DNA from: Cloeon dipterum | Taxonomy: Eukaryota > Arthropoda > Insecta > Ephemeroptera > Baetidae | NCBI RefSeq assembly: GCF_949628265.1 | Contig: NC_088789.1 | Location: forward strand, 34,217,883-34,281,882 | Reading direction: 5' to 3' | DNA: 64,000 nucleotides | Part shown: positions 1 through 64,000 of the stretch, piece by piece | Position numbering within the stretch: position 1 is the first letter of the stretch | Layout of the letters: each line of letters opens with the position of its first letter | Position numbers and translations under genes: made by a program | The notes under the pieces: model-generated | The model's input: only the letters and a program-made list of their open reading frames with translations | What the model was told of the DNA's origin: nothing | Database searches by the model: none

Positions 1-592
1 GATCAAGACGGAATCGAGAGCGGGATCAGATACGTTTTCTGTTTGAGGACGACATCCGCACTCTTTTTCCAGTTCCACCTCGTCTTTGCACTCTTCTGGG
101 CCGTTCGGTGGGCAATAGTTGTACAGAAGCTCCTCTGCTGCAAAAATTATTAGAATTGTTAAAAAACAAATGGGTCAACAGGGAAATATTGTCATTGCAA
201 AAGTTCACACTCTGTTATTTAAGCTTTAGTACAAATTGAACGCATGCAGTGTCAGAATAAGAATTTATATGCAGCCTCCTCGGTTTTTACATTGTCTCTC
301 AAAATGCAAATTAAGTGAAAAGGATATTTGTGACAAAATCTGTAAAATATTGAAACATAAACTACACACACTGCGAGAGGCAACTGCATTTAATTTCTGC
401 TGGCATCAGGTTCATTGGTGTTGAGAGCGTTTAAATTTTCTTACAATTGTTCGACATGTGTAGTACCGCGTAGCTGCGTGATAGGTTTGCAAAGTGGGCA
501 AATTGAAATGGCACGGGTGCAGCATCAGTAGTGTAGGGATTGAAGATCAGCACCAAAAATAAAGATGCAAAGATGGCATTGATTGTCTTCAT
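1..592 (-). CDS. Member 1 of the cysteine-rich membrane receptor-like family (partial, 3' end outside window)
   Basis: Two coding exons are visible: 445-592 (ATG at 592) and 1-137, which runs off the window edge. The intron between them has GTAAGA and TTTGCAG ends and is in phase 1, as in every other member. Exon 1 starts MKTINAIFASLFLVLIF, a clear signal peptide, so the product is probably secreted or membrane-inserted. Exon 2 begins SEELLYNYC and keeps a Cys, then a CGC pair, matching the family domain. It is the most divergent copy: the tryptophan of exon 1 is missing, and the FCxYNAT glycosylation motif has become YCPPNG. The transmembrane exon should lie just left of base 1. The ectodomain family is not one I recognise and no function is known. 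Family membership rests on exon layout and the Cys pattern. Confidence 0.7.
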
Positions 593-621
593 CCTCTTCC
601 AATTGCGTTTTAGAACTCTCT
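593..621 (-). other. 5' UTR part of the first coding exon of member 1
   Basis: A TTCCAG acceptor ends at 622, giving a 29-nt leader before the ATG. It would join the noncoding exon at 855-912. A separate noncoding first exon also seems to exist in members 2, 4, 5 and 6. Confidence 0.45.
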
Positions 622-854
622 CTGGAACATAGAATCACAATCTGAACTTACTCTTAATCGTCTCACCGAGACCAAAAATAAATTTCACTCTGCCATGTAA
701 TTTCAAAGCGTACGTGAAGATAAATCATTTTAGATCAGTGACTCTCAGACCTTACATATAATTGTTAATTAGGATGTTTGAAAAGCAAGTGGATTCGCGG
801 TCCTGCTGCAGAGAGTTTGCGTTGGGGCGGATCAGAAATAAAATTACAACTTAC

Positions 855-945
855 ATGGTACGTTTGCTTGCTTTCGTGGCTGTCTGTCTCCCTTTGTGGC
901 AACGCACTGACTGACACCGCGGAAAATCGCACTTCGCTTTTTATA
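855..945 (-). promoter_or_regulatory. Core promoter and noncoding first exon of member 1
   Basis: On the minus strand TATAAAAAG starts at 945, and the overlapping initiators TCAGTCAGT lie at 914-906. This puts the A of the first TCAGT 33 nt downstream of the TATA box, the normal arthropod spacing. The predicted 58-nt leader ends in CAT followed by a strong GTAAGT donor (exon end 855). TCAGT is the usual arthropod initiator, so this site also supports the organism call. Confidence 0.55.
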
Positions 946-1805
946 TCAACTCCAGTGCGATCCGATCCGTCAGCCACCGCCCTCGCATCTCTTCTAGATT
1001 CATACAAATCCAAGAAGTTGCCGCATTTGTTTCAACCGAGTAGTTTTTTTCGTTTTCTTTGAATGCCAATTAACATACAGAATTTTAGTGCGCCTAATGA
1101 GCTATCAATTTAAATAATATTTAATTCAAAATCAAACCCACAAAACGCGGGAAAGAAATAAACATGTAAAAAATGAGACAAGCGCGTCTCTCTCACTATT
1201 TTTAACCCGGAGAGCTGCTGAGGGAATATATCGCATTTCTGAGTGTACGAATTGCATGAATAACAGTTTCGTGTTTAAATGAAGCAAACAGATTAAATTA
1301 AACATCGAATCCTTTTTTAAAAGCACCTCCTCGTCGGTTTGGCGCCACAAAAGCGGTTTATATTTGAGCAACACGAGATGGCGAAAATATCAACGGGCGC
1401 TGGCTCCGATTTCAATCTGCATTGAACCATTAAAAGAGTTAATTAAGAGGTGACGCACACGTGTCGTGAATATTACCAACAGCAGAATCCATGCTGTTTA
1501 TAGAAAAATTCACCTCTTCTAAATTCACGGTGCGTCAAAACCGTGAAATTTGTTTTGTTCAAAAATACATTTAAATAATTTCTAGTGAACGAATTCCGAG
1601 GCAGGCATTTAATTCTATCCCCAAAAGATACATAAATATTTATAAATTATTATTTTACACCAATTATAGTTTGCGAATTTTGGAATTGACTCAATTACAA
1701 GTAATTGTTACAACGGCAAAACCCAAAAGTAATACTTTAAGTTAGTTCAACGTTGCAACTGTCCGGTGCTCGATTGACGTTAATGGCCATGCAATTCTAT
1801 GCTTA
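946..1805. other. Intergenic, members 1 to 2
   Basis: AT-rich. The short open frames on both strands (778-1062, 1132-1374) have no family motifs. An imperfect inverted repeat built on AAGAGGTGA lies at about 1445-1525. A segment at about 1555-1640 resembles 4855-4950, and both lie downstream of a family gene (members 2 and 4). Confidence 0.4.
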
Positions 1806-2424
1806 TTATTCTAGTCCATAAGACCATATTGCCAATCCAATTACACGTTTGATCAGAAACACGATTAACGAAATTAGGAAGAGTGCCAGAGATAGACACA
1901 AGAACCAAGTAATTATTGTCGCGGTGTTGCTTGCAGCAGTTTCACTGAGCTTCGCGGTGACAGCGCCTTGCTGGAAGGTGACACTCACAATCAGATCCTG
2001 AGGGCAGTCGGCTAAAATGCAACAGGTATAAAAGTTGGGAAAATTTAAAAAAAATATTTACCGAGCGGACTGTGACAGTTGGCGGTGTAATTTAAAGTTC
2101 CGGTGTAAGAAATGGTGCAGCCGCACTTTGACACCAATTCAGTCACATTTTTACAATTTATTTCATTTTGGGTTGCGTTCTGCCGGCAAAACTTGGTAAT
2201 ATTTTCTTCTGCTGCAAAATAATATGTTGTCAGTACATGTTTTAAATTTATCCGTGCAAATAAATAAATAGTTTCATACCATTCGCGCCTATCTCGAGTG
2301 TCCAGTTGTCTAAAAATCGGTTTTCAAACGTGATGGGCGCACCAACTGATTGTGAGCACATAATCAGGACCAGGAGAAATAACAGTGAGGCTTTTGCTTT
2401 CTTTTTTTTAACCGTGTCCATCAT
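1806..2424 (-). CDS. Member 2: short-tail cysteine-rich type I membrane protein
   Basis: Coding exons 2280-2424, 2062-2211 and 1806-2011 join to 166 residues; both introns are GT-AG and in phase 1. The first of two adjacent ATGs (2424, 2421) was taken as start. Residues 1-31 include a basic stretch (VKKKKAKA) and a hydrophobic signal core ending near SVGA. FENRFLDNWTLEIG follows, the exon-1 signature. Exon 2 (about 50-98) has FCRQNAT with an N-glycosylation sequon, then Cys, CGC and Cys. Exon 3 starts DCPQ and carries a membrane segment at about 130-153 followed by a tail of about a dozen residues. Six Cys follow C-x10-C-x9-C-x-C-x13-C-x6-C, which would suit three disulfides outside the cell. 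The tail is too short for a signalling domain, so a partner protein or a ligand-binding decoy role is possible (inference). Closest in window to members 5 and 6. Confidence 0.86.
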
Positions 2425-2433
2425 CAATCGGGT
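2425..2433 (-). other. 5' UTR part and acceptor of member 2
   Basis: TTTCACAG ends at 2434 and is followed by ACCCGATTG before the ATG. Nearly the same acceptor context (CACAG then ATC..GATT) precedes members 5 and 6, which supports a conserved leader intron. Confidence 0.45.
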
Positions 2434-2809
2434 CTGTGAAACATAATTTTTATAATTTGTTACACAATTCATACATTTTTATATTAAATATGCGACACAC
2501 CGTTCCTCGATGTAAACAAATTTAAATTGGACGCAATTTAAACGACTCATTTAAAATCAACCGTTGCTCAGCCGTGACACAACACGTGCAATACCAGCGG
2601 AGCAGGCAGTTAGACTTTCATCAATTAATAAAACTGCCGCTCCATCTACCTTTGGAATCATTTTTCCCTGCCAAAATTATATATTTGAATTATCACGAAA
2701 TATAAAATAAAAATATTCCGCACCCATAATCAGGGGATTTGATTTAATGTGTAAAGTTCAGCCTTCCCCCGGTCCTCTTTGCCCCGATTTTAAATTTATT
2801 TATTTTTAT

Positions 2810-2990
2810 TTTGATGCCTAAATAGGAACTGAACACCCTGTCGATCGTCTGGACATCCAAACACTAATAGTTTTAACTGAAATCAATTTACCTTCAACAA
2901 TTCTTGCTTCGAAACCTCGAACGGCCAAATAGCGGCGCGCAACGCAAACACTCTCTCAGCAAGCTAAATCGCTGAACTGATGCCGCACAG
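2810..2990. repeat. Dispersed repeat Rp7, copy 1
   Basis: Shares ordered blocks with 44890-45080: the stretch around GATCGTCTGGACATCCAAA, then TTTAACTGAAA, then CGGCCAAATAGCGGCGC. Divergent and probably old. Confidence 0.5.
2892..2978 (-). promoter_or_regulatory. Possible noncoding first exon of member 2, inside dispersed repeat Rp7
   Basis: A TCAGTT initiator-like site lies at 2980-2975, and an AAG|GTAAAT donor at 2892. No TATA box is seen at the right distance. The stretch belongs to a repeat (Rp7) that recurs at 44.9 and, in part, at 20.3, 55.1 and 58.0 kb, so the promoter may be repeat-derived. Confidence 0.3.
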
Positions 2991-4103
2991 CCAACAGCCA
3001 AGGTCGCGTTAAAACAGTTAGACTTTCATGAAAGCCTAAGACTTCATGGTTGGAGCCTGCGCACTTCTCTCATTTAGAAGAAAAGTGTTACACACGTGAT
3101 TTTGGCCATAGTGTCCAAATAAATATTTTTTTCAGGCCTTAAAATTTTTGCCACCGTGACAATTAAATTTTTAAAAAACATCAATAAAAAGAGAAAGTTT
3201 GTTTCTTTTCCCTGGTATTATTTCATAATCTAAAAATCAAATGCAGATGTTAACAAATTAATTATTTTAAATGCGAAAACATTGTTGTAAGTTTCAAACA
3301 CTTGGAATGATTGTTGAATTTTCGGCTATTTCATAACAATTGGCAGTCGCATTTAGCATAGACAAAATGCAAGCTAACACAATAATCTAGCGAGCATGGG
3401 AGCAGGCCTATGCGTCCCTTTTTATCGTAATTATTTAAAAGTCTAAGCATAGTCTTTCACTATATATTACAGTGCTAACGCTGGCTCTCAGGCGTTTCTT
3501 TCCTATGTGATTTTACTACTGTTGCGCGCGATCAATGGAAAAAATTCATCAGCATGGCCAGAGTGAACTTCGCAAACTTAATTTGGACCAAGTAAGTTTG
3601 TTCTATACATTTAATTTAGCTCCACTTACAGAAAAAGCTCACATTTTTTGCTTAGGCATAGACTCTAATTATTATATTTTTTACTTTCGTTGACGTTTGC
3701 AAGTTTTAAAAACGGAAACTACTGAAATGGTTTGCAGTAACGAGTTGCTTACCTTAATTTTTGTGCTCTGCAGATATAAAAAAATCGCTCTGAATGCTGT
3801 TGTTCGTGTGAGTTATATATCACTGTGAATTTCTACCAAGGTTTTACGTGAGGAAATAAAAGTCTTATCTATTTCTCTGAGACTTTTGAAGCGGATACTA
3901 GCGAGAGTCAGTTGCAAAACACGATGAAACTAAAACAAATATTGTAATTAAATACGCCATAATTTTCACTGTAGATAAATTTACTGTTGCCCTTTCTTGT
4001 GACTGTGAAATTTGAGTTTTGTTTGTTAGGCTGTGCGCAATTTCACCGCTACGAATAAAAAATTATAATTTTCAAATTTTTTTTCCTAAAAAGGGGCCAC
4101 GAA
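2991..4103. other. Intergenic between divergent members 2 and 3
   Basis: No coding exon is recognised here. It should hold the promoter of member 3, but no convincing TATA/initiator pair or leader donor was found. Confidence 0.4.
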
Positions 4104-4539
4104 ATGAATTTCCTGCTGACATTTCTCCTACTCAACACCGCCTTTTTTTCGTGGTCGAATTGTGCTTCCATTGAGTTTGAGAACAAGTTCGAGGACAACT
4201 GGCAACTGCTCATCGGCGCAAATTGTGAGTAAGGTTTTTAAAGAAAATGGGCGGGGCAAATATTTTTATTTTCTACGGTGTAAATTTTAATTTTAATTTG
4301 TTGCAGCAAAGGAGCTGCGTTACGACTTTTGTCGATATAACGCGTCAAGCAGCGGAACACAGTGCAAAAATTTTCCAAAGGTCGCCTCAATAGACATTAG
4401 CAAGAGGTGCCACTATGCTCCGTCCAACACAACGAAACGGAAGCTGGCTGATTTATCTTCACTGCTCGCTCTGGCATGGAGGCTCCTAACGAGGCACGGA
4501 GGCGCACACACAACCAGTGCAGGTTATTTGCTCACTTGA
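4104..4539 (+). pseudogene. Member 3, broken by an Sn1 insertion
   Basis: Exon 1 (4104-4224) codes MNFLLTFLLLNTAFF, a signal peptide, then FENKFEDNWQLLIGAN. The intron (GTGAGT ... TTGCAG) is in phase 1. Exon 2 begins at 4307 with SKELRYDFCRYNASSSG, close to member 9. After the third Cys the family CxC reads CHY, so the fourth Cys is lost. About 30 nt further the sequence becomes repeat Sn1 (from about 4447), and the frame ends in it at 4537-4539. No fifth or sixth Cys and no transmembrane exon follow on the plus strand before member 4. As read the product would be 117 residues, secreted and unable to form the family disulfides. The intact exon 1, splice sites and start suggest recent loss. 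Its plus orientation opposes most of the cluster. Confidence 0.75.
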
Positions 4540-4755
4540 TGAATGGGAGAGCAAAAGAAGCACATTGAACCCCGCAACGCGAGCCAAGCAGAAGAAAAAG
4601 AGGGACTGGGTTAGCGGGCCACGCATTCACACAGCAGACGAAGCAGGGAGAGAGAAAAGATAAATATTGCCAAGGCCGCAGCTATTTTCTTCTTCAGAGA
4701 GATGTAAAACCGCGCGCTAGATGGCCTCAGCATTCGCGGAGTGGCTGCTATTTTA
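4447..4755 (+). mobile_element. SINE-like repeat Sn1, inserted in exon 2 of member 3
   Basis: Matches the 8.8-kb copy from TTATCTTCACTGCTCGCTC through GGAGGCTCCTAACGAGGCAC to the GTGGCTGCTATTTTAT end, about 300 bp. No clear target duplication was seen. A B-box-like GGGTTCATTGTGC lies on the opposite strand in better-kept copies, so a pol III origin is possible but unproven. Confidence 0.7.
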
Positions 4756-5002
4756 TATTTCAAAGTAATTATTGCATTTATTTCTGGCCTTAAATCTGTT
4801 ATTTATTTAATGAAACGGATGAGTGATTTCAAAATAAAAAACTAACCAATTTCATTCAAAAATACATCAATGAAGATATTTTAAAAATAAATTCTATATT
4901 ATAGTGAACTAATTCCGAGGCAGATTTAATTTAATAGTAATTTCTTTTGACCTGATTAATTCGGTTTTGTATAGTAAAAAGCTAAGAGACATTGTTTTAT
5001 AA
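4756..5002. other. Intergenic, members 3 and 4 (convergent)
   Basis: AT-rich 3' flank shared by two converging genes. It contains the CCGAGGCAG segment also seen near 1595. Confidence 0.35.
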
Positions 5003-5008
5003 TTTATT
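5003..5008 (-). terminator. Polyadenylation signal of member 4
   Basis: AATAAA on the minus strand about 67 nt past the stop codon at 5075, a normal distance for a short 3' UTR. Confidence 0.5.
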
Positions 5009-5074
5009 TTAATCCAAAAAACATATTTGTAAATCACAAAATAAACATCAAAAATTCTACATCACTATTTGTAT

Positions 5075-7923
5075 TCAATTTTTAGACCAATCAGTGGCTA
5101 TTTTAAAAAAGAATACCATAAAAAGACACCACAAATTGGCAGAAAAGAAAATTAACACGGCCAGCGTCCACCTTGGATTTGTAAAATTCATTCCTGCCTT
5201 TTTCATCCTGTTAATCACCACGGTTTTAAAGCGAGTGAAAGTTTGTTGCCGTGACAGTAGTTCCGCGATTTCTTTGTAATTCCTCTTCGCAGCAATTTGC
5301 AGGGCGGTTTGACCGCAATTTGTTCGCAAATTCAAGTCGGCTCCGTGGTCGAGCAGCAATTTAACCATCAATTTATTGCTTTTATTTGTGGCCAAGTGCA
5401 GAGCGGTCCATCCATTTTTATTCTGCAGATTTGCGTCCGCGCCGTTTTCTAGCAATTTTTTTGCTAGTTCTGGAAATCCCATTAAAGTGGTGATGTGCAA
5501 TGCCGTCCATCCATCTTGTCTCTGCAAATTTACGTCTGCGTGGTTGTCGAGCAGCTTTTGCACTATTTCGTGAAGACCTTTTTCCGCGGCGAAATGCAGG
5601 GCCGACCATCCAATCCGATTTTGCAAATTTACCTTTGCACCGTGGTCTATTAGATTTTGCAGCAATGCAGGATTGCGTCTTCTTGCGACGAGGTGCAGGG
5701 GGGTCATTCCGACTACGTTTTGAAAATTCAGGTCTGCACCTTTGTCGAGAAGCTTTTCAAACAAGAACGGAACTGGATTATCTAAAGCTACGATGAACAG
5801 AGCTGTGCAGCCATATTTGTCGCTCAAATTCACGTCGGCGCCGTGGTCGAGCAGCGTTTGAATGAGATATGGATTGTTTGAGTTGTGCTTTACGGCCACG
5901 TGCAGAGCGGTCCACCCTTTTTCGTCTTGTACGTTGACGTCGGCGCCTTTGTCGAGCAGAATTTTAGCAATCTCTGGTATTTGAAACCACCTAGCAGCAG
6001 CGCAATGCAGAGCAGTCTGTCCTTTTTTGTCTTTCAAATTGACGTCAGCGCCTTCCTCGAGCAAGAGACGAACCTCTTCCGGATATCTACAATAAGACGC
6101 CATCAAGTGCAGAGGAGCCTGTCCATCTTTTGTTTGTAGGTTCATGTTTGCGCCGCAGTCGAGCAGCTTTCTTACCAATCCTGGATAATGCTCAGTAGCA
6201 AAGTGCAAAGCAGTCCAACCATCTTTGTCTTGTAAATTCACGTCAGCGTGATTTTCGAGCAAGAGGTCAGCCACTCCAGGAGTTGATCGATTATCCGTTA
6301 TAGCAATGTGCAGAGCGGTCTGCCCGTCTTCATCCTGTGAATCGATGTTGGCGCCACTGTCGAGCAAAATTTTAACAAGCACTAGTGCTTCCCGATAGCG
6401 CCTGGCAGCGTAATGCAGAGCGGTATGTCCTTTTTTGTCTTGCAAATTGACGTCTGCGCATTTTTCAAGCAGAAATTCGGCGACTTGCATAGCTTTATTG
6501 TGCTTCATGGCAATAAGCAGAGCGGTCTGCCCGTCTTCATCCTGTGAATCGATTTCGGCGCCATTTTCGAGCAAAACACGAGCGATCTCTGGATTTGCAT
6601 TGAACCTGGCAGCGTAGTGCAGCGCGCTCCATCCTTGTTTGTCTTTTAAATCGACCTCGGCGCCTGATTCGAGCAAGCCGGTGACGAGCTCCAAAATACC
6701 GTATTGCGCGGCGCAATGCAGACAAGTTTTCCCTCTTTCATCCACCTCCGTAGGATCACGTTTCAGCATCAAATAGAAGTCGAGGTTAACGAGAATCCTA
6801 TCCGGACGATGTCCTCGCTCTCTGCTTGGAGCCGAAGTCCACGTGTTTATTACTTGGTCTACTTCAATATCATAATCTGTCAAGGGATTCTTATTTTTTG
6901 TTTCGGGAGACGAGTCTGTTTCCCATTCTGAATCAGAAGATTCAAAAAGGTTACAGGAATAATCGTCTATATCGTGATTTCTTGCGAAATTACGGCGGTT
7001 TCCTGGATGTGGTCGCGGGAATCGGTCAGCTTTACACCTCTCTCGAATTGAGGTTGACCATTGCTCGTCAACTCCTTGATTTTTGCTTAATTTGTACAGT
7101 AGCAAGGCGAGGAAAACCTGGGAAAACGCCATATAGGGCCAAAAAGCAAACAACCAGTTGAAGCAAGTTGTATAAACATCATCTGATTTGTCGGCGGAGT
7201 CTTGCTCGTAGACCAGACTCAGTTTCTTAGGGCACGAACCTATTAAATTAAAGAACACAATTATTAAAGTCTGGAGTTAAAGTATAAATGACTAATTTAC
7301 TTGAGGTATTTTCGCAGCTGATGCTAAAATGGAAAAGGCCGAATGCTTCTTCTATGTCAGTGGACTTTTGTATGGAGCATCCGCACATTTCCTCCATTTC
7401 TATAGGGGCTAAATTTTTGCAGCGAACGTCAATGGTAGAGGCGTCGTACTGGCAGAAGTCATACAAGAGTTCTCTATCTGCAAAATTGGTTAACTTCATC
7501 AAATTATGACGGATGAAAGGGTTTAGATATTTAAAGACAATCTTTGACGAAGTTTCTGAGACACCAATCGATTCTTGAGGGTCGCCAAAAAGTGCAGTGC
7601 GACGTGCGAACTTTTTTCCCGCCAAAAACAATATCGAGAAGTGCGCATGCGTGAGAGCTGGTTTGAGCACTTGCAGAGAGACCACTTGCACGAATGACTT
7701 CTCAGCCAGCTCTCACGCATGCGCACTTTTCGCAAATACGATTTTGTATGATGATTTTAATCGAATTTAAATTTTACTCACCACTCGCTCCAATCATAAA
7801 TTTCCAATGGTCGACTGACAGATCTTGAAACTCAATGGAAGCTCCATCTGAGTAAGGGATGCTCGCGAGGATGAGGACAATAAATGGGAAATTTCTTTTC
7901 CCACTTTTTCGAAAAGTTTCCAT
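5075..7923 (-). CDS. Member 4: cysteine-rich receptor-like protein with 15 ankyrin repeats and a C-terminal membrane segment
   Basis: Exons 7782-7923, 7301-7477 and 5075-7239 join in frame to 827 residues, with both introns in phase 1. Residues 1-32 form a signal peptide; SVDHWKF follows, as in members 7 and 8. Exon 2 has FCQYDAS (sequon lost), then Cys, CGC, Cys; SSCP follows at the exon junction. A membrane segment lies at about 133-155, then an acidic linker rich in Asp, Ser and Glu. Fifteen ankyrin repeats run from about 274 to 765, most with the GWTALH or GQTALH turn and GADVNLQDK loops. A second hydrophobic stretch (WTLAVLIFFSANLW on to FKI) lies at about 797-819, with only about eight residues after it. 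The ankyrin stack is therefore tethered to the membrane at both ends, presumably on the cytosolic side, to bind protein partners. The giant third exon suggests that the ankyrin part came in as an intronless cassette. The frame is intact; I know no described protein of this layout. Confidence 0.88.
7639..7728. mobile_element. Mini palindromic element in intron 1 of member 4
   Basis: A perfect 23-bp inverted repeat (AAGTGCGCATGCGTGAGAG..) at 7639-7661 and 7706-7728 surrounds 44 bp. This is MITE-like in form but very short. No other copy was seen in this window. Confidence 0.5.
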
Positions 7924-8814
7924 TCCACTTTTTGTAGAATACTTTCTGAAATAATTAATTTTTTATTGCTTCGGTTTATCCTTTAAAACGTTTACATCCA
8001 TAGGATTGTAGTTAAATTATAGCTTGCAATAGATTATTGAAAATAACATTTTAAAATAATTACTCAAAAAGAACAGATAGGGAATTGTTGACAGTTAATT
8101 TGTTATTTCCAAATTTTTTAACGATATTGTACAGTTAATTTTCGTCAAGGAATTTTGATTTCTATACTTTTTCGAAATGTGTAGTATTTATTGTTCGAAT
8201 TTTTACAGTTCAATTTGTCAAAATTACAATAGATATCCAGACCCAGGCGTATATTCGAGAAATTCAGTGGCCTATCAGAATTATTTTCTAACAATAACAA
8301 CTGAAACTAATTCCCAAAGTTGTAAATGAAAGATTTCCGACTTACGTTTAAAGAATTATCTTCCCGGAAAATTAGTTTTAATTTTTTGTTAATTAAGAAA
8401 ATAAAATTCTGCTATAATTAGAGGAATTGTAGGCAAATTTTCTTTAAAATTGGTTCTTAAAAAAGTTAAAAGAAATATTGTTTCTCACCACTCCAACTGC
8501 AAAATTGTGAAGTTAAGTTTGACGTCTCCGGCACGCCTGCCTGTTGTTAACGCGTGGAGAATTAACTTGCAAGTGACTCAACGGCTATTAGAGTCTATGA
8601 TTATATTTTAACATTGCGTTGTTATCACCTGACGCGTGAAAAACATAAACACACGTTCCAATGATAATTTGAGTGAACAATATTTTCACCTTACTTGAAA
8701 AATATATTCTTAAAAATAATTTCCAGACTTTTTAAATAATTTATTCAAATTAACTGATAAATTCCTTTTCCATTTAATAGGTGTAACAATATACAGTAAA
8801 TTCGCAGCACCAGC
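7924..8814. other. Intergenic upstream of member 4
   Basis: A TTTCAG acceptor ends at about 7945, 20 nt before the ATG, pointing to a leader intron. A matching donor (GTG|GTGAGAA) lies near 8486, so the noncoding first exon may be about 8489-8560. The rest is AT-rich with no coding signal. Confidence 0.35.
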
Positions 8815-9090
8815 GCTTCATTTTTATCTTCACTGCTCGCTCTGCGATGGAGGCTCCTAACGAGGCACGGAGGCGCACACCCAACCAGCGTGAAAAAGGG
8901 ATAGTAGAGCACAATGAACCCGAGAAGAAAAGGGAGGGACTGGGTTAGCGGGCCACGCACTCACATAACAGACGAAGCAACAGGGGGAGAGAAAAGAGAA
9001 ATAATAATAATTCCAAGGCCAGGTATTTTGGCTTCTTGCCGAACCGCACGCTAGATGGCTCCTGCTTTCATGGTGGCTGCTATTTTATTT
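8815..9090 (+). mobile_element. SINE-like repeat Sn1, well-kept copy
   Basis: Carries all blocks of the family: the CTGCTCGCTCTGCGATGG head, GGCTCCTAACGAGGCACGG, CACAATGAACCCGAGAAG, GGGTTAGCGGGCCACGCAC and the GTGGCTGCTATTTTA tail. Confidence 0.65.
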
Positions 9091-10144
9091 TACGAAGTAA
9101 TTAAAGAGGCATGATACTGGAAAAGCCTGGAAAATGCTTGTTGCCAATGCATAAACTCGTCCTTTAGGATTCAGTTAAAGCCTAAATTGACCTAAGAAGC
9201 AATGTAATATTTTGAGAAAATTGGCTGGAAAGTTACCGTGCTTTTCAAATGGTAACGGCTGTCTCCTTACTTGAAATCCGATTTTATTTCAAAACGAAGA
9301 GTTTTCCTAATAAGTGGCATACACCGTTGGAAAGATCTCGACCAGAGGAATCGAAATATGCCAAGAAAACATGTTCAAGCACTGTACATTTTGGAGAAAA
9401 TTGGCAAAATTTGAATTTTTACTGTAGGAAGGTCCTTTTTTATTATTGCAAATTGTTGAACAAATTGTTTACCGGTCAATTGTTTAAGGCATCCAACAAT
9501 TTAAATAATTTTCAATTGTTGCCCAGTATCATTCCACTTTAATTGGTGTTCGTGAAGATTTTTGATTGAAAAATAGTGTTAAATTATGTTTGTTATTCTT
9601 TATTAAAACAAATCTGTCATTTTAATATAAAAATCAAAAATTTATTTTGGTAAATACAAAAAGGAGGGTCGTTTATCTTGTTGGATAGCTGCCGGCTCTG
9701 TTGCGTGCGCTGTGCCTTGCTTCTGCTGGCGCGCGTTGGGGTAGATCATGTGTCATAAAAAACAGTGTGAGAGGGGCGGCCTTGACAGTGAATGAGCCGA
9801 GAGGAGAGAAAAAAGCGATAACAGAGCAGCTACATGGCTGTTGCTGAGGAGAGTGAGCAGACGATGCCGTAAATCCAAACGCGCGGAGAGAAAAAAACGG
9901 TACTTTTGATAATATTCCAGGAACAATGTTTGATGATCTTTTCATTAAAAATTTTTTGTTTATAGTCTTCGTGGCATTAATATTTAGTACTTTTTAAATA
10001 AAAGCATCCATCATAGGAATAATATTTTCCTCTTGCTCCTGATTCTTGGATTTTTATTCAAAATTAAACATCTGCAAAATATATTATATCCAAACAATCG
10101 ATTTTTACCATCGAGGAAGTTTTGCAGAAATTTGACGATGCTCA
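9091..10144. other. Intergenic downstream of member 5
   Basis: No supported gene; the 97-residue open frame at 9249-9542 has no recognisable features. The stretch 9690-9900 is dispersed repeat Rp10, also at 15780-15945 (GGCCTTGA.. and GAGAGAAAAAAG blocks). Its head, CGCGTTGGGG.AGATCA, also recurs near 26545 and 53925. Confidence 0.4.
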
Positions 10145-10754
10145 TTAATACCCTGCTGAACGGAGTTGTACATTTATTGAAGCTCCGTTATTAACGTATT
10201 GCTGCCAATTCTCCTTGAAATAAGAATTCACTCGGGCTCGGTAATTGACCAAAACAAAGATCAAACAATAGTCGAGTAAAAGAGAAAAGAACAGAATGAT
10301 TTCTAGAGCCTCTGGTCGCTTCCTGAAGGAGCCTTGCTGGAAGCTGAAACTCAGATGCTGAGGGCAGTCAGCTGAAATGAAACATTCGATAAATTAAATT
10401 AGGAAATTTTAAAATAAAAATGTTTACCAACAGTACTGTGGCAATTGACTGTGAAGGATTCGCTCTCGGTGTAATTAGAAATGGTGCAGCCGCACTTTGA
10501 GATCAATTCGTCTTTGTTAGAACAAATGTTTTCATTCCGAGTTGCGTTGTACCGGCAAAAGCTGATTGCATTTTCTTCTTCTGAAAAAATATATCCATCC
10601 GTTAATGATTCAAAGAAATGACTGCAAATTTAATACCGCTGGCGCCTAGCTGGAGTTTCCAGTTGCTAATTCGATTATTTTCGAACTCGAACGTCGCACC
10701 GACTGAGCACAGAGTCAGGATCAGGAGAAATACCAGGTTAATAATGTCCGCCAT
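10145..10754 (-). CDS. Member 5: short-tail cysteine-rich type I membrane protein
   Basis: Exons 10637-10754, 10428-10580 and 10145-10371 join to 165 residues with two phase-1 GT-AG introns. Residues 1-22 (MADIINLVFLLILTLCSV) are a signal peptide. FEFENNRISNWKLQLG is the exon-1 signature. Exon 2 (about 41-90) starts EEENAISFCRYNAT and keeps Cys, CGC and Cys in the order C-x10-C-x9-C-x-C-x14-C-x6-C. Exon 3 begins DCPQHLSFSFQQGS. A membrane segment at about 115-134 (IILFFSLLLDYCLIFVLVNY) is followed by a basic turn RAR and a tail of about 31 residues with no known motif. Members 2 and 6 share most of its ectodomain, but its membrane segment and tail are unlike theirs although they are coded by the same exon, so replacement has occurred even inside exon 3. 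Confidence 0.86.
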
Positions 10755-10972
10755 CTTTGGCTTCGTCAATCAGATCTGTGAAACATTTTTTTCAAATTAA
10801 ATTAAACTGGCCATCATAGCGGATTCACTTCAGGAATCAAATTAGGAAATAAAGTAAACTTCAATGATGCAAAAAATAGCAAAAGATCGCGAAATTATCC
10901 ATAAATTACGTTACTGAAGTTATAATACAGTTAACGCGGAAGAGACTGTGGAGGTAAAAATTCAATTCTTAC

Positions 10973-11060
10973 TTTGAGTGGTAGATCAGAGGCGCAGGAT
11001 TGACGTTACTCGGCCGAAGACAGAAATCCATCTGCTGGTCTTGTCGGGTGAATTCCACCA
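10973..11060 (-). promoter_or_regulatory. Possible noncoding first exon of member 5
   Basis: A CTCAAA|GTAAGA donor ends at 10973, and a CACAG|ATCTGATTG acceptor lies just before the coding exon near 10773. No initiator was identified, so the upstream limit is a guess. Confidence 0.25.
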
Positions 11061-11704
11061 CTCGGAAAAGGAGGAGGGGAGCAGAATTCACTCGGAGGGT
11101 GTTTCGTGTTTCATGCCAGACCGAGATTGGAAAAATACATTTTAGGGCGTTGAAGACGCCAAAGCTTCTTCAAGTTCGACATTACCGGAAAAATATTGAA
11201 AAGCCAAATTTTAAATGAAACGGTATTTTCTTCCATAGCGGGGGTGAAATAAAAATCCCTACAAGTGGTTCAGCGGCCTGCAGGCGGCCTTGGCACTTGG
11301 CAGTCACGCATCTAGCCGAACGAACGGGAGAAGACGAAAACGAGCAGCTGTGGCTTTTTAGAGTGAAATAAAAAGTGCATGGCGTGCGGCGCCCCCGAAC
11401 TGTAAAATAAGAGGGAACGACGACGGCGGAGAACGCCAAATTTTCTGGTTTCGCTGTCCGCCAACATAAATTAACCGAAATCATCTCTTTTATATTAAAA
11501 TATGATCTTCAAGATCGTGAAAATACGCGGAAAAATTGACTATTTAGCTATTTATACCCCAATAATTTAAGCAATTTTGTTTAGAATTTACGGAATATTG
11601 GTAAAATAAATTGAAATTCGAGTTTTTGCTTGATATAATTCAAACAGATCGACACTGCACACCATTTATTAATTTCTTGAAAAAAATAAATTAGAAATTA
11701 GCGG
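11061..11704. other. Intergenic
   Basis: Nothing supported. Short frames at 11000-11218 and 11182-11484 lack any family signature and lie on opposite strands. Confidence 0.35.
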
Positions 11705-11960
11705 CCACTGCGTGAATGCTGAAGCCATCTAGCGGCTGGTTTGGCAACTCTCTGAAGATAAGCAAATAACTGGCCTTGGAATTATTTCTCTCCCTGCCGT
11801 GCGAGTGTGTGTGACACACTAACCCAGACTCTCCCATTCATCCCTGCCTCGAATTCTCGGGTTCATTGTGCTCATCCGTGCTTTCCCTTTCAACTCCCGT
11901 AAGCAAACCTGCGTTGATTGTGCGTGTGCCTCCGATAGCCTTGATTAAAGTTCATTTTTC
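11705..11960 (-). mobile_element. SINE-like repeat Sn1, minus copy, degraded
   Basis: Reverse-complement blocks are in family order: GCCATCTAGCGG, GGCCTTGGAATTATTTCTCTC, GTGCGTGTGCCTCCGATAGCC. Many mismatches suggest an old copy. Confidence 0.55.
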
Positions 11961-12474
11961 ACCCTTAACACACTAATTATTTCATACAGCAGTTTATTTT
12001 ATCAGGTTTTTATGCCGTATAATATAAAACCATCAGTTTCCGCCACTGTGCGCTTAACGGATTCAAATCTCCGAGGAATATGATTGGCTCATTTCCAGCA
12101 CGCCTCTCCCGCTGTTGGGAAGACAGACAGGAGAACAAAATATCTTAATAGACTTTGGTTTTGAACGTGATAACTGATTATATTATTATTTAATATATAA
12201 AATTGTAGTATTATTTACATATTAAAAAGCCAGAACTCATAAATAGTATGTAAAAATCAAAGTATGTCTCATAAACTAAGGAACTCCTTTGCTTAAGCCT
12301 CTTGCCACTCCCACCTGTTTGTTTATATTCTTGCTCTAACGCTCTTGGACTAAATCAAGCCCGGCAGCTCTGAGACTCTGAGACAGTGTCCGATGGCTGT
12401 TGGAACTTTCAATGAGTGCCACATGGACAAGCAGAGGTACTCTACTCCTTTTCCGGACAAGAATCGGATGAAAA

Positions 12475-12832
12475 ATGGGACATAACTCGATTGTAATACA
12501 TAGTGATGATCTTTGGCCGACAGGGGACAGGGCGATGCACTTTGCTCATGGAAAAAACCTGCCGGAGCCGAGGCTGCTAAATGAGATGCCGTTCAACATG
12601 CACCTGCGGCCCACCGATATTTTCTTCCAAAGGTGCCAAAGTGGCCAGACAGACTTCGATGCAAGAGCGAGAATCATTCAGGGGTGCGCCCTGCGAGGGG
12701 ACAACATGGCACACCCCCAAAAAGAACCGAAGCGCCTTTTCATACAGGGTATGCAAGCCCTGGAACGACCTGCCACCAAGTTTGAAGGACTGTGATGCAC
12801 CAAAATTCCCCACCTTCTGGTGCAATTTTTAA
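12475..12832 (+). mobile_element. 3' end of a non-LTR retrotransposon reverse transcriptase ORF (remnant)
   Basis: The frame at 12581-12832 ends RSAFSYRVCKPWNDLPPSL plus a short tail. This is the usual C-terminus of many LINE reverse-transcriptase ORFs, where a (F/S)xxRxxxxWNxLP motif lies just before the stop. A longer frame at 12475-12795 overlaps it in another phase and looks like a shadow. No catalytic YADD core was seen, so it is a 5'-truncated copy. Confidence 0.5.
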
Positions 12833-13019
12833 AGGGTTTGTGAGTGTTTAATTTATTAATTTGCGGCATGTGACAACAGCAAATCATTTTTTTGTTTCTG
12901 GCGTTAATGCAGATCCTGCTTGTCATTTCTCGCCTTTCTTCATTAATAATTTTAATAATTTATGCATTTAAATATTTAAAATGAGCAATAAACAGGTTTA
13001 AAGTTTATATATTTTAATT

Positions 13020-14450
13020 TTTAATTAAAATTTTGGGTTTCGCAGGATGACTGTTGGATGGACTACCTTGTCCGACAACTGAACTCTACCGGTCCACTAG
13101 AAGACAAGGAGGGCTCCGAGCCTGGACACAAAATGCAGCAAAAGGAATTCGAGGACCGATGACTCCGCGGTCGTGGCTCTCCTGAAGTGTCCGCGGTGGC
13201 TTCGAGTGAGCGGCCGCAGACTCACAGTTGGGTGAACGAAAAGTTCCTCCCCTTTCCGTCGTAAAATGAACAAGAAAAAGTTCCAGCGTGAATGTGAATG
13301 TGAGCCACACACAGTGCCTTTTTTACTTTTTTAACTTTAATTTGCTGATTTTAGATGCTCCGGTGCTTATTGTGTGGCTGCTCCATGATGACATAAATTG
13401 CGACTTGTTGGACATTGAAAAAGTCACCAAGCACGTCGCAAAACCTGACAAAACAAGAATTTTGGTACCGGAAAATAACTAGGGTTGAAAAAATCGGTAA
13501 GAAATAAATGAGAGCCAAGTTTTTTTTTACTCTTTTTATCCCTGTCCTCGGAGCGGGAAGTGCGCGCACTGTGTTAGCACGAATGCTGAAACCCGGGTCC
13601 CAATAACACCGCGAACGGATAACATGGGCGCACAGGGACCCAGCCCACTCAAGGGCCACTTGCCTCCGCACCGAGGATTTTTTTTTTTTTTTTTTTGAAA
13701 CGCTAGACATTTGTCCCGTGAAGCCAAATCACGCATGCTGGAAAGGTGCAAAGCAGCAAGTAGCGAGTCGGCGCCGGTGCGCCTCCCAGCCCATTGAGCA
13801 ATTCGAGTCACTAAACTAACCACTTTTTGCCATCTCTGACATTGGGTAGCCAGTATTAGATCTCCGAACTGCTCAAATACCTCACATTGCTTTGACACTC
13901 CTGAGAGTGCCTTATTAATAATGCGAGCCAACGGGCTGGTATTTGCACTTTATTATCTGCTCCTTGATCTGCAGAAACTTGCTTTTATCCTTTATTAAAT
14001 AAAAATACCGTAAACAAATGGATATCATTGTTCGTTGCATTTTCTGCAGGTAGAATTTGGGCTGGCAGCCAGTCTTCGAGCACCGCGAGGCCCATGCAGA
14101 GGCACTTGGAGTCAAGCTGAGGGCTGCGTGGATCATTTTAAGAGCCAGGGAGTGCTGGAAAAAAGGAAAAACGCCCGATTTCGATGCACCGGTGTCCTGA
14201 TGGTGTACACGGCCTTGGAACATAGCAAAAAGTATGCTCTAAGTGGTTTTCTTCTGATTAGGAGTGCTGGAGGCGCACGTCAGAGACAGCCACGCGTGAT
14301 GATGACCACCCTGAAAGATTGCTCCGGTGCTTTTGATTGCAATTACAGACTGAGCAGGAAAAACAAAAAATGAGCCTGAGACCATTATGATGGTGAAGAG
14401 AAAATTTATTTACCGAAATTAAGAATTAAATTGATTCAAAATGCATTTTT
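13020..14450 (+). repeat. Dispersed repeat Rp5, copy 1, split by an Sn2 insertion
   Basis: Diverged blocks are shared in order with 59670-60480: GAATGTGAGCCACAC, TTTGCTGATTTTAGA, ATTATGACATAAATTGCGA-like, ACCGGAAAATAACTA, GTCTTCGAGCACC, GAGGGCTGCGTGGA, CCTGATGGTG and a GACTGAG end. Short open stretches (for example 13046-13160, reading DDCWMDYLVRQLNS) are not kept in the other copy, so it is treated as noncoding or decayed. Origin unknown. Confidence 0.5.
13520..13937 (-). mobile_element. SINE-like repeat Sn2, minus copy
   Basis: Reads on the minus strand from GCCCGTTGGCTCGCATTATT through GGCACTCTCAGGAGTGTCAAAGCAATG to a GGGATAAAAAGAG + A-rich tail. An 18-nt T run at 13680-13696 interrupts it. 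The 131-residue open frame here is a by-product of the repeat. Confidence 0.65.
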
Positions 14451-14523
14451 GCCTAACAAAGGGAGATTCAGAATTTTGTTTTGTGCCTATAAACATGAGA
14501 TTAAAAATTCTTAATTTATAACC

Positions 14524-14908
14524 AGCCCGTTCGCCCGTTGGCTCGCATTGTTAAGGCACTCTCAGGAGTGTCAAAGCAATGGGAGGTATTTGAGCAGTTG
14601 GGAGATCTAATACTGGCTACCCAATGTCAGAAATGGCAAAAAGTGGTTAGTTTAGTGACTCGAATCGCTCAAATTGCTCAACGGGCTGGTTTGCACCTTT
14701 CCAGCATGCGTGATTTGGCTTCACGGGACGAATGTCTAGCGTTTCAATGCAGTCCTCGGTGCGGAGGCAAGTGGCCCTTGAGTGGGCTGGGTCCCTGTGC
14801 GGCCTGGTGCGCCCATTCAATCCGTTCGCGGTGTTATTGGGACCCGGGTTTCAGCATTTGTGCTTCCCGGCACTCGGACAGGGATAAAAAGAGCAAAAAA
14901 AAATATTG
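14524..14908 (+). mobile_element. SINE-like repeat Sn2, plus copy
   Basis: Same head and A-rich tail as the other Sn2 copies, with an internal deletion after ATTGCTCAACGGGCTGG, where the 49.7-kb copy has about 40 bp more. Confidence 0.7.
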
Positions 14909-14909
14909 A

Positions 14910-15365
14910 GCGTTAAATTTAAAAATTTAGAACCTAAAATTGTCCTCGGCGTATATCGCTGTGGCAGTTAGTTACTTCGGACAAAGAGTTGAATTTAATA
15001 ATTTTAATTTTACAGTAATTTTTGCAACACGAATTTTTGTTTCATTGTGAGCAGCACGTTATTCCGTAATAGACGCAATAACAATAACGATTTACCACCA
15101 TTACCCTCCAATAATTGATCCAAAGCTGTTTTTTTCTAATGCCACATTTTCCGTTTTTTCAAAGAAATAAAAGTTAATTACTTGTAAGCATTTTATGATT
15201 AATCATCTGTTTTATTTAATAAAGGTTAGACGTCACCAATGATACAAGCCCAATACATTTAAATCACTCCTCACTATTTATTTTAAGCGAAATAAAATGT
15301 GTATAATAAAATATACAATAAAACCAGTAATTTTGACTTAGAAAATACATAAAAGTAATGGTTAT
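14910..15365. other. Intergenic
   Basis: AT-rich, no supported feature. Confidence 0.35.
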
Positions 15366-15590
15366 TTGAGATATGTTGCCAAAATCATACACGATTTTGA
15401 TTTATTAAGCAGGTCCAGAGAGCGCATCGGATGCAACACCAGTCTCCTGGCGCTGTTCCTAAAAGAGTCTCACAACTGTTGCCGGAGATCTGTAAGAATT
15501 AGGACTCGAGTCTCAACGGACATTCGGAGATCAGATATTTTCCCACTAATTATACTGAACAAACCTCTCTTTTATAGTGTTTCGTTATAA
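15366..15590 (+). mobile_element. Non-LTR retrotransposon 3' remnant
   Basis: The reading IHDFDLLSRSRERIGCNTSLLAL parallels MHDVDLLGRSRAHRMRLLAP at 61.6 kb, and the later RTRVS...FPLIILNK resembles the Arg-rich C-terminus of LINE reverse-transcriptase ORFs. Weak evidence alone; the pairing of the two sites is what supports it. Confidence 0.4.
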
Positions 15591-16981
15591 TTTATAATAT
15601 TTTGGTATTGATTGTGGGCAAGTGCGGGGCAAAGCATGAAAAGAAACAAAGTTGAAACTAAATTGACCATCAGTTTGAAGAAAAAAAAGAGTCTAGATGG
15701 CCAAAATACAATTTGCGAAGCAGGAAAACACGGATCGGAGAGGCTGTGAGTTGCGAGTTAGAGGCCTGCTACTGCTATGTGCTGCATAATGATGGCCTTG
15801 AGTCTTGACACTCGCGGCGAGTTAACTAAATGAGCTGTGAGAGAAGAGAAAAAAAGAGCAGCTAGCTGAAAGTGGGATTGAGGCAACAACAGCAATGCCG
15901 CACACGCAAAAGATGAACTCATAAAACCGGACGCACGGAGAAAAATACTTGATATATGTTTGTTGGTTAATATAACGAATTAATTTGATCTTTTCATAAA
16001 ATCTTCGAATTTTTTGAATATTTATAGTCTTTATTAATTGATATTTTGCCATGCTTTGAGAAAATCTTTCATTTTTAATTATATCAAACTTATTGTTGAG
16101 TAAATGATATCGCTTTAAAAACTAAAAAACTAAATGTTTCCTGCTCAACCCTACAACCTTTTTATACACAAACCCTTCGTTGAAGGTTTGTAGCGTTACA
16201 AGAAGTGCATGTTCTACATATTCAGACCAGACGAAAATATAAATTTTGTAAATATTTAAACCAGATGGCGAATGGTCTTTGTCGACAGAGCACGCATCCG
16301 CCCCCGACTTTTTGCTTGCCAGACGCTATTATCAAAATCAGCAATGCAAATTCATTTATTTTTTGAATTCCACAGCCTGAGAACTAAAAGTAATTCCATC
16401 GAATAATAAATTTCCTTCCTCGATGAATTATTTCACTTGTGGTGTAAGAACACGTTCTGTAAAAGCTCAAAGTTTCCTCTTCAGCGAACTGACAACCTTG
16501 AATATACAGAGAGACCCCTGCTCCCTAGGCTGCCGTTGAAAGATTAATTTTTTAAGATAGACTTTGTGAACCCTGAACCCCACGCAATGATGGTGCGAAA
16601 GTATTGCGTGGCAAAACGCAAGATGTGTGCCTGTTAGCATTTCAAAAAATGATTAACATACAAACACGAAAAAACAGTATGAAACGTTGACTTTTAGTGT
16701 GAATATATTGTACATAAAGCTTTATTTTACTCTTTTGCTTGATTATCCGCCCAAAACGTCAAACACTGAGCATGACCCACAAACTCTTCTAATAATATAT
16801 AAAAGACTGGGAACATCATTTGTGAGTTAGTCACTGCAAAAACTGCACTTATTGTGGCTGCGCCAATCGTACCAAAAGTCTAATAAACACCATAAAAATG
16901 GCGGCAAGGGCTATCGTCTCAAGTGGTCTAAGCCACAATTTAATTAAATAGAAATTAGATTAATTTCTCTATAAAAACAAA
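15591..16981. other. Intergenic with repeats Rp10 and Rp6
   Basis: 15780-15945 is an Rp10 copy. 16200-16520 is an Rp6 copy (GCACGCATCCGCC, GACTTTTTGCTTGCCAG, CAGCCTGAGAA blocks, shared with 23.2, 39.7, 55.8 and 56.6 kb). A TATATAAAAG at about 16796 on the plus strand has no gene I can attach to it. Confidence 0.4.
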
Positions 16982-17210
16982 CTATCTCTTATAAGAAAAA
17001 ATATAAGCTTTGGAACTGTGTAGGAGGAAATAAATTATGGTAGATCGGTTAGATCGCTCTTGCGACTCCGCAACAGAATAACAAGCGGCGAAAATAGCTT
17101 CAGCAGGCGCCAAGGGAAATTCAAGACCGCGTGATACTGAAGCGGCCGAAGCGGCTGTGAGTGGTAGGATAAAACAGGCAAGTGCGCTGCTCACTAAGAG
17201 GAAAAAATTT
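16982..17210 (-). CDS. Possible exon of a small secreted protein (low confidence)
   Basis: On the minus strand a TTTTCCTCTTAG acceptor-like site is followed by a frame reading SSALACFILPLTAASAASVSR, which looks like the hydrophobic core and cleavage zone of a signal peptide. About 55 further residues with several Ser and Arg run to a stop at 16982. No in-frame ATG precedes the core in the genomic frame, so an upstream exon would have to supply it. The product has one Cys after the hydrophobic core and no known motif. Chance open frame is a serious alternative; no second copy exists in the window to test it. Confidence 0.2.
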
Positions 17211-18332
17211 AGACATTTTCAGCAGTCAGGAGCAGTCCTCGCGGAGTGGAGTGTGTGTACGCCGCTGTTTGGCCAATGGAGGTTTCCCTGCATTGAAAGC
17301 GCTCGCCTTTTTAAGCAAAAGTTGACGGTAAAACTTAATTTTAGTTAAAATCTAGTGTTCGGTAGATTTTTTCTGTGTGCAAATTTACGCTAAGCCTAAA
17401 TTGAAAGCCCCGCAAAACCTAAAAAAAATTGCTGCTCGTCGGTGCCGTGAGTGAAAAATCAAATAGTTTTTTTTAAAAAAAAAATCGCCCTAATTCGCTT
17501 ATGCTGGATCAGGAAAATCTCATACTCAGATTCCCATCATTATTCGTGAATTAGAAGGAGGTATAGGCCAGTAAAATTAGCTGGAAAAAAATGAGAACTA
17601 AAAAAATCATAATTAATTTACTGAAAAAGCATTAAAAACAGGCCTGGGAGCAGATCTCAGGTTGGAGTACCCTGAAAAAGGTCGTAATGGCATTCCAAGT
17701 AAAAGTCCAATCAAACATCTATCCGATGAGGGCTCGTGGTCGACGATTGGATGAACGCTCGAATTTTAACAAAAATAAATAAAACTATATTCCGCATTCG
17801 CACGAGAATGTTACGCGCCACGCGAACAGAAAAAACTCAAAAATCATTAGTTTTAATTTTTGTACGGGCGCGAAATGTTTGAAAATTGGTTTCCAGACAC
17901 GTGCAATGTAGTCGGGGTAAGACTTTTTAAAAGTCTTCTCATTGTCAGTTAAGAAACAATGGCGAATTATTGATTGTCTTACGGAGACAGTGCGAGAATC
18001 ACGTTTTTCGAAGTTTATCTTCTCCTTGGATTTTGATCGGATCGGCTCTTATTTAATCTTAAAGTGACTCTGAATAGTGCGATAGCGTATTGGGCGCACT
18101 AAGCCTATATATAGCCTAAGCGCGGGCTCCACGACAAAAATAATTAATTTCAAAATCACGTTTTCTATAATTTAAAAATTAAATAACTCGTTTCTTATGA
18201 GTCGTACGGTGGAAACCTAAAGTTGCTCAAACTCACCATAAAATTCTAATAAATTTAATTTATTACAAAGAGGGAAGGTGTGAATTAATATCAAAATTTA
18301 TCATATATTTCCTATTTTAAAATGATTCACAG
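17211..18332. other. Intergenic upstream of member 6
   Basis: Should contain the promoter and leader exon of member 6. CTATATATAG at about 18107-18116 is a possible TATA box, but no donor at a fitting distance was certain. CCCTGAAAAAGGTCG at about 17671 also occurs near 33443, next to a foldback fragment. Confidence 0.3.
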
Positions 18333-18353
18333 ATCCGATTTACAACTCCAAAG
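18333..18353 (+). other. 5' UTR part and acceptor of member 6
   Basis: CACAG precedes ATCCGATTTACAACTCC and then the ATG. The acceptor context matches those of members 2 and 5. Confidence 0.45.
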
Positions 18354-19001
18354 ATGATGGACGTGGTTAAAATAAGAAAAGCATCAGCGATATTTCTCCT
18401 GATGGTCCTGACCATGAGCTCAGTCGGTGCGACATTCGAGTTTGAAAATCCATCAATTAGCAACTGGAAACTCATGATTGCCGCAAAAGGTACAAAATCA
18501 TTCATTTAACAAAATTTGACTGAATTTTTCTTCAACTCCACTACAAGAGATAAAATAAATTTAAAACCTAAATTATCTGATATAATTTTTCAGGAGAGGA
18601 AAATATAATCAAGCTTTGCCGGTACAACGCCACTCTGCATGAAAACAATTGCAAAACCAAGGAAGAGTTGCTCTTAATGTGTGGATGCATCATTTCTCAC
18701 ACCGAGAACGAAGTCAATTTGAATTGTCACAGTCTACTCGGTAAAAAATATTTTTAATTTTAAAACATTCTAATTATTTAATTAATCTGTTGTCATTTTA
18801 GCCGACTGCCCTCAGCATCTGAGTCTCACCTTCCAGCAAGGCTCCAAGCTCAGTGAAACAGCTGCAAGCAAAACCCCAATAGTTTCCTGGGTTGTATATC
18901 TATCTCTGGCATTCAACGTCATTTTCTTCCTAATTTCGTTCATCGTGTTCTTAATCAAACGAGAATGTAGGATAAATTTGTTTTACGAGCAGAAGAAATG
19001 A
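18354..19001 (+). CDS. Member 6: short-tail cysteine-rich type I membrane protein
   Basis: Exons 18354-18489, 18594-18740 and 18802-19001 give 160 residues; both introns are GT-AG and phase 1. After MMDVVKIRKAS a hydrophobic core (AIFLLMVLTMSSVGA) makes the signal peptide. FEFENPSISNWKLMI is the exon-1 motif. Exon 2 has LCRYNAT with a sequon, Cys, CGC and Cys (C-x10-C-x9-C-x-C-x12-C-x6-C). Exon 3 reads DCPQHLSLTFQQGSKLSET, close to member 2. A membrane segment at about 121-147 ends in FLIKRE, and the tail of about a dozen residues is basic. The very short tail argues against its own signalling domain; pairing with a tailed member would be one way to signal (inference). It is the only intact plus-strand member, so its block was probably inverted. 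Confidence 0.9.
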
Positions 19002-19055
19002 TTAAAGTAGCATACTGATTGCTATCATTTAGTCGCGCTTTACTGCAATAATTTT

Positions 19056-19061
19056 TAAATA
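19056..19061 (+). terminator. Polyadenylation signal of member 6
   Basis: AATAAA about 55 nt past the stop codon. Confidence 0.45.
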
Positions 19062-20339
19062 AAATTTAAAATACGCATTTTATGAAGAGCTGTAAAAAAG
19101 GACGATTTTTCAGGAAATTTTCCTTTTATTACAAATTTAGACTCTTTTATAATTTAATTGTTGCGTGTTTATCTTCTATTAACACGTTTTTAAAATTATT
19201 GGCTCTTATTACCAATAAATTACTAAAAAAAAATACTAAAGATAATTAAAAGCACCGAATGTTTACATAATTTACGCTTATTAAATAGAAATGAGCAGCA
19301 TGATTGCTAAATTTTTACTTATTTACGCTTTCAATACAAAATATCAAAGAAAATATTGCATTTCTAACTCATAAAATGGTTAACCGTCCAAATTTCATCA
19401 CCCAACTTGAGTATATATTTTTTGAAAAATAAAGAGGTATTTTCGTAATATCTTTGGAGCAGTTTTTCACTCTTTGGAAAGAAATGACGGAGTTATTTTG
19501 GCTTTTGTCTTCATTTAACACCTTTTTTTATTCTGTTAGATGCATTTTGCACTGAGTTTGCGGGCGAATTGGCAACATCTGGTAATAAAAGATAATAGCA
19601 AAACCCCCCACTATCGCCCACCAGATGAGTTTTTTTAGAGGCACCATAGAGGCGACTGCTATTAATCTCCTGTGCTGTGTGAACGAGGGGAATAGGAGTG
19701 TACAAAAAGGCTGAACACTAATCTCAAAGTGGGTTTTAATTGAAATTTCCCTTTGGCACGTTATTTAAATATTGAATGGATATTAAGAAAAATATAATGT
19801 GCGCATGTTTTTCTAACGGTGCGGCCATAAAAGTGCAACATATTTTATTCTTTATAGCTCGCGAAATTTAAAAAAAAAATTCTCGGAAAAGGTGCGGATT
19901 TGGTACAAAGTTGCAACATCGCCTGAAATCAGGATTTCCTCTTGAACAATCAACAACAAAATGCAATTTATTAAAAATAAACAAGTGAATTGCTACATAA
20001 GTGATGTTTGCTGTGATAAGAAGAAAATCAATTCGACTTCATTTTTTTAATGGGGTTCGAGGTTGGAAACGAATATTATAGAAAATGGAATTTATCCTCT
20101 CGTCTCTCTGAGACTCAGGAATTTACACAAAGCCCCCAAGCTTTAGATCAGTTTGGAGGAAGAACGCTATTGCGTCATCAACAGAAGAATGACGTGCTGC
20201 AAAAAGAGCAGATGGCAGATGGAGCGAAACCGCTCGGCAGTTTACTTTTGGCGTGCCTTGGGGAGTGGTGCGGGAAAAAAAGCCAAACGTTGTGTCATGA
20301 ATTTATGTACCGTGTAAGCTCGCCTGCTCAAAAAAGCAA
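19062..20339. other. Intergenic
   Basis: AT-rich. A 125-residue open frame at 20050-20427 shows no motif, and its end lies in repeat Rp7/Rp2, so it is not called. Confidence 0.35.
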
Positions 20340-20930
20340 GGTATTGTTTGCAGGGGAAGCTCAAACGGCCAAACGCAGCGGCGCCCTAACACGAACTCCC
20401 TCGCACTCTTCGCATTTTAAGACATAAGATAAGCGGATCACGTGCTGCGCAACCTGAGTCGCACCTGACACCTGAGATTTGAGACACAAAAGGGGCAACA
20501 TTATATTTTTCACAAGATATTGCCAATCGATCAATCTCCACCAGCCGATGTGAAACCAGAACCATCAAGATTGCAGGACATTATTATTTTTTTAATCAGA
20601 AAAAAAAATTGAAAATATAAATTTGATACACGCACCATACTGAGAGAAATAAAAAATAAATAAAAAATCATAGAGTTAAAAACATTAGCTATGGCAGAGT
20701 GAGACGAATACTTAAAAATTTTCTGGCCCAAAATAGAAAAATAAATGCTATCAAAATTGACAAAGATTTCAGATGAGATCCATTTCTGGCGTTTGGAGTC
20801 CAACGGTGAATGGCTAAACCCTGGAGAGTTTTTAAATGAAATTGGGTATTCAAAATTAATTATGCAATTTTAGGCACGAAAAAAACTAATGCGCGCAGCC
20901 TTAGTGATTTATTTATATAAATTGTTTTGC
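20340..20930 (+). repeat. Rp7 fragment followed by Rp2, copy 1
   Basis: 20341-20400 carries the TTTGCAG.GGAAGCTCAA.CGG Rp7 block. From about 20420 the sequence matches 24785-25260 and 35925-36260: GAGACAC.AAAGGGGCAAC, CAAGATATTGCCAATCGAT, GATTGCAGGAC, GGCGTTTGG. It runs directly into Sn1, as in the other copies, so Rp2 and Sn1 may be one composite element. Confidence 0.55.
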
Positions 20931-21190
20931 GATTAGAGGCTCCTAACGAGGCGCACGCAAGCAACGCCGATTTGCTTGCTGGAGTTAAAAAGGGAAAGTT
21001 TACGGCCCGAGCACAACGAACAATGAACCCCGCAACGCGAGCCAAGAAGAAGAGAGGATGGGATTAGGTTAGTGGGTCACAACACACAGCGACGAAGCGA
21101 CACGCAGAGAGAAAAAAAGATAAATAAATTGCCACGGCCCCAGCTTTTCCTCCTTCAGAGAGTTGCCAAACCGCACGATGACCTCAGTTT
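20931..21190 (+). mobile_element. SINE-like repeat Sn1 (with Rp2)
   Basis: GAGGCTCCTAACGAGGCGCACG start and GCACGATGACCTCAG-type end are present; the middle is shortened. Confidence 0.55.
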
Positions 21191-21861
21191 TGAATAAGTG
21201 TCTGTTTTTATATATTTTGAACTATTATGTGATTGGTGTGCATACGATCTGTTTTTTCGGCGACTGATGGCAGAAACGTTTGCCTACTTAAAATCCGAAA
21301 GCAAGAAAAGATCATATTTCAGATATTATTTTAAGGTCATGGAATTTGAATATTTATTTAAAAAAAACTCTACACTCTCTCCGAGCGTTTGGATATAAAT
21401 AGAATAAGGGCTGGCAATGCGCCGGGCGCGGACATTTTTTTATCGTTCTGAGGCTTGAATAAGGCGATCTTTTCTCTTGAGACTGACTCGTCGGCTTTGG
21501 GTGCGAGAAGAAAATGATCAGAAATACAAAAACCAAACGTGTTTGAAGGAAATTTATCACCGCGCCCACTCGAGACGAACCCAGAGACAGAAGACCAGTC
21601 TTATCAAAAATTAATAAAAGAAATCATATAAAATAAAGAAATCTGAATTTTAGTAGCAATAGTATTGACTCATTTACGGAATCATTGACAAAAGCGGCTT
21701 GCATTGAAAACGACCTAAATTAAAATGTTTTTATTTCCATTCAACGCATATCTTCTGCCAGTAGAGGCAAGAGGCAACCAAATTTTAACTTTACTCACAG
21801 ATTTAATGCAAAAAATAATCCTCAAGCTTAATTGATTGTTTGATTTGAGGCAGTGTCGCAA
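21191..21861. other. Intergenic
   Basis: Nothing supported in either strand. Confidence 0.35.
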
Positions 21862-22140
21862 ATTGAGGCTCCTAACGAGGTAGAAGGATTCGAAAGCGAA
21901 AGCGCGCTGCCAATGAGAGCACAATGAACCCAAAACAAGCGAGTAAGGGGGGGAGGGTGAAAGAAAGAGCATCCAGACTGATCCAGACGACAGACGGCCT
22001 TGAGAGAGAGCCGCACACAAACAAATGACAGGGAGAGGGAAATAACTGCAGCTGCAGCAGCCAAAACAAAAACAGAACAGCGTCAGAGTGCTGAGAGGAG
22101 AGGCTGACGCTCCACCGCTTGTCGTGAGACGACTAATTTT
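21862..22140 (+). mobile_element. Sn1 subfamily b
   Basis: Begins GAGGCTCCTAACGAGG, then shares GACGACAGACGGCCTTGAGAG and GCAGCTGCAGCAG with 25605-25860. The 151-residue minus open frame here comes from the purine-rich repeat and is not called. Confidence 0.55.
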
Positions 22141-22689
22141 TTTTTTTTTGCTTGTCGGTTTCTCACACACGTGTATAAATATGCGTGTATGGCATCACGA
22201 GAGAGAGATAGTGATCTGCGAGTAACAAAATTAATTACTAGACTTTCAAAATACTACTATATTTATTGAGTTTTTCTTTGTAAAAACTAATATTAAATTA
22301 AGGACCTTCAAAAATTAATATTGGAAAAATGTTATTGGTCTCCACATCTCCCAGCTCCATTATTTAACGCCCTATTCATCAGATAGAAAAGTAGATTTTG
22401 CTTTTATTTATTTATGGTTTGAGGAAATTATTTTATAACGTAAATGGAGGTTATCCGATTTATTCTTTTTACACCAGCATTGCATAACTACTCAAATTTT
22501 ACGTTTTTTTTACTGGAAGTTCGCGCGCTGCACACTCGATTAAAGCAATAGAAATTATTAATTTTGAAAATTTCAAAAGGCGACAACAAACAAAATGTCA
22601 CAATAGGAACAAGTAAACATTAATCCTGATTAATCCTGGCGGTAATTTATAACTGCTCAAAAGCTAAATTAGATTGCCTACTTTATTTT

Positions 22690-22905
22690 GTGTTGCGGAA
22701 TTTCTGCAACACGGCGAAACCAGAATTATAATGACTAGACCCCTATATTAACTTACAGCTTGCAGCACACTGGAGCGGCGTCTTCGTCTTGATCTTGCCG
22801 ATAGTTTTCGCTGTCGACGAGCTGTCCCTCAAACTCGACGTCGCGGTGGCTGCTTATCTCGTGATAAGTTACTGAACTTAAAATTAACGTGAACTAGAAG
22901 TCGCT
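22690..22905 (+). repeat. Dispersed repeat Rp9, copy 1
   Basis: Contains GGAATTTCTGCAACACGGCG and AACTTACAGCTTGCAG, matching 26030-26240; its later part also matches 36355-36455. Confidence 0.55.
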
Positions 22906-23390
22906 GATTGATGGCGCCTGTGGTTACTTTTCCGATATATTGTGCATTGAAGGAAACCGAAAATGATATAGTCCATAGCCATCGCGGTAGAATCGTCAAC
23001 GAAGATTTTTTATTTATTTTCCCAATTCTACGGCTAATTCAAGGAAGAAATGCGAAACTTGAGCGTTCTATGCGAGGCGAAATATTACAGATTTCTTTAC
23101 CTCCCACGAATTGAACACTTAGTCATGCATCTAAAAGGAAGGCTATTATAATCAGTAGTTTGACAATGCCCTTTTTCAGATGACCTATTGAGGTCAGAGA
23201 AACATGAATTATTTTAACATTCAAATCAGATGGCAACAGAGCACGCATCCGCCGACTTGCATGCCAGTTTTGCTATACAAAAGCAAAAATGCTCTCGTGG
23301 ATTTTTTTTAAATAAGACAATTTATTTTTGCGATTTTCTAGGCCTGAGAAATTCAGAGATCAACTTTCTCCTATATGTTACAAGCGCGCT
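22906..23390 (+). repeat. Dispersed repeat Rp6
   Basis: Blocks CATCGCGGTAGAATCGTC, TTCTACGGCTAATTCAAG, CCTCCCACGAATTGAACACT and GCATCCGCCGACTTGC recur in order at 39430-39840. Partial copies lie at 16.2, 55.8 and 56.5 kb. Confidence 0.55.
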
Positions 23391-24110
23391 TCCATACACT
23401 TGACGTTTGGAAAAATCGCGAAATGTGGCTCCGTGACTGACTGAGGTTAGGGTGGGGTAAAATGTATAAGGTCGTCAGGGTGATTCGGGTGGCGAGACCT
23501 TTCATTTGAGGCATTGTGACTTCTAATCCATCAACCCGTTGATTTATTAAAACTGTGTCGCACGCCCTGCTCCGAGTTGACGACATTTGACGATGATATT
23601 TTTTATCATGCGGACAACAACCGCCTTTTGGAACGGTCCTATTTGACTTGGAAGTCATCTAAAACCGATTTTTAGATCTTAAATCCAGCACCCAATTAAA
23701 ATCTTTTCATCAAATCAAGAGAGAACCTGCAACCGAAGTGGTTTTGAAGCAAAATCCGTCCATTTGGTTGCTCCAAAAATTTAGCTGCAAATCAAATGAA
23801 TGCTTGGAGCCTATATGCATTGCTGCGCCTCTCGTTTAAACGCGACGCGATAACATTATCAAAATGTTAGACTTTCCTATATTATGTAGTGTGATATCAC
23901 GAGCTAAAAGTATAAATTCCAAAGCCAGCATTAAATTATTTGCAACTTGTTATCTCAGTCGAGCACTTTTGTGAGTCACCCTTTTCTCGATTTGAAAAGT
24001 CGTGATATCACACCACATAGGAAAGACTAACATTTGGATATGTCATCACGTCACGTTTAAACGAGAGGCGCAGCAACAGCAATGTATATGTACCTAAAGG
24101 CTCCAAGTAG
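23391..24110. mobile_element. Foldback element FB, copy 1
   Basis: Inverted arms GCGCCTCTCGTTTAAACGCG (from 23825) and CGTTTAAACGAGAGGCGC (to 24071) continue inward as AACAT..TGTTAGACTTTCCTAT against GGAAAGACTAACAT. Left flank 23400-23824 is the arm segment also seen, reversed, at 41756-42180. Confidence 0.6.
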
Positions 24111-24784
24111 GAGATCTGCTGATCCACCCAATTTGTGTCGGCTGTTAATAAACCGGCTTATTGATAGCCGCCTAAATCTGGCGGCTCGCCTAATATAGGC
24201 GGCTGCTGGCTCTCACAGCGCGGCTCGCTTGAGCCACTCAGCCACTCACAAATCAAGTTTCTGAATTGAATGTTTTTCGAACAAATTTTTTCCCAAAATT
24301 ATTTTTAAATGGTAATAATTAGGCTTCACAAATTAAATAACTTATTTGTAATTTTCCTATCAGACAAAAAGAGCTAGCCAATTCTAATAATTTACAATTC
24401 AAGCAGGGAATTAAATATTTGGACAATTGGAGAATGTATGTGAGATTTATCACCGCATGAAAAAGTCTACGAAGATATAATAAATTATTGATTTCAAAAA
24501 ATTCAGTTCTGGCAAGTAGTATGCTGGAAAACTTACAAAAAGTGCCGAGTGAGAAACCTCTCATCGAGATCTATCGGACAGCCAGAGTCTTTTTTTGGGG
24601 AAATGCGGAATTTCAAAGAAAATCGCGATTACACAATTCCGTTGAAAATTCTCCATTTAAAACAATGCTAAGTTTGAGGCCGAATTTCTCGAAAATGTGC
24701 TGCCTATCTATTTTTTTTAACTAAACATGATTTTTAGGACCCAATCTGTGCTAAAGGATTTTGCGGGGAAATTCACCATCATTC
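24111..24784. other. Intergenic with a fragment of Rp1
   Basis: 24505-24575 (GTATGCTGGAAAACTTACAA) is a short piece of Rp1. Nothing else supported. Confidence 0.4.
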
Positions 24785-25354
24785 CTCTTTAAGACATCTG
24801 CCATAAGATAAGCGGATCCCGTGCTGCGCCACCTGAGACTAAAATAAGTTATTCAAGTAGTGCCTTTTCCGCTGAGTCTTGAGTCTTGAGACACGAAAGA
24901 GGCAACATTATTCACAAGATATTTCCAATCGATTACTCTCAAAGCTCTGCCAGCCGTCGTGGAACCGACGAGTAAGATTGCAGGACGATATTATTTTTTA
25001 TTGAATTTTAAATACGCAAAATATTCAGAAATTTGCTAACATGCACATCAAGAAATAAGGAAATCAATAAAATATCTCTATATAGCCGATTAAAACATAA
25101 GCTATGGCAGAATGAGACAGATAAACTGAAAAATCTTCTGGTCCAAAATAGAAAATGCTATCAAAATTGAGAGTGCCTATTCAGATGAGATGCATTTCTG
25201 GCGTTTGCGGTGTCCATCAGGTGAACGGATAGATCTAGATTATTTTAATGATGAAATTTACAGTAAAATTGACCGTTCCAAATAAATTGTGCTATTTTTG
25301 GAAGGAAAAAACTAAAGCGCGCAGCACCGCGCGGCGATTTATTTCTTATCTGCG
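24785..25354 (+). repeat. Dispersed repeat Rp2, copy 2
   Basis: TCTTGAGACACGAAAGAGGC, CAAGATATTTCCAATCGATT and GATTGCAGGACGATATTAT match the 20.4- and 35.9-kb copies; it runs into Sn1. Confidence 0.55.
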
Positions 25355-25570
25355 ACTGGAGGCTCCTAACGAGGCACGGAGGCACACACGCAACCGCAGC
25401 GTTAAAAAGGAAAAACAAGGAGCACAATGAACCGCCGCGCGAGGACGCGAGCCAAGGAGAGGAAATGATTTAGCGGGTCACGCACTCACACAGCCGATGA
25501 AGCGACAGGGAGAAAGAAATAGAATAAATCGTGCAAAGGCCAGCTTATTTGCTTGTTCAGAGAGTTGCCA
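25355..25570 (+). mobile_element. SINE-like repeat Sn1
   Basis: GGAGGCTCCTAACGAGGCACGGAG start; ends near CAGAGAGTTGCCA, then abuts an Sn1-b copy. Confidence 0.55.
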
Positions 25571-25599
25571 TTGCCACACCGCACGCAGTGCGTTGCAAC

Positions 25600-25860
25600 T
25601 TGAGGCTCCTAACGAGGGACTCGAAAGCGAAAGCAAAAGCACTCACAATGAGAGCACAATGAACCCAAAACACGTGAGCAACGGGGGCGAAAGATAAAGC
25701 ATCCAGACGACAGACGGCCTTGAGAGAGAGCCGCACACAAACAAATGACAGGGAGAGGAGCATAAAATGCAGCTGCAGCAGTCAAAACAAAAACAAAACA
25801 ACGACCGAGCCGCCAGACCGAGGCTGCTGCTCCAGCACAGTTTGTGAGACGACTCATATT
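25600..25860 (+). mobile_element. Sn1 subfamily b, second copy
   Basis: Near-identical to 21862-22140 across GACGACAGACGGCCTTGAGAG, ACAAATGACAGGGAGAG and the CTGCAGCAG block. Confidence 0.55.
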
Positions 25861-26029
25861 TTTGCTTGCGCGTAAGAATCATTCTTACTTGACTCATCCC
25901 CTTTGTAAAATTGCCAAAAATTTATTGGTCTCGACATTTCCCAGCTCCATTATGTGGCACCCTATATATTCTCATGATTTATATCTGTTCAAAAGCTCAA
26001 GTAGATTGCGTATACACTATTATTTCGTG

Positions 26030-26245
26030 ATGCGGAATTTCTGCAACACGGCGAAACCAGAAAATAAGACTAGACCCATATTAACTTACAGCTTGCAGAA
26101 TTGGAGCGGCGACTTCGTTTTGATCTTACTCTCGCTGACGCCGCGAGAAGTGCCTCAAACTCGTTGTCGCGGCGGCTTCTTATTTCGCGATACGTTACTA
26201 AACTTTAATTTAGCGCGGACGAGACTTAGAAAATAAATCGTCAAT
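26030..26245 (+). repeat. Dispersed repeat Rp9, copy 2
   Basis: Matches 22690-22905, and in part 36355-36455 (CCTCAAACTCRTCGTCG and CGCGATACGTT blocks). Confidence 0.55.
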
Positions 26246-27535
26246 GCAAAAAGAGGGGCTACTGGAAGGCAAAGATGACGCAGGAGTGATGATGCTCATT
26301 GTCAGTCAGCACACGTCTCAGGAAACCGCGTCTGCTGGTCCAAGCTGGAAAAGCCACCCCCAAGCTAATTGGGGTGTCACGTGCCAGTCAGTGATATGAA
26401 TTACACATTTTATTTGGGCGTGGAAGATGCCAAAGCTATACTTTAAGTTGAACAATTCTCGCACAAAGCTAACGCAATTTTATTTGATTAATTGCTTTAT
26501 TTTATTAATAAAATGGTTTTCCGGCTGCGCCTTGGGTCTGTAAGCGCACGTTGGGGCAGATCAGGCAGAAGAGCGTCACGACAATCAATATAAATAATTC
26601 TTAATCAGTCAACCCGAAACCTGATATGACATTATAGAGGTAAAATTTTAATATGCACAGCAATTTGACACTATAAAAATTTTCTAAGTAAGAGGGACGT
26701 AATGCGCAACAAGTTAAAAATTTAATCTTTCTTTGAAGAAAATGTTTTATTTTAAACATGTCCAAACATTTTGTTTCCAAGAGTAAAAATATTAATATAT
26801 TTTTCAAAACTAAAAAATGACAAGCAAACTCATTAAATTATAAAAAGAAAACAAATTGTTCTATCTCATTGTGGGTGCTCGAATAAGTGGGCTGCGTAGA
26901 ATCTCACATTTTTCCAACAAAGTAATTTTATGATAATTGAAACATATTAAAATGCAATAAGGCACACATCAAGAATAAAGTATCATATAAAATAATAATA
27001 TTACAACGACAAGAACAAATTAAGAACTAATTAATCTGCTTACCCCATACGGGTTCAAATCGTAATTTAAATATATATCAACACACGCTTAACGTGCCCT
27101 CGGCCAACAGCTTTACAATCACGAGTGGTGCGATAGCTGGAAAGGGGCATATGACTTATCAGAATTCACGTTAAAACTAACTTTTTTAGCACAAGGTTAT
27201 AATCACTTCACTAATAAAGTAAAATACCTCAGACGTGAGATCGCTTTGCTATCTAGCCTAAACACTCATGTCGCATCGGCTGCTGCAGGGCTTGTGAATA
27301 CGATAGCCGCTGCAGCGACTAGTGGGGAGCAAAAGTAACCCGCCGTGCAGGTTGCATACTCTGCACGGCGGTCCCCATAACATACACGGTCAATCCTGCT
27401 TTTATGTTTATTTCTTAACGCTTTATTTATTGTAAAGTACACAATAAGTTTGCCTCAAATTCTCTCGCCAGATATGGCTGACATATGTATTTCAAAGGGT
27501 TACTTGATTTATTGGGCTATATCAAGGCTAAAAAA
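26246..27535. repeat. Downstream flank of member 7, duplicated downstream of member 8
   Basis: Ordered matches to 36470-37575: GAGGGGCTACTGGAAGGC, AATCAGTCARCCCGAAA, GAAGAAAATGTTTTATTTTA, AAGTTTGCCTCAAATTCTCT, GATATGGCTGACATA, ATTTATTGGG. The member 8 side has about 600 bp extra. This marks the left limit of the member 7/8 duplication. Confidence 0.6.
27340..27371. repeat. Perfect 11-bp hairpin
   Basis: CCGCCGTGCAG, a 10-nt loop, then CTGCACGGCGG, in an otherwise AT-rich area. Confidence 0.5.
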
Positions 27536-27574
27536 TAAGCGTAATTTTTGTATCTCGTGTAAAAAAAATCAATA

Positions 27575-27990
27575 ATTTAATTTATTTTGGGAGCGAAAAA
27601 TGAGAATAAGTGAAATTTTATACCAAATTTGCTCTTCTTGTACAAGCTCGCGTTGATTCATTCAAGAGTGGTACTGGTTTTTATTTTGCACCAGTTCAAT
27701 CAATTTTTTTCGATTCTGATTCCCGTAGACCCTTTAGATTTGAAATAATTCTGTTTAAAAATTAAGTTTAGGAATTATTTGATCTCGAACAATTTTCCAC
27801 TAAAAGTATTAATTAAAAAACACCAGTTTTAAAATATTTAAAACAAGAATAATCGACTAAAAATGCGACAGTTTCATATTTGGTAAAAATATATTGAATT
27901 CATTGGATTGGAAATTATCATTATCACTATCAAATGAAAATTTTGATACAAATATTTCCATTTTTAATTTGTTAATAAAAATTGAACGGA
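27575..27990 (+). repeat. Dispersed repeat Rp4, copy 1
   Basis: GAAATTTTATACCAAATTTG, GATTCATTCAAGAGTG and AATTAAAAAACACCA match 63650-64000 at the other end of the window. Confidence 0.55.
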
Positions 27991-28931
27991 AGAATAACAC
28001 AAATTTTTGCTTTTTCACCCGCACTATTGTGTCTCATACCATAGGTGATCGGTGCATGTAAGTGGGTCAAGGGTCACTTGAGGTGTCGAAAGGAGGCAGG
28101 AAGGAAAAATTCCTAAATTTCAATTTTCCTTTTTCAAATGTCCCTTTGGTCGCTATATATTTCAGTCTGCAGGCTTGCTGCCTGCTCGGTCTAGAGCGCA
28201 AGCACACGGACGCATGCGTACTAGCGACCCGTGTGCTAGGCTAGTGCCACACGAATCCACGGGTTAAATCAAATGGGAAATTGGGACCAATCAGCGACCT
28301 CCAAATTTAACAAGTAAAATCCCATAAGCATCAAGTGGCAGCTAAAGTCACTTAAAAGTGGTGGGAGAGCACGCGAATGTGACAGCGACTTCAATTTTTT
28401 AATTGTTTTGGTGCAATTATTGACTGGAAAAGCTGATTGCTGATTGAGAATAAACAAAAACAAGCACGTCTGTCTAAATTCTGAATTGAATATTATAAAA
28501 ATATGGTGCACAAAGACATTTTGGTTAGGGAAATTGTCGTGGTCGTCGAGTTTAAAATGCGCACCGCGCTCGACAAACACCCAAATTTTTACTCTCCAAT
28601 TGATTAAAATTAATTGTGACAAAAATGAAATTTGATTTTATTTGCTAAGCAAGTGAATATTTTACTATTTAAGTCAAAAAGTAGATCTCCAATAATAAAA
28701 TTTGTGCGCTCTTCTTACTATCTAGTTTTGGATCTGGAATAAAGAAATCACTTTTACCTTATAAAATATTAACAAAATTAAAATAATTAAATTGCTAATA
28801 TACTATATACTTTTGCTTTACAATTTGGTTGGGAGGTTGTTGTATACCATTTACGGTTTAAAAGGGTTTTTCCGGGTTTTTCCACGATATTGGCCACTGC
28901 CACTTGAGGTGTATCCAAATCCACCGATCGC
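27991..28931. other. Intergenic or 3' UTR of member 7
   Basis: A 117-residue minus frame at 28269-28622 has no motif and is not called. After the member 7 stop another minus frame stays open to 28787, which may be a decayed continuation of the NACHT region. Confidence 0.35.
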
Positions 28932-31900
28932 CTATGTCTCATACAAGTTTCCATCACCGCTGTGCTCGGCCAACATGGAGAGATAGAGTGGGTTTCCCAG
29001 AATATCTTGATCTTTGAAGATTTTCCTGAATTGTTCGATTTCTTTTGGATTCTTTCGTGCAACGATCCGCAGAAAATCGATTTGCTTTGCTTCATCAAGG
29101 GGTTCAATCTCAACTACCGTCGTGTTTTTTATCCTCTCTTGAATGTGATGCACTTCGTGAGGCCTGGTCCCGATGAAGAGTGGAACTCTTGCATTATTCA
29201 ATGCGATCAAAATTTTGATGATTTTCTCTCTTAAATCTGGGCACACTTTGTCAAATCCGTCGAGGAAAACAATGAGTTCTCTCTTCTTAATCCAGTTCGT
29301 GATGTCTTCATGGGAATTGCAAGTTGTCTTTGCGAGGAATTTGATTTCATTCACATTCAATGCAGGCATGTCAAATAGGTACCGATAGTGTTTTTTCAGT
29401 GGAATCAGCAGGATTTTAAACCCTCCATCGTGATTGGTGAGTTGGTGCGCCAGTTCTTTGAGAACGGTCGATTTGCCTGCACCAGCAACAGAGTTGAATA
29501 ACCAAACAATGCTCGCGTCAGTGCTATCCCTCGCTACATAATTTGCTTCTAAGTCTCCGACGGGATTCAACTTTTGATTCTCAATCGAATTTTTGTTTTC
29601 CTCAAATAATTTGTTGGCCATTACCAATAATGTATCAAAATCGATCTTTTCCCCAGTAAGAGATTTCGTTGAATCCATTTGGTCACGAGGTGCCCATTTA
29701 ACCAATAATTTGGGTTTTACAAATGCTCTTGGCCAATGAGAAAAATTGACGAGATACTGCAAAGTAGAGTTGAGAAGAACCGCATCTTCTCTTTTGGACT
29801 CACGAGTTAGCAGAGGCTTCAGATGTTCTTTCAGGATTTTCTCATCGATTTTTCCAAAGAGTTCAATCAACTTCTCTAACGCATCTGGGAAACAAGTTTT
29901 CAAATATGTTCACCTGAATAAAAATACGTTCTCTTTGGACCTACCTTCGTATTTTAAAATCAATGTTAGCCAGCCAATATGGTTTGTAGCAGAGACTTGT
30001 AAATCTTTCAGGTCTACAAGGATCTAAATTAAAAGATATGTATCAGTGTCATCTTTTATAGCAGTTGGAGTAGAGCTTACACTGTCTGTCTGTGGTGCTT
30101 CCACGTCAGCAAAGGTCTGAATTTTAGGCTTTCCTATCAGTTTCTTGTCGTTAGGGTCGGCCAAACTGAGTAGGTTTTTCATGTAGCCTACGTCTGGTTC
30201 CAACATTAACTCTGTAAAACCATGTTTAAAGCACATTCAATCTCTTCATTGATTCATCTTTTAATTAAAATCTCGAATAATATATCACTTACAAGAGAGC
30301 GCACGATTTCACCCAAAAATATGCTAAAATCACAAGTTTTGCCTCCATCCAAAGGAGCAACTTTCCCGTTTTGAGTTATCTTTTTACGTTGGAGGACTAA
30401 GGACGTTCTCATCGATTGGCGGAGGCATAGGTTTTTATGATTGGACATTCTGACCGTATATAGTAGTAATCCGAAACGTAAAAATTCATCTCGTTTCAAT
30501 TGCACGCATAAATCTCGCTGACCCCCCAAAACGGAAAAATCGCGATCAAGGAAGGAAATATTTTTTGAACCATCATTATTTGCAATGATTAACAGAAAAC
30601 ATTATTTGCTGGTCAAATGGTCGACGTATTACTCGGTCTTTTAAAAATTTACTGAAATTTGTACCTGTTGAAACAGTCTGGTCGGTATTTCCAATATCCG
30701 TCGATCTTTTATTCTTTTCTGTATTGTACAGCGGACCTGTCTCGGGTGAATTAATATCAGTCCCCCTCTTCCTATTCTTTTTCCTGCAGACAAAATCACA
30801 GTGTCAATAAACAATTGATTCGGACTTTCATCGACTACTCTCTGCATACAATTTTGTTTGCATGACAATGTGTATTAAGTGCACTGCTTCTATGAAATAG
30901 ACTTCTAAAGTTCCTAAATAAATGTTTTTTCTCTAAAAATGAAATGATTTGTTTCATGCCTTTGGCAATTTAAAATTAAAAAGCTATCCACTCACCTGCT
31001 GCAATTGCTTCCACAGCATAATTGATTCCTCTTTAGTTTCGGAACGGCATGCAATTTTCCCTTGCAACGGAAACATATGCAGAGAGCGAATAATGTGATG
31101 GACACTAGGGCGGAAGTCATCAGCCAGGTGATTATTTTTTCTATTGCGACAGCTGGATCTGCCTCAGTTGCCAATTCCGGTGGAATCTCAGTGAATCCAC
31201 TGTTATTTTTCCCTATGTCCTGGTGGATCGGCACTTGGGGTGGAGCTCTCACATAAGAGCCCTGCCTGTAGATTAGTGTCAGTTCCTCCGGGCAGTAGCC
31301 TGGTATCAAACAGAAGGTGACGAGAAAATCAAATATTTATAAAAAAAATAATGTGAAACAAACCAAAAATATAAATAAATTTAAAGGCATTACTCAAATC
31401 GCTTTTGCAGTTGATTTGGAAACTGAACGAGCCATCGTTAATAGATCCAGTATGCTGAATGTTGCAATTACACACTTTTTCAAAATCGATAGACGCTTGT
31501 GGATTGAAGTTTTTGCACTGTACGCCTTCACTTGTTGCGTTGTATTTGCAGAAGTCGTAAAGAAATTCCTTTGCTGCAAAAAGAATTAATTGTTAGCTAT
31601 ATAGTACCAGAGAGCAGGTGTACCAGAGAAAGTTGGTGCTGTTTATATATCTTTTGGCAAATTTTATCGATTTCACTAACCGCATGGCAGGAATTTAATG
31701 TTAAATAAACGTTATAAACTTCTTCTGGATTGAATTTCAACCTGTATTCACAAATCTTTGATTTTAGATACTTACAACCACCGCCAAACAGAAATTCCCA
31801 GTGGTCGACAGAATTATCTTCAAACCTAATTTCGGTTAAACTTCCTTTCGTGCCTGGAATACAGGTCAGGATGTATAAAGTAATGACGAGCATTATCTGT

Positions 31901-31941
31901 TTCCATATCCATCTCCTCTTCTTTGACTCGTTTTCCGTCAT
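28932..31941 (-). CDS. Member 7: cysteine-rich membrane receptor-like protein with a cytoplasmic NACHT-type NTPase
   Basis: Seven exons (31776-31941, 31394-31573, 30996-31299, 30665-30783, 30081-30211, 29945-30023, 28932-29884) join in frame to 643 residues. Residues 1-34 hold a basic start and signal core, then FEDNSVDHWEF. Exon 2 has FCKYNAT, Cys, CNC and Cys; SYCPEELTLIY opens exon 3, and a membrane segment lies at about 171-192. A polar linker follows. The last exon carries a STAND P-loop NTPase: Walker A GAGKST at 461-466, Walker B LIVFLDGFD at 530-538, GTRP at 565-568 and NPLYLSML at 624-631, the order and spacing of a NACHT domain. NACHT proteins bind ATP and oligomerise on activation, usually in immunity or cell death. 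The chain stops about 12 residues after NPL, so the winged-helix region and any repeats are absent. A receptor ectodomain joined through a membrane helix to NACHT is unusual, since most NACHT proteins are soluble. Splice sites are GT-AG throughout; the last small exons rest on frame continuity only. Confidence 0.85.
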
Positions 31942-31984
31942 GGAGAAGAGTTATCTGCGAAAGCCCTTACAATTAGTGCCTAGA

Positions 31985-32405
31985 AGTTGAAGCGGCCTAG
32001 GACGTAGGGCGAGTCTGGGGGACTTGGGGTTCAACAATGCTAATCGGCACTCCGAAGACGACTCCGTGGAGTCGACCGGTCGCGCGAACTAAAGTCGGGG
32101 ACTCTCTTGTTATCGGCATCTACCGGATCAACGGTAAGACGAACAGCAGGGCTTTACAGGGGAAACCGCAGGTCGGTTTCTCACTTGCCGATACCAAGAT
32201 CGCGTTAAAGGTGGATGAGTAAAACTCTAACAGGCTTGCTGCATTGCTCCTGCTCTGACCTACTCACTTGAGTGATCGGGAAGCGAATATCATAATGACT
32301 TAGTCGGGGGCAGGCGCGCTTTATTTATACTGTAACTCCCTACTCCTAATTTACATACATACATATTATGACATGTTACAACTTGCATGGCGTTGGCCGT
32401 CTCAA
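31985..32405 (+). mobile_element. SINE-like repeat Rp3, copy 1
   Basis: Pairs with 46728-47165. The head has a B-box-like GGGGTTCAAC after GAAGCGGCCTA; shared blocks include GTCGACCGGTCG, GGAAACCGCAGGTCGGTTTC and GGCGCGCTTTATTTATA. A tRNA-derived origin is plausible, but no cloverleaf could be drawn. Confidence 0.55.
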
Positions 32406-32820
32406 AGTCGCTAATTCATGGCGCCAGTGGTTACTTTTCCGCTACAGTTCAAGGCTTAACCCCGCTACTATGCATCGAAGGAAACCGAAAATTAGTCGAG
32501 CCATCGTGGTAGAATCGTCAACAAAGATTTTTTTACCATCCCGATTCTACGGTGGTTGGCTAAGCTGATTTTTAGTTGTAGTACATAAAAAAGAAATTGA
32601 TATGACTGCGGGCCGTTGTTGGTCAAGTCGGCGTTGCAGTCGGCTCTTCCCCCACCTTCACTGAGATCTTCTGATGTTGCTGAACGCTGTTCACAGTCCA
32701 CTATACAGGGAGCCTTTTCTCTTCCAGAGACCTTTACTGACTCAGGCTCCTCCTCAAATGTCGGATGAACCTTAAGAGTAATCCGAGGCTTTCTTAAAAC
32801 CCTCGGCATCTCCTCCCCCT
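32406..32820 (-). other. Intergenic; unrecognised 105-residue open frame
   Basis: The minus frame 32492-32809 (MPRVLRKPRITLKVHPTFEE...) is acidic and polar and shows no motif. Its C-terminal part overlaps sequence also found near 39430-39480 and 22985-23030, which are repeats. Probably not a gene. Confidence 0.25.
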
Positions 32821-33300
32821 TTACGGAGAGCTAAAAGCTGAACGCTGGAGCTGGACCATCTGCATGTGCACTACAGATAAATTTATGAAGCCACCCGCGG
32901 AGTTTTTGGTGTCAATCGAACGACCACGAGTTGTTTTATAACATAACTTGGAACCCGAGCCTGATAACAAAAGCGCTTTCGAGAATTCCGCCACTGAAAT
33001 CTGCCTATATATCGCTGCGCTCTCTGACGACAGCGACGATCGCACGCCAGCGCCAGTGGCTGTCGGCCAAGGAAGCATCACCATATGGCAACCAGACAAC
33101 AAGTGGCGTAAGCGAGCGATCTCCTCTACCTTAGACTTTTCATTTTGAGGAAAGTAAGTCGGACGAGATAAATTTGTAAGTGCTGGCCTTGGAATTTGTC
33201 ATCAGCTCGTGACAACGCCACATAGGAAAGTTTAACAGTTGCTGCGCCTCTAGTTTAAACGCAACGAGATAACTTATCTAACTGTTAAGGTTCATTGGCA
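32821..33300 (+). mobile_element. Foldback FB, single-arm fragment
   Basis: CCCGCGGAGTTTTTGGTGTC through CAACCAGACAACAAGTGGCG matches the left arm at 40670-40890. 33225-33300 carries the CCACATAGGAAAGT...GCGCCTCTAGTTTAAACGC arm end. Confidence 0.55.
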
Positions 33301-34754
33301 ATATAATAAGTTACAAGCGCTTTACGCTTCGGGTCCTTTTCGGGGGCCAATTTCGAACCCACTCATAGCACCGTGAGTGCCCGCCGGCGCCGGAAAAATT
33401 GAAAAATCCCGCTCGGGGAATGATCTGAGGGTGGTCTAACCCTGAAAAAGGTCGCCAGGGTGGGGCGGGGTTTGGGGCTCGGCAAGACGCTTACAGGGAG
33501 GAGTCGTGGGCTTGGGCCGTCATCCCTCGCCCCGTCGAATTGTTAGACCGAAAAAACTGAGGCGGCTTGGTTGAGATAGTGGTAAATATATAATAAAAAT
33601 TAAAAGGGATCGTAACGAGGGCTGACTTTTCACTATGCAGTTCTGAATGAATCGTGTAATTTGTAAAAACGTGGCGCAGCTGCACCGCGAAGCTGAAGAC
33701 CGCTAATCTCTTCGCTGAAAAGTGCTTCGCCACACGGCAAAATAAGTGTTGGCGGCGCCGCGCGGTGCCGCAGAGTGCATCGCCGCACTGTGCTTCTCAC
33801 GAATGAGAGGTAGTGGCGGGCCGGAAGCCTTCCGGGCCCGCATGCAGGCCCCTCCCCCCAAATAAAATAATGTAGCAGTTCCCGCTTATTTAGCGTTGAT
33901 TAAGTTTGTACTAATCTCGACCTATAGATATCGCTATTCTTTATGATAAGCTTTCCTCCTTCAATCTGTATAATTTACCTTCACTGACCGCTCACCTTCG
34001 CACGCATACGGTCATGTCGCATTTACCTCTCCAGCCGGGAGTATAATGTCGTGCGCATATTTGACGCTTGTAATAACAATAACTTATAGACCCGAAGATA
34101 ATACCGGGATAAGCATTGTATTTAACTGTGAGAATGATTGATATTCTCGACTCGCATATTGATGCGTATATTAATTGTTTATATATTGACTTTCCTTTGA
34201 GATTTTATTGTGATTATTTATTATATAATATTTACAGTCTTAATTATGGATTAAATAATTAATTAAATTAAATTAAAGACTACAAAGAAACTAGATGCAT
34301 TTCCGTTTGGCTCGAACCCGGTATCCCACAATAATGAATGTCCAAAAACCACGTTTTTGTACATTCAAACCCTTATATCTCGGCATCTATCAAAGCTGCA
34401 GCCCAAAACCGGTGTTCGTCGTACTCGTCGTAAATTTCTTTGGGTTATTGGCTAGTTTTCAACCCCCATCACCCCCTCCAACCCTCGACCCCCTAAAAAC
34501 GTTGCAAAAAGGCCCACTTTGGTTTTATTTTTTTTAAATTCTCCCATGGCAGGGATCCGGTCTCGCGCACCTGAAAACTCGTTTGTGGGCCACCCTGCGT
34601 CGACCACCCGGGTTTCACCCTGATCCGCCCCCGTTTCGTGATTTTTTTCCCAGTGGCATAGGGTGGCAACTTGCAAACGGGGCGCCCCCTTGGGCCGGCG
34701 GCGCTAAACCTCGCGGGATTGGACTAACCACGACCCCCGCCCCCATCCCGCCCC
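33301..34754. other. Intergenic, partly GC-rich
   Basis: 33300-33850 is GC-rich with GGGGCGGGGTTTGGGG; the rest is AT-rich. Short frames at 34295-34537 and 34452-34897 lack motifs. No gene supported. Confidence 0.35.
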
Positions 34755-34800
34755 TTTCGTCACCCCCCCCCCCTGTCGAAGCAGGGGGTGGGGGGTGGAT
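34755..34800. repeat. C-run / G-run hairpin, possible G-quadruplex
   Basis: A run of about ten C and then CAGGGGGTGGGGGGTGG face each other across a short loop, so the strands can form a hairpin or a G-quadruplex. Confidence 0.45.
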
Positions 34801-34805
34801 AACGC

Positions 34806-35735
34806 ATTGTTTACAAATAATTCAGACCCGGCAAGTAGTTAATAAGAGTATGCTGGAAAACTTACAAAAACTGCGGAGTGAGACAGGTGTACCTTGATCC
34901 GTTTTTCCTTCTAGTTTAGCGCTCACTTGCGTATTATGTACGGGTTCATCCGTGTCTCTCTTTTGCTATCATCGTCGAAATATGAGGTAAAACTTAGAGG
35001 TGTAGATTAGATTAGCGGCGCTGGTGATTTATCTTTCGCGAGCAAGCGAGCGCAGAAATAAGTTTCCACCGTTTCCACCAGATGCCACCAGAAAAATTAA
35101 TCTTGTGTCACGAAAAATGAGCAGCAGCAAAAAGTGGCCTTGCCTTTCGGGGATCTGCGTTGAGTTGTGCGAGAATAAAGCTAAACAGTCACGCTCCTCG
35201 CAGACGTGCAAATTACTTGTGGTTAACTCGAACTAATTCGTTGGCAACAAATAATAAAATCGAGGCTGAAAAAACCTTAAGTGTTGTTTAAATTTTCTAA
35301 TTAAATCAATTATTATCATCTCATTGTCAGTAGTCTTTTTTAAAATGACGCGACTGACACGCAACTGCTACCTCTTCCATAGAATTAAACGTGGTTTTCG
35401 CGCCTGAAGTGTTCGAATTTAAAGATTTCGCAATTCTTATCAAGCAGCAGAAGATAAACTCTGGCAATTGCTACGCAATGGCAGGAGGCAGCACCTCCCT
35501 CAACCGCACTGTTTTTCTTCTTTGGGGCCAGCAGAGCAGCTGATTAAACCCGTGTCTGTGTTTATCTCACGAATTGCGCAGATTTGGCACGTTTCGCACA
35601 GGATTGGCGGGGATGCAGCGGCTGTTGCACTCGTTGCTTAAAATTGCATGATTCGTGCTTATTTGATAGTCTCGCAATTAATTGAGAGGCTCAGAAAAAA
35701 TAGAACTCGTCCAAATCTCGCCACACCACATGTTG
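34806..35735 (+). repeat. Dispersed repeat Rp1, copy 1 (about 930 bp)
   Basis: Highly similar to 42475-43420: GGAAAACTTACAAAA, CAGACGTGCAAATTACTTGT, AAAATGACGCGACTGACACG, GGGGCCAGCAGAGCAGCTGA, TTGGCGGGGATGCAGCGG. No long frame is kept between copies. Confidence 0.65.
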
Positions 35736-35924
35736 ATGCATTTATCACCGGGGTCCGGGTCCGGATTGCGATCTGTGTTGTTTCCCGCCGGTCAGAAGTC
35801 AATTATGACGTCGAAATAATGGAGGCCATTCAGGAGACAGTCCAGCGGCCAATCAGAAGCGTTAAAAAGGGGCTTGTCGACCTAATAATTTCATTCGCGT
35901 GTATTTCGATACCTTTCCATTCGC
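35736..35924. other. Intergenic
   Basis: Short gap between Rp1 and Rp2; the 97-residue frame at 35648-35941 spans both and is not called. Confidence 0.3.
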
Positions 35925-36345
35925 ACCTGAGACTTAAGTAAGTTATTCAAGTAATGCCTTTTCCGCTGAGTCTTGAGACACGAAAGAGGCAACATTATTC
36001 ACAAGATATATTGCCAATCGATTAATCTTAAAACTCCACCGGCCGACGTGGAACCGACGAGCAGGATTGCAGGACAATATTATTTTTTTTTATTAAATTT
36101 TAAATACGCAATACGAGCAGAATTTTGCTAACTTCTGCATTTCTGGCGTTTGGTGTCCAGCGGTGATCGAACGGCTAGATTTAGAGAAATTTTAATAACA
36201 TTATTTAAACCAAAATTGTTGGTTGAAAATGTATTAAATGCTCTATTTTTGGCAAGATAAACCGACTAAAGTGCGCAGCGATTTCTATCCGACTGCTGAG
36301 GCTCCTAACGAGGCACGGAGGCGCACACATTGCCAACGCAGGTTT
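35925..36345 (+). repeat. Rp2, copy 3, with an Sn1 fragment at its end
   Basis: GAGTCTTGAGACACGAAAGA through GGCAAGATAAACC, then TGAGGCTCCTAACGAGGCAC at 36297-36320. Shorter than the 24.8-kb copy. Confidence 0.55.
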
Positions 36346-36354
36346 GCCAAGATA

Positions 36355-37575
36355 ACTTCAATGACGCCGAGCCGTCCCTCAAACTCATCGTCGTGGCAAA
36401 TGCTTCTCTCGCGATACGTTGTGAACTTAAAAGCGGTCGAGACTTAGAAAATAAACTTCAATTCTTCTGTGGCTAGCAAAAGGCGAAAAGAGGGGCTACT
36501 GGAAGGCTGAGGCGCAGCAGTGATGCTGTTTGACAATCAATATAAAGAAGGAGAGCATTTTTTTCATTCTTAATCAGTCAGCCCGAAATCTAAAATGACA
36601 TTATACTGTGGTGCTCGCCGCTCGATGGCGCGCGCGTCTGATTCCGCGTGAACTTCCCCCACATTAACTTCCGTTCGAGGCGTTCGCCAGCCATTACTCG
36701 AGCGAACGCCAAACAAAGCTCACGCTCGTTATTCGACATTCGACTCGGTGCCAGCAATAAACCCTTCACGCAAGGGGTAAGCGATCTACTGTTTTTTTCC
36801 CAAAACATTCTTCATTATGTAAACAATCTTTCCTGCGTTAAATATGTTTTAACCCATCTGCAAATAACTCGATTATTGCAGTTATAACTCCCAACTAAAT
36901 TCTCGAGTGTACCCTCCTGATTCTTTTTATCGCAAGAGCCAAGCTCTTCTCTCGTGTTTAGTTTATATCCATGCAATAAAATCCTGTTCATCTTTCTAAA
37001 CAAATACTTAACTCATAACCGCCATACAATTCTTCAATTCACTTTTGTAATTTATTGTATATTTAATTTCCAGTTCTGTATGTACGCGCCAAACGTGAAT
37101 ATACGAGTTCTACAAACACGCCGTGTTTTTCTTCTCTAACATCAATCCCTCTGCAACCTAAATTACTCGAGCATCATAGGAGTTAGGCTCCTATAATACC
37201 TTCCACGCAAAAGGTAAAATTTTAATATTTACAGAACTTTCGCACAATAATAATTTTCTAAGAGGTATACGGGTATGATACGCAACATGTTTCTTTGAAG
37301 AAAATGTTTTATTTTAAACATGCCCAAACATCTTAATTCCATGAGTCAAAAATATTAACATGGTTTATCAAAACTAAAAATAACATAACACGACCCTCAA
37401 ATTATTTAAAGATGACAAATTATTGAATCAAATGGTCAAGACTGATTAGATGTTTATTTCTTAATGCTTTATATTATAATAGTACAGAATAAGTTTGCCT
37501 CAAATTCTCTCGACAAATATGGCTGACATATTTCAAAGGGTTGCGTGATTTATTGGGATGCACCAAGGCTTAAAA
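36355..37575. repeat. Rp9 piece plus downstream flank of member 8, with a 600-bp insertion
   Basis: Matches 26100-27535 on both sides of about 36607-37210. The extra block begins CTGTGGTGCTCGCC and contains an AATAAACCCTTCACGC stretch. It could be a solo LTR, but clean ends and a target duplication were not established. Confidence 0.5.
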
Positions 37576-37586
37576 AAGGCCTATGG

Positions 37587-39338
37587 TTACTTGTCTGCGT
37601 TTACATGTCCAGCTATTTCAGATTCGGATTGTCCTAGATCCGCTGCCCCCTCAGGTCGTTTGTGTGAATCATCTGGAATAAATGAAAATAAGCCATAATT
37701 TCCTCCCAACTCTAATAAAAGTTAAATGCCGGAGATAAAAATCTTTTTATGATCGCATATAAGAGAAATAAGTCTCTCGTCATTCTCCGAGACCCTATCG
37801 GTTCTATAAGCAAACTTTCCCGTTTTGAGCTATCCTTTTTCGGTGAAGGACTAAGGACGTTCTCATTGGTTGGCGGAGGTAAAGATTTTTATGGTTGGCC
37901 AATCTGACCGTGATAATCCGCAACGCAAAAATTGATCTCGTTTCAACTGGGCGCATAACACTCGCTGACCGACTCAAAACGGGGAAATCGCGATCAAGAA
38001 AGGAAATATTTTTTAAACAATCATTTGCAATGGTTAACAGAAAACATAATTTGCTGGTCAAATATTCGACGTATTTCTCGGTCTTTTTAATATTTACGTA
38101 CCTGTTGAAATAACAGTTTGGTCGTTATTTCCAATATCTGTACACTTGATTTCCGCCGATCCTTTATTCTTTTCTGGATTGGACAGCAGACCTGTCTCAA
38201 TATCTTTCACCCTCGCCCTATTCTTTTTCCTGCAGACACAATCACAGTGTGAATAATTCTTCTGAAATAGACTTCCATATTTTATAAATAAATATTTTTT
38301 CTCTAAAAATAAAATGTTTGGTTTTGTGCCTTTAGCAATTAAAATATTTATAAGCTATCTACTCACTTGCTGCAATTGACTCCAGAGTATGAACCTGATT
38401 GAGGCCTCTTTGGTTTCAAAAAGACGTTGAATTTTTCTTTGCATATGTGTAATATGAAAGTTATCAAGAGAACGTTGAAAACGAAGGAAATTATGAAAGG
38501 TATCAGCCAGTCGTATCCATTCCTTGCGATATCTGGATCTGCCTCATTTGCCAATTCCACTGGAATCCCAGTGGATCCACTGTTATTTTTCCCTATGCCG
38601 TCGTGGATTGGCACCTGGGTTGGAGCCCTCGCAAAGGAGCCCTGCTTGTAGATCAGTGTGAGTTCCTCAGGACAGTAGCCTGAAGTTAAACCAAAAGTTA
38701 CAAGGACATTTAATACATATACAAAAAATTGTGAAAAAAACAGCAAATACAAATAAATTTAAAGGCATTACTTAAATCGCTTTTGCAGCTGAGGGCGAAA
38801 CTAAACGAGCCACCGTTACTAGTTCCATTATGCTGTATGGTGCAATTACACACTTTTTCAAAATCTACAGACATTTGTGGGACGAAATTTTTGCACTGCG
38901 TGCCTTCACTTGTTCCGTTGTACTTGCAGAAGTCGTAAAGAAATTCCTTTGCTATAAAATGAATTAACTTTAAGCCGTAGTACCAGAGCCGGAAAACCAG
39001 AGAAAGTTGGTGCTATATATATATATATATATATATATATTGTATATATATTGGCAAATTTGATAGATTTCACTAACCACATAACAGGAATTTAATGTTA
39101 AATAAACGTTATAAACTTCCTCTGGTTTGAATTGCAACCTAGTTTTACAAATCTTTAATTTTATATACTTACAACTAGCACCAAACAGAAATTCCCAGTG
39201 GTCGACTGACCTATTTGCAAACTCAATGCTGGAGGAACTTCCTTTCGTGCTTGGAATGCAGATCAGGATGCATAAATAAATTGCGAGCATGTTCGGTTTC
39301 AGAATCCATCTCCTCTTCCGATACTCGTATTCCGCCAT
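37587..39338 (-). CDS. Member 8: cysteine-rich membrane receptor-like protein with a medium, NACHT-less tail
   Basis: Exons 39173-39338, 38772-38951, 38367-38679, 38102-38229 and 37587-37672 join to 290 residues. The first four pair with member 7 exon by exon: exons 1 and 2 have identical lengths (166 and 180 nt). Signal peptide core LAIYLCILICIPSTKG, then NRSVDHWEF; FCKYNGT with a sequon, Cys, CNC, Cys; SYCPEELTLIY; membrane segment at about 173-195. Exon 4 is the same Lys-rich linker as in member 7. The last exon (86 nt) is specific: DDSHKRPEGAADLGQSE and about ten more residues to a stop, acidic and without motif. It would therefore share the ligand specificity of member 7, if any, without the NTPase, and might be a decoy or regulator of it (inference). 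The small last exon is supported by its TTCCAG acceptor and frame. Confidence 0.82.
39013..39056. repeat. TA microsatellite in intron 1 of member 8
   Basis: Long TA run; intron 1 of member 7 has only TTTATATATC at this point. Confidence 0.8.
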
Positions 39339-39379
39339 GGCGACTGCTGCAAAATCCCGTACAATTAAGTGCCTAGAAG

Positions 39380-39840
39380 TCGCAAATTCATGGCGCCAGT
39401 AGTTAATTTTCCGATACAGTTCATACATACATCGCGGTAGAATCATCAGCAAAGATTTTTTATTTATTATCACGATTCTACGGCTAATTAAAGAAAGAAA
39501 TGCGAAACCTTCCCTGGCTTCCCTTCACTTGAGCGTTCTATATGCGAGGCGAAATATTCCAGATTTCATTACCTCCCACGAATTGAACACTTAGCTAAGG
39601 AAGGCTAATATAATCAGTATTTTGTCAATGCCCTTTTTGGATGACCTATTGAATCAGAGAAATAAGAATTATTTAAATATTTGAATCAGAGTTGGCAAAT
39701 GGCCGTTGACAACAGAGAGAGCACGCATCTGCCGACTTGCTCGTCAGTTACTATACAATAGCAAAAATCCTCCTGTGCATATTTTTAAATTAAGACAATT
39801 TATTTTTGCAATTTTCCAGGCCTAAGAAAATCAGAGATCA
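39380..39840 (+). repeat. Dispersed repeat Rp6
   Basis: Same order of blocks as 22906-23390, including GAGCGTTCTATATGCGAGGC and CCTCCCACGAATTGAACACT; it leads into a foldback element, as the first copy also does. Confidence 0.55.
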
Positions 39841-42195
39841 ACTTTCTACAATATGTAACAAGCGCTTCAAACGCTTGGCACAGCGCGCGCGTGTGGACGG
39901 GCCGCTCCGCGGTGGCGTTGGAAAAATCGCGAAAAGTGGCTGAGGTCAGGGTAGGGTTATAACTCTCGTTTAAAAGCGACGCAATAACATTATCGAAATG
40001 TTCGACTTTCCTATGTGGTGATGTCACGAGCTGATCATAAATTCCAAGGCCAGCATTTGAAACTTGTTATCTCAGTCGAGCACTTTTGTGAGTAACCCTT
40101 TTCTCGATTTGAAAAGTCTAACTATAATGGACCAGTTGTATAAACCCATAGTGTTAGAAGCCACCACCAGATGGCGCCATCGTATGCTTTCGTAATAAAT
40201 TTAATTTAACCTCCACTGCGATTTCAGACTCAATCCTGCCAATGTGGGTTTTTCACTTAATTTGATTTCTTTTGACGTGCTGAAAACTAAAATCAGTCCG
40301 GCCATTCGCCGTAGAAATGTTGGAACAGATTTTTTTGTTAAAAAAAAATAATAAAAAAAATGTTTTTACGATTTTACGGCGATTGGCTAACTAGGACTGG
40401 CGGACACCGCCATTTTTACAGACGGGAAACTTTTCCCCTCTCTCGTCTATACGGCGCTCGCATTCAAACGCCGTATAGGCGAGAGAGAGGGGAAAAGTAT
40501 CCCGTCTGTAAAAATGGCGGTGTCCGCCAGTCCTCATTATGCTGTCCTTAGACTCCTTAGTGCTTATAGGAGAGTGTGCGGGTGACGCTGACCAATGGGC
40601 ATGTGGCCTGCGCACTGCGCCTTCCCTATCTCTTCCCGTGTAAAAATTAGCGATACAGCTAAATTTATGAAACCACCCGCGGAGTTTTTGGTGTCAATCG
40701 AACGTGCACGAGTTGTTTTATAACATAATTAGGAACCCGAGCCTGAAAACAAAAGCGCTTTCGAGAATTACGCCGAGGAAATCTGCCTATATCGCTGCGC
40801 GCTCCGACAGCGACGATCGCACGCCAGCCGCCAGCGCCAGCGGCTGTCGGCGAAGCAAGCATCACCATGGCAACCAGACAACAAGTGGCGTCACCGAGTG
40901 ATCTGATTGGTCGGCCGTCAGGCATAGCTGCTTGGGAAAGAAGCCTGTGCCTGTGAGCCGAGCAATGAGATCGCTCGGTGACGTCACTCTTGTTGTCTGG
41001 TTGCCATGGGGATGCGTGCTTCGCCGACAGCCGCTGGCGCTGGCGTGCGATCGTCGCTGTCGGAGCGCGCAGCGATATAGGCAGATTTCCTCGGCGTAAT
41101 TCTCGAAAGCGCTTTTGTTTTCAGGCTCGGTTCAAAATTATGTTATAAAACAACTCGTGCACGTTCGATTGACATTAAGAACTCCGCGGGTGGTTTCATA
41201 AATTTAGATGTAGCGCCATTTTAACATGGGAAGAGATAGAGGGAATCCGCATCCGCAGTGCGCAGGCCACAGGCGCATTGGTCAGCGTCACTCGCACACT
41301 CTCCTATAAGCACTCTAGTTAAGCCAATCACCGTAGAATCGTGAAAAACTATTTTTTGAAATAAAAAAATCTGTTCCAACGTTTATACGGCGAATGGCAG
41401 GACTGATTTTCGTTTTTAGCGCGTCAAAAGAAATCAAATTAAGTGAAGAATGCACAATTGTTAGAATTGAGTCTGAATTCAAAGTAGATAAGGGCCTAAA
41501 AATTAAATTTATTACGAAAGTATACGATGGCGCCATCTCTTGGCGGCTTCTAACACTATGGGTTTATACAACTGGTCCATTATAGTTAGACTTTTCAAAT
41601 CGAGAAAAGGGTTACTCACAAAAGTGCTTGACTTAGATAACAAGTTGCAAATGCTGGCCATAGTAGAATTTGTTATCAGCTCGTGACATTACCACATATA
41701 GGAAAGTCTAACATTTCGATAATGTTATTGCGTCGCGTTTAAACGAGAGGCGCAGTAATGTATATAGGCTCCAAGCATTCATTTGATTTGCAGCTAAATT
41801 TTTGGAGCAACCAAATGGACGGATTTTGCTTCAAAACCACTTCGGTTGCAGGTTCTCTCTTGATTTGATGAAAAAATTTTAATTGGGTGGTGGATTTTCA
41901 AATTTAAAAAATCGCTTTTAGACGACTTTCAAGTCGAATAGGACTGTTTCAAAAGGCAGTTGTTGTCCGCATGATTAAAAAAATCACCGTCTAAAAGATG
42001 TCGTCAACTCGGAGCAGGGCGTGCGACACAGTTTTAATAAATCAATGGGTTGATGGATTAGAAGTCACAATGCCTCAAATGAAATGTCTCACCAACCGAA
42101 TCACCCTGACGACCTTAATCAGTTCACCCCACCCTGACCTCAGTTCTGAAGCCACTTTTCGCGACATTTCCAAGCGCGTAGCGTGTGAAAAGCTT
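39840..42195. mobile_element. Large foldback palindrome FB (about 2.3 kb)
   Basis: Arms pair over most of the length: 40115-40163 with 41543-41592, 40677-40704 with 41163-41191, and 40870-40903 with 40967-41003; the centre is only about 60 bp. Outer parts pair 39890-39955 with 42120-42180. The left arm lacks the segment at 41756-42110, which is present in the 23.4-kb copy, and carries an insertion at 40393-40534. No transposase frame seen, so non-autonomous. Confidence 0.7.
40393..40534. mobile_element. 142-bp palindromic MITE nested in the FB left arm
   Basis: AGGACTGGCGGACACCGCCA at one end and its complement at the other; arms of about 63 bp are nearly perfect around a 12-bp centre. The matching right arm of FB lacks it. 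Confidence 0.7.
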
Positions 42196-42474
42196 GATAC
42201 ATATAGCCAGAATTGTACGAAATTCTGTTTGCATACACTGCTTGCCGACCAAAGAGTATGGTGTAGTAATCGACAAAATTTTTTACTAACCAAAAACCCG
42301 AATTTGAAATTCTCATGTTAAGCTTATGGGAGGCGAAAAACCGTTCCTGTTGAGGAGGCCCCTGCGGTGCCCCGTGGGCCGACGGAACGAAACCTCGGAG
42401 GCTTGGATTCGCCTCGCCCCCCGCCCCTTGCGGCCGCCCCCCTATCGACCGATATAGTAGGTAGATTGATTAAA
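42196..42474. other. Intergenic, GC-rich at 42350-42450
   Basis: No gene supported. Confidence 0.35.
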
Positions 42475-43420
42475 ATTAATTCAGATCCGGCAAAAGTAGT
42501 TACGAATATGCTGGAAAACTTACAAAAAGTGCCGAGAGTGCTGAGAAAGGTGTTGCTCGATCCGTTTTTCTTTCTGGTTTTTGCTCTCGCTTGCGTATTA
42601 TGCGCGTCTACCTCCGTTTCTCTCTTGCTCTTATCAACGAACAAAAGGGCCGAGCGGATGAATTCGGTGCAAAAAAAACCGAGATAAATATGTATTATCT
42701 TGGATTGGAGTGGCTCCGCTGGCGATTTAGTTTTCACGAGCGAGTATGGAGATGTGCACCAGATGCCACGCGAAAATTATTCCCCTCTCGTGTCACGAAC
42801 ACTGAGCAGCCGCAACGCAAAAAGGGATCCGCGTTGAGTTGTACGAGAGTCGAGAATAAAGCGCAACAGTCACGCTCCTCGCAGACGTGCAAATTACTTG
42901 TGGTTCACTCAAACTAATTCGTTGGCAACAAATAATAAAATCGAAGCTGAAAAAACCTTACAATTAGTGTTGTTTAAATTCTAGTTTTCTAATTAAATAA
43001 ATTTTATTATCATCTCATTGTCAGTAGTATTTTTTAAAATGACGCGACTGACACGCAACTGCTACCTGCTCTTCCATAGAATTAAACGTGGTTTTCGCGC
43101 CTAAAGTGTTGGAATTTCGAGATTTCGCAATTCTTATCAAGCAGCAGAAGATAACTCAGGCAATTGCTACGCAATGGCAGGAGGCAGCACCTCCCTCAAC
43201 CGCACTGCTTTTCTTCTTTGGGGCCAGCAGAGCAGCTGATGAAACCCGTGTCTGTGTTTATCTCACGAATTGCGCAGATTTGGCACGTTTCGCACAGGAT
43301 TGGCGGGGATGCAGCGGCTGTTGCACTCGTCGCTTAAAATTGCATGATTCGTGCTTATTTGATTGTCTCGCAATGAATTGAGAGGCTCAGAAAAAAATTG
43401 AAACCGTCCAAATCTCTCCC
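42475..43420 (+). repeat. Dispersed repeat Rp1, copy 2
   Basis: See 34806-35735. Begins ATTCAGATCCGGCAA and ends near GAGAGGCTCAGAAAAA. Confidence 0.65.
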
Positions 43421-43699
43421 AGAGCCGGTTTTGTCGTCGTTTCCGGCGCCGCAGGCGCTGGCGCGCCCCCGCCCGGCGGTCGCCACCCGCGACCGGCTTT
43501 GGGGTGAATCCGAGTTGGCCCCCGCCCCCGAGTTGGCCCCCGACTCGGAACTCAAGTGCGAAGCGCTTGTTCCAATTCTAATAATTTAAAATTCTAGATC
43601 AAAATTTTGACAATTTTGATAATAATTGCATGGAGAATGTGAGAATTTTCACCGTTTGAAAAGTAGATGCATCGGCAATATAATAAAAATTATTGATAA
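43421..43699. other. Intergenic with GC-rich stretch at 43430-43560
   Basis: GAGTTGGCCCCCG occurs twice in tandem near 43511-43542. No gene supported. Confidence 0.35.
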
Positions 43700-44130
43700 C
43701 AAATAATTCAGATCCGGTAAGTAATGACGAGTATGGTGGAAAACTTACAAAATGTGTCGAGAGTGCTGAAAAAGGTGTAGTTTGATCGGTCCGTTATTCC
43801 TTCTGGTTTTGCTCTCGCTTGCGTATTATGTGCGTCTACCTCCGTTTCTCTCTTGCTCTCGTCGAAGACAAGAAGGTGGTTAACATTAACGAAAATAAGA
43901 GATAAAACTTATCAATTTAGACTGGAGTATTGGAGTATCCTGCGCTGGCGATTTTTTTTTATCGCGAGCGAGCACGGAGACAATTAGTCACCTATTTTGG
44001 GTGCAGCAGATTCCACGCGAAAATTAATCGCCTCTCGTGTCACGAAAAATGAGCAGCCTCAACGCAAAAAGGGGCCTTTTGGGGATCCGCGTTGAGTTTT
44101 GCGAAATTAAAGCGCACAACTTGTCACGCT
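43700..44130 (+). repeat. Dispersed repeat Rp1, partial copy 3
   Basis: Covers only the first half of the repeat (ATTCAGATCCGGTAAGTA through CTCTCGTGTCACGAAAAATG). Confidence 0.6.
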
Positions 44131-44395
44131 CCCGCCGTGCAATAAACATAAATTTGATACATGCTCAGAGAAATAAAAAAATAAATTAACTATCAGACAA
44201 AAGACGATTAAAATCAAAAGCAGATTGAGAAGAATACTTAAAATTATTCTGGTCCAAAATAGAAAATGCTATCAAAATTGAGAGTGACTTCCGGCGTTTG
44301 GTGTCCAATGGTTAACGGCTAAACCCTAGAGAAATTTAAAATAAAATTGAGTGTTCAAAATTAATTATGCTATTTTGGCAAGGAAAAACTAAATT
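44131..44395 (+). repeat. Dispersed repeat Rp2, partial copy 4
   Basis: ATAGAAAATGCTATCAAAAT and GGCGTTTGGTGTCCAA blocks match 25140-25260; no Sn1 follows. Confidence 0.5.
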
Positions 44396-44889
44396 TAATT
44401 TAGACATTTAATTTGTGGAAAAATTATAAAAAACTGCTCTGATGGGTTCTTGCTTGTTTGTGAATTTTAAATAGAAATATCTAAATAGCATATTTTGGAA
44501 ACTAAAGAAATTCCCGGAAATTCCCGATTCTTGTACACGCATTTAAATCTTTTATAAACAAAAATAAATCAACATGAGTGGACATTAAGCTCTAAAAAAT
44601 AGCATATATAATTTGAAATAAAATTTTGAAATTGATATTGTATAATAGAATCTGTTGTAAACAAACTGGTGTAGAATAAACTGATTGATTAATTTGAAAT
44701 CTTATCTTATCTTTGCACATATTGTTTAATTATATCTCTCATTGCCTTGACACACTAAGAATGCCGTAATAATGCAAGCCATAACGGGCTGTTGATTTCG
44801 ATAAAAGAAGAATTCATCACTCGAGTACAGTTTGCGGAAAATTTATAGCTTTTACGGTGTTCAAGGGGGTCTTAAAACTGAACATTTGA
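44396..44889. other. Intergenic
   Basis: AT-rich, nothing supported. Confidence 0.35.
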
Positions 44890-45080
44890 TGCCTAATCAT
44901 AAATAAAAACTTAACTGTCTGTCAATCGTCTTGACCTCCAAAAACTATAGATTTAACTGAAACGAATTTTTATCTTGAACCCTAGCTTAAAAATAAGCAA
45001 GCGCTGTTTGCAGAGGAAGCTCAATCGGTCAAACAGCGGCGCTAACAATGCTAACATTTACTCAACTGACTGCGGCGACG
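44890..45080. repeat. Dispersed repeat Rp7, copy 2
   Basis: GTCAATCGTCTTGACCTCCA and the CGGTCAAACAGCGGCGC block match 2810-2990. Confidence 0.5.
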
Positions 45081-45324
45081 TTGTCGCTTCTATTTCATTT
45101 CTGTAGGAATATTGTTGCTCCGCGCACGGCACCTCTTTTCGCCGCACACGATATATCGCAAAAGCCATAGGCATCAAATAAGTCGTTCAATTTTGCCATG
45201 GAAAATCCTGTTTTTGCACAGGCTCAGAGAGACGACCGCTAAATTATTCTTAGTATGCTTTGGACACTTTTTTCGAATCGAATACTTCCCGCGACGGCAG
45301 CAAACCAACAAGCCTAGAAGCCTT

Positions 45325-45880
45325 GAATGCAGAAACACATATATGTCTCAGCTTTCGCCGAAACTGCAAGTAGTCCATTTTGAGGCCTAATATGCCAGCC
45401 TCTCGAGCATTTCAAGCTACGAAAACATTTTAAAAAGCTTCTAGAGTCAGGAGAGTTGAAAACTTGAAAGATGTAAAATTGTGAAAAAAAATTAAATCCG
45501 CAAGAATGGAACTTGATAAATAAACCTGTAGATCTCATTCAGCAAAATGACTAAAATAATTCAATTTTTGGTATATCTGCTTGGTAGAAAGGGCCAATTT
45601 GAATCTCTCCCATAACATCACTCAATTTGAGCCTATAGAGCATTAATTATAATATAAATAGAGAATTAATTTTAATGCCCTGAATTTTATTCATTGATGC
45701 GTTTTTGTACAAAAATAAGTAAGTTTTTAAATTTATAGCTGACGCATTCGTTCTGTTAAATTAATAACAGCTTTCAGGCCAAAATTAAAATTAAATGCTA
45801 GAATGTGAGTTTAATAAAAACATTTCAAGAATTCTCCCATTCCAATTACTTGCTTAAAAAAAGAATAGCAGCCACATGAA
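45325..45880. repeat. Dispersed repeat Rp8, copy 1
   Basis: Highly similar to 58860-59430 (CAGCTTTCGCCGAAACTGCA, AAGCTTCTAGAGTCAGGAGA, GCTGACGCATTCGTTCTGTT); both copies run straight into a minus Sn1, so the repeated unit is about 780 bp. Confidence 0.7.
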
Positions 45881-46115
45881 AGCTGAAACCATCTAGCGTG
45901 CGACTTTGCAACTCTCTGAACAAGCAAATATAGGCTGGCCTTGGCAATGTTTATCCTTTCTATCTCGCTGTCGCGCCTCTTCCGCCCGCTGTGTGAGCGT
46001 GTGTTGGCCTCTTTGCTCTCCCAATCAACCAGCAAGCAGCAAGACGGCGCTGTGGTTGTGTGTGTGCCTCCGTGCCTCGTTAAGAGCCTCCAGCCGTAAA
46101 AGAAGCATTTCCATA
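45881..46115 (-). mobile_element. SINE-like repeat Sn1, minus copy
   Basis: ACCATCTAGCGTGCGACTTT start and GTGCCTCGTTAAGAGCCTCC end. Confidence 0.65.
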
Positions 46116-46474
46116 GAAATAAATTGAAATGTATGTTGTTGCGGGGTGGCCGGGAAGGAGAAAGGAAAGAACTGCTCAGTTTGACTGCTATATAGAGATA
46201 GACTAATTTATTTCATACTTCGCACTCTCTGCGTGCTCACATTCATGAAATGCCTGAGTGGCTATTTGGAATATAACATAAATCGTGAAGTGCTGCGCGC
46301 TTTAGAATTTTTCTTGCCAAAAGTAGCATAAAATTGCATAAATTGTATTTCATATTTGGATATTAAAAATCATCGAGATCTTCATTCGTTTTTTTTTAAT
46401 AACCGACCTCTTTTCCATTTTTAAAGTGACTCTCTGTTTGGCTGCTTTCTGACAAATTATACTTACTAACAACC
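46116..46474. other. Intergenic
   Basis: Nothing supported. Confidence 0.3.
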
Positions 46475-46699
46475 GTGTGCCCTGCCGGAAAAAAATGGCC
46501 TGCAAAGCCTTCCCGGGTTCCCGGGCGTCGTACAGGTGGCGGGTGTGACTCACAACACCCTGAGTCCATCCCAGACAACAACTTTGTACTTGCCGTGCAG
46601 CCACAGCGACCACCAAATTTTGAGCAACAGGAGAACATTGCCAATAACTGTGACGTGAACGGAACTCTTCCTATTTTGAGTGATGACGAGTACCGATAA
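46475..46699 (+). CDS. Unrecognised open frame of 74 residues (low confidence)
   Basis: The C-terminal half (PDNNFVLAVQPQRPPNFEQQ, then an acidic SDDEYR end) looks more protein-like than nearby frames, but no motif, splice site or second copy supports it. It lies just before a copy of repeat Rp3, so it might be the tail of an element ORF. A minus frame overlaps it fully. Confidence 0.2.
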   Translation: MCPAGKKWPAKPSRVPGRRTGGGCDSQHPESIPDNNFVLAVQPQRPPNFEQQENIANNCDVNGTLPILSDDEYR

Positions 46700-46727
46700 G
46701 TCTATGATAGCGCAAATTACACACTAC

Positions 46728-47165
46728 GTTGAAGCGGCCTACCGGTTAGTCTAGGGGTTTTAGGTTCAAATACAAATGAAAAGCTAACGTGTGACGGGCA
46801 CTCCGACGACGACTTGAGAAAGTCGACCGGTCGTGCGGATTAAAGTAAGGGACTCTTGCAATCGGCGTCAACCGGATAAACAGTTTGACGAACAGCCGGG
46901 CTGTACAGAGGAAACCGCAGGTCGGTTTCCCCTTGCCGATTGCAAGTTAGGTTTTGGGCCAGGAATAAAACTAACTTGGCTGAGCTGTATAGCTCCTGCT
47001 CTGGCCAACTAACAAGAGTGGCCAGGTAGCAAACTCAGAATCAGAATGATGAAAACCAGAGCAGGCGCGCTTTATTTATATGATTCTCCCCTACTACTCA
47101 TTTACATACAAGCATATTATGACAGGTTGTATCTCGCATAGTGTAGGTCGTCTCAACGTATATTA
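46728..47165 (+). mobile_element. SINE-like repeat Rp3, copy 2
   Basis: Head GAAGCGGCCTACCGGTTAGT with a B-box-like TAGGTTCAAATAC about 20 nt on, then the same blocks as 31985-32405. The distance between A- and B-like boxes is shorter than in a real tRNA. Confidence 0.55.
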
Positions 47166-47289
47166 TGTTAAGCTCCAGCCATAACCCTTTCTATTATTTT
47201 ATACTTTATTGCTGAGACAGCATTACATCATGTTTGTTTATTATCACTTAAATAAAATATCCTATACATAATATAAGGCACATTGGTCA

Positions 47290-47525
47290 ATTTTATCACA
47301 ATCGGCTCAGCCAATCACCGTGAAATCGAGAAAAACTATTGCTTGAAACGACGATTCTATGACGAATGGCTGGACCGATTTTGGTTTTTAGCACGTCAAA
47401 GGAAAGCATATTAAATTAAGTGCACAAGCAAGATTGAGTCTTAAGTCTGAAATCGCAGTGGAAGTGCCTTAAAACAAAATTTTTAAGGAAGTATATACTT
47501 GGAACTTCGAACACTAAGTGTATAA
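47290..47525. mobile_element. Foldback FB, decayed fragment
   Basis: GCCAATCACCGTGAAATCG and GACGAATGGCTGGACCGATT resemble the FB right arm at 41330-41420. Confidence 0.4.
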
Positions 47526-48677
47526 TATATAAAAATGGTGAATTCCAACTATATATTTCGTCGTGGTAGCGGAGAAATTGCGCATGAGTTCTTGGTAAAC
47601 CCGGTGAAAATGCGCATTTGAAAAATATTAAATTTTACAGGGGAAGGAGAAAACTCTCTCCGCGCCACAGGTTTTGGAGTACAAAAGAGCTATCAATGAA
47701 ATTAAATGCCTATTTTATAGCTTTAAAAAATGGTTTAAATTATTTTTTATCAATGCGCGATATAACGACCATAAACGGCCTTGTTTAAAGAACGTGCCCG
47801 AAAGATATGCATGGTTTTTGTAAGAATTTTTATTCTACCTACAAATATTATGAAATCTGGTTTTAAAATTATGGTGTTGCTTTTGCCTTGGATGTTTGGG
47901 AACAGATTTCTTTAATATTTCTGCCACTCATAATAATTTAAAACCAAAATTATGTCGATAACAATGAATCACAAGAAAAAAACGTTTCAACTTTCAACAC
48001 CTAAGCACGGCGTAGACGAGTAATTGTCTTCTTCAAACCAATTTAGTTATTTAATTCATTTCAAGACGAGTCAAACGGTGCGTACTTCTTGTAAATAGGA
48101 CCACCACAACCTGAGATTTGGTGCTTATATCGAGCATTTTATTGCGTCCATCTCGATAAAAAAAACTTTGTGGGGGTTGGGGGGTTGGTTGGTCTCATAC
48201 CCCTTTAGTGCACTTGGGGACGTCGAGACGAGTCTAACGGTATGCAGTTTTTTAATACCGGATGATTAGAAGTTTAGATTTGGTCGATTATCTTTTTTAC
48301 CGACCTCGAAAAACAGGGGTTTTCATATTTTTCAGTTTATATTAAAAACATTTGAAATTTTAACGTTTCTAACTTAATTTTTCGTGCTCTACAAAATGGC
48401 TATAAAAAAATAAAAATTTTCAACACGATCATTTTAAAATTTGAGTTTAAAATAAAAATATCAATTTTAATGACCTTGACCTTTGACCTATGACTTTGGG
48501 GTCAACATAAAAGTTGTTTGCCTTGTTGAGACGAGTAAATCAGTTTTTTAATTTTGGTTCTAGGACCACTCTGAGCAAAGTTATGAAGTATTGAAAGATT
48601 TTGGCTAATTTACCATATTTATAGGAGGATACAAATTATAAAAAACGTCACTAGATAGCGTTCTAGTGCTCGGATTG
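47526..48677. other. Intergenic
   Basis: AT-rich; contains GACGAGT.TAACGGT and similar phrases repeated at about 48066, 48229 and 50200, but no gene or clear element. Confidence 0.3.
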
Positions 48678-48685
48678 GTTTGAAA

Positions 48686-50480
48686 TAGAGCACTGTGCGG
48701 TTGCGGTTGTGGTACAAAAAAACCGCACACCACAACCGCAGATGCGGTTATAATTGTGCGGTTGCGGTGCGGTTGCGGTTTCGTTTTTGCGGTTGCGGTG
48801 GAACCACAAAAACCGCAAATCTTGAGAATAAAAAATTACCATTTTCAATATGCGACTGTTTTTTTCGTATTAGTATTAAGACAGGGTTCGCCAAGTTTGC
48901 AATGCGCAAAAATGCAACATTTTTTTATCAAGTTGGATAACGCACCGCGATTTTTTTGCATTTTCCAGCAAGTAAATTATAAAATTAGAATTAAAATCCT
49001 TAAAAACAATACACATTTTCAAGGGAACGCTGCAAAAGATCGTCCAAATGTCTTCAAAGGAAGATAAAACAATGTTTAACGCTGTTGTAATATCTGGGAA
49101 TAGGCTTTTAATAATAATACACAAATTAAAAAAAAACTCCTTTCTGTGGATAAATTACGTGTTCAAGCTAATATCAAGCCAATCAACTACTACAACGTTA
49201 TTGATGCATCATAAATGCAACATATATGGGCTTCTTTTAGTGGAAGAGTTGATCGGATCAAGAGCCACTTAAATGTGTGCCCGCAATAAAAAACCAGGCT
49301 AAATTTTTCAGAATGGCGTTATTTTTAGGATATGTTGGTAATTATTTCATAAATTAATAGAAATGAACTGATGACATTTTTCCACTTTTTGGGTTCTTTG
49401 AACCTCCAAATCTCATGGTCTCCATCAAAATTGCATCAAAAATTTCCCACCGATAGACTCGCCTTGACCTCCGCTAAACAGTCAAAGTGTTTAGGGGGAG
49501 CTTACCCTCATCCCCTTTCAACCCCATTGCTACAATTTTAATAAAAAAATTAGCATGCTTCCAATTTCATCGACTTGGCTTCAAAACATTTAAAATCATC
49601 CTATATTCCTACTGAGAATTACCACCCCGTTCATTCAACCAAAACTGTTTTTTTTTTAATAAAATTGGCTTGCATTGTTAAGGCACTCTCAGGAGTGTCA
49701 AAGCAATGAGAGGTATTTGAGCAGTTGGGAGATCTAATACTGGCTACCCAATGTCAGAGATGGCAAAAAGTGGTTAGTTTAGTGACTCGAATTGCTCAAA
49801 TTGCTCAACGGGCTGGGAGGCGCACCGGCGCCGACTCGCTACTTGCTGCTTTGCACCTTTCCAGCATGCGTGATTTGGCTTCACGGGACAAATGTCTAGC
49901 GTTTCAATGCAGTCCTCGGTGCGGAGGCAAGTGGCCCTTGAGTGGGCTGGCTCCCTGCGTGCGGTCTGCTGCGCCCATGTTATCCGTTCGCGGTGTTATT
50001 GGGACCCGGGTTTCAGCATTCGTGCTAGTGCAGTGCGCGCCCTTCCCGCTCCTCCGGTCCTCGGACAGGGATAAAAAGAGCAAAAAAAAGTAAATTAATA
50101 AAATTATCCAGAGTTATAAAATGTTATTCATTTTCGAGGGGTTTGAAGTATAGGGGTGGAGTGTAAAACCCCTAAATCCTTCAGCTTCTCAGGGGAGGTC
50201 AAGACCAGTCTAATGGTGAAAAGTTTTTGCAATTATGATGGGGTTAAAACCCGAGATTTGGAGTTGCACGCAAAAATAATGAAATTTGAAGCCTTGCTAA
50301 AACAAAACTATTTTGTTCTAATTTCTAATACATTAAATAAATTGCGGTTTTGCGGTAATTTTGCGGTTACCGCAACTGCGGTTTTGGTCAAGACCGATGC
50401 GGTTGTGGCGCGGTTGCGGTTTTTGATTTAAAAAAATGCGGTTACCATGGTAATGAAAATTGACACCACACAGGGCTCTA
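48686..50480. mobile_element. hAT DNA transposon remnant
   Basis: Ends TAGAGCACTGTGCGG (left) and, inverted, TAGAGCCCTGTGTGG (right) agree at 13 of 15 positions and are bounded by an 8-bp direct repeat GTTTGAAA at 48678-48685 and 50481-50488, the hAT signature. Both ends carry GCGGTT sub-terminal repeats (48690-48810, 50340-50460). Inside, 49215-49290 reads CNI and, after a frame change, IKSHLNVCPQ, like a broken BED zinc finger. No intact transposase remains, and an Sn2 copy sits inside. Confidence 0.75.
49667..50094 (+). mobile_element. SINE-like repeat Sn2 inside the hAT element
   Basis: Flanked by an 11-bp direct repeat TTAATAAAATT (49656-49666 and 50095-50105), with an A-rich tail. Such duplications mark retrotransposition, so Sn2 is a retroelement. 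It is younger than the hAT element it interrupts. Confidence 0.8.
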
Positions 50481-50517
50481 GTTTGAAATTTTTGTGTTGG
50501 CAAAAATTTCAATATAA

Positions 50518-51780
50518 CTATTTTAAATGTGAGGTGACAAGTGGTACGTTGAAAGACAGACTATCAGCCTGCATCAGGACTGCACCACTTTTCGGCTCAC
50601 CCTTTGGGATATCTGCTCTATGGCGATTTGTTTTAACGACCCATTGACGCATTGCCTTCACATCTTCGTGAATCTTCGTGCGGTCTCTATAAATAATAAA
50701 CACTACCGCAATGATTGACAATATAACGTTCGCTGAATAGGACAAATAATGCAGACCGATACTAGTTTCTGAACATGCTTCAGCGAGTGGAGACTTCTCG
50801 ATGGAACCTTGCTGGTACTTTAGGTCCAGATTCTGGGGGCACCAACCTAAAATTAAAAATTAAAATTTATTTTTAACACATAATTTTAAATATTTACTCA
50901 AATTGCTGTGGCAGCTGACGGAGAAAGTGATGGAGCCAGTTTTGATCGGCGTGCTATCGACGGTGCAATGGCACACATCTTTTATGTTTATCGAGGCGAC
51001 CTGCGGAAAATTTGTGCACTGTGTTCCGCCGCTTGTCGCGTTATACCGACAAAAGTCGTACTTCAGTTCCTTTTCTGAAAAAAATTTCGAATTAAAAGAG
51101 TTGAAAACATTATTTGAGTGGGAGCTTTTAAAAGTGAGCAATATTTAATCGGAAGGGGGTGCTCTCATAATCGAGTTTTTATTTTTGTATTGGTTTCTTG
51201 GTACATACAAAAAAAAGACCAGCCCGTTGGCTCGCATTGTTAAGGCATTCTCAGGAGTGTGAAAGCAATGTGAGGTATTTGAGCAGTTGGGAGATCTAAT
51301 GCTGGCTACCCAATGCGTCAGAGATGGCAAACAGTGGTTAGTTTAGTGACTCGAAATGCTCAAATTGCTCAACGGGCTGCTTTGCACCTTTCCAGAATGC
51401 GTGATTTGGCTTCACGGGACACGAATGTCTACTAGCGTTTCAATGCAGTCCTCGGAGCGGAGGCAAGTAAGTGGCCCTTCAGTGGGCGTGGTCCCTGGTC
51501 CCTGTGCGGCCTGGTGCGCCCATTCAATCCGTTCAAGGTGTTATTCGCACTCGGAATTCAGCATTCGTGCTAGTGCAGTGCGCGCCCTTCCCGGTCCTCC
51601 GGTCCTCGGACAGGGATAGAAAGAGCAAAAAAAAACAAAAAAAAATAAAATAAACCCACCATTTGCACCTATCAGGAGTCTCCAGTTGTTGATTGATTTG
51701 TCTTCAAAATGTATGTCAGCATCGCGTGCGTGTGCGAAGGCGAGGACCAAAAATAACGGAATCAGCAGGACCGTTTTCAT
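50518..51780 (-). CDS. Member 9: cysteine-rich type I membrane protein with a 56-residue basic tail
   Basis: Exons 51660-51780, 50898-51074 and 50518-50846 join to 208 residues, both introns in phase 1. The ATG at 51780 starts MKTVLLIPLFLVLAFAHA, a signal peptide; IHFEDKSINNWRLLIGAN is the exon-1 motif. Exon 2 starts EKELKYDFCRYNAT and has Cys, CHC and Cys in the order C-x10-C-x14-C-x-C-x17-C-x6-C; it is the closest match to broken member 3. Exon 3 begins SWCPQNLDLKYQQGS. A membrane segment at about 131-152 is followed by YRDRTK and a tail with several Lys and Arg but no known motif. Intron 1 holds an Sn2 copy, and a hAT element begins about 30 bp past the stop, so the gene has very little native 3' flank. 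The reading frame itself is intact and should be functional. Confidence 0.87.
51218..51650 (+). mobile_element. SINE-like repeat Sn2 in intron 1 of member 9
   Basis: CAGCCCGTTGGCTCGCATTG head, A-rich tail ending about 10 bp from the exon 1 donor. Opposite orientation to the gene, so the transcript reads its tail as a T run right after the donor. Confidence 0.75.
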
Positions 51781-52047
51781 TGTTTGGATCAAATTTGGAG
51801 AAATTCTGTGCTGTTACGCAGATGTCAGCTGTGAGGGACCGATGAATAGATCGTCTGAAAAAATTATAAATGCACGCAGTGAATTTTTGCTATATTCAAT
51901 AAAAGATTCAGTTAAAGCGTTTAGGAATAAAAATACATTAAATCTTTTAAAAAAATTGGGTAGAGTTTTCAACGGAAATATTTATTTTGATAATGTTTTG
52001 CCAGAAAAAAAATTGCGTTGCCACCACATTATATGTGGTACTGACAC

Positions 52048-52050
<3 letters not shown>

Positions 52051-52111
<61 letters not shown>
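52051..52111. repeat. TA microsatellite
   Basis: About 30 TA units. Open frames of Tyr-Ile repeats at this place are artefacts of it. Confidence 0.9.
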
Positions 52112-52113
<2 letters not shown>

Positions 52114-52560
52114 CCACTATCAGCGCGTCGCAGCGCGCGGAAAACCACTTCCTTAACCAAATGGTTATTTCCTCTTTCAATATAAATTTATATCACTGAC
52201 GAGATTTTCACATAAGCAAACAAAACTATAGCTTCTCTTTTGATTGAAAAAAAACAACTACGGTATTTAAAACTAATTGTAAGTAGTTTGTTTTGAATTG
52301 AACAATTTAATTAATTGCTACTTTCATATTAGCAGTGGTCACGCAGGAAGATTAATTTTTTTTTGGTCGCTCATCTAAAACTGTGTTGTCTGCGGTGGTC
52401 AATAATATTTTGTTTGTGATCTAATTGTGAGTCTTGGATATACATATGCTCGAATGAAGCAATTATTTTTTTATGAAAGATATTATTGAGAAAATTAACC
52501 AAAAATCACGTCAGTATAATTTTAAATTTTTTATCATCCAGTATCCAGTTAACAAAAAAA
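52112..52560. other. Intergenic
   Basis: Nothing supported. Confidence 0.35.
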
Positions 52561-53400
52561 AACTCAACAGAGCAAAAAATTCGATATGCGGCTTATTGGC
52601 AAAAGAAAGCTGATCGAGTCATCGAATGACCTTGTCCGCCGGTGGAAGCGACGATTTCGGTTCAGAAAATTGAGGTGTTAATGAAGCAGCTAGACAAGGT
52701 CTTTTCTGCCTGACGTGAGGGGGCGAAACGGAGCAAGCGAGAGGTTCAGGCAGCTTGTTAATCTGCAAGAGCAGCTAAAATTCATACTCCAAGAACAAGA
52801 TTTATCGAGAATTTGAAGCGTTTGTGGCAGCAGTTGAGGCTAAACACAGGGGTTAGACGAAAGAATGAACATCTAATGTATACTGCTGAGATGAAGCAAG
52901 TTTTTCTTTATCCAATTTCCTTTGATAAACTATATGCGTTTGAGAAAAAGTGCAGTGCCGCATTCAGAGACTTAAAAAGAGCCAGCAGCGTCTGTCTGTA
53001 GAACCGAAAATAGTGTCTAAGTATTTGAGGAGAAAAAGTAAGCAAGAAGTAGAAGAATGAGGGCGAGGAAAATGCGAGCGCGATCGCGAGGCGAGTAAAA
53101 CGCAAGAGGAGCAGCAGCGAACGCAAAAAACGGAGGCGGCGGCTCCTATGAACCGAAGCGAACGAGAGTATTATTTACTATGCAGGAATGCAGATAGGGC
53201 AGCGAATTATAATGGGCTGGTTTAGATCAACCAAACCCTTCGTTTGTGCGGGAGGCGGAAACTGCACGATGACTCAGATTGATTGCGTTGCATTTGTTGA
53301 ATTGGCCATGCACATAATTTTAGTTTCTGTCCAGCGACCTTTTTGCTTACAAATTTTGCTGCTAGACGAGCGGCAAAACATCTAAAGACGTTGCAAAAGC
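52561..53400 (+). pseudogene. Possible decayed coding region, unrecognised
   Basis: Several frames in one direction read protein-like stretches (AYWQKKADRVIE near 52590, GVRRKNEHLMYTAEMKQVF near 52850, then a Lys/Arg-rich part at 53030-53160), broken by stops and shifts. This is how an old element ORF or retrogene would look. No family could be named, and chance cannot be excluded. Confidence 0.2.
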
Positions 53401-55760
53401 AAATTTTCCGAATGTGCTGAGGAAAAAATTGTTTGAAAAATTATCAAAACCCGACTGAATCTTCGAAATAACTGTTTATAAAAGATACAAAACTGGTCAT
53501 AAAATAGACGATAGTTTCCTGAAAAAAAAGAAACGTTTTTTTACGGTCCTATTGCTTTTAATTCACAGATTTTATTTTGTTGAGATGTATAGAGTTGATG
53601 CGAGTATTTGCAACATAGCTAACCCAAAATATATTGGTGCCTCCGACCCCTTACTGGAGCAGCGACCCACTGATCTCAATGACCACTTGCTGGCGCCGAA
53701 TCGCTCCTCTAACTCTCGCCATCGTGGCGCGACTGCCTTCACAACCAATCTCTTACAAATAATTCTCTTTCATTCCTTTTGACCAGTCAAACTAACATCA
53801 TGAGAATTTTTTTTATTTTCAATAAAATGTGCAAAATTGCAGAAAAACAATATTTTGCAATGCAGTGTAGATTTTTCCGGAAAAATTCGGGTGTGTTCGA
53901 ACTCTGGCCACGTCTGCAGGTACGCGTTGGGGCGGATAGGGTGTCACGACAAGAGTGCTCAATAAAAAATTGGGCTTTTTAAGTTATGATAAGTGAAATT
54001 TAATTCTTGAAATGATTGTTAAACGATTTTTGAAAAACTAAAATTTCATCGAAAGAAGTTAGGCAACCGCGGCCGCTAACATTATTTGTTTCTTTTGGCC
54101 CAAGCATGAACTAAAAACATGCTCGCGCGGACGCACACGTGTGGTGACGACGGAATCGCCTCGCGCGATACATGAAAATCGTTCTCCGCATACAAATGAG
54201 CATGGATACTAAACCAAAAGTCGAAATTTCCAATTTGCAGAAGCGATTATTACTGTTATTAGTCATCTTCAGCGAATTTGCATCGCGATAAGCATTAGCT
54301 CATCTCATCAAGCGATAAAAAGCGATGACTCGGCGAAAAAGAGGAAAACGCGTCAAGGATAAGCAGAAGAAAACGACATTATGTCACATTATCAGACCGC
54401 AGCTATTTGTGCGACAGGCGCGCCTTTTGTGGCGGCACGGCAAATATCGGGTGTATAACTGTCGAAGCCAAGCACATATTTTCAAGTTCTGTTCAGCGAC
54501 TTTTGTAAACATTTAACGTGCGGGAAAGCAAAAAATTCCGAATGTGCGGTGTCAGCAGTTGTCAAAACACGTGCCATGGGGCCCGACGGAGGCCCGCAAA
54601 CATAGTTCCAATAATCAGGGCCGGGCTGGAAGTGCCGCATGTAACAATAAGCAAAATTAGGACCGATGCAGTGCGCTTCAAACTTGCGGCAAAATTCATA
54701 CCGAGTATATAATGGGTGCAAATTTCGCACTATTTCTCGTCGTTTTGTTTTTGCATTATTGGCGGCCCTGGCACATCCATATCGTGAGAAAGTTAAGATT
54801 TGATAATTGAGAAAATGAAAATTAAACGCAAAGAATTGGCTGATAGAAAGCTTGTATAACGAAGTGATCGTCCTTTCTGTTTATTTAAATATGCGCAAAA
54901 ATTTCTTAATAACACGCGCACCTTTATAATTCCCCTTACGTATGTTTGATGCACCCCCTCCCTGCATTCGAAGAGTGGGAGGAAGGCACCCCCACCCCCG
55001 AGTGCCAGCAAACAGGAGTAGTTTGTAATGTGTATTACAAAGCAAATAAAAACTGAACTGTCTCGTCCTCCTATCAGATTTTAACCAAAATAATTTTTAC
55101 CACCAACAAGCGCTGTATCCAGGGAAACCTCCAGCGGCACACCAGTAAACCCCACTAAAACTTGACTCAGTATCACATTCCCACTACCAAACGCCGTGTA
55201 TATAAACACACGTACGCCGAATGAACTGGGGCCCCGCAAGCCTGCGGGTAGGGGGAGAGATTAAATAGCTAGGAAGCGTTTCGCGAGTCTGCCCCTGCCA
55301 CTCTGCACTCTTTTTTCGACGCAAGTTATCCTGTTACACTCCATCCCCACTGTTCCAAAGCTATAGTTTGATCTCAACAAACTAAAATCTAAAAATTAAA
55401 ATAAATAGATCAACAATTTCGAGTTAATAGAGCATAAAAAGATGTAACGCTCGCGTAGGTAGCTGCTGCAAAGAGTCCAGTGCGATTTGCGAGGCAGGAA
55501 ATAAACAGCAGACAGAAAATAAGGATCGGATGCTGCGGGATTGTGCGGTTCAGGTTCATCAGCCTGCTGAGACAGCCTAAACAGTCGCGTTGCTTGTGGG
55601 TGTGGGTAGTGGCCCGCGACGCGATCCGAGAGGAGCGAACAAAGAGCAGCTGCGGGGCTGATATTGAGCGTGAGAGTGTGGCCTTGAATGTGAATTCTTA
55701 GCCATGCAGCAGAGAGGAAAAACTATTATAGGCTTGTTCAATTGATGCTACAAGAATATA
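53401..55760. other. Intergenic
   Basis: No gene supported. 53920-53960 holds the Rp10 head CGCGTTGGGGCGGAT; 55040-55170 resembles part of Rp7. Frames at 54325-54730 lie on both strands and have no motif. Confidence 0.35.
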
Positions 55761-55769
55761 TAAATTAAA

Positions 55770-56080
55770 TTGCGAATGGCATCCGCCAACGTGCTTGCCA
55801 TCCGCTTTACCAACGCCAAAATGCTCTTGTGCTATTAATCCTCTTTATTTTTGCGATTTCCCAAGCTTGGAAAAATCAGAGCAACAAGTCTTCAAAGTAT
55901 AATTCCATCCACGAACTCGATAGACCTCAAAAAGGATCGAATCATACATTTTTCCCAGGTGACTCTTAAAAGCTTGCTGATACTTCTCCCCTCTGCTGCT
56001 GGCCTTATATGGTAGCCTCACCTTTCCTGGAACCTTTGCCAAAATCGTGTGCAGAGGCATTCTCCTCGCATACACTAACG
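55770..56080. repeat. Dispersed repeat Rp6, partial
   Basis: GCATCCGCCAACGTGCTTGCC and AAAATGCTCTTGTG..TTTATTTTTGCGATTT blocks. Confidence 0.45.
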
Positions 56081-56440
56081 CTGCGGACGTCTGCTCGAAA
56101 ACATTTTAATGCTACCATAAAAGTTCAACAGACGTTGCCAAGAAAAAAACACGTTAAACCGTGGACCAGTAAGTTAAGTTGAGTATAGTGCTTAAAATCT
56201 GAAGGCTCTGCGTTTGCTTGCATGAATTCTCCTTTTTTTGAGATTATATCGTTGACACTTTGCTAAAAAAAATATAACGAAACAAAATTTTTTTTATTTA
56301 ATATTTCTGAATTCTTGAATAAAGGATCATCAGCAAACCTTAATTCGAGGAAAAATATGGAAACTTTTTTCTTGCGAGCGTTCAGGGACTATAGTAAAAA
56401 ACTGCGAGGCAGTTTTCGTGCTTGTCGCACTCAGCATAAT
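56081..56440. other. Intergenic
   Basis: Nothing supported. Confidence 0.3.
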
Positions 56441-56870
56441 ATTTTTAATGTCATTCCCTCCCACGAATTGAAAGCTTAATTTCTATGCAGGAGAGGAGGC
56501 TATTTTAAGCAGTGCGTCAATGCCTTATTTCCATTATCCTATTCAGACCAGACGAATATATAAATTATGTTAATCTTAAAACCAGATGACACATATGGCG
56601 TTCGTCGACAGCTTGCATCCGCCGTCTTGCTACCAGCCGTTACCATAGCAAAAATGCTCTCGTTTGTTTTTTTCTTTATTTTTAAATAAAACAACTTTTT
56701 GCGATTTCCCCAGGCTGAGAAAATCCTATTTTATTCCACTCAGGAACTAAATAGCTCTAAAAATACAGCGGATACAAAGTTTCCGGTGATACTTAATCTT
56801 GTTGAGTTGAACACACGATGTAAAAACTACAATTTTCCTCTATTCAGCGAACCAACAGCGTTGTAAACAG
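56441..56870. repeat. Dispersed repeat Rp6, partial
   Basis: CCTCCCACGAATTGAAAGCTTA, TATTCAGACCAGACGAA (also near 16220) and GCATCCGCCGTCTTGC blocks. Confidence 0.5.
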
Positions 56871-57043
56871 ACCCCTAACCCTAGCCTCTAGGCTGTAACT
56901 AAAATTAACTGCATCTTGAAGGGAATAAAGTAGTGCACACAGCAGGCCTACACACTTTGGCCATTTGTTGGCCATGTTGTGTTGATAATACGCCACGGCG
57001 GCCAGCGTGCAGCGGCGGCAGGCCAGCAGTGACACGGTTTAAG

Positions 57044-57190
57044 CTTGTCAAATTGACGATGACCGCGTTTTAACTAGTTTTAAGCTAATCAGCGACAGCA
57101 TGCTCTGAGACAAACTTTTAGCTAGTCAAGAGCTTAAAACCGTGACGAGTTTAAAGCTTGTTAAAACGCGGTCATCGTCAATTTGACAAG
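57044..57190. mobile_element. MITE-like element with perfect 31-bp inverted ends
   Basis: CTTGTCAAATTGACGATGAC and 11 more bases at 57044-57074 are the exact complement of 57160-57190. CTTGTCAAATTGAC occurs a third time at 57198-57211. Confidence 0.65.
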
Positions 57191-57211
57191 TTTTTTCCTT
57201 GTCAAATTGAC

Positions 57212-58859
57212 CCATTTTAGATACGGTGTACCCTCGCGCAATCGCCTCTCAAAGCGGTTTCGCTAGGCAAAACAATTCATCGGTGCAATGGGAAGCTGAA
57301 GGTTTGCAATTTTAACATTATGCCAGAACCAGAAGCGAAAAATAAATAGATATTGAGAAATTGGCGAGTAGATTTCATGACATTCGCTGATTGGTCGCTA
57401 AATGGTGCGGCAGTTTTTTAGAACAACTGGTCAAGCTGGTTTTTATGCTATATTGCCATAGGAATAAAAAAGTCGTTTCTGTAAATTCCTGCTTTTGCAC
57501 AAGGCTCAGAGAGACGAGGGGTAAAAATACTATTTACTAATTTTCGCGTGTCTTTTACCTCGAAAATCCTTAAAAATTTTAGACTAAATGAATTTCTTCA
57601 TATTTATCAAAGTAAAAATTACCGTAGCAAATAATTTCTAATAAATTTACTATGCTTTGCTGTTGATTCTGAGTTTAATTTATTTTAGTACTCTCATTGT
57701 CAGTAGCAGAGGATCAAGGAGAGGAGTTGGAATACCTTATAGACGTTACTTTTTTAATATTTACACCGTCCCTTTATTTAAAATAAATCGACAGTACAAT
57801 GCGAGTGACAACGACCATTTTATTAATTCGCACACGATCTGGCCAACCCACAGACGTTACGCGCCTTAGCCCTTCACAGAAAGGAATCTGTCCGTCGAGG
57901 CTGCGAAATTGACCAAAAGACTCTATAATATTAAAAAACAGTGCCGGAAAAACCGCAAAAATAAGTCTGGGGTTCCATATATTTATCTCTGGTCGCACGC
58001 CCTGAGGAAGGCGATCGGAATTTTAACAAAAATCCAACCGGCCAAACAGCGGCGCACAACACGAACGCTCCGCCAGAATCGCCGCTTCATTTATCTTACA
58101 GCAGATGATATCGCGTGTGTAAATTCTCCTCTTTTGATGAGCGCGCTGCTCACTCAACTCAACCCCACCTCTTCATATTTACCCATCATTTCCCGTCGAA
58201 ACAAACACTTGGCGCGCAGTCTCGCTCACTCACACACTCACAATCAAAGCCTCGCAATCCGCTCTGTGCCTGCCCTGCTCTTTTAGTTGTTTTTAGTCGG
58301 GTCTCGAGACTCTTCTTTAACAAGTGCAGTGCCCAAAAGTGTTTAAAAGTTTAGTGCGTCCTTGACTCCTTGTTGTGCTGTGTGATCGACGTTTAAAGTT
58401 TTTGCGGCGAAGAGGTGCATCAAATGGATTGAAAATTACTCACTGGTTGTGAAGCACTTACAAACGGCGTCAGAAGTCACATCTGATACGCTCTGGATCT
58501 GGATTTTATTAAGGTTTTTGTACTTTTGCAAAATACATACCAGTATTCAGCTGGAAATCTAAAAATAAAATCAAGTAAAAAGGTTTTTTATAAATCGTTT
58601 CGGGTTTTCATTACAAATCCCGCGGTTAATAAGGTCAAAAGAAACTCTCTGAATAAATTTTAGGGTTTCATTTTGTTGCAGATGACATATAATAATCAAA
58701 GAAATTGGCTGAACTTGGCGTAATGCTTATTGAAAAAATATTTTAAATTTTACAGCATGAATAATTTGATTGGTCATTGATAAATAAATGCCTTTTTCAC
58801 AAATACAGCAAAATAATTGATGTCGGGCATTTCGGCTAGGCATTTTGGAATTCTTACAA
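57212..58859. other. Intergenic
   Basis: 57460-57530 resembles 45170-45240 (TTTTGCACA.GGCTCAGAGAGACGA), just ahead of Rp8 in that region. 58030-58070 is an Rp7 fragment. Frames at 57909-58286 have no motif. Confidence 0.35.
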
Positions 58860-59430
58860 TTAAATGCACAAACACGTATCTCTCAGCTTTCGCCGAAACT
58901 GCAAGTAGGATATTTTGAGGCCTAATATGGAAACTTCTCGAGCATTTCAAGGAACGAAAACGTTTTAAAAAGCTTCTAGAGTCAGGAGAGTTGAAAACTT
59001 GAAAGATGTAAAATTGTGAAAAAATTTTGAAAGCCGCAAGAATGGAACTTGATAAATAAACCTGTGGATCTCATTCAGCAAAATGACTAAAATAATTCAA
59101 TTTTTGGTAAATCTGCTTGGTAAAAAGGGCCAATTCGAATCTTTCCTATAACATCACTCAATTTGAGCCTTTAGAGCTTTAAATCTGCCTCAGAATCACA
59201 AGTTGTACAAGAATTAATTTTAATGCCTTAAATTTTATTCATTGATGCGTTTTTGTACAAAAATAAGTAAGTTTTTAAATTTATAGCTGACGCATTCGTT
59301 CTGTTAAATTAATAACAGATTTCAGGCCAAAATTAAAATTAAATGCTAGAATGTGAGTTTAATAAAAACATTTCAAGAATTCTCCCATTCCAATTACTTG
59401 CTTAAAAAAAGAATAGCAGCCACATGGAAG
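58860..59430. repeat. Dispersed repeat Rp8, copy 2
   Basis: Direct repeat of 45325-45880, same orientation, few differences. Confidence 0.7.
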
Positions 59431-59650
59431 CTGAAACCATCTAGCGTGCGACTGTGCAACTCTCCGAACAAGCAAATATAGGCTGGCCTTGGCAATGTTT
59501 ATCCTTTCTATCTCGCTGTCGCGCTTCGTCCGCCCGCTGTGTGAGCGTGTGTGGTCCTTTTTGCTCTCCCATTCGACCGCAGCGCACTTTTGCTGCTCGC
59601 TGTGTGCCTCCGTGCCTCGTTAGGAGCCTCCAGTCGCAAAAGATGCTTTT
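59431..59650 (-). mobile_element. SINE-like repeat Sn1, minus copy
   Basis: Same position relative to Rp8 as at 45881-46115; keeps GTGCCTCGTTAGGAGCCTCC. Confidence 0.65.
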
Positions 59651-59669
59651 ATAGATAGAAATAAATCGC

Positions 59670-60480
59670 CAAAGTCCTCTTTCCGTCCGAAAATGAATAA
59701 GAAAAATGTCATTCAATCGACCAGCGAGAATGTGAGCGACACATGGGGGAATTTTTTTTACTGTTTCACTAATTTGCTGATTTTAGAGGATTATTTTGCG
59801 GCTCCTCGGGCGTCTTTTCCGCGCATTATGACATAAATTGCGAATGACTGGATGGTGGAAAGGTGGAAGTTGGGCAAGAAATTCTACATATTTTTTTCTA
59901 TTTTAAAAGTCGCCAAGCTCGTCAAAAACGTCTGGTCAAAAAACTAATTTTGAAACCGGAAAATAACTACAGCTTAAAAAATTGCTAAGATGTGAGCAAA
60001 GTTTTTTTTTGTTTTATTATAAATAGAAAATTGCTTTTTCCGTCTTTTAATAAATAAAATTTTAAGGAAACAAGTGGTTATCACTTGCTGCATTTTTTTG
60101 CTGGGAGCGAGTCTTCAAGCACCACGAGGATTTTCGAGGCTGACCTTGTCCGACTGAGGGCTGCGTGGACCATTTCAAGAGCCGCATGCATTGTTGTAAA
60201 AATTCAACTGCACCCTGATGGTGCCCGACTCGGTCTATGGAACACATAAAATTTGAGCTGCAAGAACTATTCCCTGAGTAGTTTACTTCAGAAGAGGAGA
60301 GCTGGAGACGCACGTCAAGGACAGCGCCGCGTGCGTAATGAGGTTCACCCTGAAAGACACAAGGCTGATTTTTACTGTTATGATTTGAGTTGTTCTTCCA
60401 TTGCTCTGTTGCCCTCGAATGCCATCACAGACTGAGGAAAACCAAAATCAAACCCAAGTCTGAAATTTTTAATGACTTTA
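59670..60480 (+). repeat. Dispersed repeat Rp5, copy 2
   Basis: Uninterrupted counterpart of 13020-14450. Frames differ between copies, so no shared protein is supported. Confidence 0.5.
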
Positions 60481-61569
60481 TTAACAAAATTCGGTGATAA
60501 AGAAAAGCATTACAAAATATGTATATTGACTTTGGCATTATAAGAATTGAATAAAATCATTTTCCAGTTATGTTTCCATTTTGGCACTGCTTTGATTGAT
60601 AACTATCAATTAAATCTCACAGTTCACTCCTCATTTTAAGTACGTAAGGCTTTAATGCTAAATAAGATTAATAACACTGACCCAAAATCACAAACAGGAT
60701 CTGCACCCGAAACAAAAAATTAACTCCTGGCTGTCACGTGCCGTAAATTAATAAATTAAACACTCACAAATGGTCTGCGTTGCATTGAGTAGCATCCCTT
60801 AGTATAGTACGAGTATCTTTTTAATTGAGAATTAAAAACTTGTACCACACGAACTAGTAGTTATTGCTTTAATAGCTCAAATTTTAACATTTTTATCTTT
60901 TAACAGTTATGCGTACGTGAGCAATGATTGATTTCCAATGTAATAATTTGTAAGGATCGCATGAGGTAACCAGTTGCAGAAAGTTGTTGTTACTTAAAGT
61001 ATAACTCTACAGCAAAAAAATATTTTTGAATTTACCCAAAGTTAGAGAAAAGCTTAAATTTTTCCAAATTTGCGAGAAAATCGGCTATTAAGCTCGCATG
61101 TTAGTCATATTGCCAGTCTAATCAATATATTGATTTGAAATCATAGTTTATTTCACCAGAAGAGAGATTTAGATCATAAATCACATACCATTAATTGGAC
61201 AGATCGTGACGAAAGGGATCAAAATTAAGCGAAAAACTCTTTGACAAACTCTATAATTTGTCAAGCAGTTGGGCAATATCTGAACTTTAGTTGTTTGACA
61301 GAGACCTGATTTCATTATTGCTCATTCTAGAAGTGGCTTAATTCCAAAAACAACTAACAAAATGAACAACTTGCTAAACCAACAATGCAAAAATATTTTT
61401 AATCTTCAGCGGACTGTTAATTGTAAGTTCTACTTAAACTTTTTCACTCAAACAATTATTTTTTAAGTATTTTGGCCTATCACTGCGACTTTAATTAAAT
61501 TTTAACTGTTTAAAAATACTTTAAACACGATTAAAACATTCCACAAGAGCTAATATAATATAATAATGC
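60481..61569. other. Intergenic
   Basis: AT-rich, nothing supported. Confidence 0.35.
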
Positions 61570-61758
61570 ATGCATGATGTCGATCTGTTGGGCAGGTCGC
61601 GGGCGCATCGAATGCGACTTCTGGCCCCCTTTGTAAGTGCTTCCAAGTATGTAGTGTGCTATCGTCTGTGGAATAGCCTGTCACCGAATCTGTGCATGAA
61701 CCAGAACTCTAGTGCATTCAAACAAAAAGTGAGGCAAATTTTCCTTGCCAAATACTGA
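61570..61758 (+). mobile_element. 3' end of a non-LTR retrotransposon reverse transcriptase ORF (remnant)
   Basis: The frame ends YRLWNSLSPNL...SSAFKQKVRQIFL then a stop: the WNSL motif plus an FKxxxRxxL helix is typical of LINE ORF C-termini. Its N-terminal part parallels 15366-15450. Only the last 62 codons are open. Confidence 0.5.
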
Positions 61759-62045
61759 ACTTACTGCTGACTGATTTTCTTATTTCCCTCTGTTATAAAA
61801 AAACAAAAAAAAATGTTTTGTATATTTATCTGCTGTGTTCTGAATGTGGGGAGGTGTGGAGCATAGTTGCTCTGCTGATCGGCAATAAAATCACTTTTGA
61901 ATCTAATATTGATATAAAAATTTAAAATTGTTTTCGGCAAAATGTTACAAATTTTAATATCCTTAACGAACTTCTTTTGCTTTTCCAAAACAAAAAATGT
62001 ATAGATAGAAAAATATATAATTTATCACCTATATAGGAACAGGAA
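61759..62045. other. Possible 3' tail of the retrotransposon remnant
   Basis: Follows the stop codon; A-rich runs near 61797-61815. No limits could be set. Confidence 0.3.
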
Positions 62046-62366
62046 ACGAGTGACAGGCAACTGTGACCCGCGGCAACTGTGCCCTAAGTTAAAATGGTGG
62101 GAAGAGAAGGAGTGTGGCATCAGGGTTTCGTCTTTAGGAAGGGTCTCTCGAGGGTGGTTGTGGCCTAAAAGCACTGCTACTTTAAATAAAAATAAATTTG
62201 CTTACAATATCGTTGATTTCCTGCTTAATTCGCATCGTATATATTTAAAATGTGTGTTGATATCAAGATAATAACATGCGGCAATCGAGTCTGCTCTTAG
62301 TTAATTAAATTCTGAAAATTTTACTTAGGGCACAATTGCCACGAGTCACAAGTTGCCGTTCACTCG
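62046..62366. mobile_element. MITE-like element with about 48-bp inverted ends
   Basis: CGAGTGACAGGCAACTGTGA at 62046 and its imperfect complement ending 62366 pair over about 48 bp, up to GTGCCCTAAGT. Confidence 0.6.
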
Positions 62367-62639
62367 CTTCAACTGTGACACAGAGACGAGCTTGCAACGC
62401 AGCACCCTCCGATCGAGGGTGTTCAGCCCTTGCACATATTTAGGCTGTGCATCAAAAGGGGGCGCGCTGCTTCACAATTAAAAAAGTCGCTCGCAGGTCA
62501 AACTTTTCCTTTGCAGCCGACCGCTTTTCTGTGTGTTTGACAATAAAGCATTGACTGGTGCGATGCTGGGGGTGCGTGAAAAATCAAGAAGTGAACAGAC
62601 ATCCTCCTTGCTCGGGGTTAACGCACTAGAGAAATTATT

Positions 62640-62787
62640 TTATAACGTTGTTTAGTTCACTCGCTATCAAAAAAATAATTTTGTACTCATCACTGGTAGT
62701 AATAAAAAAATTAAAATAAATTATTCTCTTTTCGAATAATTACGTGTCTGATTTAATCTTAAGCCAATGAACTAAACAACGTTATAA
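62640..62787. mobile_element. MITE-like element with 20-bp inverted ends
   Basis: TTATAACGTTGTTTAGTTCA at 62640-62659 is the exact complement of 62768-62787; the inside is AT-rich. Confidence 0.6.
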
Positions 62788-63649
62788 TTTCTTTATTTAT
62801 AGCTGTTTCGATAAATTTAAGAATGTGAAACGGTCAATGCCTAGATAATTCCATTATATATTTTTACTCTCTGAAGTATTAACTCGATATAAATGTTTTT
62901 TATGGAAAACATGCCTGCACGGCAAAATAAAAAAATCTTTGCAATAAAATAATAGCATATGCGGCAATGTCCTTATTTTGCAAAATATGGTTATTGCTAT
63001 CTGCGAAAAAGATTGACCGGACATCGCACACTTATTGCAATGGAAAATAATGGAATCACTCGGCTTCTCAATCTCAATAGCCATGCAGCAGCTGCGAGAA
63101 GCGAGCACACACACCGCTCGCATCAGCCGCTGCAATGGGTCCGTGTCTATAATTAATTATTTTTCCGATTAAGCTCGCGAAGATTTCGACCAGAGGAACA
63201 TTTTTGGAAAGAACGAAAAATTGTCTTTAACTAGGTGGTAATTTAGATCCAGAGCGTTGATTATGCCAAGAGGGCAGCGGCTGACCTTGACCTCTTGAGG
63301 GCTTTAAAATACATTAAGTCCAAACTACTCGTGAAATCGTACATAAACTGACCTCAATGGTGTCAATCCGTCTATTCGTTGCAAAATTATAAAGTCCAAA
63401 AGCTGCACGTCTTTGTAACGTTTTTAGTACATTTTAAATTCATTTAAATTCAACCAACAACTGAGGGGGAAAATCAACGGTTGAACAAACTTCCAGAATT
63501 TTTGAGCTGCGTGCAGTATTTTGCATTAGCTATTGCATCAACAAAAACGACTAATTAAATACACATACTGTAAATTATAAAATTGAAGTTTAAGTCTAGA
63601 TCGTTGCTTTTTTCGGCAAACTCGTAATGAACTTTTGTAAATAGAATTG
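62788..63649. other. Intergenic
   Basis: Nothing supported; frames at 62854-63156 overlap on both strands. Confidence 0.35.
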
Positions 63650-64000
63650 TGATTTTTATCTTGTGTAAAATAATCATTGCTTTAACTGTACGAGGGAGCG
63701 AAATAATGAGAAAAAATGAAATTTTATACCGACTTTGGTCTTCTCGTACAAGCCCGCGTCGATTCATTCAAGAGTGCGCGGCCGGATTTTATTTTGCGCC
63801 AGATCGATCTATTTTATTTTCGGTTCTAATTGGCACAAACGCTTTGGTCTTGCAAAAATATATTTCAATTCTTACTTTAAAAATTAATTGGTCATGAACA
63901 ATTTTGCGCTAAACTTATTATTAACCGAGATATTAATTAAAAACACCAATTTTACAATATTTAAAATATTTAATCAACTAAAAATATGACAGTTGTGTAA
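63650..64000 (+). repeat. Dispersed repeat Rp4, copy 2 (runs to or past the window end)
   Basis: Same orientation and block order as 27575-27990, reaching ACTAAAAATATGACAG at the edge. Confidence 0.55.

Follow-up and report, generated by a model that had tools for sequence, protein, structure and literature searches.

A tandem family of insect membrane proteins with one type of ectodomain and ankyrin or candidate NACHT cytoplasmic parts

Judged from its predicted exons, the insect family described here consists of tandemly encoded type I membrane proteins, in which one orphan ectodomain is combined with differing cytoplasmic parts, as had been proposed when the locus was first read. Nine related loci lie in the 64-kb window (the whole stretch of DNA that was analysed), and genome searches extend the family far outside it, to at least 45 loci, 30 of them on contig C4, 14 on C2 and 1 on C5. 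We propose, as something close to an even call, that this is a receptor family which has borrowed ankyrin and NACHT parts, and which would recognize partners at the cell surface and pass on clustering signals via caspase-NACHT proteins.

Loci, gene architecture and ectodomain

A translated search recovered all nine loci listed by the first-pass annotation, with copy-to-copy E-values for exon 2 as low as 2e-36 within the window. Seven complete three-exon copies had also been claimed, and these (A, C, D, E, F, G and H) could all be modelled with GT..AG introns, both introns being in phase 1 in every case. The receptor parts of the nine loci are as follows.

25..147, minus strand: copy Z, exon 2, from tblastn and the DNA; truncated at the edge of the window, and an exon 1 was not found
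1806..2424, minus strand: copy A, exons 2424-2280, 2211-2062 and 2011-1806; splice model (GT..AG, phase 1) with ectodomain, membrane helix and short tail
4104..4434, plus strand: copy B, exons 4104-4224 and 4307-4434 (end arbitrary); no exon 3
5075..7923, minus strand: copy C, exons 7923-7782, 7477-7301 and 7239-5075; splice model and Pfam
10145..10754, minus strand: copy D, exons 10754-10637, 10580-10428 and 10371-10145; splice model
18354..19001, plus strand: copy H, exons 18354-18489, 18594-18740 and 18802-19001; splice model
30996..31941, minus strand: copy E, receptor exons 31941-31776, 31573-31394 and 31299-30996; splice model, the last exon ending at a GTGAGT donor
38367..39338, minus strand: copy F, receptor exons 39338-39173, 38951-38772 and 38679-38367; splice model
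38229-38094, minus strand: copy F, exon 4, a terminal tail exon with an in-frame stop; 264 aa protein in all
50518..51780, minus strand: copy G, exons 51780-51660, 51074-50898 and 50846-50518; splice model

The complete copies share one exon plan, namely a signal peptide exon, a cysteine-rich exon, and an exon with a CP motif and a membrane helix; copy B breaks off in exon 2, within a dispersed repeat. The shared motifs described earlier proved less uniform than stated. FE...(D/N)xW in exon 1 is present in eight of the nine loci (none in Z) with FE exact in six of those eight, this position reading FA in copy F and FQ in copy C. FCxYNA(T/S) is exact in four of the nine (B, D, E and G) and varies in the other copies, while CxC occurs in eight loci, copy B reading CHY. 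Counted between exon-1 motif and helix, the ectodomain of the seven complete copies in the window has ∼90-135 residues, and it has six conserved cysteines. A hydrophobic window follows it in 27 of 29 scripted models, and most copies have short tails.

The fetched set comprised 39 loci and left out two places on C2 (35857739 and 35865973) and C4:34304476, which has one stop; C2:7408454 (E 0.35, two stops) and C3:35862161 (E 2.5) were not counted as loci. Joined models were obtained for 29 of the 39. In the remaining 10 the acceptor rules of our script failed or an exon was missing, which is not necessarily a property of the gene. Some of these 29 models are flawed: L013, L014 and L023 run into a stop where exon 1 is joined to exon 2, L022 has no Met, and L052 has an improbable exon 1. 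Either the script picked the wrong splice site or start, or the genes are truly damaged. Several others lack a few residues where exons meet. A COX1 search of the genome gave one broken match and no mitochondrial contig.

The ectodomain had been called unfamiliar, and no profile match to a well-known domain emerged in Pfam; neither Pfam, PDB (by sequence) nor one scan of viral contigs gave a convincing match. The best Pfam E-values were 0.0062 with the seven spliced models (APD1-4_N, in one of the seven) and 0.0063 with 39 exon-2 rows (Alpha_kinase, in one of the 39), and TM140 matched five of those 39 rows with a best E of 0.039 (bit scores are not shown for most of these weak matches). The two best are to unrelated families, and we took all three to be chance matches. 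A PDB sequence search with the ectodomain returned no match at E up to 10, and another PDB search gave one, to a gametocyte surface protein (E=0.22). The AlphaFold model of an exon 2-3 read-through from one locus (L034), without exon 1, was strand-rich and poor (mean pLDDT 49.7). Among the papers listed by our literature searches, titles and abstract openings contained no description of the family or of a protein with signal peptide, membrane helix and NACHT.

Cytoplasmic tails and the ankyrin-tailed lineage

Short, two-exon (copy F, 38679-38367 plus 38229-38094) and ankyrin (copy C) tails were all found as originally described. The further suggestion that the modules are exchangeable fits one copy clearly: copy D joins a clade I ectodomain to a clade IV membrane/tail part. 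Otherwise tails mostly track the ectodomain tree, 33 of 36 copies keeping the membrane/tail part of their own clade and two being uninformative; this comparison omitted copy C, leaving the locus L024 without a partner.

The ankyrin-tailed form is solid as a gene model, since a single uninterrupted exon 3 of copy C holds, in this order, the CP motif, the membrane helix, the ankyrin repeats and a second hydrophobic helix. The array and second helix thus stand as first reported, with 14 Pfam Ank stretches counted in place of 15 repeats; Pfam found no NACHT in this copy. A second ankyrin-tailed copy, L024, lies outside the window, and its exon likewise continues unbroken into the ankyrin part. The parts preceding the ankyrin repeats are 47% identical between the two copies. 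Because the two are sisters with a support of 1.0 in a tree that took in 41 of the 45 loci, a single gain of the ankyrin part is probable. Their array resembles the repeats of the caspase-NACHT-ankyrin genes in the same genome.

Candidate NACHT-bearing copies of clade V and their likely donors

A NACHT tail had also been assigned to copy E, and a NACHT open reading frame 3' of its receptor exons can indeed be joined to them in phase, the join resting on splice and phase consistency. The exons concerned are the following.

30665..30783, minus strand: copy E, exon 4, cytoplasmic linker; a similar stretch lies behind other clade V copies
29945..30211, minus strand: copy E, exons 5-6 (30211-30081 and 30023-29945), pseudocaspase remnant
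28932..29884, minus strand: copy E, exon 7, NACHT NTPase part, ending where NACHT ends; Walker A and B are intact

The resulting seven-exon chain is open and in phase, with GT..AG introns throughout, and encodes 643 aa. A comparable chain was found outside the window at L016 (C4:34346606-34351410), where 14 open, phase-consistent exons encode 1,047 aa with ectodomain, membrane helix, caspase-like, pseudocaspase and NACHT parts. The copy E reading frame passes the Pfam NACHT cut-off (33.6 bits versus 26.7) and the L016 NACHT scores 33.2 bits; both carry Walker A GAGKST and Walker B FLDGFD. The C-terminal repeats that would follow NACHT are absent from both, copy E ending at the NACHT end and L016 within it. 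When joined in order, the caspase pieces of L016 reach 45.1 bits as peptidase C14 (cut-off 21.4). Their catalytic His-Cys pair is incomplete, SRD standing where the donors read SHG, with the Cys kept in PCRG. In copy E the caspase region is gone and the pseudocaspase remnant is all that was found.

The likely donor family has about 100 caspase-NACHT places. We counted 101 NACHT places in the genome, the donor genes being ordered effector (caspase), NACHT, repeats. The caspase domain of one member gives E=2.2e-12, and one caspase exon has 111 genome matches, some of them fragments. Of 25 matches to a donor start exon across the genome, none falls in C4:34.18-34.41 Mb. Clade V has parts of a caspase-pseudocaspase-NACHT gene of this family behind the membrane helix, minus the start exon. 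L016 exon 5 and the receptor stalk share a 15-base microhomology (E 4.7e-4), which may mark the join but is short.

These NACHT exons may instead be decaying remnants of neighbours left by tandem duplication, with clade V transcripts ending in exon 4 and the receptors being short- or ankyrin-tailed only, a serious competitor that we rate somewhat short of even. It agrees with the state of the other clade V copies, in seven of nine of which NACHT is wrecked or was not found: L012 has a NACHT remnant with 10 stops behind its receptor, and F, L011, L013, L014, L017 and L018 have caspase pieces only or none in the 3.3-3.5 kb examined. The in-frame stop of copy F just past exon 4, the absence of the donor start exon and ankyrin part from both E and L016, and the lost caspase histidine of L016 point the same way. 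Against it, the exon chains of E and L016 are both open and in phase, and the copy E NACHT retains Walker A and B with no excess of replacements: the mean dN of its NACHT to ten canonical genes is 0.197, compared with 0.209 among those genes. The L016 NACHT, which is cut short, is slightly further from them (mean dN 0.222). Our first view of the copy E NACHT was likewise that of a mere remnant, its caspase and ankyrin parts being missing. We revised this because the splice phases fit and there is no replacement excess, and now regard the NACHT fusion as plausible. Such proteins might go as far as being membrane-anchored NLRs, a new ectodomain and helix having been joined to a caspase-like/NACHT machine so that ligand drives NACHT assembly without adaptors; we consider this possible but doubtful.

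Rates of change, possible role and comparison with known systems

Our best guess is that the family serves in surface recognition, perhaps in immunity. Under the borrowed-module proposal, the ectodomains would most likely sense non-self or another changing partner. A ligand, whose binding we infer, no known fold having been identified for the ectodomain, would cluster them; in suitably equipped copies this would gather ankyrin or NACHT parts and recruit cytosolic caspase-NACHT proteins, and short-tailed copies would act as ligand-binding partners or decoys. In L016, where the caspase-like part has lost its histidine, that part would serve as a scaffold and not as a protease. That the proteins are membrane-tethered decoys or regulators throughout, holding caspase-NACHT proteins or ligands with no signalling of their own, is quite improbable in our estimation, although the short tails of most copies and the histidine-less caspase-like part would both suit it.

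Rates were estimated from disjoint pairs picked on total distance. Omega is 0.69 (0.53-0.94) for exon 2 compared with 0.43 (0.34-0.59) for the NACHT exons, intervals that overlap slightly; the exon-1 core (0.52) and CP part (0.46) are not fast, and the stalk/helix/tail is the fastest region at 0.79 (0.61-1.03). Loose constraint explains these rates equally well, because the intervals overlap, other ectodomain pieces are not fast and omega is shown to exceed one in no region. Values above one from the lowest-dS pairs were rejected as biased by the dS-based choice of pairs, the median over all 180 pairs being 0.72. Among 32 upstream regions we found no NF-kB-type motif where 1.7 were expected (looser form, 2 versus 3.4), and STAT, GATA and heat-shock motifs were not enriched. 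EcR-like half-sites (28 versus 19.5, 2 of 100 shuffles) were disregarded, this being one of six motifs and the downstream control having 25.

An omega raised but not above one, the lack of NF-kB-type enrichment and the many short-tailed copies would also accord with recognition between gametes, in mating or in development in place of immunity, the rates then reflecting sexual conflict or loose constraint. We think this unlikely, as two lineages appear to have borrowed parts of caspase-NACHT-ankyrin genes, which points to cell-death or defence signalling. If the borrowed-module proposal is true, the receptor family and the roughly 100 caspase-NACHT places together would show outside sensing and inside cell-death switches becoming one protein, and would allow the birth of a receptor through capture of modules to be put to the test.

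Several known systems share parts of this arrangement. Tandem families of variable surface receptors include cnidarian Alr and arthropod Nimrod, which are similar in their tandem clustering, single ectodomain type, single membrane helix and variable tails, whereas the ectodomain here has no Pfam match better than E 0.006. Ankyrin-repeat membrane proteins are known in the TRPA/TRPN channels, and copy C resembles these in its long ankyrin array beside membrane helices; it differs in having a single hydrophobic helix at either end of the array, no Pfam channel domain, and an N-terminal signal peptide with a cysteine-rich ectodomain. NLR/STAND proteins with NACHT are matched by the Pfam score and Walker motifs of copy E and by the domain order of the donor genes. 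NLRs are known as cytosolic proteins, whereas in the family described here a signal peptide, an ectodomain and a membrane helix would precede the NACHT part, and the repeats are missing in copy E and L016.

Extent of the proposed receptor family

Searching the window with the translated exons recovered all nine related loci of the first-pass annotation (Z, A, B, C, D, H, E, F and G), and seven of them are, as proposed, complete three-exon copies with GT..AG introns, both in phase 1. The motifs had been stated more strictly than the data allow, since CxC is present in eight of the nine loci but FCxYNA(T/S) is exact in four, and the signal-peptide exon claimed for all nine was not found for Z. 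Alignment of the seven complete copies gave 13 invariant columns, which include the F and W of exon 1, six cysteines, the P and L of CP..L and one Q. The window contains six occurrences of the sequence RLLTRHGG (around +4480, +8851, +25360, +36299, -46089 and -59629), and because one of them sits where exon 2 of copy B breaks off, B seems to have been cut by this dispersed repeat. In intron 1 of E (31775-31597) and F (39172-38970) the frame stays open for ∼60 codons past the splice donor and may be an alternative reading of the gene; the two open stretches align with each other over ∼40 codons, a likeness that probably reflects recent duplication.

We searched the whole genome (190 Mb, 10 contigs) using as queries exon 2 of E, exon 2 of D together with the beginning of its exon 3, and exon 2 of a copy on contig C2. 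Together with Z, the 44 loci found make 45, which is a lower bound; the third query gained one extra place (E=2.5) that was left out of the count.

Family loci by region (translated genome search)
C4:34.18-34.40 Mb, 30 loci
C2:35.74-35.97 Mb, 14 loci
C5, 1 locus

The family therefore far exceeds the window, and the observation is larger than first described. Among 39 fetched copies, the exon-1 motif was present in 37 and the CP exon in 38; the three exons could be joined by script in 29, and 27 of these joined models have a hydrophobic window past the ectodomain. In two copies of the C2 cluster (L029 and L034) the reading frame of exon 2 continues through intron 2 into exon 3 without a stop, such that an unspliced transcript would still give a membrane protein, with ∼20 additional residues.

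Identity and divergence of the ectodomain

The ectodomain matched nothing better than E 0.006 in Pfam or E 0.22 among PDB sequences, and one scan revealed no viral relatives; by these comparisons it is an orphan. An AlphaFold model of L034, with exons 2-3 read through, was of low confidence (pLDDT 49.7); it predicts strands and a hairpin after the CxC part, and no fold was assigned.

Omega was 0.69 for exon 2 (17 disjoint closest pairs, bootstrap 0.53-0.94), 0.52 for the exon-1 core (15 pairs), 0.46 for the CP part and 0.43 for the NACHT exons (five pairs, 0.34-0.59). For the stalk, helix and tail omega was 0.79 (0.61-1.03), which makes this part, not the ectodomain, the fastest to change. Positive selection was not demonstrated by omega in any part measured, and exon 2 is under looser or mixed selection with its cysteines kept. 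Upstream regions showed no enrichment of NF-kB-type, STAT, GATA or heat-shock motifs.

The cytoplasmic modules had been called exchangeable. We compared clade membership of the parts before and after the QQG motif in 36 copies. Swapping has occurred in copy D, whose ectodomain is of clade I and whose membrane/tail part groups with clade IV (E 6e-11), with no hit in its own ectodomain clade up to E 1. Tails mainly track the tree, however, with both parts in one clade in 33 of the 36 copies; L022 and L024 were uninformative.

Ankyrin and caspase-NACHT parts

Most copies have short cytoplasmic tails. The ankyrin tail with a second membrane helix claimed for C was borne out, with 14 Pfam Ank stretches and a terminal hydrophobic helix; its exon 3 is unbroken and encodes, in order, the CP motif, the membrane helix, the repeats and that second helix. 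One copy beyond the window, L024, is built likewise but lacks the second helix. In the tree of ectodomains C and L024 group as sisters (support 1.0), and the pre-ankyrin part of C matches that of L024 (47%, E 8.7e-6); beyond C and L024, queries with the pre-ankyrin and C-terminal parts of C found just two further places, with E-values of 0.16 and 0.82. Since L024 is thus both the sister of C and alone clearly matched, a single gain of the ankyrin part is probable. The C repeats are 31-43% identical to the genome's NACHT-ankyrin genes over 200-390 residues, and the lead-in to the first repeats matches one such gene over 42 residues (50%, E 1.1e-6).

Clade V of the ectodomain tree comprises nine copies (support 0.98). 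Six of these (E, F, L011, L012, L013 and L016) have a GTGAGT splice donor after exon 3 and an exon-4 stretch behind it, the latter being recognisable in L014 and L018 too. Pieces of caspase-NACHT genes lie behind five (E, F, L012, L014 and L016; 2.9-6 kb examined per copy); the NACHT piece of L012 has ten stops, and an open path is kept in L016 and E.

For L016, 14 exons were placed, with every intron GT..AG and in phase and no internal stops, giving 1,047 residues. The predicted chain comprises signal peptide, ectodomain, membrane helix, linker, a caspase-like part (SRD instead of SHG), pseudocaspase and a shortened NACHT. Seven exons of E give 643 residues, with a pseudocaspase remnant and a NACHT that keeps Walker A and B. 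These splice sites were hand-placed, guided by the donor genes (the caspase-NACHT-ankyrin family from which the parts probably derive), and beyond the phases inherited from these the evidence for the join is one phase match, expected by chance in ∼1 of 3 cases. No donor start exon was found in C4:34.18-34.41 Mb, so that E and L016 are without that start. Mean dN to ten canonical genes was 0.197 for the E NACHT and 0.222 for that of L016, against 0.209 among the canonical genes; the replacements in the E NACHT would suit a functional fusion and a recently truncated gene equally well.

The probable donor family and overall reading

The open reading frame behind E is a member of a large NACHT family. 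Its NACHT stretch had 171 genome matches, several per gene, and scoring 106 of 119 candidates gave 101 NACHT places, many at C4:29-36 Mb and C2:0.8-4.7 Mb. In ten relatives, three of them examined upstream too, the order is N-terminal exon, linker, caspase, degenerate second caspase, NACHT and ankyrin repeats. Where the part was seen, the caspase domain has SHG and PCRG or SCRG (QPSRG in L057); in one relative Pfam matched it at E 2.2e-12, the second domain falling under the cut-off (E 0.014). One caspase exon had 111 genome matches, fragments among them. The N-terminal exon had just 25, one of them marginal, so many NACHT genes must have other starts. This start exon, of ∼150 codons (MEAE..YFAYCLDT), was seen in three caspase-NACHT genes; the one scanned had no Pfam match.

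Donor start exons in caspase-NACHT genes
L068:2658-3126
L069:2790-3252
L070:2729-3194, reverse

Genome searches gave 94 hits for the RR cuticle family and 5 for insect odorant receptors, which mark the organism as an insect. Four contig ends (L077, L078, L079 and L080; 1.5 kb each) consist of AT-rich or longer repeats, and TTAGG was not among their commonest short tandem words.

A receptor reading of the family is reasonable, and the company of the genes suggests a possible immune role. Surface recognition receptors, some equipped with ankyrin or caspase-NACHT parts, are the best explanation overall, one we put slightly short of an even chance; our confidence is reduced by the finding that, taken whole, the ectodomain does not change fastest. 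The point of most weight is the putative joining of ectodomain to caspase-NACHT machine. The 101 NACHT places in one insect genome may be no less remarkable than the receptors.
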